Source of the DNA: Asparagopsis taxiformis
Lineage: Eukaryota > Rhodophyta > Florideophyceae > Bonnemaisoniales > Bonnemaisoniaceae
Assembly: GCA_030407315.1 (NCBI GenBank)
Contig: JALQPE010001692.1
Span: forward strand, 42,457-106,456
Length of the DNA stretch: 64,000 bases
Direction of reading: 5' to 3'
Shown here: piece after piece, positions 1 through 64,000 of the stretch
Numbering within the stretch: the first letter of the stretch is position 1
Layout: the number at the start of each line of letters is the position of its first letter
Notes under the pieces: generated by a model
Database searches by the model: none
The model's input: only the letters and a program-made list of their open reading frames with translations
What the model was told of the DNA's origin: nothing
Program-made: the position numbers and the translations under genes

Positions 1-131
1 GTGTCCGAGCGGAAGATATACCCTCGAGGGTAGCAGATTGCAAACCGACTCTGCCGACCTCTCTGCAAAACTTGTATGAAACAGACACGTGTCGCACAAC
101 CGTCGCGACAAATTACATATTTGAATGATTT

Positions 132-1583
132 TCATCTTCGTTTTTCATTCCGCGCATCTCCCAAAATCACTCCGCCGTCTAGTCCCTGCCCCGCAAAACC
201 CAGACTTTCTTCCGTGAACACCTTTTCAAACCATCCGCCGCGCTCGCCGCTATCCCTGGAACTGAGCACCTCTCTCCACCTAGCGCGTCTCTTCAACGCG
301 AATCTGCGCGCGGCGTATTCCGCATACACGCCGCCAGCCATGAAGACGAGCGCAAGAACCACGAACAAAACACCGATGGATTGAATACCATCGCGCGCTC
401 TACACTCAGCAAACCACATATCGACACCGGCGGTGTCCGAAACACTGCGATCCGCCGCGCTACTGATGCGTGTGACTGTGCGACGCACGCGCTGTCTCGC
501 GATCACGATGAGTTCCACGCCCTTGATCGCGAGCGGCACCACGGTGACGACGTCCGACAGCAGCGCGTAGAGCAGAATGACGCCTGTTTTCGCGTCGGTG
601 ACCAGCGAGATTGGGAGCAGATTGAGCGCGAGTGGGAGCATGAGTATGGCGATATTGCTGGAAGTCGTCGCGTCATCCGCCTGCCCAAGGAAGATATCGG
701 CGTCGTCAAGCGCGGCCAACACGGCGGGGTTGGCGGCGATTTCCACCGCGCCGTGCGTGGATGGATGTCCGATCTGACGGAAGCTGCCGAGAATCGTGGT
801 GAAATTGTCGTACATGCGTAGCGTACCCGTGCGTGGACGCGCGGGGATACACATCGACTGTGTGATTAAGCGCCCGTCACGCACGCCGTGTAGTTCTGCA
901 ATTACCTGTCGTCCAAACTTTGGACTTGAATATCCCTGCGGTATACTCTGAAAGCGTACATCAACAAACCAATCGCGTCCCACACGAATCCCGCCCTGCG
1001 CTTCCAACGTGCACACCGCGCTGCCCCTTGCAAAACGAAACGTGCTCGTCACGGCGGGGCGGCTCCAATTCGCGACGGTCTGGCGCACGATGCGCGACAC
1101 GACGGGGCGCAGCTCCAGCGCGGGACGTAGCAGCATGTCGCGGAGTCGCCGTTCGTCCACGAGCGGCGGCTGATCGGCGCGGACGCGTGTGCCGACGAAA
1201 TCGGTGATACACGACGTATCGGGCGCGGAAAAGCCGCGGAGAAGGATGTAGTTTTCCACGCCGCCCGACCAGCGTTGGTTGGGCGCATTGCACACCTCGA
1301 GAAATCCACGCTCGTCCTCGCGTCGTGTCGTCGGGTCGCGCGCGCGGATTTCCGTCTCGAGACGACGGAGATAGTCGGTGATTCGACGCAGATTGGCGAT
1401 ATAGCGCGGGTTTTCACGCAGCGCTGTCGCGATCGGCGCGGTTTTTGATAGTCCAAATGTCGTTTCTTGCTGGATTTCCGGCACGGTGAAATTGTTGCAT
1501 TTGCCCACCTCGGTCGTCTCCGCCTGCTGCGCGCGCCATAGCTGCAGCGCGAGGAGGAGACACAGGAAGCGTCGGCGGTGCAT
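132..1583 (-). CDS. secreted/multi-pass membrane protein, unknown family
   Basis: The 483-aa frame opens with a basic start followed by a hydrophobic stretch (about residues 5-17), which looks like a signal peptide, and an ATG at 1583. A long cysteine-containing ectodomain follows, with Cys near residues 29, 99 and 125. Hydrophobic segments at about residues 308-330, 335-362 and 402-422 look membrane-spanning. The tail is basic and probably cytoplasmic. I recognise no named domain. The general layout (ectodomain followed by C-terminal membrane segments) resembles the two 470-aa membrane proteins at 13188 and 31274, but I see no clear residue-level match. It is GC-richer than the transposons around it. 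The gene is likely real because the frame is long and the topology coherent; its function is unknown. Confidence 0.7.
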   Translation of the reverse strand: MHRRRFLCLLLALQLWRAQQAETTEVGKCNNFTVPEIQQETTFGLSKTAPIATALRENPRYIANLRRITDYLRRLETEIRARDPTTRREDERGFLEVCNAPNQRWSGGVENYILLRGFSAPDTSCITDFVGTRVRADQPPLVDERRLRDMLLRPALELRPVVSRIVRQTVANWSRPAVTSTFRFARGSAVCTLEAQGGIRVGRDWFVDVRFQSIPQGYSSPKFGRQVIAELHGVRDGRLITQSMCIPARPRTGTLRMYDNFTTILGSFRQIGHPSTHGAVEIAANPAVLAALDDADIFLGQADDATTSSNIAILMLPLALNLLPISLVTDAKTGVILLYALLSDVVTVVPLAIKGVELIVIARQRVRRTVTRISSAADRSVSDTAGVDMWFAECRARDGIQSIGVLFVVLALVFMAGGVYAEYAARRFALKRRARWREVLSSRDSGERGGWFEKVFTEESLGFAGQGLDGGVILGDARNEKRR

Positions 1584-2288
1584 GGCGGGTGGGCTTGATT
1601 GCGCGTGCCGACTGGAGGGGTGATGTATGCGAGTTGGGCCGTTTTACAGCCGGTGCGCGAGGTGGAATGGTGGAATGCGACAGCACCATCGCTCGACTGG
1701 ACAAGGTTGCGCATTTTGCTCGGCTGGACGCTTGCGGCGGGTGGATGTGGGGGAGATTGGGCGTTTGCGCGCGGTGGGTCACGGACGATGGGGTGCTTCT
1801 TGTTGGATGCCAATCGGATGGTGCGATGCGTGCCTCCTCTCGGATTGTTATGATTGCGAGTGTATAATCGCACGTGGCAAACGTCAAGTTTCGGCGCCTC
1901 CTGTGCTGTTGTGCTCGAGCGTCTGCCAATCGCGGACGTGTGTGTAGTATCGGAATATATCGGCGTATGATGTGGACCAATTTTTCTACACGTTGAGCGC
2001 TTTTTCATCTTCTCTTCACCGCCGGCGTGGAATCCTCCCGGATGCGTCCGGTGTCCATGCGTCGCGTTGTTGCCTTACTTGTTGGATTCTTCCGCCCTGC
2101 TTGCGCGCTGCTGAATGCGCGTGTCATCTCGGAACAAGCACTATACTTTTAAAACACTTGTTTCGAAATTGGCATAAAAGTTTAAAAATATAAAACATTA
2201 ACACGACTTGGTACCGCGCGATTCGCATCTCGACACACGTGCCAGATAGGCTTAACGACAAGTGGCCGGATACACGCTGACTTCAATC
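1584..2288. other. intergenic gap
   Basis: About 700 bases lie between the start of the membrane-protein gene and the 3' end of the disrupted receptor gene. Open frames here are short and overlap on both strands with no recognisable domain. The gap probably holds the promoter of the gene at 1583 and the 3' untranslated region of the receptor gene. Confidence 0.5.
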
Positions 2289-4515
2289 TCATTGTATCTC
2301 CGCGACATGCCGCATGACAGCAGCTACAATGGTTCCTGCAAAAGCTTTCAGCTCCTCATCGCTATCCTTATTGGTGACGCCCGTCGGATTTTCGATGCCA
2401 GTGATGTGCGTAAATCTCTTCATGCACTCCGAAATCTCCTCTGCTGTTATTTCACCCTTCATCAGCCTCTCATACAAACCATCTATCTGGCAAATGAGAT
2501 CCCCATTTTCATTCTTCATACCCAGCAAATTGGCGTCCTTGCATTGTTCGATATTCAAGCGATAAAACACCGGTATCAGCTTCGGTGTCTTCAGTCCCCC
2601 CTTCTTCCCCTCGTCCATTCGACGCAGAGCACATTGCGCTTCCTTCATAGTCCATTTGCGAGCAGGGTATTCCGGTGATAGGATAATGACGAAAATTAAC
2701 GCCGTTTCCATCGCGTAATTCATTTCCTCGTCTGCTTCGTCGCCTGGTATCAGTTCTTTCATGTCGAGAAACACACTGATCCCTTGACTTCTCAACTGCT
2801 TGTAGATCTTCAAAGCGAGCGGGATTTTGTCAGGCCCGGCGTGGCTTAGGAAAACTGTGAACTTCGGTCCCTTGCTCGAGACGATCCTCGAATCGAGCCC
2901 TGTCCAAATACCGGAAAGTTCTGGAAGTTTCGGCTGAATGCGCTCCTCCAAATCACTCTCTTTCGTTATCAGATCAACAAAATTCAATCTACGATATCTA
3001 TTGAGGAACCACAACCGACACATTTTGGGTGTATAGATGGCATTCAGAGGGGAGTCCTTCAATGTTGCCAACGTAACAGCCTTTGGACCATCAGTGATTT
3101 TCAAGTGTCGCGAAAATTCTCCAGTGCCAATTTTTTCACAGTCCAGCCGCAGAGTGCTGTCATCACCATGATCGCCTTCAGTATGCCCATCCGAAGCTGG
3201 AACATGTTCCTCTAATGTACCGGTAGAAACATCCCACGACTTTGACATTACTTCATCTCCAGAGGCGCCTTTGCAGCGAGCTATTGCTGTCAAAATGTTA
3301 TTACTTTCGAAGCGAATATGTTCAATTGGACACTTGCGCACCTCATCGTTTCTGACAGATGTCCACCAATTCTCCAAGTTGTCAAAAGCATGCAGTAGCT
3401 TCGATTTCTGCATGTCCACAACATATATGATACATTCATGGAACTTACAAAACGCAACGAATTGCCTGTTGTTCGAAACTGCAAGGAGACCAATACTCTC
3501 GGATTCGCTCGGGATTCTAAATTCGGCAACACACCTGTCCACACGATTCGAAATGTCCGCCATGTCCCATAACCTGACTCCAAAATTGCTCATATTCGTG
3601 ACAATTGATGCTTTATCGGAAGACATGGAAAAGCAGTCTGCATAAATTGATCCCTCTTTCGTTTCCAATGTCTCCGTGTATCTCATGACATCAAGTACAT
3701 GAACCTCATTGGTCGACGCAACCAGAAACTTCGAACCATTCTCACTTAACCGCATCGATTTGATATCTTCCAGTTCCTCAAAACAAGTTTCGAGGAGTGC
3801 ATCGCGGAAAGCAATATTAGCATCTTGAAACATACAGATTGCAGACACCATCCAGACTGTGACCATGTCTCCTTTGACTATATAGCAATTGATGTCTGGT
3901 AGAAAACCAATTTCAAAGTCCATAAACGAACCAAGATGACTTTGGCCAGGAAAATTCCAAATGCGAACCCTTCTGTCCTTGGATATAGATGCGATCAATC
4001 GTTTATCTGTGCATATTGCAACAGCGTGCACAGAGTCCTTGTGCCCCTCGAATTCGCTATCATTAACTTGCAACGTTACCTTGTCCCATAGCCAGAGTTT
4101 CCCGTCCCGCGAGGCCGATACTACAACATCATCTCCTCGCCTTGCCTCCGATGAAACTACCCACTCATTCTCACTTTCGATCACTTGATCAACCGATCTA
4201 GATGACACGTCCAACAGTATCAGCCGACCCAATGAACTGCCCAAAATAATCCCATCAACCACACACTGCGATCGCAGTTGCATGCTTACTATCGTCTCCT
4301 CTTCTTCTAGTTCATCAATCTTCACTGTATTCAGCTTCTGCTGATCTCTCCACACAATCACTGTTCCGTCTGAACTGCACGACAATACATCATTCGATTC
4401 CCTCTCGACTACTATGCCGACTATCGGTGTTTCATGACCAGGTAAATCACGTACCTTAGATCCATCTCGACTGTTCAGCACATACAACATTCCCGTGTCA
4501 CTCCCTACCAGTACC
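2289..4515 (-). pseudogene. 3' part of NB-ARC-WD40-TIR receptor gene split by Copia
   Basis: This is the C-terminal ~740 codons of a receptor whose N-terminal part lies at 9186-11034; the Copia element 4516-9185 separates them. It contains WD40-type repeats (motifs such as SCSSDGTVIVWRD and SASRDGKLWLWD), then a C-terminal TIR domain starting around FTVFLSHAGPDK and including the SPEYPARKWTMKEAQ segment. At the position where TIR NADases carry the catalytic Glu, the paralogues read MEL and this copy reads KEA, so a Glu is kept. The frame is open to a TGA at 2289. Apart from the insertion I see no lesion, so the gene was probably functional until recently. The WD40 half has drifted from the two intact paralogues more than the N-terminal half has. 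Confidence 0.9.
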
Positions 4516-4754
4516 TGTTGGACATCTTCAAATAATTTAAGCTACATTTCAAGCTATATGTGCTTGCAGCGCATTTGTGCTGTGGGCTTACAAAACCTAG
4601 AACATGTGGTCCGCAGCATATTGAAACAGACAAGATTAATTTGTGGTCTGCATTTGAGTAACAGATGCAGCTACGAGTATGTCTAGAGAATATATATAGA
4701 CAAGTAGAAAGCACGTAGCAAAGACAGGATTCATCGAAAATAATCACATCAACA
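4516..4754 (+). repeat. Copia 5' LTR
   Basis: A 239-bp direct repeat identical by eye to 8947-9185, with TG...CA ends. A TATATATA run at about 4691-4698 is a plausible TATA box for the element transcript. Confidence 0.96.
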
Positions 4755-4768
4755 GGTTATGGGCCCAG
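4755..4768 (+). promoter_or_regulatory. primer-binding site, initiator tRNA-Met anticodon-arm type
   Basis: GGTTATGGGCCCAG begins at the first base after the 5' LTR. It is complementary to CTGGGCCCATAACC, the anticodon stem-loop of eukaryotic initiator tRNA-Met. Drosophila copia uses the same internal (half-tRNA) priming site, whereas most plant Copia elements pair with the tRNA 3' end. Confidence 0.85.
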
Positions 4769-4887
4769 TGGCGACGACCACTCCATTTAACCACTAGAGC
4801 TGAACCCAAACAAAAGGGTTTCAACTTCGATCATTTGGTGAGCGACGAAAGTACCTTGAAGCACAACTCTACATTCCTGTCGACGTC

Positions 4888-7800
4888 ATGACAAAAGAGG
4901 AAGAGGAAAGAATACAACGGTTCCACGGGCGCAGTACAGACGACTACAATCTGTGGCGGCTAAGAGCCGAAATAGCCCTCAAAGGGAAAGGGTACTGGGG
5001 CAAGCTGAACAAAGAAGACTGCCCAGAAGACACAAAGGACAAGGCCACCGCACTAATCACTGCATCACTAGGCGATGCACCTTTCAGGGTGTGTAGTGCC
5101 AAACACAATGATCCAATGGCTATGCTTGGACTACTAGACAAAAGATACGCATCTGACCGAGCAACTACTCGAATATCAACATTGACAACTGTGTACTCTA
5201 AGCAATTTTCTCCTAATGATAATATGGCGAAATACATCGATGAATTCGAATCACTGTTCTCCCAATTGGACAGGATGGGAGCAGATGTTTCCATTCCAGA
5301 CACACACAAAGGACCACTCTTGCTCGCAAGTATGGGTCAGCAGTCTCCCCTCGAACCAACTGTGGCAGCATTGCGGCTCAAGGAAGTGGACGAATTGACA
5401 TGGGATTCAGTGACAGCCGACCTCATTCAAGAATGGAAACGTATAAAAGATGCGAGCTGCAACACTAAACCGGAAAAACATGTTCGATACACTAGAAGCG
5501 AACACAAGAAGTTCCGTTCATTGCGAGCAACACAGTCAATGAAAGACGAGAGATGCTCGTTCTGCTCGAAAACGGGACACAATTCTGCCAGTTGCTTCTA
5601 CAATCCTGATTCTACTAATTGCCGAATATCTGCAGAAGCTTTAAAACACATAAAAGGACTTACTGCAGGTTCATCAGGAAAGGTCGAAGAAAAGCAAAAG
5701 AAGCAACGAATAACATTTGGTGGCACAGCCGTACTCCAGCGGGAACACTTTGCTGCCCATACATCAAAAGGGATGTCAGCCCAAATACTGGACAGTGGCG
5801 CGTCAATTACACTTTTCAAAGATGCTTGCGAAGTGCAAAATGACACGTACCGATACGGCTCATGTAACAGAGTGACACTTGCAGCAGGCGACAGCAGAGC
5901 CAAATGTATCGGAGAGGGTACACTGCAGTGTGGAAAAGTCACGCTCCCAAACGCGCAACACGTACAAGGGCTCAATGACACCTTAATTTCGGTTGGACAA
6001 CTGTGCGACCAAGGTAACGTGGTCGTGTTTACTTCAAAGGAGGCTATTGTAATCAAGGGCCGAACATTTTCTGTCCGTGAATCAGACATCATGACTATAG
6101 CAGGCAGAGATTCACGTACAGGCCTTTACACTGCTATGTCCACAGACAAAAGACCAATGACAGCAAAATTTGGAGCCAATGACGAAGAGAAGATGACATT
6201 ATGGCATAGAAGATTAGCCCATACTCACGAACGAGTACTACGAAATCTGTCAATCAACTTCAATGGCATTCCTGAAATGAAAGGCGGTATGAAAGTTTGT
6301 CATCCATGTCGACTAGGAAGGGCCTCAAAGAAGACATTCAAGTCACACTTTGAAACTGTCAACCATGCTGGTGAGATCGTTCATTCAGATTTAGTCGGTC
6401 CACTTCCAGCGAGCCATTGCGGAAGGAAATACTTTGTCACCTTCATTGATCAATACTCGAGGTACACACATGTCATTGCGCTACGCAGCAAAAGTGAAAC
6501 TGCAAATGCGTTTGAAATGTACTGCTCGTGTGCACATGTCACCCAATATTTCAAAAAGGGTGTCGAAAGACTGCACACTGACGGGGGAAAGGAATATGAT
6601 CGAATTGAATCAACAGAGCGTACCACTACAACACCACATACTCCGCAACATAACCCCTTTGCAGAACGGACTAACAGGACACTGCTTGATCCAACTAAAA
6701 TAGTGTTGGAGGAGTCTGGTTTAGACGCAAGTTATTGGGAATGGGCTCTTGACCACGTCGCATATGTCAAGAATCGACTACCACACTCATCTATTGGTTG
6801 TTCGCCCTATGAGAAACTAACCAATTGCGTACCACAGATTCATCATATACGAGTGTTTGGATGCGCTGCATTCGTGTACAATCATGAACCGAAATCTAAA
6901 TTGCATGCTATGGCTGAGCCAGGAATCTTCCTTGGATGCAATGACAATGGTGTCTATACAGTTAAATTGTCATCAACTGGAAAGATCGTGAACTCTGTAC
7001 ATGTGACGTTTGATGAAGATACCTTCCCCGGACTTGATCAATCTGACTCCAGCGAAGATCAAGATGACACTGATTCATATTTATCACCATCTGACACTAA
7101 TGATGCCCCTGCAGAATTCTTCTGTACACCTTTTGATGTAGACAACTCATCTGAAGACGAGAATGACACAGTGTCAAACGTCAACAACGATGACAGAATC
7201 ACAAATGAATTAACAACAGCGACAAGACCTACAAGAGCACGCAAAGCACCGCAGAGACTTGCATTCTTTGCAAATGAAGTTGATTCCAAGGACTGTACAT
7301 CACTCATCTCAATACCAATTACAACCACAGATGCACCAACTGTGAATCAGGCTATGAGTGCAACTAATAATGAAGTGAAATTGTGGATAGAAGCGATTCA
7401 ATCCGAATTGGACAATTTAGAAGATGCTGGGACTTGGCAGTGCGTAGGTAAAAAAGGCGAATGCCCGATTCCACAAACTCAAATTTTACCTACACATGTG
7501 GTACTCAAGATCAAACGAAATGAAGACGGTGCCGCTACCAGATTCAAAGCAAGAATTGTGGCAGGCGGGAACTTGCAGCTACCAGGACGTGACTATGATT
7601 CTGTATACGCCCCAGTTGCAGATTTCAATATCATTAGGCTAATTCTGGTGTTGGCAATACAGAACAATTGGCATACGCGGCACGTTGATGTCACAGCAGC
7701 ATTTCTAAATGGTGATATGGACCGAGACGCATACGTCTATCATCCATACAACCTACCCTTGCATTTGCGTCAAGACATGGTTTATCGCCTAAAAAAGGCT

Positions 7801-8925
7801 TTATACGGTTTACGACAAGCGCCATTACAATGGTTTCGCAAGCTAAGAGAAGTACTAGTACATTCACTATCATACGAGCAGTTGCTGTGTGATGGAGCAA
7901 TTTTCAAGGGTGAAGCTAAATCAGGAGGAGGAGAGACAGTGGACATTTATACAATCGTGTATGTCGACGACATACTATTCGTTTGTGCAGATATAAATGT
8001 CTTGAACAAGGCAGTTGCAGACTTCTTGATTCAGTTCAAAGGAACTGATGAAGGAACACTCAGCTGGTATCTCGGTTTGAATGTGATACAAAACGGTAAC
8101 CAAGTTTTACTGTCCCAATCTGCATACATTGAACAGATACTACGCCAATACAGCCTGGAACAGGTAACCAAATATTCCACGCCAATGATAAGCACATTTT
8201 ATGCTGAACTGCAACACCACATGGAGGAGGAGAGCCTCCAGGGAGACAAGTATCGTAATATGATTGGATCTTTATTATATTTGGCAAACAGAACAAGGCC
8301 AGATATATCAACAGCAGTTGGTATATTGGCTCAGTATACGCAGAAACCAACCCAGTTCCTTATGAAAGCTCTAACCCGTGTATTTGGATACTTGCGCGGC
8401 ACTATCACTCACGGATTAGTACTTCAAAAGGATAATCAATTATGTGCAGTATCATTCCACTCCGATGCAGACTATGCTGGAGACAAGATTTCGCGAAAAT
8501 CTCGTACAGGGTGGATCGGAATGATCAACAATACATCATTCTCCTGGGCTAGCATCAAACAAGACAACGTCTCTGTATCTACTGCTGAGTCGGAAATGAT
8601 AGCAATGTCAAACTGTGCTCAACATGTCAAGTACATTCGTCTCTTTTTGAGTGAGATCAACCTGATAAGAGATCAACCTACAGTTCTCTATGTTGATAAC
8701 TGTGCGGCCAAGTGTTGGGCAGAAAGCTCGAAAGGCCTTCGTAAGGCTAAACACATAGAGGTGCGGCATAGGTTTATTCAACAATGCATATCCACTGGTG
8801 ATATCAAACTGGAACAAGTTCCAAGCAAAAATAATCTAGCAGATGGATTAACTAAGCCATTAGACAGAATTCTTTTTGTCAAATGGAGAGAGTCCATCGG
8901 TATTGGAGTGCCAAGTGACGTCTAG
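4888..8925 (+). CDS. Copia gag-pol polyprotein
   Basis: One 1345-aa frame carries the full Ty1/Copia order. Gag has a CCHC zinc knuckle (CSFCSKTGHNSASC, about residues 221-235). The aspartic protease active site is LDSGAS (~300). Integrase has its HHCC part (WHRRLAH ~437 and CHPC ~470) and DDE residues (SDLVGPL ~498, HTDGGKEY ~561, FAERTNR ~590). Reverse transcriptase shows HVDVTAAFLNG (~930) and YVDDILF (~1025). RNase H shows SDADYAGD (~1192), TAESE and VDNCAAKCW. Integrase before reverse transcriptase is the Copia diagnostic. All catalytic motifs are intact. The ATG at 4888 lies 133 bases after the 5' LTR. Confidence 0.97.
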   Translation: MTKEEEERIQRFHGRSTDDYNLWRLRAEIALKGKGYWGKLNKEDCPEDTKDKATALITASLGDAPFRVCSAKHNDPMAMLGLLDKRYASDRATTRISTLTTVYSKQFSPNDNMAKYIDEFESLFSQLDRMGADVSIPDTHKGPLLLASMGQQSPLEPTVAALRLKEVDELTWDSVTADLIQEWKRIKDASCNTKPEKHVRYTRSEHKKFRSLRATQSMKDERCSFCSKTGHNSASCFYNPDSTNCRISAEALKHIKGLTAGSSGKVEEKQKKQRITFGGTAVLQREHFAAHTSKGMSAQILDSGASITLFKDACEVQNDTYRYGSCNRVTLAAGDSRAKCIGEGTLQCGKVTLPNAQHVQGLNDTLISVGQLCDQGNVVVFTSKEAIVIKGRTFSVRESDIMTIAGRDSRTGLYTAMSTDKRPMTAKFGANDEEKMTLWHRRLAHTHERVLRNLSINFNGIPEMKGGMKVCHPCRLGRASKKTFKSHFETVNHAGEIVHSDLVGPLPASHCGRKYFVTFIDQYSRYTHVIALRSKSETANAFEMYCSCAHVTQYFKKGVERLHTDGGKEYDRIESTERTTTTPHTPQHNPFAERTNRTLLDPTKIVLEESGLDASYWEWALDHVAYVKNRLPHSSIGCSPYEKLTNCVPQIHHIRVFGCAAFVYNHEPKSKLHAMAEPGIFLGCNDNGVYTVKLSSTGKIVNSVHVTFDEDTFPGLDQSDSSEDQDDTDSYLSPSDTNDAPAEFFCTPFDVDNSSEDENDTVSNVNNDDRITNELTTATRPTRARKAPQRLAFFANEVDSKDCTSLISIPITTTDAPTVNQAMSATNNEVKLWIEAIQSELDNLEDAGTWQCVGKKGECPIPQTQILPTHVVLKIKRNEDGAATRFKARIVAGGNLQLPGRDYDSVYAPVADFNIIRLILVLAIQNNWHTRHVDVTAAFLNGDMDRDAYVYHPYNLPLHLRQDMVYRLKKALYGLRQAPLQWFRKLREVLVHSLSYEQLLCDGAIFKGEAKSGGGETVDIYTIVYVDDILFVCADINVLNKAVADFLIQFKGTDEGTLSWYLGLNVIQNGNQVLLSQSAYIEQILRQYSLEQVTKYSTPMISTFYAELQHHMEEESLQGDKYRNMIGSLLYLANRTRPDISTAVGILAQYTQKPTQFLMKALTRVFGYLRGTITHGLVLQKDNQLCAVSFHSDADYAGDKISRKSRTGWIGMINNTSFSWASIKQDNVSVSTAESEMIAMSNCAQHVKYIRLFLSEINLIRDQPTVLYVDNCAAKCWAESSKGLRKAKHIEVRHRFIQQCISTGDIKLEQVPSKNNLADGLTKPLDRILFVKWRESIGIGVPSDV

Positions 8926-8938
8926 TCACTGTCCCACC

Positions 8939-8946
8939 AGGAGGAG
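8939..8946 (+). promoter_or_regulatory. polypurine tract of Copia element
   Basis: AGGAGGAG directly abuts the TG of the 3' LTR, as expected for the plus-strand primer. It is short. Confidence 0.7.
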
Positions 8947-9185
8947 TGTTGGACATCTTCAAATAATTTAAGCTACATTTCAAGCTATATGTGCTTGCAG
9001 CGCATTTGTGCTGTGGGCTTACAAAACCTAGAACATGTGGTCCGCAGCATATTGAAACAGACAAGATTAATTTGTGGTCTGCATTTGAGTAACAGATGCA
9101 GCTACGAGTATGTCTAGAGAATATATATAGACAAGTAGAAAGCACGTAGCAAAGACAGGATTCATCGAAAATAATCACATCAACA
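8947..9185 (+). repeat. Copia 3' LTR
   Basis: A 239-bp repeat reading the same as 4516-4754, followed immediately by the GTACC target duplication. Confidence 0.96.
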
Positions 9186-11034
9186 GTACCTCGTCGTCTC
9201 GAGTCCCAATCTCCATGCACATTGCAGAGAAATCCAGACTAAGAGTCCTCTTGAAGTAACTGCTCGTCGCACTTTCCAGTACACCCACATTCGCACGCAC
9301 CCATGGCTTCTTCGCATACTTGTCGATGCTCCATAACACATGCTTCACCACTGCCGATTCAGAGCACAACGACACAAGACGACCATATAGCTGGAATGTC
9401 GACTCTCGCCGATTCTTCTTGCAATACGGTAGCATACACTTTTCCATGGTTTCCACCATGATGCGCAGGTCATCGACAGTGCCCTGTGCATCGGTGTCAC
9501 CCACCTCCTCGATCTTCTTCTTCAACAGTGGCACATCTGCAATAATCGGCTGGAATGGGATGCACTTCTCGTCCTCGTTGATCTTTTGCATCCACCGGTA
9601 GTCCATCAGCAGATGGAATGCTTCTCCCGTTCTCTCGGCGCTCAGCAGGTGTCGCACAACATTATTCTGCATGTATTTCTCCGTCTCTTTCAAACGCCAC
9701 CATGGTCGTGTCTGGGATGTTTCGCACGAACCTGGATCTGGGTCTGGATTCGGATTCAGATCTGGATCTGTACACGATAGGTCGTGTGCATACCCATCCA
9801 ACAGACGTTCGTGCCACCGAGTCTTCTCACCACTCTCGTCTGCCATATGTGCACTAATATCGTTCATCAAGTCGTGTATGCGAATCCCGTCTCGTTTCCC
9901 ACCCTCACTAGCCTCGCCCTGATCAATGGAAACCAGACTGCTGTCGTGAAAGATGTCTACAACACGTTTGACATCTTTGGGGGAGATGGCCCACAGTCGC
10001 TGCAGGCAGTGGACGGGGATGACCATTTGTTTCTGGAGAACGGACAGCGACCGGAACACTTCTTCTGGGGTGATGGAGGACACATTCCAGTTCTCTCCCA
10101 TTCCCTGCAAATTTAGTCGCAGCGAGGATAGCAACCCGGAGTGATGTGGGCACTCTCCTCCCAACATTTCTACATGCTCGTCTAGTTGCTCTGCATACCA
10201 CACCCAAGCACTGACACGTGATTGGGACGAAGTGGGGCGATTATGCAGTCGTTTCACACCCCTCCCGGCGACAGCCAGAGCCAATGGAAGACCACTACAC
10301 TTTTGGAGAATGTTTTTGAATGCGCGACGGTCTGTTGTACACATGTCGCTCTGCACGTAGCCGTTGAAGCCGGCATACCACAGTAACATACGCTCTGACA
10401 TTGGACAGAGGTCGGAGCGCGGTTGCACATGAATGGGGCAACCTTCGTTGGCAATATGTTCGGATCGGGTTGATACGAGTAGCTTGAACGAGCAAGTTTC
10501 CAGACCTTGCACCTCTGTAACCACTCTCTGGAACAACTCGAAAACACTTTCGCTCATTCGCCACACATCGTCAAATATAAGCAGAATATGCCTGTCTGCG
10601 AGATGACGCACGAGATCAGCTACGGCACGTTTGTCGAGCTTATCGCCAAGTATGTTGTCTTGAAAGCGATTGGCAAATTGAGAATCGCAAACCTGTGACA
10701 CGAACGCGATGAATTCATGCTTGAGTTGTGCGAGTTTTGCCTGCTGTCCCAACTGGAACATCCAGACTGCGTTGTGGAATCGCGTATGAATGCGGGGCTG
10801 TGCGGCGAGAGCTTGGAGGATGGTTGTTTTACCGACGCCGCCGGGGCCATTGAGGACTGTGACGTTGTGATGGAGGTTGTCGGAGAGGAGATTTGACAAC
10901 GCGGTGTACTCGGGGGTGCCTGCGTTGGGGTTGAAATCGAGAATTGCTGCGGTGGGGGTAAGAACGGAGTAGACTTTCGGGGGTGATGTGGAGGAGGATG
11001 GGCTGGTCGTAGGGGTGGATTGAGAGCCGCCCAT
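9186..11034 (-). pseudogene. 5' part of NB-ARC-WD40-TIR receptor gene split by Copia
   Basis: The N-terminal ~616 codons start at the ATG at 11034, which is the start used by the nearly identical paralogue at 15395. Visible motifs are a P-loop (GPGGVGKTT), Walker B (LLIFDDVW), a STRSE sensor segment, GLPLA (CSGLPLALAV) and IHDLMNDIS, which matches the MHD-type motif of NB-ARC proteins. A short acidic/proline repeat (NPNPDPDP) separates the NB-ARC part from a helical linker. Coding sequence stops at the Copia right border. The similarity to the plus-strand copy at 15395 begins at the ATG, and the upstream sequence does not match, which suggests gene conversion or an ancient inverted duplication. 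Confidence 0.9.
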
Positions 11035-13187
11035 TGCAATGGGTGGGATAGAGCGGGGAGGACGGACTTTCTTGTTGGTTTGGGTTTTGAGGAAGGATAG
11101 ATGGTTGTGGAAGGGATGAGAGTTGATGGGGTGGGGTTCTGGGTGGTGGAGAAATTCTGCCTGTCATGTCAATTTTCTAGTCTGACTGGAAGATTGATAA
11201 GGTGTGATTTGTTGATTTACAGATATATTTGGGTTGGGTGTGTTGAATGCTGATGTAATTACAAAGTCGCTCCTCGTTGGATTCGGCGCACAAATGAGTT
11301 GGAAAAGCTGTTATGGTTTTCGATCGCGAGGTAAGAATGATGCGGCCGTCCGGTGACGGTGACCTCGGCTGATGGACGCGGTCGGATTGCTGGTAAAAGA
11401 CAACAGAAGGGGGATTGATACTGTCAATGATGTCCGGTGATCACACATGGTTTGAGCAGGGATAGGGAACACACGAGCGGGAGGTGTGACCCGCATATAA
11501 CTATGGTAGGTCGCAATTTGTCACAAATTATGACCCATCATCGTGATTAGTATTCTTCAAGATCTTCTCATACGATACATGTGACAAATTATTTCCCACA
11601 TGTATCATTTGAGAAGATCTTGACGAACGACTGGGTGATTATTTCATATATCGTACAGAAAACAAACGAAGAGGAATATGATCAGGGAACGACCCGAATA
11701 AATCATAGCACGAGATTCAGATTTGTGAGAGAATCCACATTCGGAACGGTTGCGCGCAGATCTGAGTCTCGGGCCACAATTTATTCAGCTTGAGGGTCTT
11801 CGTCGTTTACCATGTTGATTTAGTTGAGCAGATACTGTGCTTCCGTCTCGTGGGGCCGTCGGCAGGCGTACTGTACTGTGTGGACGATCTGCCTAATCAT
11901 AATTGAGCTGTGACTAGTGACTGAGCTGGCGCTTGTCGACAAGCTGTTAGGGTTTTGAATAAATTTAGCTCTGTATTACTTCAGTATTAGCCTTCTGGTA
12001 ATTGGCCGATGCGCATAAATTTTGTGAGAGGAATGTCTCTTGTGAGTAGTTGGGAACATTCTAATCGCGTAATCGAGTTGGTTAAGTATAATCTTCCGCC
12101 TCGTGACCTGCGTCAGTCCCTTCGACAGGCCGTCTCTAATTAGCATCCTGACAAATTAATTGGATTGAAATTTTCAATTTTTAAGGGACATATCGTGCGG
12201 TACATATTGTAGCCTATTTTAATTCTGTGGCCGACACAGTTGTATGTTTCCTCCAGTCCGTTTCTCCCGTCGACATTGACGAGGCAACAGCGCTATCTGT
12301 CGTGACTACCAGCGCAGACGCTCGCGCGCACGTGTCCAATCATACGGTCGATAGGATGGAACGGTGTGTGCGGACTATTAGGTAGAGTAGCGATAGGGAG
12401 TCCACCATTTCGGACTGTAGAAACTCAACGTCTATTTACTGAGTACTACACCGTCTCTCTCGCCCCTCCGCTCGCGCGCACCTTGCAGCGCAATACATGT
12501 GCCGCCGGATACGACGTAGCGCTCCTTTACGGTGTGCCACGTGTCCCCAATCCCGTATCCTGCCGGCGCCGTATCAGAACCAATTCCTACGGCCATGTGT
12601 AACTCGTGCCAACGCTATCAAACGTACTCTCGGCATATCTGCGATGCATTATGCGAAACGACGTTCCCATCCTCTGCTGAGAACGCGCCCTGACTTTGTT
12701 CATATCATACCTGGAGTTTGTAGCGCACAATTGTTCTATCATACCGTATCATGATGACGTGCATCGGTAATACTGTACATCACACCTCCTACTTACTCTT
12801 CACAGTGCTATTCCGTCTGAGCTTATACGTTCCAGGTAGCTGTATTATATATCAGCCCTTATGTAATCAACCATACTGCCCGTTTCTCGTCTCCATTCAC
12901 AGTTACTCACTGTTCTCTCGCCGCTTCAACAGCCCATCACACCTTTCTACACTCTATATTACTCCCATTCTCACCTTGCTGTCCAATCCAAGTCATCCCA
13001 TGTATCGAATTTGCCATAACGACGACAACAGCCGCAGCGTATTCCACGAATTTAAAGCGCTAATTTTCCATGCTGTCAGTACAGCAAAGCCGAACAAACA
13101 TCCGACAAAATGCAATTCAAAACAAACGCGACTATCAAGCATTCATCACATCAATCATCTCAACAGGCGGCCGCACTCCCACAATAC
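11035..13187. other. long intergenic region between divergent receptor and membrane-protein genes
   Basis: About 2.1 kb with only short overlapping frames. It holds the hairpin at 11558-11622 and two GCTCGCGCGCAC stretches near 12315 and 12470. The last 300 bases are pyrimidine-rich and may be the promoter/leader of the gene at 13188. Confidence 0.5.
11558..11622. repeat. inverted repeat / hairpin, 26-bp arms
   Basis: Arms 11558-11583 and 11597-11622 are reverse complements with two mismatches and a 13-base loop. The arms contain AGATCTTCTC and ACATGT. The hairpin is not near a gene end, so a small non-autonomous element remnant or a structured RNA are both possible. Confidence 0.75.
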
Positions 13188-14600
13188 ATGCCATCAATCT
13201 CCGTTCTAAACGCCGTTCTCAACGCGGCTTTGTGGATTGTCCATGCACTAGTAGCACTTCTCCTCCAGGCCATATACGTTTCGATTGCTCGTTTACAACT
13301 ATCCATCAAGGGCAGAACAAAAGCCACCGATTCAAATGAAATCAATCTATTCCACTGGCTTCCACTCGTGCTCCTCTCACGCAAATCTGGCGCGCTGTTC
13401 ACTACCGCCTATTGGGCGATAGCACTCATGATTTATGCAATGCTCTTCCTTCCCGCCGAGTTGCTCTTCGAGACGGGCATCGATGTCCGGAAAGACTGCA
13501 CAGCACAGCAGCAGCGCTCCGTTGTAGGTGTTTGTGCTCAAAGATGGGACGGTCATTCCGACGTTGGAATCGCCTCGGCTGCCTTGCTCGTTCAGCGTTT
13601 CACGTGGCAGGATGACGAGTGGGATGTTGTGTTTCAAGGCGCGTCGAAATTTATGAATGGTGCCGAGGTGCATCGGAGACAGAATATTAACGCCGAAACG
13701 CTTTCGTCCCCATCTCGACAACTTTTCGCGCACAATTGTACACAAAGGCTTTCTTCTTGTGAACAATGTGGCTCCATGACGCTGTTTGACGACAAGGGCT
13801 CGTTTTCCACCGTAGTGAAGAACGCTTCACTTGCCGAAACCGATGTATTTGGAAGCGGCACCTCGCAGCAGAGGTATGCGCTTGGCGACGTGACGTACGA
13901 CGACGCACTTGGAACGGCGTTTATGTTCTGGGAAATGCCGGAAGAAACCATTGCGAGTATCCAAGGCGTTGCAATGCAAAGAATCCACATTCGTGGCATA
14001 GAAACCATACTGTCCGATGACCAGGTCGCACGCGTGCTTTCACAACCGACGCAACCATGGGACATTACTCTGCGCGCTAGTCAAACCCGGCTCTACGATC
14101 TGCGATGCGACACGCCGGGGCTGACGTCGCGAGACATGGCGCGCGCGGTGTCTCTGTATCGCACAACGCAAATGGAGCAACCCGGTGTGAAACGCACGGA
14201 TGTGGGACAGGATCTGCAAATGCACGAGCCGTTTACGAGCAGTGATGCTCTGAAAGCGCTGTTCGCCATGAAGGCTGAGGACGGGTCTTCGACATGCGAG
14301 GGGGTGATTCCGACGTACACTGAATGCGGTACGTTTGATTGGTCCAAGGCGATCTTTGTGATCGCACTTTCCGCGCTGGTTGTCGTGGCGTGGATCTGTC
14401 TGGCTATTGCTTCGCGACAGGCCTCGTCACTTGACGTCCCGCATGACTCGCGTACTTGGCGCAAATACGTGCTGTATGGGTCGCAGATTTGTTCGGTGGA
14501 CTTGGATCACTCGAGGAGGAATGTCAGCGATGCTTGCTTTGTAGTTATGAAGAATCAAACGGATGCTGATTCGCGTTTCGAGATCAGTGGAGATGACTAA
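13188..14600 (+). CDS. 470-aa multi-pass membrane protein, paralogue of 31274-32686
   Basis: The start at 13188 (MPSISVLNAVLN) is preferred over an in-frame ATG at 13110 because the paralogue on the other strand starts at the equivalent residue and both then give exactly 470 aa. Hydrophobic segments lie at about residues 10-32, 68-92 and 408-428. The long stretch between the second and third has many cysteines (for example an HNCTQRLSSCEQCGS segment) and potential N-glycosylation sites, so it is probably extracellular or lumenal. The middle is nearly identical to the paralogue, while the last ~35 residues differ strongly. No known domain is recognised and the function is unknown. It sits between two NLR-type genes, one on each side. 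Confidence 0.8.
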   Translation: MPSISVLNAVLNAALWIVHALVALLLQAIYVSIARLQLSIKGRTKATDSNEINLFHWLPLVLLSRKSGALFTTAYWAIALMIYAMLFLPAELLFETGIDVRKDCTAQQQRSVVGVCAQRWDGHSDVGIASAALLVQRFTWQDDEWDVVFQGASKFMNGAEVHRRQNINAETLSSPSRQLFAHNCTQRLSSCEQCGSMTLFDDKGSFSTVVKNASLAETDVFGSGTSQQRYALGDVTYDDALGTAFMFWEMPEETIASIQGVAMQRIHIRGIETILSDDQVARVLSQPTQPWDITLRASQTRLYDLRCDTPGLTSRDMARAVSLYRTTQMEQPGVKRTDVGQDLQMHEPFTSSDALKALFAMKAEDGSSTCEGVIPTYTECGTFDWSKAIFVIALSALVVVAWICLAIASRQASSLDVPHDSRTWRKYVLYGSQICSVDLDHSRRNVSDACFVVMKNQTDADSRFEISGDD

Positions 14601-15394
14601 AGTGGACTTTTTCGGGTTGATATATCACAGCTCTCGCATTGCTGTACGGCTGACTGACCAATTTCATTGGCAAGGACAGTCTGTTCTGTCACTTATGGTC
14701 ACTACTTTTCGACGAGAAATGAACAAATGTTTTTGGATAAAACCTCAACATATCCAAAATATTTGGAAATTCCGCAATACAGTCCACGGATGTTCATCGT
14801 TTGGTGAGTCTTTGCCGGGGCATCTGCGGGATCAACTCGACCTCTTCCTGAGCTTAATCGCCAGCGAAAGCCTCCCCACTGGAAAGGGAATCGTCCCCTT
14901 ACACCTCCCGCACGCTTTAATCCGACAGCCAACCATGACTTGGAGCGGGCTACGCGTCCATAATGCAACCGGACGGTAGATTTAGTGGTTGCGTATCGCG
15001 CGATCAAACCCGAAAGACAGATAGTGACCAGGAACATCAATCCAAGCTTTTAATCATTCCTCAGTTCTCAGGGTCGGACTGATTTCAGAGCATTGTCAGA
15101 CCACGCTTCGTCAATGTCTTTGCGTGGTATTCATGGCTGTCAACACCATTCGCCGCCAATCACATTTTGCACGGGTGCATATTACTCTTGAGCGAGGTAC
15201 TATACATCTGTAGGAGCAGGGCTGCTCAAAAAAATTCTTCTGCACCTGTTTTATTCTCCGTTCTTCACCTCGCGATTCAAAACCTTCCACCTCTCTCTAT
15301 ATTGCCATCACATCAACCATCCTCTCCTCAGTTTTCTCTTCTGCCCAGCTAGAAAACCCGATCGTCCAGTCCATAGCGACAAATCCGTTCTCCA
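14601..15394. other. intergenic region upstream of receptor gene
   Basis: About 790 bases without a convincing gene. A C/T-rich segment at about 15240-15360, rich in CCATC and CTCT, precedes the receptor start and probably forms its promoter and leader. Confidence 0.5.
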
Positions 15395-18300
15395 ATGGGC
15401 GGCTCTCAATCCACCCCTACGACCAGCCCATCCTCCTCCACATCACCCCCGAAAGTCTACTCCGTTCTCACCCCCACCGCAGCAATTCTCGATTTCAACC
15501 CCAACGCATGCACCCCCGAGTACACCGCGTTGTCAAATCTCCTCTCCGACAACCTCCATCACAACGTCACAGTCCTCAATGGCCCCGGTGGTGTCGGTAA
15601 AACAACCATCCTCCAAGCCCTCGCCGCACAGCCCCGCATTCATACGCGATTCCACAACGCAGTCTGGATGTTCCAGTTGGGACAGCAGGCAAAACTCGCA
15701 CAACTCAAGCATGAATTCATCGCGTTCGTGTCACAGGTTTGCGATTCTCAATTTGCCAATCGCTTTCAAGACAACATACTTGACGATAAACTCGACAAAC
15801 GTGCCGTAGCTGATCTCGTGCGTCATCTCGCAGACAGGCATATTCTGCTTATATTTGACGATGTATGGCGAATGAGCGGAAGCGTTCTCGAGTTGTTCCA
15901 GAGAGTGGTTACAGAGGTGCAAAGTCTGGAAACTTGCTCGTTCAAGCTACTCGTATCAACCCGATCTGAGCATATTGCCAACGAAGGTTGCCCGATACAT
16001 GTACAACTACGCTCCCCCCACGGTCCAATGTCAGAGCGTATGTTACTGTGGTATGCCGGCTTCGAAGGCGACATGCAGAACAAAATGTGTACAACAGACC
16101 GTCGCGCATTCAACAGCATTCTCCAAAAGTGTAGTGGTCTTCCATTGGCCCTGGCTGTCGCCGGTAGGGGTGTGAAACGACTGCATAATCGCCCCACTTC
16201 GTCCCAATCACGTGTCAGTGCTTGGGTGTGGTATGCAGAGCAGCTAGACGAGCATGTAGAAATGTTGGGAGGAGAGTGTCCACATCACCCCGGGTTGCGA
16301 TCCTCGCTGCGACTAAATTTGCAGGGCATGGGAGAGAACTGGAATGTGTCCTCCATCACTCCAGAAGAAGTGTTCCGGTCGCTGTCCGTTCTCCAGAAAC
16401 AAATGGTCATCCCCGTCCACTGCCTGCAGCGACTGTGGGCCATCTCCCCCAAAGATGTCAAACGTGTTGTGGACATCTTTCACGACAGCAGTCTGGTTTC
16501 CATTGATCAGGGCGAGGCTAGTGAGGGTGGGAAACGAGACGGGATTCGCATACACGACTTGATGAACGATATTAGTGCACATATGGCAGACGAGAGTGGC
16601 GAGAAGACTCGGTGGCACGAACGTCTGTTGGATGGGTATGCACACGACCTATCGTGTACAGATCTAGATCCGAATCCGAATCCGAATCCAGACCCAGATC
16701 CAGGTTCGTGCGAAACATCCCAGACACGACCATGGTGGCGTTTGAAAGAGACGGAGAAATACATGCAGAACAATGTTGTGCGACACCTGCTGAGCGCCGA
16801 GAGAACGGGAGAAGCATTCCATCTGCTGATGGACTACCGGTGGATGCAAAAGATCAACGAGGACGAGAAGTGCATCCCATTCCAGCCGATTATTGCAGAT
16901 GTGCGACTGTTGATGAAGAAGATCGAGGAGGTGGGTGACACCGATGCACAGGGCACTGTCGATGACCTGCGCATCATGGTGGAAACCATGGAAATGTGTA
17001 TGCTACCGTATTGCAAGAAGAATCGGCGAGAGTCGACATTCCAGCTATATGGTCGTCTTGTGTCGTTGTGCTCTGAATCGGCAGTGGTGAAGCATGTGTT
17101 GTGGAGCATCGACAAGTATGCGAAGAAGCCATGGGTGCGTGCGAATGTGGGTGTACTGGAAAGTGCGACGAGCAGTTATTTCAAGAGAACTCTCAGTCTG
17201 GATTTCTCTGCAGTGTGCATGGAGATTGGGACTCGAGACGACGAGATACTGGTAGGGAGTGACACGGGAATGTTGTATGTGCTGAACAGTCGAGATGGAT
17301 CTGAGATATGTGTTTTACGTGGGCACGAAACGTCGATAGTCAGCATAGTAGTCGAGAGGGAATCGAATGATGTATTGTCGTGCAGCTCAGACGGAACAGT
17401 GATTGTGTGGAGAGATCGGCAGAAGCTGAAGACGGAGAAGATCAAAGAACTAGAAGAAGAGGAGACGATAGCAAGCATGCAACTGCGATCGCAATGTGTG
17501 GAGGATGGGATTATTCTGTGCAGTTCATTGGGTCGGCTGCTACTGGTGGACATGTCATGTGGGTCTGTGAAACGAGTGATCGGAAGTGAGAATGAGTGGG
17601 TAGTTCCATCTGCTACTGGATATACGGACGGTATGTTAGTGTCTGCGTCGGTGGATGGGAAATTCTGGCTATGGGACAAGACAACGTTGCAGCGTCGCGA
17701 AAACGCTGTTGAAAGACGTATGGGCTCAGTGCACGCTATTGCAATGAGTGCTGACAACCGATTGATCGCATCAGCATCGAGAGACGGTAACGTATGCGTT
17801 CGAAATCTATTGGAGGGTTCCGCAAAAGGTTACTCACAATGCTCAATCACGTGCTTCAGGAAGACTCCAATCATTCTTTTCAGCGCTGATGGGAAAATGC
17901 TCTACATCGCCACGCCGTCTGGGATTCTAGTCTGGACGAGTGATGAATCTGGCAATTTCAAACGATCGGCGTACAAAATAAGCGACAGGCGACTGGAACA
18001 CATCCGATCACTACGATTGAGCGAGGATGGTTCGGAATTGTTCGTCATGTCATCCAGCGAAGTATACGTCCTGAATTCCGCACAATATGTAGATCACAGG
18101 AAGGATATTGTGCTGGATGAACCAAATTTTCTGCAGCTGACGACGGCATTCTCCATGTCAGACGACTTGTCTTCGATGGTAACGTATAATGAACCCGATC
18201 GAATCATTGAAGTTCGGGATATGCATGATCTTTCGAATGATGTGGATAGTTGCAATGGTAGTTTCCGAATCCCAAGAAATCTCCGGCGTATTGATGTCCT

Positions 18301-19531
18301 TGCTGTGTCAAATGATAAGCAATTCGTGGCATTCTCCCAATTTCACTCGTACGATGTCATAGTCGTGGACATGCAAAGTTCAAAACTGCACCATATTCTT
18401 AGTGACCTGCACATATGGTTTGATTCGCGACTTCATAGACCAGCCTCGAAAAGGGCGGTACAAGAAATCCAGTTTGAGAAGAATAATATTCTAACAGCTA
18501 GAGCTCGCGCGAGCATATCTTCCAACGATAAGATGGTTTCCAAGTCTTGGAATATTCTGACTGGTGAGAGCGTAGAAAGGCATTTTCCTTCGAACCGAGA
18601 TGCACCAGCAGATCAAAAACAACAGAATGTCGCGCGTCTAAGTTGTGAAAAGATCAGCAATGAGCAGTCTTCTCGGAATGTCAAGCTCACAGAAGGTTTA
18701 CATACCTTCACAGCCGCGACACTGGAAACGGATCGAATCAGGGCTGTGTACGCTTCCAATATCTCTCGTTTATGGATCCTGAGTCGCGATGGTGGATTAC
18801 AATATGTTGATTTGGTAACAGAAGGCCGTGATCTTGAGCAGTGCAGTCAACCAGCACTTCCAGTGTTACCATCAAACAAGCAAGCGCATGACAAGGCGAA
18901 TGATTCGAGCATTAGAGCCGACATACCACCGGAATTCACCGTGTTCATTAGCCATGCTGGCCCCGATAAACACACACTCGCACTCAAGATATACAATCGG
19001 TTGAAACAACTAGGGATCAGTGTGTTTTTCGATTTGAAGGAGCTGAAACCTGGCGATGAAGCGGATGAGAAAATGATCAATGCCATGGAAACTGCAGCGA
19101 TGTTTATAATCATTCTCTCGCCGGAATACGCTGCTCGCAAGTGGACAATCATGGAGTTGCAATGCGCGTTGCGTCGAATAGATGAGGCGAAGAAGAATGG
19201 ACAGATGGCGCCGATTATAATTCCTGTGTTTTTCCGGCTAAACATTGACGATTGCAGCAGCTCGAAACTGCTGGGAATGACGGACGAAAGAGGAGATAAC
19301 ATTTTCCATAGAGATGGATTGTTTGAAAGGCTCATGGATGGTCATGCTACCGTTGATGATGTTTCACGGTGTCTGAAGAGGTTGACGCACATCACTGGTA
19401 TTAAAAATTGCGAAGAGAATGCCATTGGTGATAAGGCGCTGTTAGATGATCTCGCCGACATGGTCGTTGAGGCCATTCAGAACCGGGTTGCAGGGGAGAG
19501 CTCCTCTTCTGTAGAGATGCTCCAGCCATAG
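15395..19531 (+). CDS. NB-ARC-WD40-TIR receptor (NLR-like STAND ATPase), copy 1
   Basis: This intact 1378-aa frame combines a STAND nucleotide switch, a WD40 sensor and a C-terminal TIR effector. P-loop GPGGVGKTT lies at about residues 63-71, Walker B LLIFDDVW ~151, STRSE ~186, GLPLA ~246, and an MHD-like IHDLMND ~386. An NPNPDPDP repeat lies at ~427. WD40-type repeats run from about 615 to 1120 (SCSSDGTVIVWRD, SASVDGKFWLWD). The TIR domain starts at FTVFISHAGPDK (~1181) and keeps the SPEYAARKWTIMEL segment with the Glu that is catalytic in TIR NADases. By family analogy, ligand binding to WD40 would trigger oligomerisation and TIR signalling in immunity or self/non-self recognition; that role is inference. 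TIR at the C-terminus is the reverse of plant TIR-NBS-LRR order. Confidence 0.93.
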   Translation: MGGSQSTPTTSPSSSTSPPKVYSVLTPTAAILDFNPNACTPEYTALSNLLSDNLHHNVTVLNGPGGVGKTTILQALAAQPRIHTRFHNAVWMFQLGQQAKLAQLKHEFIAFVSQVCDSQFANRFQDNILDDKLDKRAVADLVRHLADRHILLIFDDVWRMSGSVLELFQRVVTEVQSLETCSFKLLVSTRSEHIANEGCPIHVQLRSPHGPMSERMLLWYAGFEGDMQNKMCTTDRRAFNSILQKCSGLPLALAVAGRGVKRLHNRPTSSQSRVSAWVWYAEQLDEHVEMLGGECPHHPGLRSSLRLNLQGMGENWNVSSITPEEVFRSLSVLQKQMVIPVHCLQRLWAISPKDVKRVVDIFHDSSLVSIDQGEASEGGKRDGIRIHDLMNDISAHMADESGEKTRWHERLLDGYAHDLSCTDLDPNPNPNPDPDPGSCETSQTRPWWRLKETEKYMQNNVVRHLLSAERTGEAFHLLMDYRWMQKINEDEKCIPFQPIIADVRLLMKKIEEVGDTDAQGTVDDLRIMVETMEMCMLPYCKKNRRESTFQLYGRLVSLCSESAVVKHVLWSIDKYAKKPWVRANVGVLESATSSYFKRTLSLDFSAVCMEIGTRDDEILVGSDTGMLYVLNSRDGSEICVLRGHETSIVSIVVERESNDVLSCSSDGTVIVWRDRQKLKTEKIKELEEEETIASMQLRSQCVEDGIILCSSLGRLLLVDMSCGSVKRVIGSENEWVVPSATGYTDGMLVSASVDGKFWLWDKTTLQRRENAVERRMGSVHAIAMSADNRLIASASRDGNVCVRNLLEGSAKGYSQCSITCFRKTPIILFSADGKMLYIATPSGILVWTSDESGNFKRSAYKISDRRLEHIRSLRLSEDGSELFVMSSSEVYVLNSAQYVDHRKDIVLDEPNFLQLTTAFSMSDDLSSMVTYNEPDRIIEVRDMHDLSNDVDSCNGSFRIPRNLRRIDVLAVSNDKQFVAFSQFHSYDVIVVDMQSSKLHHILSDLHIWFDSRLHRPASKRAVQEIQFEKNNILTARARASISSNDKMVSKSWNILTGESVERHFPSNRDAPADQKQQNVARLSCEKISNEQSSRNVKLTEGLHTFTAATLETDRIRAVYASNISRLWILSRDGGLQYVDLVTEGRDLEQCSQPALPVLPSNKQAHDKANDSSIRADIPPEFTVFISHAGPDKHTLALKIYNRLKQLGISVFFDLKELKPGDEADEKMINAMETAAMFIIILSPEYAARKWTIMELQCALRRIDEAKKNGQMAPIIIPVFFRLNIDDCSSSKLLGMTDERGDNIFHRDGLFERLMDGHATVDDVSRCLKRLTHITGIKNCEENAIGDKALLDDLADMVVEAIQNRVAGESSSSVEMLQP

Positions 19532-20466
19532 TCCAAAATTACTATTCTATTTTAAAATGTTTTAAAACATTTGAAAATATTTGAGAATGTACTTTTCATC
19601 TCCTCGTGTCTTTGTTGAGATACGAACATTGCTGGCACCTCTGAGAGAGCTCGCAATGCCGACAGCAGTGAGAGCACTACTGACACCAACATCTGATGAA
19701 CAGCAAAGGCTGGAAACACATCGGAGCAAACATAGCAAAAAGGTTGGATCCTTGCAACAGGCTATTGGGCATCAGTTACCGTGGCTACCCATTGGCAACT
19801 GACTCGCATTTGTAGACTGCGTGAGATCACGCTTCGGCCTCCTCGTCAAACAACGGTACTAGTACCGTTGCTGCGTGGAAGACCGATCCGTGATCTTGTG
19901 CACTCCAAAAATCCGAGTCAGTTTCCACAGACTTCATCGTGAATAGGTGACTTATCCCTCGAAGGATTGTTGTTGGTAAACAAACCAAATTTCATAGTGT
20001 CAGTGCATAATTCGGTGTTCCCACTACGTATACAACCACAATGTCTAACGCAGCTATGACACGCATCCCATCTGCAATGTCCCATAGCAGCTATTGGATA
20101 TTGCACGCGTGCTATAACTGTGTTTGCTATCGTATAGCAGGCAACAATTCAACTGGGCGTGATCGTAAAAAGATGATACGTGGCGCATAGAAAGCATTGA
20201 TAGAACGTGGACGTACAATAGATACTATTAGATTTTCCCCCTCTGCAACAACGTCCTATAAGTGAATTCATTGCTGCTAAGTCATCAAGGGCGCGATGTT
20301 CGCCAAAATTAACATGTCCCCATCTCTGTAAGTGTGCTTCGTATTATAATTTACATATGCAATCATCTCTCAAATTTTATATTCCTGTTCTCTGATCTCC
20401 TTCCCACTCTACCCGCCATCTCGTTATCGTTACCAGCACATATTTCATTCCTTTCTCAGTATTCAC
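19532..20466. other. intergenic region between tandem receptor genes
   Basis: About 930 bases between the stop of receptor copy 1 and the start of copy 2. The first part is AT-rich with runs of TTTTAAAA-type sequence, probably the 3' end. A perfect 20-bp palindrome sits at 19851-19870. The last 150 bases are pyrimidine-rich, as in front of copy 1. No convincing gene. Confidence 0.5.
19851..19870. repeat. perfect 20-bp palindrome
   Basis: CAACGGTACTAGTACCGTTG reads the same on both strands. It lies about 600 bases upstream of receptor copy 2 and could be a dimeric-protein binding site or chance. Confidence 0.6.
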
Positions 20467-23400
20467 ATGGGTGTGGTTGCATCCACTCTGTGGAAGAAGA
20501 CATTCCGTCCAAACTCACTACTGAGACCTACCGCTGCAATCCTCGATTTCGAGTCTCCAGATGCGACACCGGAAAGGATTGCGTTGTCGCATCTTTCCAA
20601 TGAAAGTCGGCACAATGTCGTAGTTCTCCACGGTCTGGGTGGCGTTGGTAAAACAACCATCCTCCAAGCACTCGCCGAGCAGAGTTCTATTCGTACAAAA
20701 TTTTGCGATGGCATCTCGATGTTCCAATTGGGACAGCAAGCAATAGTCTCAAATCTCCGCCAAGAACTCGTCGAATTTGCATCCAATGTCTGTGAGTCGC
20801 AGTTTGTAGACCAATTTCAATACGATATTCTACGAGATAGCAAGCGAGCTGTAACCGATCTCGTGCACCATCTCGCAAAGAAGCGTATCCTCATGATTTT
20901 TGACGATGTGTGTCGGCAGACTGAGGACGTTCATGATTTGTTCCAAACAATTACAGCAGAAGTACACAAACTAAGAACTTGTTCGCTTAAACTACTCGTA
21001 TCAACCCGATCCGAGCATATTGCCAACGAAGGTTGCCCCATTCATGTACAACCACGCTCCCCCCAAGGTCCAATGTCAGAGCGTATGTTACTGTGGTATG
21101 CCGGCTTCGAAGGCGACATGCAGAACAAAATGTGTACAACAGACCGTCGCGCATTCAACAACATTCTCCAAAAGTGTAGTGGTCTCCCATTGGCTCTGGC
21201 AGTTGCCGGTAGGGGTGTGAAACGACTGCATAATCGCCCCACTTCGTCCCAATCACGTGTCAGTGCTTGGGTGTGGTATGCAGAGCAACTAGACGAGCAT
21301 GTAGAAATGTTGGGAGAAGAGTGCCCCCATCACCCCGGGTTGCTATCCTCGCTGCGACTAAATTTGCAGGGAATGGGAGAGAACTGGAATGTGTCCTCCA
21401 TTACCCCAGAAGAAGTGTTCCGGTCGCTGTCCGTTCTCCAGAAACAAATGGTCATCCCCGTCCACTGCCTGCAGCGACTGTGGGCCATCTCCCCCAAAGA
21501 CGTCAAACGTGTTGTGGATATCTTTCACGACAGCAGTCTGGTTTCCATAGATCAGGGCGAGGCTAGTGAGGGTGGGAAACGAGACGGGATTCGCATACAC
21601 GACTTGATGAACGATATTAGTGCACATATGGCAGACGAGAGTGGCGAGAAGACTCGGTGGCACGAACGTCTGTTGGATGGGTATGCACACGACCTATCGT
21701 GTACAGATCTAGATCCGAATCCGAATCCGAATCCAGACCCAGATCCAGGTTCGTGCGAAACATCCCAGACACGACCATGGTGGCGTTTGAAAGAGACGGA
21801 GAAATACATGCAGAACAATGTTGTGCGACACCTGCTGAGCGCCGAGAGAACGGGAGAAGCATTCCATCTGCTGATGGACTACCGGTGGATGCAAAAGATC
21901 AACGAGGACGAGAAGTGCATCCCATTCCAGCCGATTATTGCAGATGTGCGACTGTTGATGAAGAAGATCGAGGAGGTGGGTGACACCGATGCACAGGGCA
22001 CTGTCGATGACCTGCGCATCATGGTGGAAACCATGGAAATGTGTATGCTACCGTATTGCAAGAAGAATCGGCGAGAGTCGACATTCCAGCTATATGGTCG
22101 TCTTGTGTCGTTGTGCTCTGAATCGGCAGTGGTGAAGCATGTGTTGTGGAGCATCGACAAGTATGCGAAGAAGCCATGGGTGCGTGCGAATGTGGGTGTA
22201 CTGGAAAGTGCGACGAGCAGTTACTTCAAGAGGACTCTCAGTCTGGATTTCTCTGCAGTGTGCATGGAGATTGGGACTCGAGACGACGAGGTACTGGTAG
22301 GGAGTGACACGGGAATGTTGTATGTGCTGAACAGTCGAGATGGATCTGAGATATGTGTTTTACGTGGGCACGAAACGTCGATAGTCAGCATAGTAGTCGA
22401 GAGGGAATCGAATGATGTATTGTCGTGCAGCTCAGACGGAACAGTGATTGTGTGGAGAGATCGGCAGAAGCTGAATACAGTGAAGATTGATGAACTAGAA
22501 GAAGAGGAGACGATAGCAAGCATGCAACTGCGATCGCAATGTGTGGAGAATGGGATTATTCTGTGCAGTTCATTGGGTCGGCTTCTACTGGTGGACATGT
22601 CATGTGGGTCTGTGAAACGAGTGATCGGAAGTGAGAATGAGTGGGTAGTTCCATCTGCTACTGGATATACGGACGGTATGTTAGTGTCTGCGTCGGTGGA
22701 TGGGAAATTCTGGCTATGGGACAAGACAACATTGCAACGTAACGAGAACGGGTACCATGGACACGCTGATGCTGTGCATGCTATTGCAATGAGTGCTGAC
22801 AACCGATTGATCGCATCAGGGTCCAGAGATGGGAGCGTTCGCATTTGGAATGCTCTTGAGCGGAAAGAACTTAGTGCCTTCACCGACTTTGGTTCAGAGT
22901 GTGTACCAGATTCTGTTGCGTTCAACGGTAGAGGAGACATGATTTTTCTTGGAACTTCGTCAACCATTTACGTCTATGGAATTGGCGGCCCTGAATTCCT
23001 CGATTATGTGTACACTATCAGTGACGTGCGGTTGCAAGACATCCGATCGCTGCGAATGAGTTCTGATGATTCCGAGCTGCTCGTGATGACACCTAATGAT
23101 ATTTACATTCTCAACGCTTTGGGATACATGAGGCGGTGCAAGGAGACGGTCGCTGTAGATGCGCGTTATTTTGGACTCGCGGAATGCTTTTCGATTTCTG
23201 CCGATGAAGTTTTCATGGTGACGTATAGTAGTGCGCTTCGAATCGTCGAAGTGCGGGATACTTGCGATATTTCAAAAGGTATAGACAGATGTATCGCCGA
23301 GTTTCCAATACCGAAGGAGTTGAAGCAGATTGATAACATTGCCGTTTCGAATGATGGGCTTTTCGTTGCTTTTTCCCAGAGATATGAATTCACAATCTTT

Positions 23401-24579
23401 GTTCTAGACATGCGAAATTCAACGTTGCGGTACAAGTTGGACGGTTTGCAAACGTGTATTGATTCACGTAGGCGCGGAGCGAACCAAAGGTGCGCAGTAG
23501 AAGATATTTGCTTCCTGACGAACAACATTGTCACAGCGAAAGCGCGTACAAGAGTCGGTTGCAGTGAAGAAGTTATTTCGAAGACATGGAACGTGTCTAC
23601 CGGTAGGTTAGAGGAACATAATCCCTGCATGGAACGACCTACACGAGAAGATCATCGCGACGAGAAAAATCCGCGCATATACTGTGAAAAGATCGGCGAC
23701 GAAGACTATTCTCGAGCTGTCCAGTTCACAGATGGTTGGCTTCCATTCACGGCGGCAACATTAGAAACACATCCCATGCGTCCTGTGTACACTTCGAAAA
23801 TGTCGCGGCTGTGGTTTGTCGTTCGCTCTTGCGGACTGACTTATGTTGATTTAGTAACAGAAGAAAGCGAATTGGGGCAGTGCAGTGAGCCGACACTTCC
23901 AATCCTACCAGCATTGACAGACAAGCGCACGCATTCTACGGGCGGGGATGCGAAGAGCGCGGCGGATGAGGCACCGAAATTCACGATATTCATCAGCCAC
24001 GCCGGAACGGATAAAGAGGCGCTTGCCATGAAGATCTACGCGCGACTGAAAAAACTGAACGTCAGTGTGTTTCTGGACAGACTGGAGCTGAAAGTCGGGA
24101 ACAAAGCGGAGGATATGATGAAATACGCGATGGAGACCACGGCAATGTTCATAATCATCATGTCGCCTGAATACGCGGCTCGCAAGTGGACCATGATGGA
24201 ATTGGAGTGCGCGCTACGTCGTTATGAAGAGGCGGTACGGACGGGTCTGAGGATACCGATATTGATTCCGGTGTTCTATCGAATGAGTGTTGTTGAATGC
24301 AAGAGCATAGATCTGTTGGGCATGACGGATGAGGATGGGGTGAACATCTTTCATCGGGAGGGATTCTTTGCGCGGTTGTTGAAAGGTGAAGCGGCCGCGG
24401 ATGAAATGTGGAAGTGTCTGAAGAAGTTGACGGGCATTACAGGGATAGAGAATCTGACGGGAATCACGAACGCCGAAGGGGATGAAGAGAGACGAGAAGG
24501 GTTTGCAGATGAGATTGTGGGCGAGGTGCGGAAACGCTTGGAGACAGCCGCTGGGACTAGTCTTGTGACGCTGACTTGA
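20467..24579 (+). CDS. NB-ARC-WD40-TIR receptor (NLR-like STAND ATPase), copy 2
   Basis: Intact 1370-aa paralogue of the upstream gene with the same order: P-loop GLGGVGKTT (~57), IFDDV (~143), GLPLA (~242), MHD-like IHDLMND (~382), WD40 region (~610-1110), and TIR from FTIFISHAGTDK (~1172) with SPEYAARKWTMMEL. The first ~175 residues and everything after about residue 757 are diverged from copy 1, whereas the segment between (DNA about 21000-22740 against 15955-17695) is almost identical. That mosaic indicates recent gene conversion or unequal exchange in the core, with independent evolution of the N-terminus, distal WD40 repeats and TIR. It follows copy 1 in the same orientation with a 0.9-kb gap. 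Confidence 0.93.
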   Translation: MGVVASTLWKKTFRPNSLLRPTAAILDFESPDATPERIALSHLSNESRHNVVVLHGLGGVGKTTILQALAEQSSIRTKFCDGISMFQLGQQAIVSNLRQELVEFASNVCESQFVDQFQYDILRDSKRAVTDLVHHLAKKRILMIFDDVCRQTEDVHDLFQTITAEVHKLRTCSLKLLVSTRSEHIANEGCPIHVQPRSPQGPMSERMLLWYAGFEGDMQNKMCTTDRRAFNNILQKCSGLPLALAVAGRGVKRLHNRPTSSQSRVSAWVWYAEQLDEHVEMLGEECPHHPGLLSSLRLNLQGMGENWNVSSITPEEVFRSLSVLQKQMVIPVHCLQRLWAISPKDVKRVVDIFHDSSLVSIDQGEASEGGKRDGIRIHDLMNDISAHMADESGEKTRWHERLLDGYAHDLSCTDLDPNPNPNPDPDPGSCETSQTRPWWRLKETEKYMQNNVVRHLLSAERTGEAFHLLMDYRWMQKINEDEKCIPFQPIIADVRLLMKKIEEVGDTDAQGTVDDLRIMVETMEMCMLPYCKKNRRESTFQLYGRLVSLCSESAVVKHVLWSIDKYAKKPWVRANVGVLESATSSYFKRTLSLDFSAVCMEIGTRDDEVLVGSDTGMLYVLNSRDGSEICVLRGHETSIVSIVVERESNDVLSCSSDGTVIVWRDRQKLNTVKIDELEEEETIASMQLRSQCVENGIILCSSLGRLLLVDMSCGSVKRVIGSENEWVVPSATGYTDGMLVSASVDGKFWLWDKTTLQRNENGYHGHADAVHAIAMSADNRLIASGSRDGSVRIWNALERKELSAFTDFGSECVPDSVAFNGRGDMIFLGTSSTIYVYGIGGPEFLDYVYTISDVRLQDIRSLRMSSDDSELLVMTPNDIYILNALGYMRRCKETVAVDARYFGLAECFSISADEVFMVTYSSALRIVEVRDTCDISKGIDRCIAEFPIPKELKQIDNIAVSNDGLFVAFSQRYEFTIFVLDMRNSTLRYKLDGLQTCIDSRRRGANQRCAVEDICFLTNNIVTAKARTRVGCSEEVISKTWNVSTGRLEEHNPCMERPTREDHRDEKNPRIYCEKIGDEDYSRAVQFTDGWLPFTAATLETHPMRPVYTSKMSRLWFVVRSCGLTYVDLVTEESELGQCSEPTLPILPALTDKRTHSTGGDAKSAADEAPKFTIFISHAGTDKEALAMKIYARLKKLNVSVFLDRLELKVGNKAEDMMKYAMETTAMFIIIMSPEYAARKWTMMELECALRRYEEAVRTGLRIPILIPVFYRMSVVECKSIDLLGMTDEDGVNIFHREGFFARLLKGEAAADEMWKCLKKLTGITGIENLTGITNAEGDEERREGFADEIVGEVRKRLETAAGTSLVTLT

Positions 24580-26032
24580 GGCCGTCGAGTGGAGACGAGA
24601 ATGGTGACTCGTTCATCAGAATTCGGTTATTTGGTGGAATATCAGATTTTTTTAAAAGTTTTGTGGCGAGTTTGTTATTAAAGTTCCAGAGACATGTACG
24701 CTGCTCGACGATGGAGCATGCGCAACGTGGAGAACACTAGTGGAAGATAATGCGCAAAGGCCAAGTGTCAAACGCAGGACGTGGGGATTGATCGCAAGAA
24801 TACGGGTAGAAGCGATCGTGGAGACAAGTTGTGGAGTGATGTTTCCGAGCTGGCGCGTAGGCATAGACGACAAATCAACGCTCCACACGCCTCAAACATA
24901 TCGGAGCGGACAAACAACGTTAGAACGAGTCTAAACCAACAATTCCTATGCACGACCTACCCGACTTCATATGAGCCAGGTCCGGAGACTGCCGGCTCGC
25001 GCTGCCAGAAAACACGGTGCCGCCGTGGCGATTCGCGCACACTGCAACCGCCGGACCACTACTCTGGCCAGCACTGGAATATGCGTAGTACCACTAGTCC
25101 CGAAAGCCTTTCCGCGGATATAAGCGCCGTACAGCGCGCACAGTATCATGAGCACCGCCACCGTCCGGCGTATCCGTACGAATAGAGATGGTTTAGCCTT
25201 TGGTTGTCGTAGAAACTGGCGATGGTAAAAGCAGCGGACGCGCTGATATGAACGTGGCGTCGCGAGGTATGTGAAGAAATGTTTCTCGTTTTCCATGTCA
25301 TGCCGAAGAAAATCCGTACTTTCTACGCGTCGATGACGCGCATCTGCTAGGTTTTCGCTTGCGTACCAACATGGCGGATCGTTTCGATCCTGTTTCATAC
25401 CATGATTCGGGACGATTTGCGGTGTTACAGCGCGCGTCATTCGGGTGGACTTTTAACGTTTGGACGCCGATATGGTGCATGCGTGGATTTGATTGGCGAG
25501 CGAGCAGTTGCAGGCGGTGGAGGCTACTGGCTGTTATGACGATATGTACGGCGACTGTGAGGAAAGATGGTGATGGTGCGCGAAGAGTTTGTTCAGTTTT
25601 TAAGAAACAGGGCCATGATAGGTCATAAGTAACGTATGACACATCCGACACGTCACCATATTCTAATACGAGCCGCATCTGAGAACAGCGTCTGAGGTCT
25701 GCAAACGACAGGACATCCCGCCTGGATGCGCGATTTTAAACATAAGAAACTGATGAGATTGGCGACTTGAAAGCGTTATTTTCCTTCAGTTTTTCCAGCA
25801 ATGAGCACTGTATTACTTATCATATGCCACCGCATCTCTTGAGATACGACTGGGAATCGGACGTGTGAGACTCGTGCACAAAAACTTTTTTCTTTACCGC
25901 AAGTTAACCTGATTCTTGTCTACAATTCCTCCTTTCCGGCGACACGACTGAGCAACTATCGTGAGCCGACCTATCTTGAAACAGGCAAAAGAATAAAACG
26001 CCTTCAAATTACCCAAAATTCGACCGATTAGC
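24580..26032. other. intergenic region with at most a small hypothetical gene
   Basis: About 1.45 kb. A 109-codon minus-strand frame starting at the ATG at 25296 and ending at 24967 has a basic N-terminus and one hydrophobic segment (TVAVLMILCALYGAYI). It has no homologue in the window, so I do not call it a gene with confidence. The remainder is AT-rich with nothing recognised. Confidence 0.4.
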
Positions 26033-26287
26033 TTATACAGACCACACCTGAACAGGTACACCGTTCCTGTTCACAATTTGTACATTGAACCCATTGTAAT
26101 TCCTCACAAAGACGTCGTCGCCGCCGGCAGCCACCACAACTTTCTCTTCAGATCCGCTGCATCGTAGCAGAACCTTGGCGTCGTAGCGGGAGGACAGATT
26201 CCTGATGTGAATTTCGGTCGGTGAAGTAGGCCATGTGGCGAACGAAACCTGTGTGTTCTTCGTCGGTAATTGAGCCGGACCACCCAT
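26033..26287 (-). CDS. 84-aa small protein, family A copy 1
   Basis: The ATG at 26285-26287 gives MGGPAQLP... and 84 residues ending VWSV. The frame stays open upstream, but the homology with the copy at 27857 starts at this Met, so this is the start. The two proteins match at 73 of 84 positions. The alternating hydrophobic pattern (IHIRNL, KVLL, VVVAAGG, VFVRNYN, VPVQVW) suggests a small all-beta domain. There is no signal peptide, membrane segment or recognisable motif. It lies in opposite orientation to its paralogue, about 1.6 kb away. Function unknown. Confidence 0.75.
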   Translation of the reverse strand: MGGPAQLPTKNTQVSFATWPTSPTEIHIRNLSSRYDAKVLLRCSGSEEKVVVAAGGDDVFVRNYNGFNVQIVNRNGVPVQVWSV

Positions 26288-27856
26288 TGTGCGAATCGGG
26301 GACGAGTTGCGATCGTGCTGAAGAAGACGGGTCGGGAGCTGATGATGGTGGATGGCGGACGTGAAAGAGCCATGCATCAGACCGACGATGGGTGTATAAG
26401 TAGCAGGAGAAGACGCGGGATTTCTCGTGTGTACATGATGATGCCTGACAGCGTTTGCACGGCAGTCGGGCGGTTCTGACAGGGCGTTGATCACGACAGG
26501 ATAGCAGGCTGGGAGGGGACGAGCTACCACGACAGGCGTGCAGTAAGGAAGCGGGACGTCGTTGAGCAGATGGAGTGGATGCGTGTGGGATGAAATGTTT
26601 GTTTTGATAATGAGTCTGAGTACATGCAATGTATCGGGACGGATGGGAATGTGATGTGTTTGTGTAAACCGCGAAAAGTCGTCATAGTGCTGACAAGCTG
26701 AATGCGAGTTTCTGATTGTAGCAAGTAGTCCATGTTGGAAACTGGGAAACAAGAAAGTACGCGAGAGGTCCAGCGGTGACGTCGCCACAGAACAGCGGCT
26801 GACAGGCCTCGATGTCGAGTAAGGCCGGTCGCGTCGCTATTCATCGTTGTAGATCAAATTGGTAAATATTGAAATATTTTCAACTTTCATCACAGGTTTT
26901 ATATTTTAAATCTTTCCAGATTATGCATCAACATGATCGATCTTCCGCTCAGCCATCGTCTCGATATCGATCTACCCTCGACGGTACATCATGCCACGAC
27001 CTGAGCGCCGCTCTCGCGGGACCGGCCATCAGTGCCAATTCCCAAATGGCGTCATTTCATTACAACGCACAAGCGTCGCGACAGGTCCTCCGACCGCCCA
27101 TAGCTCGTTCAACTCGCAAATTGGCCCGCCACACTTTCGACGATGGCGATGGTGGACATGGCGGATGAGCTCAGCGATTGCTGTATATGATTATCCTAAA
27201 GGAGCATCGCTGATTAGAAGTACTTTCTCACGTAACATCATCTTCAATTATTCCGCTTTTGCAATTACCGCTGCTAAATTGTACGTCTGTCAGACGCAGT
27301 TTTGCTCGTGCGATGCGTCGCCCCTCCTGAGCTCAATTAGTTCGTCTACCAATGACCTCACTCGCCGACACGCATGTCGTCCACGTTTGGTGACATCTAG
27401 TTCCACTAGACAGATATTTTTTGACAAGCTAGTTTCCAACTTCAATTCCTCCAGTCAGCACTTTTCCAGACATCTACTTACCTCATTCCCTTCACTATTG
27501 TGTATTTCCATTTAGCAATGTTCGCCAACCACTTCCTGCCCCTCTTCTTCCTTACTCTACTCCCAATCAAGTAAGCTTGGCGTCATTTCGTCGACTGCAT
27601 GGCATTCACGCCCCTTCGTACCATCACGTCATGCCACTCATCAGGCTGTAAACAATGCGATGCGACTCTCATTTCTGCATGTGATCTCTAATAACCATTC
27701 TGTCACAGCTACTCTCCTCGTACTCTGTACTATATATTCAAATGTCGAACAGCGAACAGCTCGTTCTACAGTTCTCTCAACCATACCGCCACCCCATCTC
27801 GCAGAGAATTCACCATCATCATCGTCATTCATCTCTTCTGTTCAGCACTCGTCGAA
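26288..27856. other. gap between the two divergent 84-aa genes
   Basis: About 1.57 kb lies between the two divergently transcribed starts, with no supported gene inside. The immediate upstream sequences of both genes share CACCATCATCA-like and CTTCTTCAGCAC-like stretches, which suggests that the promoters were duplicated with the genes. Confidence 0.5.
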
Positions 27857-28111
27857 ATGGGCGGTCCAACACAACTACCGGCTAAGAACTCGCGCGTTTC
27901 TTTCGCCACATGGCCCACCTCGTCCACAGAAATTCATATCAGGAATCTGTCGTCCCGTCACGACGCCAAGGTGCTCCTAGAATGCAGTGGATCCGAGGAG
28001 AAAGTTTTGGTTGCAGCTGGAGGTGATGAGGTCTTCGTCAGGAATTACAATGGATTTAATGTGGATATTTCGAACCGGAACGGGGTACCTGTTCAGGTGT
28101 GGTCAGTTTGA
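27857..28111 (+). CDS. 84-aa small protein, family A copy 2
   Basis: The frame is 84 codons from an ATG to VWSV. It matches the copy at 26033-26287 at 73 of 84 residues. Several replacements are conservative (D/E, V/L, T/S), and the two copies have identical length and no gap. That pattern supports a real, constrained protein. The strongest variation is at residues 9-13, 42 and 70-72. No known family is recognised. Confidence 0.78.
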   Translation: MGGPTQLPAKNSRVSFATWPTSSTEIHIRNLSSRHDAKVLLECSGSEEKVLVAAGGDEVFVRNYNGFNVDISNRNGVPVQVWSV

Positions 28112-29295
28112 AACAAGTGTGACCAAGATCAAATTCTTACTCGACAATGTGACTTTAGCATGCCAATACCATTGTATTGGTTGACTTGTTCCAAGAGTGT
28201 TTGGCTAAGGATGGTTGCTCAGTCCTGATACCGAACGGGAGCAAATTGTAGGCAATCATCAATTTCTAACAGTAAACAATATAGGATTATGAAATGTGTA
28301 TTTCGCGAGCTATGTGCCGTCCACTTTGACATGGCAGCGATGAAATATTACAGCACAGATGGGGACCTATCCAGCCCTAGTCCCGACGGTAGTTAGCAGA
28401 CCCTTGGCGCTGCATGGATGACATCCAGATCTGAATAGTGGGATAGTATTTCAGATAAGAAATAGGTTGGTTGACTCACGAATTGGGAAGCATGTAATGT
28501 GTGTGTGCAGTAAGTCACCATCTGGAATCTTTGTATTCGCAAAGTGCCGCTATGGTTTGGCGTGGGGAAACTATTGGATGAATGGAATTTTGAAACGAAT
28601 CGTTTCACAATATATGGCATGACAGCGTAGAGTTACACATAGCGAAGCGATGGTGGCGACAAATTTTCAAGTTGGCGGTGGGAATAATCGATGTGTATGG
28701 CCAATCATGACGGGTGAATAGAGGTGTAAGGACATATCGCTGGTATGCATGGTGTTGTCGTGCTGTAGCGGTTGCATGCGAGTCGTATTGGTCAGCGAGG
28801 ATGATGAAAAAATTACCCAACTCCTATCATCGGGTCGTGTGCCATGCAGGCGCACTAGAGATGATGCGAGAGTATTAGATACGGGAGCTGTAATTCATTG
28901 CTGTAGAGGATAATACGCGAGCGAGCGAGCGAGACAGCAGTGAACTTTTGTGCAGTTACGTATAGCATACGTGATTTCCTGTCCAAGGCCTCAGAATCGA
29001 ATCTGACCATGTTTCTGATTGTCGCGAGACGGTGAGTCTAACGGTAGAGGATACATCCAGTGAGGACGTCCAGGTCATCTCGCGCCAATGTATTGTCATG
29101 GACACATGTTCTCCACAAGGTGTGCCCAACATCAGCAGGAATGACTGGGAAAGCATTGCCGGCGTTTGGACCCGGCTTCTACTCACCACTAAAAGCGAAG
29201 CATTTGTCCACCAACGGTGAGCCCAGTCGCAAACGCTGACAGCGTTGCACAAAATATTCAAATCAATTCAAAGCCTTTACACGACAGCTGTCTCA
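28112..29295. other. intergenic region
   Basis: About 1.2 kb without a supported gene; frames are short and lack motifs. A GCGAGCGAGCGAG run at about 28918 is simple sequence. Confidence 0.5.
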
Positions 29296-31050
29296 TCAAA
29301 AATTAAACTCCTCCGTAACAATCCGTCCATCACCAACGCCCAACGCCAAAACGTCTCGACACACGCTCTCCATAAACGCAACCGGTCCGCAAACATAGAC
29401 GACGCGCTCCTGAATCGCATCAATCCGCGCCAACAACCCTGCATCGACTCTCCCCCGCTGCGAGCGCCAACTCGCGTCCGAGTCGTCATCGACCGCGCCG
29501 TCGCGGGAGGCGAGCGCGACGACGCGAAGCGCGCCGTCGGACACCCTTGCGCGTCTTCGAAGCTCGTTCTGAAACGGCATATGCGCGAGATCGCGTTCCT
29601 GATGCACGAAAACCACGTCGGGAACCGCGTCGTGCGCGCGGTCCAGTCTGGCACCAAGACCGCGCACAATCGCCATATTGGGCGTGATGCCGATACCGCC
29701 GCTGATCAGTAGCAATTTGCGCGGTATCGCGCCGTCGAACGGCGTCATGTGTCCGCCGATGCCCAGCAACGACGCTTGGAGACCGATCGTCGCATGGTCA
29801 TGCAGCCAGTTGGACATCAGTCCGTCCTTCTTCCGTTTCACGCTCACCTCCAGCGTCACGTCGCCCTTGGTCGAGTTGGCGACCTCGGACAACGTCCAGG
29901 TCCGCACCACCGGCTCCGCGGACCCGGCGAGGTTGCGCAGTGCGCCAAAGTCGAATGTGGCGTATTGTCCGGGGAGGAATGTCACTTTCCGAGGCGAGAG
30001 GAATCGCAATGTTTTCACTACCGCTGATTCTGTCACGATTTTCACCAGCCTTACTTTGATCGGAAACCCGCTGTCGTTCGCGTCGCTGTCTTCTTCGCCG
30101 GGGAGCAGCGGGTTGTACGGCGAATAACCGGGTGTCGTCCATCGGAAATTGGTCACTGCTCCCGTGCTGCTTCGCACGTTGTCGATTTGGAATTTGACTA
30201 CCCTGATAGCGCCCGATTCGATGTCGAGATTTTGATCGACATCGTCCCATTGCACAACGGCGCTACCGGACAGTTGCACCGTTCTACCCGTGTCGAAATC
30301 CACAAATGTCACGCCGGCGCGGTCGTCCACCTGCAGGTTTCCAAACGATTGAAACATGCCGTTTCCACGGTAGTCGCCCCAGAATATATGCGAGTCGTCA
30401 ACGACGCGCACAAAGCCCGGACGTCCTCCGCGGTGGTTGGCGTCCGCGCCCGTGGACGCGTTGAACGTGCCGAGGAAGAAGAGGTCGCTTCGGGTTATGA
30501 TCTCCTTATCATCTGCGGACAGCGTGGTGGAATCACGCCAGACGACTTGCGCTGCCATTGGTGAAAGATGTGCAGTCTCCGCCGTCACGGACCGTGTCTG
30601 GATATATTTGGGACAGTTTGGAAACGCCTCTTTGATGTCGACATTGAGACTCATACGGTTGGAATCGTTGCAAATGGACGCGTTTCCATTGAAGCGGAAG
30701 CGTCGTCGAGCGGCGAAATCAATGCCCAGCGAGCCGACAGCCGCGCTGGTGCGCAGGTTCTGGAAGAGAACATCGGATGCATGCAGACCGTCCAGATGGA
30801 CCTTGATGGTGTTTTGCGACGTGGCGTGGATAAACTGAGTGCCGAAGATGATGGACACCCACACGGAATGCGTCGTTTCATCGCGCGCAACAGACGCGAC
30901 CGGCAGTAGATGCAGATTGGAAAAGAGCGCGTTGAGCGCGTCGGGCGATTTGAGATGCGTCGATAGACCGTATGCAAGCTCTTCGGCGACTCCGCGCGTG
31001 CCCGCGATGGACTGGACGTCGAGTTCGCCCGTGTGGAAGACGGGCGACAT
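29296..31050 (-). CDS. flavin split-barrel / ferredoxin-reductase-like fusion oxidoreductase
   Basis: This 584-aa frame starts at the ATG at 31050. The N-terminal half opens FHTGELDVQ and contains LGIDFAARRRFRFNGN, both typical of pyridoxamine-5'-phosphate oxidase-like FMN split-barrel proteins. The second half is a ferredoxin-NADP reductase-like module: FLPGQYATFDF, RTWTLSE (FAD-binding RxY[S/T]-type, ~383), GGIGITP (~452, nucleotide binding) and CGPVAFM (~555). The chain ends EEFNF. Bacterial and fungal relatives of this architecture often have a C-terminal 2Fe-2S ferredoxin domain, which is absent here. Likely a cytosolic NAD(P)H-dependent flavin oxidoreductase; substrate unknown. GC is higher than in the neighbouring transposons. 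Confidence 0.88.
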   Translation of the reverse strand: MSPVFHTGELDVQSIAGTRGVAEELAYGLSTHLKSPDALNALFSNLHLLPVASVARDETTHSVWVSIIFGTQFIHATSQNTIKVHLDGLHASDVLFQNLRTSAAVGSLGIDFAARRRFRFNGNASICNDSNRMSLNVDIKEAFPNCPKYIQTRSVTAETAHLSPMAAQVVWRDSTTLSADDKEIITRSDLFFLGTFNASTGADANHRGGRPGFVRVVDDSHIFWGDYRGNGMFQSFGNLQVDDRAGVTFVDFDTGRTVQLSGSAVVQWDDVDQNLDIESGAIRVVKFQIDNVRSSTGAVTNFRWTTPGYSPYNPLLPGEEDSDANDSGFPIKVRLVKIVTESAVVKTLRFLSPRKVTFLPGQYATFDFGALRNLAGSAEPVVRTWTLSEVANSTKGDVTLEVSVKRKKDGLMSNWLHDHATIGLQASLLGIGGHMTPFDGAIPRKLLLISGGIGITPNMAIVRGLGARLDRAHDAVPDVVFVHQERDLAHMPFQNELRRRARVSDGALRVVALASRDGAVDDDSDASWRSQRGRVDAGLLARIDAIQERVVYVCGPVAFMESVCRDVLALGVGDGRIVTEEFNF

Positions 31051-31273
31051 CGTGGAGGCTGACGGATATGCACAATTATCCGCTGAGGTGAGTGTGCATC
31101 CACGCTACTGTTTTATTTATATTTTTCCAAACTTGCACAATCGCTGGTTGTTTCTTCATCACCTTTTCTCCGCTTCGTCTTGATGACGTCACCGCTCCAG
31201 TACAAACACTTCTTCCGTCTCCAACCAATCGACTCTAAAACTCCTATGTACAAACATACTTCTCCAATCTCCA

Positions 31274-32686
31274 CTAGTACTCCCCGCTCATCTCCGACAG
31301 TGAATGACCATCTGTCCGATTTCTCAACACCACATAGCATGAGTTCTCGCTGCTCCCGCGATTCTTGTTCGGCTCGACGACACAACACTGCGACCCGGAT
31401 AGCACGTACTCCCGCCATGTCCGCGAGTCGTGCGGAACGTCAAGTGACGAGGCCTGTCGCGAAGCAATGGCCAGACAGATCCACGACACGACAACCAGCG
31501 CGGAAAGCGCGACCACAAAGGTCGCCTTGGACCAATCAAACGTACCGCATTCAGTGTACGTCGGAATCACCCCCTCGCATGTCGAAGACCCGTCCTCAGC
31601 CTTCATGGCGAACAGCGCTTTCAGAGCATCACTGCTCGTAAACGGCTCGTGCATTTGCAGATCCTGTCCCACATCCGTGCGTTTCACACCGGGTTGCTCC
31701 ATTTGCGTTGTGCGATACAGAGACACCGCGCGCGCCATGTCTCGCGACGTCAGTCCCGGCGTGTCGCATCGCAGATCGTAGAGCCGTGTTTGACCAGCGA
31801 GCAGAGTAATGTTCCATGGTTGCGGCGGTTGTGAAAGTACTCGTGTGACCTGATCATTGGACAGTATGGTTTCTATGCCACGAATGTGGATTCTTTGCAT
31901 TGCAACGCCTTGGATACTCGCAATGGTTTCTTCCGGCATTTCCCAGAACATAAACGCCGTTCCAAGTGCGTCGTCGTACGTCACGTCGCCAAGCGCATAT
32001 CTCTTATCTGAGGTGCCGCTTCCAAATACATCGGTTTCGGCAAGTGAAGCGTTCTTCACCACGGTGGAAAACGAGCCCTTGTCGTCAAACAGCGTCATGG
32101 AGCCACATTGTTCACAAGAAGAAAGCCTTTGTGTACAATTGTGCGCGAAAAGTTGTCGAGATGGGGACGAAAGCGTTTCGGCGTTAATATTCTGTCTCCG
32201 ATGCACCTCGGCACCATTCATAAATTTCGACGCGCCTTGAAACACAACATCCCACTCGTCATCCTGCCACGTGAAACGCTGAACAAGCAAGGCAGCCGAG
32301 GCGATTCCAACATCGGAATGGCCTTCCCATCTTTGAGCACAAACACCTACAGCGGAGCGCTGCTGTTGTGCTGCGCAGTCTTTCCGGACATCGATGCCCG
32401 TCTCGAAGAACAACTCAGCAGGAAGGAAGAATATTGCAAATATCATGAGCGCCACCGACCAGAGCGCTGTGTGGAACAGGGCGTGTGGTTTGCGAGACAG
32501 CAGAACAAGTGTCAGCCAGTGGAATACATTGGTTTCATTCGAGTCGGTGGCCTTTGTTTTCCCGCTGGTCGCCAGTTGTAAACGGGCGATCGAGACGTAT
32601 ACCGCCTGGAGGAGAAGCGCCACTAGCGCGTGGACGAGCCATAGCGCGGCGTTGAGAACGGCGTTGAGAAGGGAGATAGACAACAT
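31274..32686 (-). CDS. 470-aa multi-pass membrane protein, paralogue of 13188-14600
   Basis: The chosen ATG at 32684-32686 gives MLSISLLNAVLN and exactly the 470-aa length of the paralogue; the frame extends a few codons upstream without a better ATG. Hydrophobic segments lie at about residues 10-32, 68-92 and 408-428, with a cysteine-rich loop between the second and third. From about residue 90 to 430 the two copies are nearly identical, including several silent sites. The last ~35 residues (from about GSQCC) are clearly different, and the first 90 moderately so. That mosaic suggests recent gene conversion of the core. Function unknown. Confidence 0.82.
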   Translation of the reverse strand: MLSISLLNAVLNAALWLVHALVALLLQAVYVSIARLQLATSGKTKATDSNETNVFHWLTLVLLSRKPHALFHTALWSVALMIFAIFFLPAELFFETGIDVRKDCAAQQQRSAVGVCAQRWEGHSDVGIASAALLVQRFTWQDDEWDVVFQGASKFMNGAEVHRRQNINAETLSSPSRQLFAHNCTQRLSSCEQCGSMTLFDDKGSFSTVVKNASLAETDVFGSGTSDKRYALGDVTYDDALGTAFMFWEMPEETIASIQGVAMQRIHIRGIETILSNDQVTRVLSQPPQPWNITLLAGQTRLYDLRCDTPGLTSRDMARAVSLYRTTQMEQPGVKRTDVGQDLQMHEPFTSSDALKALFAMKAEDGSSTCEGVIPTYTECGTFDWSKATFVVALSALVVVSWICLAIASRQASSLDVPHDSRTWREYVLSGSQCCVVEPNKNRGSSENSCYVVLRNRTDGHSLSEMSGEY

Positions 32687-33611
32687 GTGTGCGGTACGTA
32701 GAATGGGGACCAAGACACGGGCCGGTGATGTCGTGCAATCAGTCGTCAGTTATGTAAATTCGGGAAAGCATGCTTCCCCTCACGGGAATTCAATCGCTGG
32801 CATCGCGGGAATGAAGGTGAATGACGCAAGTGGCGCATGGCTGCTGTCCGTGCCATGCGCTGGCCAACCAGCGGCGACCCGTGATGGCGTCGGAGAGCAG
32901 GAGAAACTCTCCTACGAGATGGTTGGTTGACTGCCGCGGGATGGATCCGACAGCAAGGCCGGCTGACAGAGAACGGGTGGCACTACTGGGCGTTCTGTAA
33001 GTCTCGAGAGGGCTGTCGGTGGTACGACACGCAATGAATTCATGGTATGGTTGCGGCATTCACGTCGGCTTGGTCATCGCGTGTACAACAGTCGACCGGG
33101 AGACCGGGGGAGGGGGCATGTCGCGCGGTGATTTGCGCGCGCTGGAGGATTTTCGGGATTCCTGGCGTACGGAGGGTGGTCTTGTTGCGTGTTGCGGGTG
33201 CGGTCATACTGACGAGAGGGGATGATGGTCTTGTTGGACGAGAGGAGGGACTTTCTATGATGTCGGAGGATGATGGAAGATGGGCGAATCGTCCATTGAC
33301 GTGACGTCTGTTGTTATCTGGATATTTTGGACGGATGGCTACCGTGGCGTGGACTGCTAATGATGAGGGTAGGTCCATACCTCCATTTGTTATCGTCGAG
33401 GTCACCGCTGTCATTGTCTGTACTTCTGCCAGCGAGTGAGGCCGCCTATAAATGCCATACGTTTTGCTTACAGTTGGCAGTTAGGTGTGATCATCCGACA
33501 ACGGAGACTCTCAGTTCGGACACGGCGCGTAATAGCAGATTGATCATCCGACACTGAAACTTATCCTCCCGACCCAGAGAGTGAAATGATAGAAAATTAT
33601 CATAAGTTTCA
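32687..33611. other. intergenic region left of the hAT element
   Basis: About 920 bases with no supported gene. GATCATCCGAC occurs twice near 33489 and 33541. It probably holds the promoter of the minus-strand membrane-protein gene. Confidence 0.5.
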
Positions 33612-33619
33612 GGCTGGGG

Positions 33620-36010
33620 TAGACCTGTGCATGGTCCGATAAGCCTCTGGTCCGGACTGGTCCCATTTGTCTTGGTCCCATGCATCCCCACGTAATCTAA
33701 CTGCGGGAGAGGTCCGCGTTGAAAGAAATGGAGCAACAGACGGTTCGAAAATATTTCAGTCTATGTGGTTCCAGTCCAAAAATCCTCCCACCGCTCTCGT
33801 ATCGGTCCGACTCTTTTTTAAGTTTTGAATCAGTCCAAGTTCTACTTTGGTTCTCCCCTTGAACCTCTATTTTCGGCAAACACCAGATCAGATTTCTCAG
33901 AACTCATTGTGACTGAAGACACAAGTATTGGTGATGGATCAAAACGGGACGGATGATATCAGCAAGGATTCGCGTCAATCTGAGGTCGTCTCGAGTGCGG
34001 CTCAGGAGGGGACACCGCGCAAAAAGCGGAAGACCAGCTCTGTATGGGAATACTTTACTGAGACTTGTTTAGATTCCGAAGTCCGTCAACGATGCGTGAA
34101 GTGCAAAACAACGTTTAGTATCAACAGTGGACTCTCCACTCTCACCAGGCACGCTAGTAAACACGGATTCCTATTGGATAAAGCGCAAAAGGTTTTCAAG
34201 GAGAATGGAACAATGAGTAACGTTCACAAATACCCTCGTGAAGAGTTGCAAGAAAAATTCAGTAAGCAACTGTGTAAATGGGTGGTAAATAGTATGCTTC
34301 CGTTCTCAGTTGTCGAAAACAGTGAGTTCGTGAAACTTGTTCATCTTTTAGATGAAAACGCCAAAGTACCGACACGTACGACTGTTCGCAGGCGAATCCA
34401 GGCGGAATTTGAATCCAAGAAAATACATATGAAGGCTATGATGAATAGTATTCATTCTAAGTTTTCTATCACAACGGATGCTTGGTCGTCCCGAATTTAC
34501 AAAGGATACATGGCTGTGACACTTCATTGGATCAATCAAGAATGGAATATGCAGAGCATGTTGCTCGATTTTGTACGGTTTCCATCTCCTCACACAGGCG
34601 ATGCAACGGCAAACATACTGTTTGAAATACTGAATTCATGGGAAATCGGAACAAATCTGTTCGCAGTTACTACAGACAATGCGACAGACGTGTGTGCCGG
34701 CGTTCGGAGGCTGCACACTATATTGAATCTAGCTGGAAGAGAAACTTCTGAGCTTGCAGACTTTCACATTAGGTGCATTGCGCATGTTATTAATATTGGT
34801 GTGAAAGAATGTCTCCACCTTGTTCGTCGAGAAGTTGACTCAATAAGATCTGTGATAAATTCTTTGAGGTCTTCCGTGAAGCGCAGAGATAAGTTTGAAG
34901 CAGTTGCAAGAGCCCTCGGTGAGCCAAATGCTTCTATTCCAAACATTGATGTGGACACACGCTGGTCCTCCACATTTACGATGATCAAAAAGGCGATGGC
35001 TGTGAGGAAGGTCATATCAACAGTCTGCGCTGACATAAACGAGCTCACTGAACAAACCATTACAGAAAATGTTTAGGAGAAGGCATCAATAGTATGCAAA
35101 TTTCTAGAGACGGCGGCACTTCTTACAGAGCATCAATCTGGCTCACAATATGTATCGCTGAGCGTAAGCTCTGCAGGGTTCCAGATGCTAATGAAGAAGT
35201 GTCGTGCTGTTATAAATAACCAAGATGCAGTGCTTACGGAAATTGCCAAAAGAATGTTAGGGAAGCTTGAGATATATGAATCTCTCATTTGTTCTGACAT
35301 TTCAAGACTTGCAAAAGTGGTTGACCCGAGGTTTGGTAATGACATTCTACGCGACAATGATATTTTGAGGAAGTATGTGAATGTTTCCAGTGGAGATGCG
35401 GCCACGAACAAAAGCTCCCTACAGGCAACAGAGAAAAGGTCTTTGCTAGATCAATTGCTAGACGACGACGATATGAGCAATGCTACTACTGACGACGAGA
35501 TTCATACATTTTTGAAGTCTACGTTGAGCGGAGATCGCTCTGTGGATCCTTTTTTATGGTGGAAGAATAATGAATGTCGCTTTCCTTCAATATCGGGCGT
35601 AGCAAAGAATGTGCTGGCAGCCCAGGCATCATCAGTTGCTAGTGAGAGTGTATTTTCTATCGCAGGGGCAATGGTGAACGGTCCAAGATGTTCTCTCAAC
35701 GACGAAGCTATCCGGTCCTGTATTTTACTTCGATCGTGGAACAAATTTGGATAGACAGGGGCGTTTCGGCCTCTGACCATTGGACCAAGAAGTCCAGCTA
35801 CGAAGAAGTCATTTTTGTTATGGTCCAGTCAATGACTGTCCTTTCTGTGCAGCGAGCGGTTCACTTCGTTGCCGTATTCAATCATACATAGCTCATCTGT
35901 TTACTGGACATCGGATTGATGGTTAAGAATGTGATTTGGCCGAATGGCTTCGGTCTGAGATTAGTAAATTCTTCCGATTTCAGACTTTTTGCGGACCATG
36001 CACAGGCCTA
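33620..36010 (+). mobile_element. hAT transposon, 2391 bp
   Basis: The left end TAGACCTGTGCATGGTCCG matches the reverse complement of the right end with one mismatch (TAGGCC). The element is bounded by an exact 8-bp target duplication GGCTGGGG at 33612-33619 and 36011-36018, the hallmark size for hAT. It encodes one transposase frame with a single internal stop codon. Confidence 0.95.
33934..35754 (+). pseudogene. hAT transposase with one in-frame stop
   Basis: The frame runs about 606 codons from the ATG at 33934 with one TAG at 35074-35076; reading continues in the same frame on both sides. An N-terminal BED-type zinc finger is visible (CVKCKTTF then HASKH). RNase H-like fold motifs follow: TTDAWSS (first Asp), TTDNATDV (second Asp), CIAHVINI, and DTRWSS. 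The C-terminal hAT dimerisation region has DPFLWWKNNECRFP and ASSVASESVFSIAG with the catalytic Glu. The single lesion, with everything else open, indicates recent inactivation, a sequencing error or readthrough. TIR and target duplication are intact, so the element could still be mobilised in trans. Confidence 0.9.
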
Positions 36011-36179
36011 GGCTGGGGTGTAGTCACGCTTGGGACTGGGTTGACGTGACAATCGGGACCGGACCGGCGGCGGCGGAGCACTGTAATGCAGTCGGGAGGA
36101 TAAGGTCCAGTGGAAGCCAGGCGCTTCACAGTGTCGTCGCCTCACGAAACCCCACCGCACCTCCGCCGCACTCGCATTT

Positions 36180-36791
36180 TGTTAACGTTGCGTGCACACC
36201 GTGCATCCACCCGCCGCACCCGCCCGTTGCCAACATTGCGTACACATCACCGCGCACCCGGACGTCCACCCCGCCGCACTCGCGCGTTACCAACATTGCG
36301 TACACATTACTGCAAACCCCACCCCGCCGTACCCGCCCGTTGCCAACATTGCGTGCACATCACCGCGCATCTACCCCGCCGCACCCGCCAACATTGTGCA
36401 CATCACCGCACACCCCACCCTGCCGCACCCACCCGTTGGCAACATTGCATGAAAATCACTGCACACCCCACCTCGCCTCACCCTGCTGCACCCGGACGCT
36501 GGCAACATTGTGTGAACACATTTCAAGCATTGTGTGCAAATCATCGCGCATCTCACTGCACCTGGACGTTGTTAAAACCGTGTGCACATCACCACACACC
36601 CCACCTCGCCGCAACTGGAAGTCACTCCTTACTGCACCTGGACGTTGGCAACACGGTGTGCACATCACCCCACCTCGCCTCACCCTGCTGCACCCGGACG
36701 GTGGCAACATTGTGTGCACATTTCAAGCATTGTGTGCAAATCATCGCGCATCTCACTGCACCTGCACGCTGCTGATATCGTTTACACATCA
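36180..36791. repeat. MULE left inverted arm made of tandem ~55-65 bp units
   Basis: Units of the type TTGCCAACATTGCGTGCACA followed by TCACCGCGCA and CCCCGCCGCACCCGCC recur about ten times with drift. Three repeat units in the inner part share CTGCACCTGGACG or similar. Such tandem-repeat-containing TIRs are known in some foldback and MULE elements. Confidence 0.8.
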
Positions 36792-36929
36792 CAGCTACTG
36801 TGTGCAGGTTCCGGCACCGGCACGTTGGTAGTAACACACACCTTCAAAGACTGTTTCTATGCTGGTTGTCCATATCTGGCGCTTGCATGCAACTTGTTTC
36901 CTGTGTTTCTTATTATTGTTGAGCTCGTC

Positions 36930-39445
36930 ATGAATGAAACTACTGATAGCGACTGCAACGCAGCGAACAAAGGTCAAGCTACAAATCCGAAACTGATGTA
37001 TCATGACATGTTCAATAGAGAATTCCCTTCGACGGAAGAGGTACTTTTCCTGCTCAAAGAGCTATATTCTGTCCCATTGGAATTGTTTCGCGGAAGAATG
37101 GAGGAGCTATTCAATGGGGAAGCATACACCATTGATGATAATGTTTTCAATGCTCTCGTGCAGTTTGGTATTGAGAGAGCAGTTTCGCTGACATGCGCCC
37201 AGAACTTATTTCTATGGAGATGCTCCAAGTGTTTGAAAAGAAGACAGAGTGTTGCTTTTCTTACAACAGAGATAGCATTGAGTACACATTGCAGTGACTG
37301 TCGGAAACAGGAGATGATAAGCGAAATACCGAAGAAGATGTACTTCTGTGGTGACATAGACAATGTAGAAAACCGTGAATCTGTACTTAAAGACTGGCAA
37401 TTGTCTAATCACATTGCTGCTTCCTTTTTGCAGTGGCCAATCGAGTGCATTTTTGCCAGTTGGCATTCTACGGCTGCACTGGATAGCATTGCGGAATTTA
37501 ACACAGCTGCAGAGCGCAAACAAGAAGAAGTGCGCTTTCTCCAGCTAATACGGGAGTGTGATGGCTATGTTTATATCTCTAATAAAGTGAGACCATCATC
37601 TTCAGCATGGATATGTTCACAGCGGGGAAAGATTGCGAATGAAAACTCCGAGCTTGGAGAACGTCCAGTGAAAAGGATGCGAACGTCAAAAAAGAGCACA
37701 ACTGCAGTGGAGCAGTGAACTTTTCCTATGGGAAACATAGGAGACTGAAGATCAAAGTTTCACACCAGTATTGTCATGAGGTACCCAAACAAGTGCCAGT
37801 GATGACACAAAAAGTCCACGAAACGGTAATAGAAATGGTCAAATCCGGCCTGTCGCCTTTACAAATTTCAATGCAGCTCCGATCCAAATTCACTCAACCG
37901 TAGAAGTACATGCATGTGTACAACATTTGGTCAGAACAGATCAGTGCCTCCTTCCGTACTTGTTCGGATCCGTTGCAGTCTGCAGTACAGTATGTTTCCG
38001 AAGCAGAGAATGTTTCTCTGATTCTTCAACAAACATCACCGTTTTCTCTTGGTTTCACAACTTCACTGGGCAAGAGAGTCTGTTCCACAATGAATGTATT
38101 GGGGGTTTTTGTTGATTCCACGTATAAAACGAACTCGGGTAAACTGGAACTTTTTGCAATAGTCGGTTCAGTACTAGGAACAGGCTTTCCAATAGCCTAT
38201 CTCCTGCTCGAAGGGGCTGGTGGAGATGCAGTCCGAACTCGTCAAGAAACGATCTTGGCATTCTTACACGCTGTTCGGCGAGATATACCTCAGCTGTCTC
38301 CATCATTTTTCTTCACTGATAAGGATTGGGGGCAGAGCAATGCTGTTAAGGCCGCGTTTTCCTTATCTCCCTCTATCTGCCTCTGGCATATGAAACGTGC
38401 CATTAAGCGAAAGCTTAATGCTCTTTGCAAGTCAGGTGCAGTCTCCTTACGAGAGAAAGAACGTGCATTATTGCAAATGATAACGAAACATTACAATCTG
38501 CACCCTTTGGTCAGACCAGGTTATGATATTCAAAACGGGTTGAACAGTTCTGTGCAAGAAATTTGGAACCTTCTCAATGAAGAAACAGACAGAGATATGG
38601 CTTTGTATTTGATGCAAAACTGGTACACGGCAGAGATGTTCATGTTATGGGGGAGGATGAACAATTCGAAAATTCCTATTGCCAAAACTACAATGATGGT
38701 CGAAGCACACTGGTCAGTTTTGAAAAGAGTTTATCTGCTCCCTTACAATCGTCCAAGATGTGACTTTCTCGTTTACATTCTATCCAAAAATGTTTTGCCC
38801 AAGTTCGACGGTGATTTCAAGATGCTGATGTCTGGAAACAAGACACCAGCATGGTGGCGGCATTTCACATATGAATGGAAACGCTCTGCGTCTCAGTCTA
38901 TATCAAAAAGCTATTTAACGAACAGAATTGCTTGGGTTTGTGGATGTGACAGTTTCCTTTTCAGCCGTTTCTTGCTTTGTAAGCACCTTACAAACAATCC
39001 GGCCTGTCCTCAGTTTCGAGAAGTTTTACGCAGCTGCTGTCCCCCATTTCTAAGAATTGAGCGTCGAGAAAACTGCTTTCGAGCAGTATTTACCGACGAA
39101 GAGAAATTTCATGTTCCAGAAAATGCGCATCACCGTACCGACATGCTCACTCTTCCCCTTCCCGCCACATCAAATACTCTAGCCAGTGCGGATGAATCGA
39201 CTCAGAACAGCACAGAAATAAATACAATTTCAATCCGCGCGGATAGGCTGAAAAAAATCCTTACTTGGGGGATCAGTCATGTCGAAGAGCTGGCTGCAAG
39301 CGCCTCTGTACAGGAGCAGATCAGCCATTTCTACAGGAATGTGCTTGGGCGATTCAATTTGTATTATGAAAGGGTTACCGAAAACGAAAACGCACGTAGT
39401 TTCCCACGTACATGGGACAATGTGGACGTTGTGTACATGCCATGA
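36930..39445 (+). pseudogene. MULE transposase, frameshifted and stop-interrupted
   Basis: An N-terminal part reads in one frame from the ATG at 36930 to a stop at 37718. Coding then continues in another frame from 37715 (NFSYGKHRRLKIKV) with a TAG at 37901-37903, and on to 39445. The catalytic MULE motifs lie downstream: GVFVDSTYKTN (Asp), FFFTDKDW (Asp), CLWHMKRAIKRKL, and MVEAHWSVLKRVY (Glu). Near the C-terminus CGCDSFLFSRFLLCKHL is a SWIM zinc finger (CxC...CxH), normal for this family. One frameshift plus one stop make this copy non-autonomous unless the junction is an intron, for which I see no convincing splice pair. Confidence 0.85.
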
Positions 39446-39881
39446 CTAGTGCTTAGCATTCAAGTAGATTGACCACTTCCCTGTGCAATATAGCGACATC
39501 CATAGTATTCTTCCTTACACAACCCACGAAACCCAAAAATCGATTATGTCGAATGCTCTTTTCCCTATGTACATCCGCTGAATGAAGCCTTTCTCCAAGC
39601 CCGTCAGAGTCCCACCGCCAACACTAATCCCAGTTGCGATTTGATCTACATTCAAACTCCACAATGAATCATCAATCGTATACATGCCAGCCAGGGCACC
39701 AGAACAGATGTTGTGCCTCCTACACTGGTGATGTGCAAGAAGTAGACGTGCAGTGACAGGAAATGGAACTAATAGACTGCAAGCAGTGCTAGAAGTTTGA
39801 TAACCTACAATTGACGGAGAACGTTGAATATATGAGAGCAGATATTGTGCTGACGATATTAACAACGCCCAGGTGTGCGAT
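39446..39881. other. spacer between MULE transposase and right arm
   Basis: About 430 bases inside the MULE element with no motif recognised; frames here are by-products of the inverted arm. Confidence 0.5.
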
Positions 39882-40256
39882 GATGTGTAAACGATATCAG
39901 CAGCGTGCAGGTGCAGTGAGATGCGCGATGATTTGCACACAATGCTTGAAATGTGCACACAATGTTGCCACCGTCCGGGTGCAGCAGGGTGAGGCGAGGT
40001 GGGGTGATGTGCACACCGTGTTGCCAACGTCCAGGTGCAGTAAGGAGTGACTTCCAGTTGCGGCGAGGTGGGGTGTGTGGTGATGTGCACACGGTTTTAA
40101 CAACGTCCAGGTGCAGTGAGATGCGCGATGATTTGCACACAATGCTTGAAATGTGTTCACACAATGTTGCCAGCGTCCGGGTGCAGCAGGGTGAGGCGAG
40201 GTGGGGTGTGCAGTGATTTTCATGCAATGTTGCCAACGGGTGGGTGCGGCAGGGTG
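39882..40256. repeat. MULE right inverted arm, truncated by CACTA insertion
   Basis: Reverse complement of 36416-36791, nearly identical. The inner end is at the AAACGATATCAG segment near 39889. The outer end breaks at GCGGCAGGGTG, immediately followed by CACTACTG. Confidence 0.9.
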
Positions 40257-40275
40257 CACTACTGTGTCTGAAATC
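40257..40275 (+). repeat. left terminal inverted repeat of giant CACTA element
   Basis: CACTACTGTGTCTGAAATC begins with the canonical CACTA pentamer. Comparison with the left MULE arm predicts G after ...GGGTG if the arm continued, so the C belongs to the element. Confidence 0.82.
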
Positions 40276-41440
40276 GGGCCTGGGGCAGTACTGTACGGCA
40301 GTAAAATTTACTGCCTGAGGCAGTAAAATTTAGTACTGTAAAAATATAAATTAATGCCCTACTTGCCGGCAGTACAGTGCACTGCCCGGAGGCAGTGGCC
40401 ATGTGCTGCCGACGGCAGTAGAAAGTACTGCCTGGATGTATGACGTGAGGCAGTGGTGGGAGGCAGTGATAGTTGCTGGATTTAGATTGTCTTTCTGGCA
40501 GTGATTTGTGCTACATTGGCCTGTAAAATAAAGTAGTATATTGTGCTGACTTGGGCAGCACGGGGGGGGAGTAAAATATGCTGTCCAGGAATATGGCCCA
40601 CGGCAGTACTATTTGGTGGCGTGGGATGCACCGTGTGGCAGTAGAAGCTAGTGTTTCCGGCAGCGTGCTGTGCTGGCTGCGGGCCCGAATGACGGCAGCA
40701 AATTTTGCTATATTTAGGTAGTGCCCCGATGTACTGTATGATACTGCCTGCAGGTCATGGCAGAGGCAGAGAAATGTACTGTATTCTATTATTGGACAAA
40801 GCAGTAATTTCTGCTGCTGTGTGGTGCTGCTTTTTTTGTACTTACAGGTAGTGACAAGTCTATGTTCTGACAGTAGAGTAATGTAGTGGAATATGATGAC
40901 AGCAGACATGCTTCGAGGCTGTGTATTCTACTGCCTGTGGAAGCGAGTGGGGACAGTAAATTATGATGTCTGACGAAATGTGTGAAAGCAATGAAATGAG
41001 GTGCTGATAGTCTCTGGGAAAAGCTGCCTGATAGTACTGCTTTATGATACGAAAAGTGCTACCGTACCGTGCTACTTGCCGTGGTGGAAAGTGCTGCCGT
41101 GCTCTACTACTTGCGTATGTGTAAATCACTGCCACGCTGTACTGCTCCAGGATATGTGAATTGCTGCCCCACAGCACTACAAAAAGTAGTAGATTTTGAT
41201 GTATTATAGAGCTGTCCAGATCAGCGTAAAGTACTGTCTGATAGTGTTGTACTCGACAGGGGCATAGGACAGTACCAGTTACTGCCTGTGGCAGTGCAGT
41301 GTACTACCTGGAAGTGCTACCTGTGGCAGTACATTTCACTACCTGGAACTAGTGCTTGAGACAGTACAATTTACTGCCGGGAAGTCTATACTGAACCAGT
41401 AAATTGTAGTGCCTGGCGGTACTGACTCGGACAGAACGGG
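40276..41440. repeat. left subterminal repeat array (GGCAGTA / TACTGCC)
   Basis: About thirty GGCAG or CTGCC cores occur in both orientations, many as GGCAGTA/TACTGCC, and some form the composite palindrome TACTGCCTGAGGCAGTA. Spacing is irregular, about 15-60 bases. Typical of transposase-binding subterminal regions of CACTA elements. No coding frame is supported. Confidence 0.85.
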
Positions 41441-42890
41441 AAAGTAGTAGAATATGATGCCTAGGGTAATACTTTCTAGTGCCTACAATTGATGTTCAGG
41501 ACGATAGAATCAGGTGGAAATGCCATTCCAGCCGCATGTTCAGGCATCTGGCTACGAAATGTCGGGCAGAATGGAGTATCTCTCTCGGTGGTCTTCATAG
41601 AAGTGTATAGGGATAACCAAGTGTGATCTAAAAGGATGTCAGAATTTTTATGTAGCAAGGACAACGATGCCTGAAGGATTGTTTCAGTTCTATCATTAGA
41701 CTACTCATAAAATCGAACTATCGTATCTAAAATCTTACTATCTCTACAACCAGGACTATTGTGCAAGCAAATCGAGTTCCTTGCTGTTTCAAAACTACAT
41801 GTGATGTTCAGACAGGAGGGAAATAAACATAAACACCATTACAGATGATTTGCAACAGGTTAGCAATCGGATATAGAAAAGTATTGTAAAGGATGAGAAG
41901 AACATAAGTATGAATGGAATGAACAAACTTACCATCATTGAACTATTTTTGCGTGCAACAGTATTGGTTGTAGGTTGGAATGACGAAAACTGATCCTATT
42001 CTAGTCTATTGATTTGAACGGTCTCTGACATATGTATTGCTTAAGCAATACATATGCCAGAAACCATTCAAATCAGTAGACTAGAATAGGATCAGTGAAG
42101 AACGATACTCATGGTTAGTGCACTGTCTTCCATGGAAAACATGTGGAAAGAAATGAGAGAGGGGAAAGATACCTACTCGACAACGTACCAGCCTTACCTG
42201 TCATCTTCATGATAACCGGATGATGAAATGGTCCTATACGTCGCGCATCAACAGCCTTAAATAGACAGCTCATCCACTCATAATGACCTCGTCGTAACTG
42301 GAAGGCAGATGATTTGGCAGACGATGATGTGGCAGATGATTTGGCAGCGGATGATCTGTCAAATTTTCTGGACGTGATAAATTAGCAGAAATAGAAATCA
42401 TGCCCCTACGCAATGTCAAACCAACCTAAAAGTCTTGGTATTGATGTTTAGCTGCATACTGAAGGAGAAACATCGAATAAATGCTGTAAATTAGAGTAGT
42501 AGACAATCCGAAAGAGAATTGCAACCGTGTTCTCATCTATATATAGTTTATTACCATAACAAGATTACTATTGAGGCCTATTATACCATGTACTGAAGCT
42601 AAATTGTAAATGATTCGTGTATTTCATTCAGAAAAGGAAGCAGGAATCGTTGGAGGCATTAAAGCTCGCTGAAGAACCCAACATGGGAAATCAAGTCACC
42701 TGTTCCTTGAGTTAGGTAGGACACTAGTCAGTGTGAAGTTTTCGATAAGATGTAACGGTAAGAAAATATAGGTACCATAAACTATTACAGTGGCCTGGTT
42801 AAAAAGAGACGGATACCATCTTATTAGTTGCCTACTAGTTGACACTAATCCACAATTTGTGCAAGGTTCTCTCGAATCCAAAGAGAAGAG
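41441..42890. other. non-coding region upstream of transposase
   Basis: About 1.45 kb with no supported gene. It contains the long palindrome at 41989-42096 and a short run of GATGATNTGGCAG-type repeats at about 42308-42358, some of which again carry GGCAG. Probably the transposase promoter. Confidence 0.55.
41989..42096. repeat. 108-bp near-perfect palindrome
   Basis: Two 54-bp arms with no spacer (centre TTGCTTAAGCAA at about 42042) are reverse complements with four mismatches. It would extrude as a cruciform or be read as a long RNA hairpin. It lies between the left subterminal array and the transposase gene. Confidence 0.88.
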
Positions 42891-45800
42891 ATGAAACGAA
42901 CAGCTGTTCGGAAGAAAGGTACACCTCGAAGAACCCGGAGAAGGTTTGAATCATTGTCAATCCCATACGAAAGTGGGACAAGGCACGAAAATGGGGAAAC
43001 CCCGCTAGTTTCGAACGAAACATTCGAGGTTCACGCCGATATACCGGACGAAAACGTCGGAAAAGCATCTGCTGAAGACGAGAATATTTCTAGTGGCAAT
43101 GGAGAAGAGCACATTGGATTTTTTGAGGCTGGAAAAGTTACCAGAGAAGAAGAAACGATAGGCTCTGAGGAAAGCTCGGCCGAGAGCTGTGATGACCACG
43201 ACGGAGAAGAGGCAGCGGAAGATGACCGCGGACTTGTGGATAAACTGCTGACCTGGCCAGTATTCTCTGCAATAATATTGCTTAGTGGAACGCTACGGAT
43301 GAAACGCAAGGACTATGAAGGTATGCGTGAGATGTCTAATTTCAAGCGGGACATTTCGGATCAAGCACCTAGCGACTCGTACATGAGGAAAGTCATTTTA
43401 CCGTTCATTCTGAAAACATGTTTCCCACAAAGCATGGATACAACGTGTGAAATAGATGTAACAAAAAGCGGCTCTAGGCTTGGAAAGATGTCTCCAGGAC
43501 TGTCTAGTAGCCGTAGAGCTCATTGTACTACATCGGTACGAGTCGTGCTACCGAGCACATGGGCGGAAAGGGATATACAGACCGGACCCATTCTGGACTG
43601 CATAAAGTCTAGTAAAAGGGATAATAGTGATGAAAGAGAAGATGAAGCATATCAAATTGCTTCAGAAAGTATTGAAAACTCTTTCATTGTCAAATGCCGT
43701 TCAGCTGTTCTGAATGACCCATTCCATCGCATTTCGGTAAGTGCATCAGATCATGACGGTCACAAGATGCACAGAAAGGTATACGCCCGACATGGAGACG
43801 AGTTGAGGATCATATGTATGCCGACGACAAATCAAGAGGCCCTGGTGGCTAAGCTGGGAGGAGCCAGAACGAAACAGGGAAAGAACATCGAAACTGGAAA
43901 GAATTCTAGGAGCAGAAGAAGTTTTACAGCAAGGAGTGACTGGAGAATTGAAGCTATCATCATTGCAAGTTATCTTGCAACCGGAGAAGAACAACAAGAA
44001 TCAAATATGGAAGATGTGATAGGCCCGCAAATCGATGCAATGGAAGAAACTGAGAAAAGAAATGCGAGGCGTGTCGTCTCCACCACAACGCTCGACGGAG
44101 AACATTGCAACAATGATATTCGGGCAGGTGACGCTATCACTCTGTTTCGGCCAAAAAGTAAGTCTGATGGGAGCACATTTGAAGAGTTACTACTCGTGAA
44201 CAGACATCTGAAAAAGGGACGCTCTGAACATGCGACTTTTCTCATTTGCTCCACAAGGGGAGCAACTGGGCAGCTACATCGCGAACAAATTCGGGTGAAA
44301 GACGTCCAGCTCATAGGAGCTCCAGACAAGAGGTCTAGATGGCACCCCGGCTCTAAACGTATGGATGCCTGCAGTGAGGGGAATCTTTCAGATGGCAGGA
44401 AATATATCGTATACCGATTTCTGCTATATGCTGATGACTTCCAGCCGTTCACAAGCCGGAAAGGAAGTTTTGGTGGCTGCTATATGCTTCCATTAGGCAT
44501 ACAGCCAAGCAAGAGAGCAAGCTTCCACGCAGTCCGCGTTCTTGGATTCGTTCCCCCGGGAGTTTCAACAAATGTTGTAATTGAGAGAGTTGTACCCGAC
44601 ATTGTGAAGGGAAGTACAGACGGTTTTCCAGCGAAAGATGCAAATGGAGAAGATGTGGTCATATTCCTGGATCCTGTTGGATTTATCGGAGATTACCCAG
44701 CTGTTTCGCATACTCTGGATGTCCGTGGACACACCAGTAATACACCATGCCATAGCTGCATTTTCGAAAAGCAAGATATGAGCAGCAGTGGAGGTTCACG
44801 AAATGCATACACAGCATTGCTAAACAGTCAGATGAGTACGCATGCCCGAGGAATGCACCGAAACAAGCTTGTGAGGGAAGTCGCATCGCAAGATCAGCTC
44901 AAAGTTCTTGGACTAAGCCTAGATCCGATTGAGAATAAGGCACTCCATAATTTGAGTGAATCCCTTAATCGTGTGCGGAGAGGAGTTCCTACAAACGAAG
45001 AAGGAGTTCCAGTTGTTCCTTGTCAATTCGATCCATATCGCTCTGCTGTAGTTGCCCCAGACCATCTGCTCTCCGGACTGGCTCAAGATGTGATGAATGC
45101 GACAATCACTGCAGCAACACCTGTAATTCGAAATGTTGCGGAAACAGTTCTACTGAATACCCTCCGAATGTTCTGTTTGAGTAGTCAGAGTCAGGTATTC
45201 GGGCAGAACTACCTATTATCGATGAACATGAGCGATATATTCGCTGTTCTCGTTGTAGCTCCCCAAGCATTTTATTCGGCATTTCGTATCGTCATCGGGA
45301 ACTCTTGGGACGGGTATGAAAAACTTGAACGTATTCTTCGTTTGCTGAAAAAGTTTCAAATGGTTGTTGCCAGCATTCGATTCATCCCAACATGGTGGAT
45401 AGATGGACTTGAGTCAACCAGGAGGTTCGAGGCCGAGAATGGCGGACGTCATGACCACATTCTAGCTCTTGTTTCAGACTATATGAAAGAACTGCATGAG
45501 GTATGCAAGAAGGATCCTATTGCAATGAAACATCTGGACAAACCGAACTTGCATCGGTTGATAGAATTTTGCGTACATACATTACCAGCTTTTGGAGCTG
45601 CGAAACATGTGGAAGAGCTTTTATTCGAGAGAATGCACCAGCCTCTTAAAAGAGGGGTTCGAAACTCGAACCATAAGAATGAACATCTGTCATCAATGGA
45701 GCTCATCATGGCCGATGACTGGCTCGCACGAATAGCCATCACGCTGGGTGCGGTAGGTCACAATACAAAACAATGGACGTCTGCCGATTGCAGACGCGTG

Positions 45801-46592
45801 TATTTTGCACTGGGAAAAGGAATTTCGGAGAGTCCACATGCGACAGAAGAGGCAGCAAAAAGATGCTTCTTAAGTCCTGTATTCCATCTCATATCAGAGA
45901 GGAGCAGTACTATGGTGAGCACCCACTGTCCAATCACGCGGTGGCGAGGGGAATCTGTTGAAGACGCGAAAAATGTTCCGGCAGAAGAAACCGTCATGAT
46001 GGCAAGGATACGTAAAGCTTCTGAAACTTTTCTCAGAACCAGACAGGTAAACGGGTCTCAACATGGTGAACGACTATGGTGGCTCACTGCTGCACAAAGA
46101 GTGCGCACTAGTCATGAGGGATCTGAGAGCGAATCGAGGTTAGGGCGTGCTGAACCTGGAAGCATCATTCAAGCAGTGTGCAAAGATGGATGGTATGATG
46201 CTGGTATAGTAGTACCCGCCCATAGCAGGACGAGCATGGAGGAATTCACATGTTCTAGACGTGTCCTTTTCGTCACATTGTCCTTTTTTATTGTGGTAGG
46301 GCAAGGAGAGGAGAAGAAGGCAAAGAAATGGAAGCAGAAAACTCCATATGCTGTCTGCATTCCCTTGACATGCACTGGAGACGGTATGTACCGGAAAGGT
46401 GGGAATGATACTATAGTTCACGTTGAAATGAACGACGGGGTCCGAGAAGTTTTGCACGTACATAACTGCGAGTCAGGAGTTTGTTCATACGATAGACAAA
46501 GTGGCATTGTAGAGCACAATAGTGATATTCTTTCTGGTGGTGAAGTGAGCGTCTTAACTAGAGAAGATGGATACCCACCACGTTCAGCATAG
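42891..46592 (+). CDS. CACTA/Plavaka-like transposase
   Basis: A 1233-aa frame from an ATG. After an acidic N-terminal region (~residues 30-120) comes the RNase H-like core typical of Tnp2/Plavaka proteins. The first acidic motif is LLYADDFQPF (~513). The hallmark GDYPA motif is in DPVGFIGDYPAV (~600), followed by a CHSC zinc-type pair (~619). An ...EELLFERMHQPLKRG...SNHKN segment (~909) is the candidate third catalytic Glu. The spacing GDYPA then CxxC is the same as in CACTA Tnp2 (GDFPA...CPVC). A C-terminal region (~1085-1200) has several Cys/His of unknown role. The frame is open throughout, so the enzyme may be active. It lies first after the left subterminal array. Confidence 0.85.
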   Translation: MKRTAVRKKGTPRRTRRRFESLSIPYESGTRHENGETPLVSNETFEVHADIPDENVGKASAEDENISSGNGEEHIGFFEAGKVTREEETIGSEESSAESCDDHDGEEAAEDDRGLVDKLLTWPVFSAIILLSGTLRMKRKDYEGMREMSNFKRDISDQAPSDSYMRKVILPFILKTCFPQSMDTTCEIDVTKSGSRLGKMSPGLSSSRRAHCTTSVRVVLPSTWAERDIQTGPILDCIKSSKRDNSDEREDEAYQIASESIENSFIVKCRSAVLNDPFHRISVSASDHDGHKMHRKVYARHGDELRIICMPTTNQEALVAKLGGARTKQGKNIETGKNSRSRRSFTARSDWRIEAIIIASYLATGEEQQESNMEDVIGPQIDAMEETEKRNARRVVSTTTLDGEHCNNDIRAGDAITLFRPKSKSDGSTFEELLLVNRHLKKGRSEHATFLICSTRGATGQLHREQIRVKDVQLIGAPDKRSRWHPGSKRMDACSEGNLSDGRKYIVYRFLLYADDFQPFTSRKGSFGGCYMLPLGIQPSKRASFHAVRVLGFVPPGVSTNVVIERVVPDIVKGSTDGFPAKDANGEDVVIFLDPVGFIGDYPAVSHTLDVRGHTSNTPCHSCIFEKQDMSSSGGSRNAYTALLNSQMSTHARGMHRNKLVREVASQDQLKVLGLSLDPIENKALHNLSESLNRVRRGVPTNEEGVPVVPCQFDPYRSAVVAPDHLLSGLAQDVMNATITAATPVIRNVAETVLLNTLRMFCLSSQSQVFGQNYLLSMNMSDIFAVLVVAPQAFYSAFRIVIGNSWDGYEKLERILRLLKKFQMVVASIRFIPTWWIDGLESTRRFEAENGGRHDHILALVSDYMKELHEVCKKDPIAMKHLDKPNLHRLIEFCVHTLPAFGAAKHVEELLFERMHQPLKRGVRNSNHKNEHLSSMELIMADDWLARIAITLGAVGHNTKQWTSADCRRVYFALGKGISESPHATEEAAKRCFLSPVFHLISERSSTMVSTHCPITRWRGESVEDAKNVPAEETVMMARIRKASETFLRTRQVNGSQHGERLWWLTAAQRVRTSHEGSESESRLGRAEPGSIIQAVCKDGWYDAGIVVPAHSRTSMEEFTCSRRVLFVTLSFFIVVGQGEEKKAKKWKQKTPYAVCIPLTCTGDGMYRKGGNDTIVHVEMNDGVREVLHVHNCESGVCSYDRQSGIVEHNSDILSGGEVSVLTREDGYPPRSA

Positions 46593-46860
46593 AGTGTTCC
46601 AGCACAGTGTTTAATACATCAGTAAACTTTCGTAATTCATTTAGCAGCAGTCCTGATCAAGTCTTCCAACAAATGCTATACAAAATTTGTACATGTCGTT
46701 TGAAGAATAGAGTGGGATTTTGTTCCATGCGCACAAATAAAGTGTGTTTTGCGAAGAGCGTACGCACTTACGTACGTATGACGCCATTGGTACTAGAGAT
46801 GGAGCCGCGAGTTGCAGGACTCCTAGTTCCGCAAAGTTGAGTTCGCATAATCCAATGGAG

Positions 46861-47150
46861 AGCCGGCACCTGGCCAATGAAGTGGAAAATAATACCCGGT
46901 ATAGTTTTCTGGCTCCAGTGACAAGTGGAGTATTGTGACTGATGGCTGTCTGCTGGCCAATGGGGAGCCGGCACCTGGCCAATGAAGTGGAAAATAATAC
47001 CCGGTATAGTTTTTTGGCTCCAGTGAAAAGTGTAGTATTGTGACTGATAGCTGTCTGCTGACCAATAGGGAGCCGGCACCTGGCCAATGAAGTGGAAAAT
47101 AATACCCGGTATAGTTTTCTGGCTCCAGAGACAAGTGGAGTACTATGATT
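46861..47150. repeat. three 105-bp tandem repeats carrying the AATAATACCCGGTATA palindrome
   Basis: AGCCGGCACCTGG recurs at 46861, 46966 and 47071, a 105-bp period. Each unit holds a CCAAT box, CACCTGG, and AAAATAATACCCGGTATAGT (46886, 46991, 47096). The right half of the palindrome is degenerate here (TATAG instead of TATTA). It lies between the transposase 3' end and the first ParB/dioxygenase gene. Confidence 0.88.
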
Positions 47151-47404
47151 CATGGCAATGGGATGGTTTTGGGAACGAAGGAATTGTGTGTGGGAAGTCC
47201 TTCGTCGAGGAATGACAGATGGCCGAATACAATTGGAGAGCGTGGAAGGTGAATCAATAACTGATATTTCACGTTTAGACGTGTAGGGAGATCGTTTCCC
47301 GCCAAATACCACCTTGAAAGAGGAATATCTCTTGATCGTGTAGTCGGAGAGAAAAGGTATCTTTGTTATCCTGAACGGCTTCTCTACGCGTCCAAATCTT
47401 TGCA

Positions 47405-50400
47405 ATGGCCGGAAGCGACACTGAGCGCGCTGCGGAACCAAAGGATACCGTCGAAAGCGTTGCAGAGAGACTTGCAACGACGGTAGGCGGTGATAAAACA
47501 CCCTCCGGAGGTTCTGCTGGTGGAGGGGCTCCGTCTGCAGCGGGAAGGGAGACGGCAGATAGCCAGATACCCATTAAGGGAGCAGACGCTGCCATGATAG
47601 AGGCAGCAGAAACCCTTGGCGATATATCACCATCTGGGAAAAACACTCTACGCTTTCCATCTACTCCTGGGACGGTGAAATCGAAAAACAGGGAGAGGTC
47701 TAACGTCCGTGAAGGCGAGGGGAGTCCTGCTGCCATGGAAGCATCAGAAGAGTCTGTGATGGGGATTGACATCAACATTGTCGAATGCAGGACTGAACCT
47801 AAAATGATCAATCCGCTAGATGTTGCCAAACCGGAATCAACTTCTCGTCTTGTGCAGGAGGCCAGAGTGCGCGATCTGGTCAGCAAAATATCTACCGAGG
47901 GGTTTCTGGAAACTGGCACCCGAATGACCATCTGTGAAACAATGGGGTCAGACGGACGGAAGAAACTGCAGTGCATTGATGGAGGTCATCGTATCAGCGC
48001 TTTGCAGTCGATTGTGGAAAACAAACCGACAGTTGCTGATCGATGGAGACTGAGGAGCATTAGCGTTGACTTTATCCGACCACCTGGAACCCGTGAAATG
48101 TTTCATCCTCTTGAAGTGATGCGAATATCGCAGAAGCTGAACGAAAAGACTCATGACGTGATAGAAGTTTCTATTGCTGACCACGTCTGTACGGTCATGA
48201 AGTTCATGATGATGAAGGGCTTGATGAAGGCGAAGGTAAATGTGTGCACAAAAGTTGTAGTCGAGAACAAGGTCATTCCAGGTTGTCAGGAAGGAATCAT
48301 GATGAAGTACGTTTCGATTGCGCAGGGCTTTGGAGACGTAAATAACCCGGCGTTCGAACATTGGTCAGCTATCCCAAGTCGATTTGCAACTGAAACTAGT
48401 CCGCCAGACTCGAAGAATATGCAGGGATGCACTGTGGACGTCCTATTCGCTTCAGCGTTTCGAAAAGCTTCGGTGGACACCAAACTTGTCATTCTAGAGC
48501 TCACTGCAATGTGGACGATGTGGAAACGTAGGAAAGGAGATGGTGGTATAAGTCTAAAGACATGCGCGCAAAAATGGTGCTACAGCATGTGTGAAATATA
48601 TGACATACTTGAGAAAGCTGTACGGAAAGAAAACTCCTGGCATTCCTCACCTCATCCATATTTCAGGAAGTTACATGAAGTACCGGAGCCAGGTGGACGA
48701 ACACGAAAAACCATACGATATCGCATTTTGACTGTCCTCAAAGATTTCTATCCTTCCGACGCACCAACTGGGAGAGGTATACGTGCAGCATTGACGCGGT
48801 CTATGATGAAAGAAATCCGTTATGTGGTTTTCAACGGCCCAATTCTATCGGATGACTCTCTCGACCATTCCGTCGCGCCTGAAATAGGTGTGCAGGAAAG
48901 GCGGACTAGGCGAAAATCCTTGGAAGGGAATACTGCACCTCAACCACGACAACAATCCGCATCGTATGGTGATACTTCAAATGCTGCCATTGATCGCTCG
49001 GACGTGGTACAGAGTCCAAATGTACTTACCCAACAGCAGACACAGGGCAGTCTGGAAATATCGGATCGTGTTAACGCTGAGGTCGGTGCTGCAACACAGG
49101 TTGGTGAAGAGGCGACAGGGAAAACGGCAGATTCCGAAAGCGCAAAGCAGGTTACAACGGACCGCGCAGTGCCTACTGCGCCTACCGAGAACAATTCTTC
49201 GAAACCTGGAGATTGTGAAGTTGGGGATGTGTTGCAGAAGAACGTAGGAACTCGAGAGCTTGAACCAACTGGTGCAAATCGAGGAAGAAATGACCACGGT
49301 GATGAAAATGACCTGCAAAAACCACCTAGCCCAGTGGCAGCCGGAAGTGCCACGCTCAGACCAGAGCAGGGTGGAAAGTCGCCGGCGAATATGTCAGTTG
49401 GTCATCCAAGAACTGGTCGAGATGGTGAAGGAGGTCCTGAATCTAGGAAGAGCGATGGGTCTGGAACGAAAGATGTCCGCGAAGAATGTCCCGAACATTC
49501 TTCTGGAAGGACAACGGAGGACCCGATGAAAGGTGTACGAAATCAGGGTGATGGCACTGGAGACGCTATGTTATCTACAGCGGATGTCGGCCTACCTGTT
49601 TTACCTGAGCTGGAGGACACGGAAACACCTGTTACCAGTTCTACGCCTAGGAAGTTGATGAAAGCCAAGCACAGCAGTGGTTTCGTGCCCTTAAAGGCAA
49701 AGCCGAGGAATACGGAGACGCCGCCAATGATTCTACGATCCAAACGGAAATTGGTGGATGTCACCCCTCAAGAGGTTATTGACCTGGTGGGAGAGGATAC
49801 CAGCAGGCCGCGGCAGAAGAAGAAGCAAAAGATGCGTGAAGACGCAAATTTGCAATCCGGCAAAGACGCTGCAGTCCACGCGGTTCAAGGAGGTCAGTAT
49901 TCGGACAGGCAACAAAATGATGTCCCTGACAAAGATGTGGAGGAAGGTATAGAAGCGAAACTGCCTGTTATCATTCATCCCGACAGTCGAATGAAATACT
50001 ATGTGAATGGGAAACTGGTCGATACGCTTCGAGCCGAGGTCGCTGAAGCAGCAGCGAGTGCCTATTCGGCACAAAATGTTTCCGCTGAGTTTCTCTCGAG
50101 GGCTTATTTCCGAGAGAAACGAAATGAAATAGACTTGGTTGGGTTTACAATTCTGGACGGAATATTCAAGTCTTCTACTACTGCAGATGCGATCCACGAA
50201 CTGCTCCTTCATTTTTCTGCGTTGTTTGAGGAACGTCTCGAGGATGCCAAGAAGAACTCTGAATCCGGTGACACCCGCAGAGATCCGGACTGGACACCGT
50301 GGTGCATGGCTATGATGGATGGGAAAAACTCTGATGAAGAAGGTGAGAAGGGCAGAGGAATCTTTATAACAAAGCGGAAGAGCTTATGTGATGACCTCGA

Positions 50401-50929
50401 GGATAACAATAATAATCTCTATCGGAAGAAGATGATTGTTGAGCTCGGTCTAGGTATTTGTGCGGAAGGTTTGGAATTGAGGACTAGTGGGAAGGACCCG
50501 ATGGCCTTCCCCAGCACTGGAACTACTTTAGTGCTGACTGGAGAGCGGACTAAACCTCGTGCTGGACATACAGACTATGAAGTGGGAATCGATGAAGTTA
50601 ACAGTCCCCCTTCTCCGCCATCCTACTTCATGATGTCAAGCGGCGCAGATGGATTCGGCCTCGTGCTTGCACCCTACAGTCATGTCTGTTTATCCCATCC
50701 CAACAGAGAGTTATACAGAGTTCCAATGAAGAGGTGTGAAGTACCACCATATTCTGTTCTTGTCTGCCGAGGGGATGTTTATCACCACGAGGAAGGCTTT
50801 GAGAGCGATAAGGGTCTTCAATACAAGTTCCCGATCCGATCTCACATATTCCTCAAAACTGAGCAGCATCAAAGTGAAGAAGGAGAATATGTCGTTGGAC
50901 ATTGGGAGGGCAATTCGAAATTGAAGTGA
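47405..50929 (+). CDS. ParB-like / 2OG-Fe(II) dioxygenase-like fusion protein, copy 1
   Basis: A 1174-aa frame from an ATG. Around residues 135-250 it resembles a ParB/Srx nuclease-like fold: strand-helix pattern, then CIDGGHRISALQSI (~190), the GGHR/GxHR signature. A helical region follows (to ~450), like the DNA-binding half of ParB. Residues ~480-830 are disordered, with a basic RPRQKKKQK cluster (a likely nuclear signal). The C-terminal ~300 residues look like a 2OG-Fe(II) oxygenase: His1055-x-Asp1057 (GHTDYE), His1127/1128 (VYHHEEG), and Arg1145 (PIRSH), in the HxD...H...R order. A TET/JBP- or AlkB-like DNA or RNA base oxidase is inferred. It is paralogous to the next gene over its full length. 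Confidence 0.8.
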   Translation: MAGSDTERAAEPKDTVESVAERLATTVGGDKTPSGGSAGGGAPSAAGRETADSQIPIKGADAAMIEAAETLGDISPSGKNTLRFPSTPGTVKSKNRERSNVREGEGSPAAMEASEESVMGIDINIVECRTEPKMINPLDVAKPESTSRLVQEARVRDLVSKISTEGFLETGTRMTICETMGSDGRKKLQCIDGGHRISALQSIVENKPTVADRWRLRSISVDFIRPPGTREMFHPLEVMRISQKLNEKTHDVIEVSIADHVCTVMKFMMMKGLMKAKVNVCTKVVVENKVIPGCQEGIMMKYVSIAQGFGDVNNPAFEHWSAIPSRFATETSPPDSKNMQGCTVDVLFASAFRKASVDTKLVILELTAMWTMWKRRKGDGGISLKTCAQKWCYSMCEIYDILEKAVRKENSWHSSPHPYFRKLHEVPEPGGRTRKTIRYRILTVLKDFYPSDAPTGRGIRAALTRSMMKEIRYVVFNGPILSDDSLDHSVAPEIGVQERRTRRKSLEGNTAPQPRQQSASYGDTSNAAIDRSDVVQSPNVLTQQQTQGSLEISDRVNAEVGAATQVGEEATGKTADSESAKQVTTDRAVPTAPTENNSSKPGDCEVGDVLQKNVGTRELEPTGANRGRNDHGDENDLQKPPSPVAAGSATLRPEQGGKSPANMSVGHPRTGRDGEGGPESRKSDGSGTKDVREECPEHSSGRTTEDPMKGVRNQGDGTGDAMLSTADVGLPVLPELEDTETPVTSSTPRKLMKAKHSSGFVPLKAKPRNTETPPMILRSKRKLVDVTPQEVIDLVGEDTSRPRQKKKQKMREDANLQSGKDAAVHAVQGGQYSDRQQNDVPDKDVEEGIEAKLPVIIHPDSRMKYYVNGKLVDTLRAEVAEAAASAYSAQNVSAEFLSRAYFREKRNEIDLVGFTILDGIFKSSTTADAIHELLLHFSALFEERLEDAKKNSESGDTRRDPDWTPWCMAMMDGKNSDEEGEKGRGIFITKRKSLCDDLEDNNNNLYRKKMIVELGLGICAEGLELRTSGKDPMAFPSTGTTLVLTGERTKPRAGHTDYEVGIDEVNSPPSPPSYFMMSSGADGFGLVLAPYSHVCLSHPNRELYRVPMKRCEVPPYSVLVCRGDVYHHEEGFESDKGLQYKFPIRSHIFLKTEQHQSEEGEYVVGHWEGNSKLK

Positions 50930-51164
50930 TGAAGGGCATCTGTCCAGCCGTGTTGAAGCCTTAGTTGGGTATGAATCCGTAGAGTAATAAACACAATTCC
51001 AATAGAACATGATAAAAGAGATACTGCATGGATTCTTTATATAGTCAGATCAATTCACAAATGTAACAAACACCACATGCAGAAAGCTATTCTCCACAGA
51101 AAGCTCTACCTACAGGAGCTGCAAATTCTAAACCTCTTCAGTAGATGCAAGAAACGATAGCAGA

Positions 51165-51405
51165 TAGAAAAACCTGGTATTATATTACATCGTTCACTAT
51201 CCCCGGTAAAATTTTCAGTTCCTGAGAACAGGAGTCTGGCCGGGTATAAAGTTGGGTGGGTGTAGACCAAGTGCACCAACCCCATTGCCTGGGGGTACTC
51301 CGGAAAACCTCAGCCAATGGCGTTGGTGCACCTGGCGTTTGGGAGGCCAAAATAATACCGGGTATTATTCCTAGTTTCTCAAGCCAGGTGCAGTGCACTC
51401 ATTGG
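51165..51405. repeat. intergenic palindrome cluster 2
   Basis: A good copy of the palindrome, AATAATACCGGGTATTATT, is at 51350-51368, flanked by CACCTGG on the left and CCAGGTG on the right and by CCAAT/ATTGG further out. Degenerate half-sites occur at about 51175, 51203 and 51240. It lies between the two ParB/dioxygenase genes, downstream of the first. Confidence 0.85.
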
Positions 51406-51836
51406 CCGAAGCCCACTTATTCGTGGTTCATGTTGAATACAGACGCATTTGGTATGTACGCATCAGCTCCACGAGGTGGTGCAAAATGCTGGGAAGTATG
51501 TGACTTCAGCATTATGTAGTTATTACTTGAGTGGTTTTGGGGTAATCACCATGACCAACTCGTACCTGTTTAGCCACTTTGAGTATGAACTCGTCGTATA
51601 GCGATTGTATTTGGCCGCAGAAATTAACTGAATTTCGAGTATTACTCTTGATCTGAGTCAAGTGGTCTAGAAATAAACAAAAAATTGAAATCAGAGTTGA
51701 AACGGATTGTTCACGTTTGATCCTTTATCAGACTGCAGTAGCGAAATAAATCTATCTTAATCGTCTCTGTATCGTCGTTATCGGGGTCGTACACTCAATC
51801 AAGCTTCTCTCCATTCCTGCTTTCCCTCATCCTTCA

Positions 51837-54748
51837 ATGGCTCCTCGCACTCGCTCCAAACCCTCTGCCCCCGCCCCTGCTCGCGCTTCGACTCGCGGTC
51901 GGGCCTCCGCTCGCTCTCGCGCCCCTTCTCGCTCTCGCGCCCCTTCTCGCAGCCCTGGTCACGATAACTCTGTCACCGCCGAGGTTCAGTTGTCAGACTG
52001 TCCCAAAGCTGACCACAGGCTGTCTCCCTTGGATTTGCACAGACCCCCCCTATTCTCTCGTCATATTAGGGAAGGGAGAGTGCTTGAGCTGAAGGAGAAG
52101 TTCCTGAGGGAAGGATTCACCTCCTCAATCTCCCGAATCCTTGCCTGCAAAATGCTCCTTCCCAGTGAAGGCAGCACAACCCCCACCCTTCAAACGTTCT
52201 ACATCGATGGTGGCCATCGCGTTGCGGCTCTCCAGAAGTGCATTCGTGAAGACCCGGAAGGGCAACATCCGTATGCTGCTTCATTCAGGAACATCGATGT
52301 GGCTTTGATCAGGCGCCCAGGGACAGAAGAAGTTTCCGATGAGTACTTCACACCTTTTGAAGTACTCGGGCTGTCCATTCAAGCAAACACACTCACACAT
52401 GATGTTGCCCTTGTTTCTTTGGCAGACCGAGTGTGTTCTGTGGTCCAACTGCTCACGACCAAGGACATGCTGGGTGAACCGAATCGGAAGTGCATTCAGG
52501 TCATCATGGACAGCCAGTTGTCGATATCGAAACTGGGCTACCAAGCCATCAACAAGCACGTGACTGCTGCGAAAGGCTTCCGGACTGTGAACAACAAAGC
52601 GCTTGAGTTCTGGAGTTCCGTACCGAGCATGTTCACCAAGGAAATTCTCGCTGCGGAACAGGAAAGGGCCGTTAAAGAAGGCCGTGACATCAACGACGAT
52701 GTCTTCAAGCAGTCCGTAGACATGTATGGCTGCAACATGGATCTCGTTTTCATGGCAGACTTCCGTCGCGGCTCGGAGTATCAGCAAAGGTTCATCTTGC
52801 TCATAACAGCTCTCTGGACACGCATGAGAGATCTGCGTCAGTTGAGTAGGACGACAAGAGGATTTGGTAATCCTTTCGTTCGTGTTTTGATTGAAGTGTT
52901 CAAGATGTCCGAGCCGGTTGCTGCTCACAAAATGATGGAGCCTCCGCTCGAGCATTTCTACTCCGAGCTCAAGAACACTGGGTCAGGAAAGGAGACTGTT
53001 ATTGCGAACAGTATCGCGGAGACCCTCCTGCACTTCAATACCGACGATAACAGCGGTACGAAGCATGCTCTCGTCTCCGACGAAATGTATGAGCAGCTTC
53101 GCTTTTCCACGGGCGTTGTGGAAATGGAAGAAGACCAAAGGGTCATTGTTCACAATGAACAGCCATCTGAAGATGCGCCGAAGCCATCTACGCCCCAATC
53201 AGATGAGCCTTCTACCCCTTCTACCCGTTCTGGTCCTACTCCTCCTGCCCCTTCTACCCCTCCTGCTCCTTCTACCCCTCCTGCTCCTCGTGCTCATTCT
53301 ACCCCTTCTACTCGTTCTACTCGTTCTACTCGTTCTACTCGTTCTACTCGTTCTACTCGTTCTACCCCCTCCTTCTACTTCCTGCTCCTGCTACCCCTCC
53401 TCCTGCCACTTCCGTTCCCGCCCCTTCCACCCCTCCTGCTACCCCTCCTGCTCCTGCCACTTCCGTTCCTGCAGTTGAGCAGGCTCAAGGAACCCCTGAT
53501 GCCACTGTGGCAGGTTCTGAGAAGCAATTGGGATCTGTTCTCCTCCGTCTCCCTCTCAATGCACCACCGCTTGCGGTGAATGAGCCAGTCGAGACACTTC
53601 GCAGGTCGAAACGGCAGAGAACGGAGAGTCTACGGGTTGGCGGCGACAGTCAGGCAGAGTCGGAGGTAGAAGAAGAGTCCGAAGAGCCCCTTCCGAAGCG
53701 CAGAAGACTGGAAGTTAAACGTTCAACGGAAGAGATTCCATTGTTCAGCGATGAGCAGGAAAATCCCCTCCCCGACAGGGTAGTCGATGAACGGATTATG
53801 GATATTCTCCCGAACACCATACCGTCAGACTCTAGGGTCAAGTACTATATCGACAGCAAGCTGTACGAAACAATCCGACAGGAGATTTTGAGTGCAGCTG
53901 CTGCCGATATGAATTGTATAGCGTGCAGTGGTCCAGCTTGCTGTGCAGAGAAGTTCTTTGCAACAGCTAGGTCAACTCTCAATCTCTTGGGTGCCCATGT
54001 ACTCAGTGGTATCTTCCGTTCTTCGACTGTGGGCAACGCAGCACATGAACTGTTCACGTTCTACGCCCAGAAGTTCAAACCTGTTCATTCTTCTGCTGAA
54101 GACAGTTCCAATGATCCCTGGCATCAGATTCGAAACAAGGGTGAGGTAACAGCAGAGCAACAGGCCTCTCGTTTGGGAAGGTTCTCTATCTCAAGGAAGA
54201 AGATTTGCGACGATCTCGAGCAGATGGATGAACATCAATTCAAGAACAAGATGATTCTCGAGGTCGGCAAAGCAATCTGTGCCGAGCTAATGTACTTGGG
54301 CCTAGGAATCCATGAGCCTGTGGCCTTTCCTAAAACCGGTTTACGTCTTTTGCTGACCTCTGATGGTGCTCCAGATCAAGACTTGCACACAGACCTACCG
54401 GTGGTCATCAATGATTCCGATTTCCCACCTGGAAGATCGTACTTTCTGATGGCAAGCGCGGCTGATGGGTTCTGGCTTCGTGGAGCGTATTTCAGCCACG
54501 TCTGTTTGACGCGTGCAGACGCTGAGAAGTACAAGACGCCTGTTATGGACATCTACGTGCCACCGTATTCTCTCTTCATCGGTCGTGGTGACTTCTACCA
54601 TGGAGGCAAAGGATTCAGTAGTTCAGCGGAAAATCGCCTAACATATGGTCTTCCGGTTCGTTCTCATCTCTACCTTTTAAGTGACGAAGAAGAATTGGCG
54701 GATGCTATCGAAACAGTCAACTACTGGGATGCACCTAGTGCGCGATAA
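51837..54748 (+). pseudogene. ParB-like / 2OG-Fe(II) dioxygenase-like fusion protein, copy 2, frame change in microsatellite linker
   Basis: The N-terminal part (ATG at 51837) begins with Arg/Ser repeats, then a ParB-like domain with YIDGGHRVAALQK (~125) and the helical half as in copy 1. The linker is Thr/Ser/Pro/Arg simple sequence (53200-53480). After about 53340-53400 the conserved reading continues in a different frame, which runs on through PATSVPAVEQ to the C-terminal oxygenase and stops at 54748. That half keeps HTD (DNA 54386-54394), FYHGG (54599) and the VRSH Arg (~54658). The mismatch is probably one or two small indels in the C/T-rich repeat: real, an assembly error, or a spliced intron. 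Both halves are otherwise well preserved. Confidence 0.78.
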
Positions 54749-55069
54749 TCTGCAAGAATACTGCTTTGCCTCTCCCTCTACAGGCAGCATCTGCCAATCC
54801 TAAGCTAGCTTCGGTAGTATACTTCCTTTACCACAACTAAATCTACTCCTATTCATGACTTTGAAAATATTAGCACGGTCAGTCTACTGCACTATTAGAG
54901 TTCCTCTACCTCTCACCCCGCATAGCTTCTACACCCTACATCGTACAGACTGATCTCTTTTCCTTTCCTACATGCATGGCACAGTTTTGCAAGACTGCCA
55001 CAATTCCACATCACTCGAGTAACCAAGGTCTTGAATTGTTCTTCTTAGTATACTAACTATAGTTGAGAT

Positions 55070-55410
55070 GCAAACCTGGCAGCCAATGGAATTGCTGCAC
55101 CTGGGCTTTGCCATGCCAAAATAATACCGGGTATTATTTTGGCATGGCAAAGACCAGGTGCAGCACTATTATTGGCTGCCGCTGCGTTCATGACAGCCAA
55201 TGGCAGAGCTGCACTTGGGCTGGCCACACCCAAAATAATACCCGGTATTATTTTGGCATGGCAAAGCCCAGGTGCAGCAATTCCATTGGCTGCCGCTGCG
55301 TTCATGACAGCCAATGATAGTGCTGCACTTGGGCTGGCCACACCCAAAATAATACCCGGTATTATTTTGGCATGGCAAAGCCCAGGTGCAGCACTATCAT
55401 TGGACGTGGG
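55070..55410. repeat. intergenic palindrome cluster 3 (three perfect copies)
   Basis: Three perfect odd palindromes of 27 bp are centred at 55129, 55243 and 55357 (core AATAATACCSGGTATTATT). Each is embedded in a larger imperfect palindrome with GCCAATG, CTGCACCTGGGC, TGGCATGG and mirror copies, spaced 114 bp. It lies between the convergent 3' ends of copy 2 and the methyltransferase gene, so it cannot be an ordinary promoter for either. Confidence 0.93.
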
Positions 55411-55552
55411 CTGACTGGCACCGCTCAGCAAATGAAAGTCTGTTATTATCGCTCAGGTAGATTGTAGTACTACAACGTTGTACGAGTTCAGATGCAAGAC
55501 TTTTTATTGCTGATGGTACTCTTGATATCTGTAATTGGACGCCTAAACTGTC

Positions 55553-58500
55553 CTACTTCTCTGCAGTCCAGTAGCGCGATCCATAGTCAACGAATATCTC
55601 TTCCCCAGCTCGAACATCTACTACAACCTGCGCTAGGATGAGATCAGGTTTTGCTACTGCATACTTGAAGTCGCAAGTAGGATTGACGTCTTTGTGAACT
55701 CGGAACTCTGCATTTTTTCTGCGTTGCACATTTGCAACTCTCTCCATTCCGTCAATGGTCCTACTGTCGTTGAGGTAGCTGCAGACATTGTATTCCGCTG
55801 GTACAAGATATATCTTGTCGACCGGTGCTTCTTCTCCGATGACACTGGTCTCCATCTCCATGTTGAAGTTTTGGAATCTTTCACCAGTACAACCGAACCC
55901 GTCCGGTCCGTACAAGCGACTGCGTTGCGGTTCATTCTCCCCAATCTTCCCGTATAAAATTGTCCCATTATACCATCCAACAACAGAGCCCCTCTCTAAA
56001 TCTTCTGCGGCAAAAACCCCCAATCCTCCCTCTCGAACTGTCGATGCAGCAACAATAACGTTGTGAAAGGAGGCATCTACTGCAAGCATCATCTCAGGGT
56101 CAACGGAGAAAACCTTGCCTAAATCTTCTACGCCCCATTCATTCATTGGGACTTCGGCAAGTCTTCGGAGCATGCTTTGATCCCGCGCAACAGAGGAGAC
56201 AAATCGCAACATATGCAGTGGTAGTGAAGATACCGACGGGAATCCATCAGGCGCATCACTTCGATGTCGAAGTCTTTCACTTCCTACATTGCTCCTTATC
56301 GAGTAATTCCATTCTTTGTTAGCGAGAATACTCGATATGTCATTTTTGGTTGCCTCCCCAAAAACTCCATCTCGACCTTGCCTAACAAAGCAATCCAGCA
56401 ACAACGGCTGAGCTGATCCATGGCATGTGGCGTCTTTTTCACATCCAATAAACTTGCGATACAGACCATCTCTCATTGTCATGCAAGCTATTGCAGTAGA
56501 ATACGTTCCGGAGAATAGATCTACCACAATGTCTCCTGGCTTTGAAAACCTTGAAATAAGCTCTCGAAGTATGGACAGAGGCTTCTGCTCCGCACGTAGC
56601 CTTTTGTCTTCGAAGTTCAATGACTCACCAGGTCCGAGCTTTGGGCAGTTGTCGATTGCGTTCACGTACCCTGGATGTCGTGAAAGGTCACGGTTATGCA
56701 AAGAATAATCAACCATTTCAAACGCGGCAGCTCCCATCCCACGTTTGAAACTGTGCACAACAAACTCGTGAATGTTGTGTAATGAACACGATTTGTTCAT
56801 TGGGTTTTGGATGAATACGTAGGGACGACGGCTTAGAATGAGAGGAACATCGTCTGTACGCATGGATTGTTCCCCGCTTTCTGCATTTTGAAGAGCTTCT
56901 CCCCACCCAACCAACTGTTTGATACTGGAAAATATCAGGGCATGTCCTCCAGGGCGCAGCATTCGAGAAATGTCCTTTCCAGTACGAAACATTTGTGCGC
57001 TATTGATGTCATCATAGTCTGAATTGGTCTTGCCTTTCTCCCTCCGCGTGTTGAAGGGTGGATCGGTGAGCACAAGTTGTGCTTGTCCATCAATAGTATT
57101 CCCTGAAAGCATGCCAATGGAATCAGTGTTAACCTGGTGCACTAACCTCGAGGCTGTACAGTTGTAAGCCACGCAAAATCTCTTCATGACCTTTTTCAAT
57201 TGCACAATATGATCCGGTACCCCCTCTTCCTCACCCACTGCCTCCGCTGACGGTGTATCCTCCGCAACATCTTGCATAACCGTGTCCATTGCGGACGAAG
57301 CCCTCCCATCCATGCTGGATGTATACTGGGATCCAGAGTCATTGGTAGGTTTCCTTCCACCTGTACCTAAACGGCGAGTGCTGTGCTGCATTGATTCATT
57401 CGACTCAAGACGATCTCTTTCTCGAGAAAGAGATCTGGATGCTGCGTTGCGCTGTTCAGTCTCGTAGAGAATTTTCAAGTCGCAGACATCAACTGGCTTC
57501 ACACGCATTTCACGGTTCCAGTTCTTCCATACCTTGAGTCTTTCGTGACCATCCAATGCGATGGATTGTTCTATTCTTGCTTCGATGAAGGCGTTCAATC
57601 CGAACCGGTCAGGCTGATGGAAAAATTTAGTGCGCAGCCCTTCCATCTGGTTCGTACTTGATCCGAATACATCAATGCCTATCATACAGTCATACACAGA
57701 CACTAGTACGGCTTCTGTCAAAGACCTCAACCTTGCATCAACAGAGATATCCAAAGTGCCTGGATAACCTGCATTCTCGCGGAGTTTCACTACCGGGGAC
57801 GGAAGCAGAAGATCTGAGTAGTGGTCAGGATGTGCCCACCCGTCAGTACGATTAGCAAGACAGATGAATTGGAATTTCTCAGAGTCGAAAACCATGTATG
57901 GGCGACACATCATGTAGGCGCTTTCGAAGCCCAGAATCATCGCTGTTGTATCCCAGGCAGACATGACCCTTTCCAAAACGACACCCACAGACTCTCCGTT
58001 TGCTCTTGTGCGCTGGAAAGGGGCGAATGTAGAAGTCTCTGTATCCCTCCCAGTTCTACGACGCTTCCTACCCCGGCGAATGGGTGCATTTCTGCGTCTA
58101 GTGAGGGCAATGTGCACAAATGAAATCATAAACATCAGCCTTCCAAATACTTTGTCTTCTTCTGTTAATGTTCTACCCTGTGCACTTCTTCCAGAACGAA
58201 AATACTCACAGGTGAGGACTTCGCGACACAATGGAGAAGCAATTTCACCACTTGTAGACATCCCAAACAACTGCTCGCCGACTGATGCTCTTTTCTCGAG
58301 AGATGTGGGAAACTCCTTCATCGCAAAATTGTTCTGAACTTCCACCGGCCTTCCCCATACAATACAGAACAACTGCCACAGACAGCGAACCATTTTGGGA
58401 TTGGGTTCTTCTATGCGACTGTAGGGGCGAAGCACACGAAGAATTGACAAGCAACTCTCGTACTGTGGCTGCCTCAGCACAGTTTCTGCCAAATCTTCGC

Positions 58501-59062
58501 GCTGAGATCCCACGGCGAGCCATCGCCTAATGGATGGCATATTCACGTCGCGAATTGTAACCATGCTTGAGCTTCCTTGTTTTTCACCTGCGTTTCGCTC
58601 CCAGTACCCATCTCTAAGATCCAAAGTAAGATTCAGGTACTCAATGAAAGTCATCCTCTTCTGCCTGGATGCCATATCGTTCGCGTTTGATGCTTTCACA
58701 CTATCTAGAAGGAAAGCAGCACTTGTAATCGGAGATATGTCGACTTCTTCTTCAATCATAGGAACAGTGAAATCACGCGGAAGCTCACCGTTCTCTATGA
58801 GCTTGATTACAGCTTTCGAACGATGCGCACCATCCAGCACCTCTACCTCACCGGCAATGATCCGACCGGTAATTGGGTTGTTGTCATTGTAGCCGTAAAC
58901 CTGAATGCTCTCGGCAATAACATCGACGTGCCTGTAGTCGATTTCTCGAATCTCGACATATCTTTTGATCTTGAATGGGTCGATGTGCAATAGCCCATTG
59001 CGCCGCTCACCATGAAGGGGACGCCCAGAGGTGCTCGCTGGATTTCTCTTCTCAGAGGCCAT
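55553..59062 (-). CDS. ParB-like / N6-adenine or N4-cytosine DNA methyltransferase / SET fusion
   Basis: The 1169-aa frame starts at an ATG at 59062. Residues ~15-110 are ParB-like, with EVLDGAHRSKAVIKLI (~77). A long middle region is unassigned, with a low-complexity Ser/Arg stretch at ~560-620. Residues ~660-890 form a beta-class amino-methyltransferase: TDPPFNTRR (motif IV, ~667) comes before KPLSILRELISRF and VDLFSGTYSTA (motif I, ~847), the order of N6_N4_Mtase enzymes. DPPF fits N6-adenine or N4-cytosine, not C5. The C-terminus (~990-1169) is SET-like: GLGVFAAEDLERG, SYLNDSR and RAGEEIFVDYGSRYW. SYLND replaces the usual NH-containing motif, so histone methyltransferase activity is uncertain. 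I know of no described protein with this order. Confidence 0.85.
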   Translation of the reverse strand: MASEKRNPASTSGRPLHGERRNGLLHIDPFKIKRYVEIREIDYRHVDVIAESIQVYGYNDNNPITGRIIAGEVEVLDGAHRSKAVIKLIENGELPRDFTVPMIEEEVDISPITSAAFLLDSVKASNANDMASRQKRMTFIEYLNLTLDLRDGYWERNAGEKQGSSSMVTIRDVNMPSIRRWLAVGSQREDLAETVLRQPQYESCLSILRVLRPYSRIEEPNPKMVRCLWQLFCIVWGRPVEVQNNFAMKEFPTSLEKRASVGEQLFGMSTSGEIASPLCREVLTCEYFRSGRSAQGRTLTEEDKVFGRLMFMISFVHIALTRRRNAPIRRGRKRRRTGRDTETSTFAPFQRTRANGESVGVVLERVMSAWDTTAMILGFESAYMMCRPYMVFDSEKFQFICLANRTDGWAHPDHYSDLLLPSPVVKLRENAGYPGTLDISVDARLRSLTEAVLVSVYDCMIGIDVFGSSTNQMEGLRTKFFHQPDRFGLNAFIEARIEQSIALDGHERLKVWKNWNREMRVKPVDVCDLKILYETEQRNAASRSLSRERDRLESNESMQHSTRRLGTGGRKPTNDSGSQYTSSMDGRASSAMDTVMQDVAEDTPSAEAVGEEEGVPDHIVQLKKVMKRFCVAYNCTASRLVHQVNTDSIGMLSGNTIDGQAQLVLTDPPFNTRREKGKTNSDYDDINSAQMFRTGKDISRMLRPGGHALIFSSIKQLVGWGEALQNAESGEQSMRTDDVPLILSRRPYVFIQNPMNKSCSLHNIHEFVVHSFKRGMGAAAFEMVDYSLHNRDLSRHPGYVNAIDNCPKLGPGESLNFEDKRLRAEQKPLSILRELISRFSKPGDIVVDLFSGTYSTAIACMTMRDGLYRKFIGCEKDATCHGSAQPLLLDCFVRQGRDGVFGEATKNDISSILANKEWNYSIRSNVGSERLRHRSDAPDGFPSVSSLPLHMLRFVSSVARDQSMLRRLAEVPMNEWGVEDLGKVFSVDPEMMLAVDASFHNVIVAASTVREGGLGVFAAEDLERGSVVGWYNGTILYGKIGENEPQRSRLYGPDGFGCTGERFQNFNMEMETSVIGEEAPVDKIYLVPAEYNVCSYLNDSRTIDGMERVANVQRRKNAEFRVHKDVNPTCDFKYAVAKPDLILAQVVVDVRAGEEIFVDYGSRYWTAEK

Positions 59063-59792
59063 CGAGAAATAGATTCTTCACCTCAATCAGCCACCAGCAG
59101 AAAACAATCTTCTCTCCTACCTGCCGTTAAAAACCTTCGGCAACAATCTTGATAAACCTTAAATGCACAGTTAAAGAGTTAACCTGAATATTTTCAGGTA
59201 TACTTTGGCTAGGTAGGGTACGTAATGAGGAATAATTAGGTTCTTCGGCGGCCTTTCAATACAATTATTTCGCCAACGGACATTTCCATTTTTGTTTTGA
59301 ATTTGAAGTCCCCTCGAGAGATTGAGTTTGAAATCTGCCATCGGAGATTTCAAACCAATCTCTTGAGAGGACTTCATCTTCTGTTCGAACTTGTAGACTC
59401 GTTCTTACAACCAGTATATAAATATACACATTGATTTCACTGCATCATTCTCGATCCCTGCGTCTGTTTATACATACACGTCTAGGTTCCGTTATATTGC
59501 CACAGCGAAAAATACAACCAATCTACTGGTAATGGCTTCGAGCAGCTCGGAATAAGATCTTTATTATATGGTGATGAATGTTCAAGAGAGATGATCATCA
59601 CGATGTTGGTCTCCCATGTCGCTTGGGACAGGTGTTAGTAATTTATAACCGTTACGAGTTATGCAAGTATAAAAATAGTAACCTACCAATTTTCTCTCTA
59701 TCATTCCACACGGATACAAGCTGTACAGTTTCGTCATCTTTCCTGTTTCCTCAGTCGATACCTCTTCCATTCTTTTCCTGGGAATACCCATT
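59063..59792. promoter_or_regulatory. divergent promoter gap of the element
   Basis: 730 bases separate the starts of the methyltransferase/SET gene (minus) and the next plus-strand gene. It contains the hairpin at 59305-59375 and no copy of the AATAATACCSGGTATTATT palindrome. It is the only divergent gap in the element, so both promoters should be here. Confidence 0.65.
59305..59375. repeat. hairpin with ~32-bp arms in divergent promoter
   Basis: GAAGTCCCCTCGAGAG at 59305 pairs with CTCTTGAGAGGACTTC ending at 59375. The inner arms GAAATCT and AGATTTC enclose a short loop near 59340. Arms differ at a few positions including a one-base gap. Confidence 0.85.
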
Positions 59793-61181
59793 ATGCAAGA
59801 CCCAACAGACTTTGTCTCCGAAGGATCAGTCATTGAAGTAGAATGGAGTTTACGAACGAGAGGAAGGAAACAGAAAAAGGTTTGGTGGGGCGCCAAAGTT
59901 TTGAGTACTGCCAAGCCGGACGCGTCCGGAGAACATCGTTTGACTGGAAACTTGTTTGTTACGCTGCAATATCAATCTGAACACGGTTTCGACCAGTCAG
60001 TCTCTACAGCAAAATTATTCAAGAACAATTCGCTGCTGGACATTGACTCTGGAAACATGCTACGTTGGAGGTTTGGAGAGCAACTAGCACTAGAGCAGAC
60101 GATCTCGTCTGCGGGTGAAGACAGTTTCCATAAAAAAGACTGCAAACAAAACATGTTGAGTCGATCCAAGTCCGAGCCGCGCTTAGTTTGCGATGAGAGT
60201 CCTCCTGGTCCTAACATCAATGAGGACATATCCAAGCTGTTTCAAAAGGTATCCTACCTCGAAAGGCAGATTCTCAACTGTCGCGGTTCATCAAGCGCTA
60301 CTGGACCCATCTTCGGAAACATTGTGTGCGACTACCTGTTCCAGAGAGTTGGCTTAAAACTGGACAAACCCCTGTCCTCCAAAATCACGAAGTCTGAAAC
60401 AGGCCGGGAAGTGAGCTCCTTGGTGCAAGACTATGTGACGGCAAGAGCAGATTGCTCGCTTGAACAGTTTTTACAACTTTCCAGGCTATGCGAAGAGAAG
60501 AACAACCCAAACACAATTTTCCTGCCGAGCGTCGAGGCGGTTCGAATTTCAACTGGGAGAGATAAAGAGCTATCGATCCACTTTGGAACATACTATGACC
60601 TCTGCAATACTTTAGCTCCTTCCATGTCTACATGCACGAACTCTACTATCCTCAAGTGGAAGAAAACACGACACGATTCTGGGTCTTCTGTCATTAGAGT
60701 TTTGGGAACTCTAGCAGACAGTGCTTCAGAAGATTCTATTCCATCTACAAAGGCTGTTCTTGTTGGTTCCTCTTTATACAGGAGATCTGAAAACATGAGT
60801 AGTACTGTCGTTCTTACTCGAGAATCTGATGAATACGACTATGTCAATTGCAGCTATTCGTATCCTTTGGAAGCTCGCTTCCTCTCAAGTCGAGAAATGC
60901 AGGAGAACTTTGAGCTGCCGGACAGCAAAAATTTCAAACTGGCCAACTCGTTCTCACTGACCTGGAAACCTGTTCAAGGCCCTCGTCCATATGGAACTTT
61001 CGAGCGCGTTCTCAAGAATGTTGTGTTGGGAACTGCATACTTGAACCTCCCAGCATGCATTTTCAGTGGACACACCATCTGCAGCGAGCTAGACACAATT
61101 GGACATGACGTTATTGTTGGACAGAATAGTTCCCCTGTCGATGCACCTCATCCTACCGTACACGATGTCGCCTCCGAGTAA
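59793..61181 (+). CDS. hypothetical cargo protein, possible SH3/Tudor-like N-terminus
   Basis: A 462-aa frame from an ATG. The first ~100 residues have a beta-barrel-like pattern with spaced aromatics (GSVIEVEWSL, KKVWWGAKVL, LFVTLQYQSE, MLRWRFGEQ), reminiscent of Tudor/Agenet-type chromatin readers. This is a resemblance only. The rest (~140-462) matches nothing I know. No signal peptide or membrane segment. It is transcribed divergently from the methyltransferase/SET gene and convergently with the coiled-coil gene, inside the transposon. Function unknown; a chromatin-binding role fits the neighbours but is inference. Confidence 0.7.
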   Translation: MQDPTDFVSEGSVIEVEWSLRTRGRKQKKVWWGAKVLSTAKPDASGEHRLTGNLFVTLQYQSEHGFDQSVSTAKLFKNNSLLDIDSGNMLRWRFGEQLALEQTISSAGEDSFHKKDCKQNMLSRSKSEPRLVCDESPPGPNINEDISKLFQKVSYLERQILNCRGSSSATGPIFGNIVCDYLFQRVGLKLDKPLSSKITKSETGREVSSLVQDYVTARADCSLEQFLQLSRLCEEKNNPNTIFLPSVEAVRISTGRDKELSIHFGTYYDLCNTLAPSMSTCTNSTILKWKKTRHDSGSSVIRVLGTLADSASEDSIPSTKAVLVGSSLYRRSENMSSTVVLTRESDEYDYVNCSYSYPLEARFLSSREMQENFELPDSKNFKLANSFSLTWKPVQGPRPYGTFERVLKNVVLGTAYLNLPACIFSGHTICSELDTIGHDVIVGQNSSPVDAPHPTVHDVASE

Positions 61182-61329
61182 AACGTTTTCTATCTTTTCT
61201 AGATGGGTCTACAAGACTGTTCAGAGTTAGTCAACCTCGATTAAGTCGATGGTATCCATCGATACATGCTCCGTATCTTTCTGGCCTGTTCCTTCGTCCA
61301 GGGACTGTCTGCATTCTGTAACAATGATT

Positions 61330-61480
61330 GCCCTCCACTTGGCAAAATATCCCTGAAAATAATACCGGGTATTATTCTTAGGTTTCGTCCAGGGATCGCC
61401 TGTAGTCGGTACGAATGATTGCCCTCCACTTGGCAAAATATTCCTCAAAAATACCCGGTATTATTTTCCGCACTACTCTG
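61330..61480. repeat. intergenic palindrome cluster 4
   Basis: AATAATACCGGGTATTATT is at 61359-61377, and AATACCCGGTATTATT at 61450-61465. They are embedded in a duplicated ~86-base unit (GATTGCCCTCCACTTGGC appears at 61326 and 61418). The cluster sits between convergent 3' ends of the 59793 and 61787 genes. Confidence 0.88.
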
Positions 61481-61786
61481 CCAGGTGGAGCTACGGCATT
61501 GGATGGGACTGCACAGGCCCCGAAGCTACTAGAGGCGTGCTCAATGACAGGGTAAAACTCTTAACCGTAGTAGACATGACGCTTTCTAGTCGCAGAGTGA
61601 GCTGAAAAATAAGAACGATAGCTATTGTTTCCAGTACACCATGTAGTACGTAGCATGCTAGGGTGCACCTTTTCCACTCATATCCTAGACAGTTTCATAT
61701 CTAAAGGTTTCTATTTCTCCTCAGTCTGCCTCGTCGTAATTATTTTACTTCAAAGGTTATGAAACTTTACTTATCCGCTTCCATTA

Positions 61787-63310
61787 TCAATCTTCCTCAT
61801 CAAGGAAAACTTCAACGTAGCTTTCACTCCCATCTTCTTCATTTCCATGTCCGCTATCCTCCTCAAACGCGGTACTACGCTGTTCCAAGTGTTGTTCATC
61901 GAATTTTTCGTTAGTAATTGTCAGTACATCTTCGCAGAGATGCCTCTTACAGATTCGCTCACTCGGCAACATCGCCTTTCCTAATTGTTTGAGCTCGTCT
62001 TGTACACTTTCTTCGAAGGTCTGACCTGATTGTACCTTGAAAATTCCTAGAATCCCGGAAGCGATTGCATAGACAAATCTGAGTGAATTGCAGGAACGTC
62101 GCAGGAAAACCATTCTACTCGTGCATTGAAGGAAAGCAATTGCAGTGTTCAGGGCTACCTCCAGGATATTGATTCTCCTTCGAATCATCCTTTTGGCCAC
62201 ACATCCCGATATCTCGACTTCGTACTGAATGATGACAACCATCTCTTTCCGCTCAGCGATGAATTGTATCAAGATCTCGGAATTCTTGTCATCCACAACT
62301 TTCCGTTCCTCAGGCCTTAGATTTCCGTTGGTCACACGGGTATCGGGGATAACATCCATATCTCGAATGAGATCGTGAGTTGGAAACTCGAAAGTGATAG
62401 AGGCGTCCGTTTCCAAGACTAGAGCGAACCCCAGTTCGACAAGGAATCGATGGCGCACCTGCTCTCTAGACTTGTTCAGGAAACCGAGCACCTTTGTCAG
62501 CGCAACTTTCGTAACAGCCAAAGATATTTCACGCTTGCTCAACTGTCCACCATTTCCATCTGTTTTCCTCCGCTTCCTAGCCCCTCCGTCAATGCTTCCT
62601 GCAGGCTGGTTTCGGCCATCGCCAGTGGCACCATAAACAACTTCTTCGATTATTTTGTCCGGAATGTACTTGTTCTCCTTCCAGACGTTGAACGCATTCG
62701 AATCGCGTCCAGAGCTCGAGCCTTCCACTGTACGGCCTGTACCCGACTTTTCCTTCTGAATGTTCCGCAGGAGAGACATCACCACTTGGAATCGAAGCTC
62801 GATGTTGTTCTTCCCGGTGTTGGATTGGAACACATCCCTCTTGTCATTGCTCTGCTTCGCAAACATCATTGCAGAGAGCAACCTGCAACCACGGAGGTCG
62901 TAGATTCCTTGGTTGGTGTAAATTGTCGCCCCAGCATCAATCTTGTCGACCAGCAAAGGTACAACAGTTCCAAATACTGCACACAGAAAATTGTAAGAAA
63001 ACGATAGTTCTGCTGACTGCGAGATGCGCAAACGGTCCCTGTCCTTGTCAGTCATCCCCTTCTTCGAATTGCCCTGACTCTGCTGTAATAAACCATCACA
63101 GATGTCTTTCACACCCTGTAATTCCGTTACTATAAACTCGACGCGACTCATCAGCTTTTCGATTTGCTGGCGTTGGGACGTTCGATCATCGTCGATTTCA
63201 TCCATCCTCTCCCCAATACGACGAACTTCCCCAGTCACTGTCCTGAATCCCTCTCGAATAATCCCTGCTAGGCAGTCATTTGGATTTTCCTCACGACGCT
63301 GAGATTCCAT
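61787..63310 (-). CDS. hypothetical coiled-coil cargo protein
   Basis: A 507-aa frame with ATG at 63308-63310. Residues ~15-80 are charged with a heptad-like pattern (EVRRIGERMDEIDDD..., LMSRVEFIVTELQGV), likely a coiled coil and hence oligomer formation. A predicted helical core follows (~100-330), then a basic GARKRRKTDG cluster (~245, possible nuclear signal), and an acidic C-terminal tail. I recognise no enzyme motif. It is the last gene before the right subterminal array and convergent with its left neighbour. Possible roles are an accessory DNA-binding or transposition protein like the second protein of CACTA elements (TnpA), which binds subterminal repeats; that is inference. Confidence 0.68.
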   Translation of the reverse strand: MESQRREENPNDCLAGIIREGFRTVTGEVRRIGERMDEIDDDRTSQRQQIEKLMSRVEFIVTELQGVKDICDGLLQQSQGNSKKGMTDKDRDRLRISQSAELSFSYNFLCAVFGTVVPLLVDKIDAGATIYTNQGIYDLRGCRLLSAMMFAKQSNDKRDVFQSNTGKNNIELRFQVVMSLLRNIQKEKSGTGRTVEGSSSGRDSNAFNVWKENKYIPDKIIEEVVYGATGDGRNQPAGSIDGGARKRRKTDGNGGQLSKREISLAVTKVALTKVLGFLNKSREQVRHRFLVELGFALVLETDASITFEFPTHDLIRDMDVIPDTRVTNGNLRPEERKVVDDKNSEILIQFIAERKEMVVIIQYEVEISGCVAKRMIRRRINILEVALNTAIAFLQCTSRMVFLRRSCNSLRFVYAIASGILGIFKVQSGQTFEESVQDELKQLGKAMLPSERICKRHLCEDVLTITNEKFDEQHLEQRSTAFEEDSGHGNEEDGSESYVEVFLDEED

Positions 63311-63630
63311 CTTCCGTCAAACTTCGCCTCTCGTTCCAATCGCAGAGTGTCACTCCAAACGCTTTTCCTGCAACGAGAATGCTAGCAATAGTAACAAATA
63401 ATGCCAACTACTCTACTCATATCCTCGGAAAACGACCGATTTTCTCCTACCTTTTTTGTAACGGTCATTTCCATGTGACCATGCATCCTCTACACTTCTC
63501 ACTACTAGTAGCTTCAGAATAGTTTCCTCTCTTCTCTACTTGAACTCACATGCGAACACATTGTACAACCCTATCCTGGACAACTATTGCAACATTGAAT
63601 CTCAGAAAATACCAATCACCAATTACTATC
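63311..63630. other. region upstream of the coiled-coil gene
   Basis: About 320 bases, no gene supported; likely promoter of the minus-strand gene at 63310. Confidence 0.5.
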
Positions 63631-63981
63631 AAGGCAGTACTTGCAGGCAGTACAATTCACTGCGGAGCCAGTATATTTTACTGCCTGATTCTAATGCCAG
63701 GTCATTTGCCAGGGCAGTACTGTTGGCAGTACATTCCATTGCAAAAATCATCAAAAATCACTGCATTGCACTACTGCCCTGTGGTACCAGCAAAAATTAC
63801 TAGAATTTGCTATCGTACAGTACTGAATTCTGCTACATACCGTACTGCCAGGAAATTTTGTATTTTACTGCCTGCGGCACTAGAACTGAAAAAATTAAAA
63901 TAGTAATTTTACTGCCTCAGGCACTACATTGCTCAGGCAGTGATTTTTACTGCCTCAGGCAGTAAATTTACTACATTTTTT
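63631..63981. repeat. right subterminal repeat array (GGCAGTA / TACTGCC)
   Basis: About a dozen GGCAG/CTGCC cores occur in both orientations, including the composite TTTACTGCCTCAGGCAGTAA near the end. The motif is the same as in the left array 24 kb away. Confidence 0.88.
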
Positions 63982-64000
63982 GATCTCAAACTCAGTAGTT
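63982..64000 (-). repeat. right terminal inverted repeat of giant CACTA element
   Basis: GATCTCAAACTCAGTAGT is the reverse complement of a sequence that agrees with the left end at 15 of 18 positions. The final T at 64000 may be the outermost element base or the first flanking base. Confidence 0.75.

What the first reader, a model, noticed from the sequence alone, without database searches (positions are those of the whole stretch)
40257..64000. A ~23.7-kb CACTA/Plavaka-like transposon carrying DNA-modification and histone-modification cargo
Seen: matching terminal repeats, matching subterminal arrays, a CACTA-type transposase, and five more genes, three of them ParB-like fusions to a dioxygenase (twice) or a DNA methyltransferase plus SET. 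Known: TET/JBP-type oxygenases have been reported linked to fungal KDZ-type transposons, and CACTA elements need hypomethylated subterminal repeats to transpose. Inferred: the element encodes its own writer, eraser and reader of chromatin marks, perhaps to escape host silencing or to regulate its own transposition. I know of no described element with this set.
Basis: partly seen in the sequence, partly recalled or inferred. Interest (0 to 1): 0.96.

Follow-up and report, generated by a model that had tools for sequence, protein, structure and literature searches.

The report
Red-alga giant transposon with chromatin writers
A 23.7-kb jumping gene, whose gene tags are found at about 170-260 places in the genome of what is very likely a red alga, carries one protein that fuses a ParB-like domain to DNA-methylating-type and histone-methylating-type (SET) domains, and holds arrays of its own palindrome; it is predicted to mark its own DNA and chromatin, which would be a new variant of the giant algal transposons already known.

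Summary
The element is real: window 40257-64000, CACTACTG...CAGTAGTG ends, subterminal ACTGCC arrays, 2-bp target duplications in 14 of 16 copies with both flanks read. The 19-bp end tag occurs 444 times in the genome; 30-base gene tags occur 174-262 times. The host is very likely a red alga. The transposase model has the RAG1/Transib fold; its tail resembles BAH readers (suggestive). Gene 5 is a ParB-like + N6/N4 DNA methyltransferase + SET fusion, open in 40 of 40 copies scored. The two 'ParB-dioxygenases' rest on motifs only: no profile hit, failed structure model. No cytosine-5 methyltransferase profile matched the host genome, which weakens 'escape from host 5mC silencing'. Two shorter derivatives keep ends, palindromes and an intact last gene, with only decayed remnants of others. 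Giant multi-gene CACTA elements in red algae and ParB-methyltransferase proteins in algal transposons are in print; I saw no mention of the SET fusion or palindrome arrays. Verdict: new variant of a known kind; mechanism inferred.

The parts
40257..64000 (.). whole element, CACTACTG...CAGTAGTG (last base T in this copy, at the contig end)
   Evidence: 2-bp TSD in other copies
40257..40275 (+). left terminal inverted repeat CACTACTGTGTCTGAAATC
63982..64000 (-). right terminal inverted repeat, CACTACTGAGTTTGAGATC in other copies
40284..41378 (.). left subterminal array, 21 ACTGCC/GGCAGT motifs
63633..63963 (.). right subterminal array, 12 ACTGCC/GGCAGT motifs
42891..46592 (+). gene 1, transposase, 1233 aa; RAG1/Transib-like fold in a predicted model
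   Evidence: 11 relatives at 22-43% identity besides a 100% hit
45936..46574 (+). C-terminal BAH-like domain of the transposase (suggestive)
46888..47116 (.). three palindrome units, 105-bp tandem repeats (2 mismatches each)
47405..50929 (+). gene 2, 1174 aa; DGGHR (ParB-like) motif and HTD...YH...R (dioxygenase-like) motif
   Evidence: no profile hit, model failed
51351..51369 (.). palindrome, single here; on C19 an array of 25 units lies next to the gene 2 tag
51837..54748 (+). gene 3, paralogue of gene 2, frame-split in this copy (51837-53579 and 53507-54748)
55120..55366 (.). three palindrome units, 114-bp repeats; 7 units beside gene 5 on C9
55553..59062 (-). gene 5, ParB-like + N6_N4 DNA methyltransferase + SET, 1169 aa
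58670..59032 (-). ParB-like domain of gene 5
   Evidence: phrog_1033 ParB-like E 2.9e-6, phrog_4272 (unnamed) E 4e-8
56426..57079 (-). N6_N4_Mtase domain (DPPF, FxGT motifs)
   Evidence: E 1.2e-13
55580..56026 (-). SET domain
   Evidence: E 2.2e-5, 25.3 bits over the cut-off of 22.4
59793..61181 (+). gene 4, 462 aa, no known family
61358..61465 (.). two palindrome units between the 3' ends of genes 4 and 6
61787..63310 (-). gene 6, 507 aa, intact in both shorter derivatives read

Best explanation
This is a giant CACTA-type transposon in the genome of what is very likely a red alga, with gene tags at about 170-260 places, whose accessory proteins likely form a self-directed DNA- and chromatin-marking module. 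Shown: a complete element with exact ends, many copies, 2-bp target duplications in other copies, a gene for a ParB-like + DNA methyltransferase + SET fusion that stays open, and palindrome arrays. Predicted by a structure model: a RAG1/Transib-fold transposase. Inferred: the DPPF-type methyltransferase writes N6-methyladenine (or N4-methylcytosine) on element DNA and the SET domain methylates histones nearby, bringing element copies into a chromatin state that keeps them expressed and mobile. Inferred: the ParB-like domain brings the enzyme to the element, with the palindrome arrays as the most likely landing sites. Predicted only, from motifs: genes 2 and 3 oxidise or remove such marks. Predicted only: a BAH-like tail on the transposase reads the local chromatin. 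Inferred: the 507-aa gene 6, kept intact by the shorter derivatives, is a TnpA-like partner in transposition.
For: Ends, copies, TSDs. Copy tags (30-mers, up to 2 mismatches, reversed control 0 each): gene 5 174, gene 2 189, transposase 222, gene 6 262. Gene 5 without stops in 40 of 40 copies scored, of 3786 first-look candidates. MTase and SET in Pfam. MTase and SET parts stay together in all six diverged relatives aligned (23-44% identity); the ParB-like part is in two of those six. ParB-like profiles. Palindrome: 9 hits in the window, all in the element, 0.01 expected; 2333 exact places in the genome, control 0. Transposase fold. In both derivatives read gene 6 is intact while only stop-ridden remnants of genes 4 and 5 remain; gene 6 dN/dS 0.18-0.27. 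No PF00145 match in the host. ParB + methyltransferase proteins of algal transposons were proposed in print to bind and modify their own element (PMC12477816, passage).
Confidence: 0.5

Rival explanations
1. The palindromes have nothing to do with the ParB-like domains: they are bidirectional 3'-end, terminator or insulator elements, or sites of a host factor, that separate the element's genes.
For: All 4 clusters lie in intergenic stretches that hold a gene 3' end; each of 6 genes has one 177-422 bp past its stop; none in the three 5'-only stretches (chance 0.036 if clusters fell at random in intergenic DNA). Units carry CCAAT/ATTGG and CACCTG/CAGGTG flanks.
Against: One listed array has 25 units at about 118-bp spacing (C19), more than a terminator would seem to need. 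The core looks better conserved than the flanks, but the units were picked by their core, so this is biased.
Confidence: 0.4
2. Restriction-modification-like use: the ParB-like domain is a nickase or NTP-regulated nuclease and the methyltransferase protects element DNA, helping excision or maintenance; SET acts separately.
For: A bacterial ParB-methylase has non-specific nicking activity, and ParB/Srx domains of mobile elements are predicted NTP-regulated DNases (PMC5512222, passages); phage ParB-like and phage DNA-methyltransferase profiles match gene 5.
Against: Four of the six diverged MTase-SET relatives lack the ParB-like part, so it is not essential to the enzyme.
Confidence: 0.15
3. One reading: dioxygenases remove host 5-methylcytosine so that the CACTA ends stay hypomethylated and active.
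For: Fungal EnSpm and Plavaka elements carry TET/JBP genes (PMC12730594, abstract and passages); HxD...H...R motif conserved in genes 2 and 3.
Against: No cytosine-5 methyltransferase profile match in the host assembly, control rang in 10 of 14; no TET/JBP or other oxygenase profile hit.
Confidence: 0.08
4. The extra genes are passengers without function for the element.
For: Shorter elements with the same ends have moved (own 2-bp duplications) and the two read inside lack working genes 1-5.
Against: Gene 5 is open in 40 of 40 copies scored, its MTase-SET pair is kept across diverged relatives, and gene 6 is under purifying selection; the derivatives may be moved in trans.
Confidence: 0.07

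Closest known systems
Giant EnSpm/CACTA elements of red algae (Chondrus crispus, Kojima 2013 as cited in PMC6431247; red algae, Petroll 2025 as cited in PMC12477816)
   Same: large CACTA-type elements with several accessory ORFs in red algae (passages seen)
   Different: the Petroll paper is not held, so its cargo could not be compared; from memory its abstract names a single lineage of giant Plavaka transposons in Ceramiales. SET fusion and palindrome arrays are not mentioned in the passages read
Sola1-1_Ec32 of Ectocarpus (PMC12477816)
   Same: transposon-encoded 1104-aa protein with ParB-like and N4/N6 methyltransferase domains; its authors suggest that such proteins bind and modify their own element
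   Different: other transposase superfamily (Sola-1); no SET domain mentioned in the passage
TET+ EnSpm and Plavaka transposons of fungi (PMC12730594)
   Same: CMCT-clade transposons with a DNA-modification enzyme
   Different: TET/JBP eraser, fungal; our oxygenases are unconfirmed and no host C5-methyltransferase was found
HarbingerS and MuDR elements of Phytophthora with SET genes (named in PMC12730594)
   Same: a transposon carrying a SET methyltransferase gene
   Different: different transposases; the passage mentions no fusion to a DNA methyltransferase
Bacterial and phage ParB-methylases (PMC5512222)
   Same: ParB-like domain fused to an adenine methylase
   Different: prokaryotic; SET is not mentioned in that paper's main text; shown nicking activity

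Membership tests
CACTA/EnSpm-type (CMCT clade) transposon | 5'-CA..TG-3' termini (CAC..GTG in EnSpm), as given in PMC12730594 | tested here: met
   CACTACTG...CAGTAGTG
CACTA/EnSpm-type (CMCT clade) transposon | 2-5 bp target-site duplication | tested here: met
   2 bp in 14 of 16 copies, (the fungal EnSpm families in that paper have 3 bp)
CACTA/EnSpm-type (CMCT clade) transposon | subterminal repeat arrays (recalled as a CACTA feature) | tested here: met
   21 and 12 ACTGCC motifs at the two ends
CACTA/EnSpm-type (CMCT clade) transposon | RNase H-type transposase related to RAG1/Transib | tested here: met
CACTA/EnSpm-type (CMCT clade) transposon | C(2)C and H(3-4)H motifs between second D and last E; Tnp2/Plavaka sequence profile | tested here: inconclusive
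   CxxC (C620 nearly, C623 fully invariant) in the 12-row alignment; an H(3-4)H was not identified; no Pfam hit at E 1
Plavaka | termini TGT..ACA (PlavakaA) or CATCA..TGATG (PlavakaB), as given in PMC12730594 | tested here: not met
   termini are CACTACTG..CAGTAGTG
ParB/Srx superfamily (gene 5) | profile match with the DGxHR motif | tested here: met
   phrog_1033 ParB-like E 2.9e-6, four more ParB-like families at E 0.025-0.11; Pfam ParB_N no match
ParB/Srx superfamily (genes 2, 3) | profile match | tested here: inconclusive
   IDGGHR motif; hhalign to gene 5 E 0.0012 but probability 19%
N6_N4 DNA methyltransferase | Pfam PF01555 with DPPF and FxGT motifs | tested here: met
   E 1.2e-13; motifs
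SET methyltransferase | Pfam PF00856 over cut-off | tested here: met
   25.3 bits against 22.4
2OG-Fe(II) / TET-JBP dioxygenase (genes 2, 3) | double-stranded beta-helix profile or fold with HxD...H...R | tested here: inconclusive
   motif conserved in both paralogues; no profile, no PDB hit, model pLDDT 29.6
BAH domain (transposase tail) | BAH fold | tested here: inconclusive
algal transposons with ParB-methyltransferase accessory protein | ParB-like + N4/N6 methyltransferase gene inside a DNA transposon of an alga | tested here: met

The most novel reading that the evidence does not exclude
A eukaryotic transposon that owns a complete, host-independent epigenetic identity system: sopC/parS-like palindrome arrays at its gene ends are loading sites for ParB-like proteins that carry a DNA adenine writer fused to a histone writer and two oxygenase erasers, with a BAH reader on the transposase, all in a host without cytosine-5 methylation.
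Probability: 0.2. Interest if true: 0.9.

Novelty: new variant of a known kind. Interest (0 to 1): 0.63.

Why it matters
Whether mobile elements write their own chromatin identity, instead of only evading the host's, is open and hard to test. Here one element family offers a writer, possible erasers, candidate landing sites and many near-identical copies in one genome, so native long-read modification maps could answer it directly. It also links prokaryotic ParB-methylase logic to eukaryotic histone marks in one polypeptide.

Tried and rejected
Pfam, NCBIfam and PHROGs named no family for the transposase, gene 4 or the oxygenase regions (weak chance-level hits only). AlphaFold of gene 2 with 4 rows failed (pLDDT 29.6), so no fold search was made with it. 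PDB sequence searches with the oxygenase, ParB-like and transposase profiles found nothing relevant. The protein search for gene 2 found only a 99% copy, with 7992 candidates scored. Viral contigs gave 12 loci matched only over parts of the gene 5 protein, mostly the methyltransferase, and none for the second piece of gene 3. Plavaka membership rejected on termini. Fungal host rejected. The one ParB_N hit of the genome (C1526) lies outside the element and was not followed. The PF00145 search goes exon by exon, so a gene cut into very short exons could be missed.

Full report
What is there. Window 40257-64000 is a complete transposon of about 23.7 kb at the end of its contig. The left ends of the 21 places all begin CACTACTG at the same base, with 16 different flanks. 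Of 25 right ends read, 17 are CAGTAGTG, 5 CGGTAGTG, 1 CAGTAGCG and 2 end in T at a contig end, this copy among them. Thirteen other stretches fetched where an end was expected held none, so copies vary in inner length or are incomplete. In 14 of 16 copies with both flanks read, the flanks share the 2 bp expected of a target duplication: 11 of 11, and C2576 (TT), C2634 (AC) and C2142 (TA). C2143, whose flanks resemble those of C2142, and C1573 do not match.

Abundance. A 19-base degenerate end tag has 444 exact matches and none for its reversed control. 30-base tags allowing 2 mismatches give gene 5 174, gene 2 189, transposase 222 and gene 6 262 places, controls 0. In the 40 copies of gene 5 that were scored, of 3786 first-look candidates, none has a stop and all show 100% identity. 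Some places may be alleles or overlapping contigs, since left flanks recur, so copy number is approximate.

Host. Eleven of 13 phycobiliprotein matches lie on one contig, C469, beside ATP-synthase-like genes, and the phycocyanin alpha chain is closest to entry 5y6p, which I recall as the red alga Griffithsia. The host is therefore very likely a red alga. The window's first 40 kb holds copia, MULE and NB-ARC/WD40/TIR genes.

Gene 5. Pfam finds N6_N4_Mtase (E 1.2e-13) and SET (E 2.2e-5). The N-terminal 140 residues match five PHROG families called ParB-like, one strongly (E 2.9e-6) and four weakly (E 0.025-0.11). Seven database proteins match, one of them identical but for a few residues. In the alignment of the window protein with the six diverged ones, methyltransferase and SET parts stay together in all, while four of the six start after the ParB-like part. 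So the methyltransferase-SET pair looks like the older core and the ParB-like domain a variable addition.

Genes 2 and 3 are paralogues (37% identity in the C-terminal part). Both keep IDGGHR, a ParB-like motif, and HTD...YH...P(I/V)RSH, the order expected of an iron/2-oxoglutarate oxygenase (recalled motif). No profile, PDB or model support was obtained. Gene 3 is frame-broken in both copies read, at different places.

Palindromes. A 19-bp palindrome AATAATACC(C/G)GGTATTATT occurs nine times (0-2 mismatches) in the window, all inside the element, where 0.01 is expected. The genome holds 2333 exact places and 0 controls; the list shown covers only the first contigs, so I did not test what fraction lies in elements. 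Units of about 105-118 bp carry it at the centre of a longer dyad with CCAAT and CACCTG flanks. Among 34 units from three element types the core is the best-conserved part, but they were picked by their core, so that count is biased. Arrays differ in unit number between copies: 25 units on C19, next to the gene 2 tag, and 7 beside gene 5 on C9, where the window has 3. Each of the six genes has a palindrome 177-422 bp beyond its stop codon, and the three stretches without a gene 3' end have none; the chance of this placement for four clusters is 0.036. This fits landing sites placed between genes or 3'-end elements; I cannot separate them.

Derivatives. The 15.1-kb (C59) and 11.9-kb (C192) elements were read in full. 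They share ends, palindromes and an intact gene 6 with the window copy. By translated search at E 1e-3 they have no match to the transposase or to genes 2 and 3, and only remnants with stops of the ParB-like start of gene 5 and the second half of gene 4. Five elements of 15.1 kb by their paired end tags (C59, C181, C212, C238, C511) each have a 2-bp duplication; only C59 was read inside. Gene 6 dN/dS between the three element types is 0.18-0.27. Exchange between elements may add to its low divergence, since the right end as a whole is 93-95% alike. A part needed for movement, such as a TnpA-like partner, fits, by inference.

Mechanism. The best reading is a self-directed marking module. The 5mC-escape idea is weakened because PF00145 has no match in the assembly, while the control search rings in 10 of 14 genomes. 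A ParB-like domain may instead act as a nickase (PMC5512222, passage).

Literature. I saw passages of PMC12477816 (ParB + methyltransferase protein in Sola1-1_Ec32; [quoted passage not shown] giant EnSpm elements with accessory genes in red algae), PMC6431247 (16-20 kb CACTA families with 4-5 ORFs in Chondrus), PMC12730594 (abstract, outline, passages), PMC5512222 (passages), PMC11244446 and PMC12502185 (passages). The Bostrychia paper is not held; that it reports giant Plavaka transposons in Ceramiales is recalled. Nine paper searches were made; among the titles and abstract openings listed I saw no transposon with a ParB-methyltransferase-SET fusion or with palindrome arrays of this kind. 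This covers the held open-access library only.

Noticed in passing
G000:C63 (left ends at 12281, 20029, 27780; transposase tags at 7888, 15635, 23387): Three left ends with transposase in tandem about 7.75 kb apart; the same spacing of transposase tags recurs on C1735 and C1736.
   Followed up: no
L086:3631-4377: A 15.1-kb derivative holds an ORF with a helicase-C match (E 6.4e-5) and weak RING-like matches, perhaps another chromatin-type cargo, with near-palindromes just past its stop.
   Followed up: partly
window 41989-42096: A 54-bp inverted repeat with no spacer, 93% complementary, upstream of the transposase.
   Followed up: no
G000:C659 just after 67712: A copy's right flank is transposase sequence equal to window 46374 onward, so this family inserts into its own copies; the left junction was not found in the stretch fetched.
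   Followed up: partly
window 59793-60090: The start of gene 4 looks like a Tudor/Agenet-type barrel to the eye; untested.
   Followed up: no
window 2289-24579: NB-ARC, WD40 and TIR genes next to a copia element in a probable red alga.
   Followed up: no
G000:C1526:7582-7839: Only Pfam ParB_N match in the assembly, on a 14.7-kb contig, perhaps bacterial.
   Followed up: no
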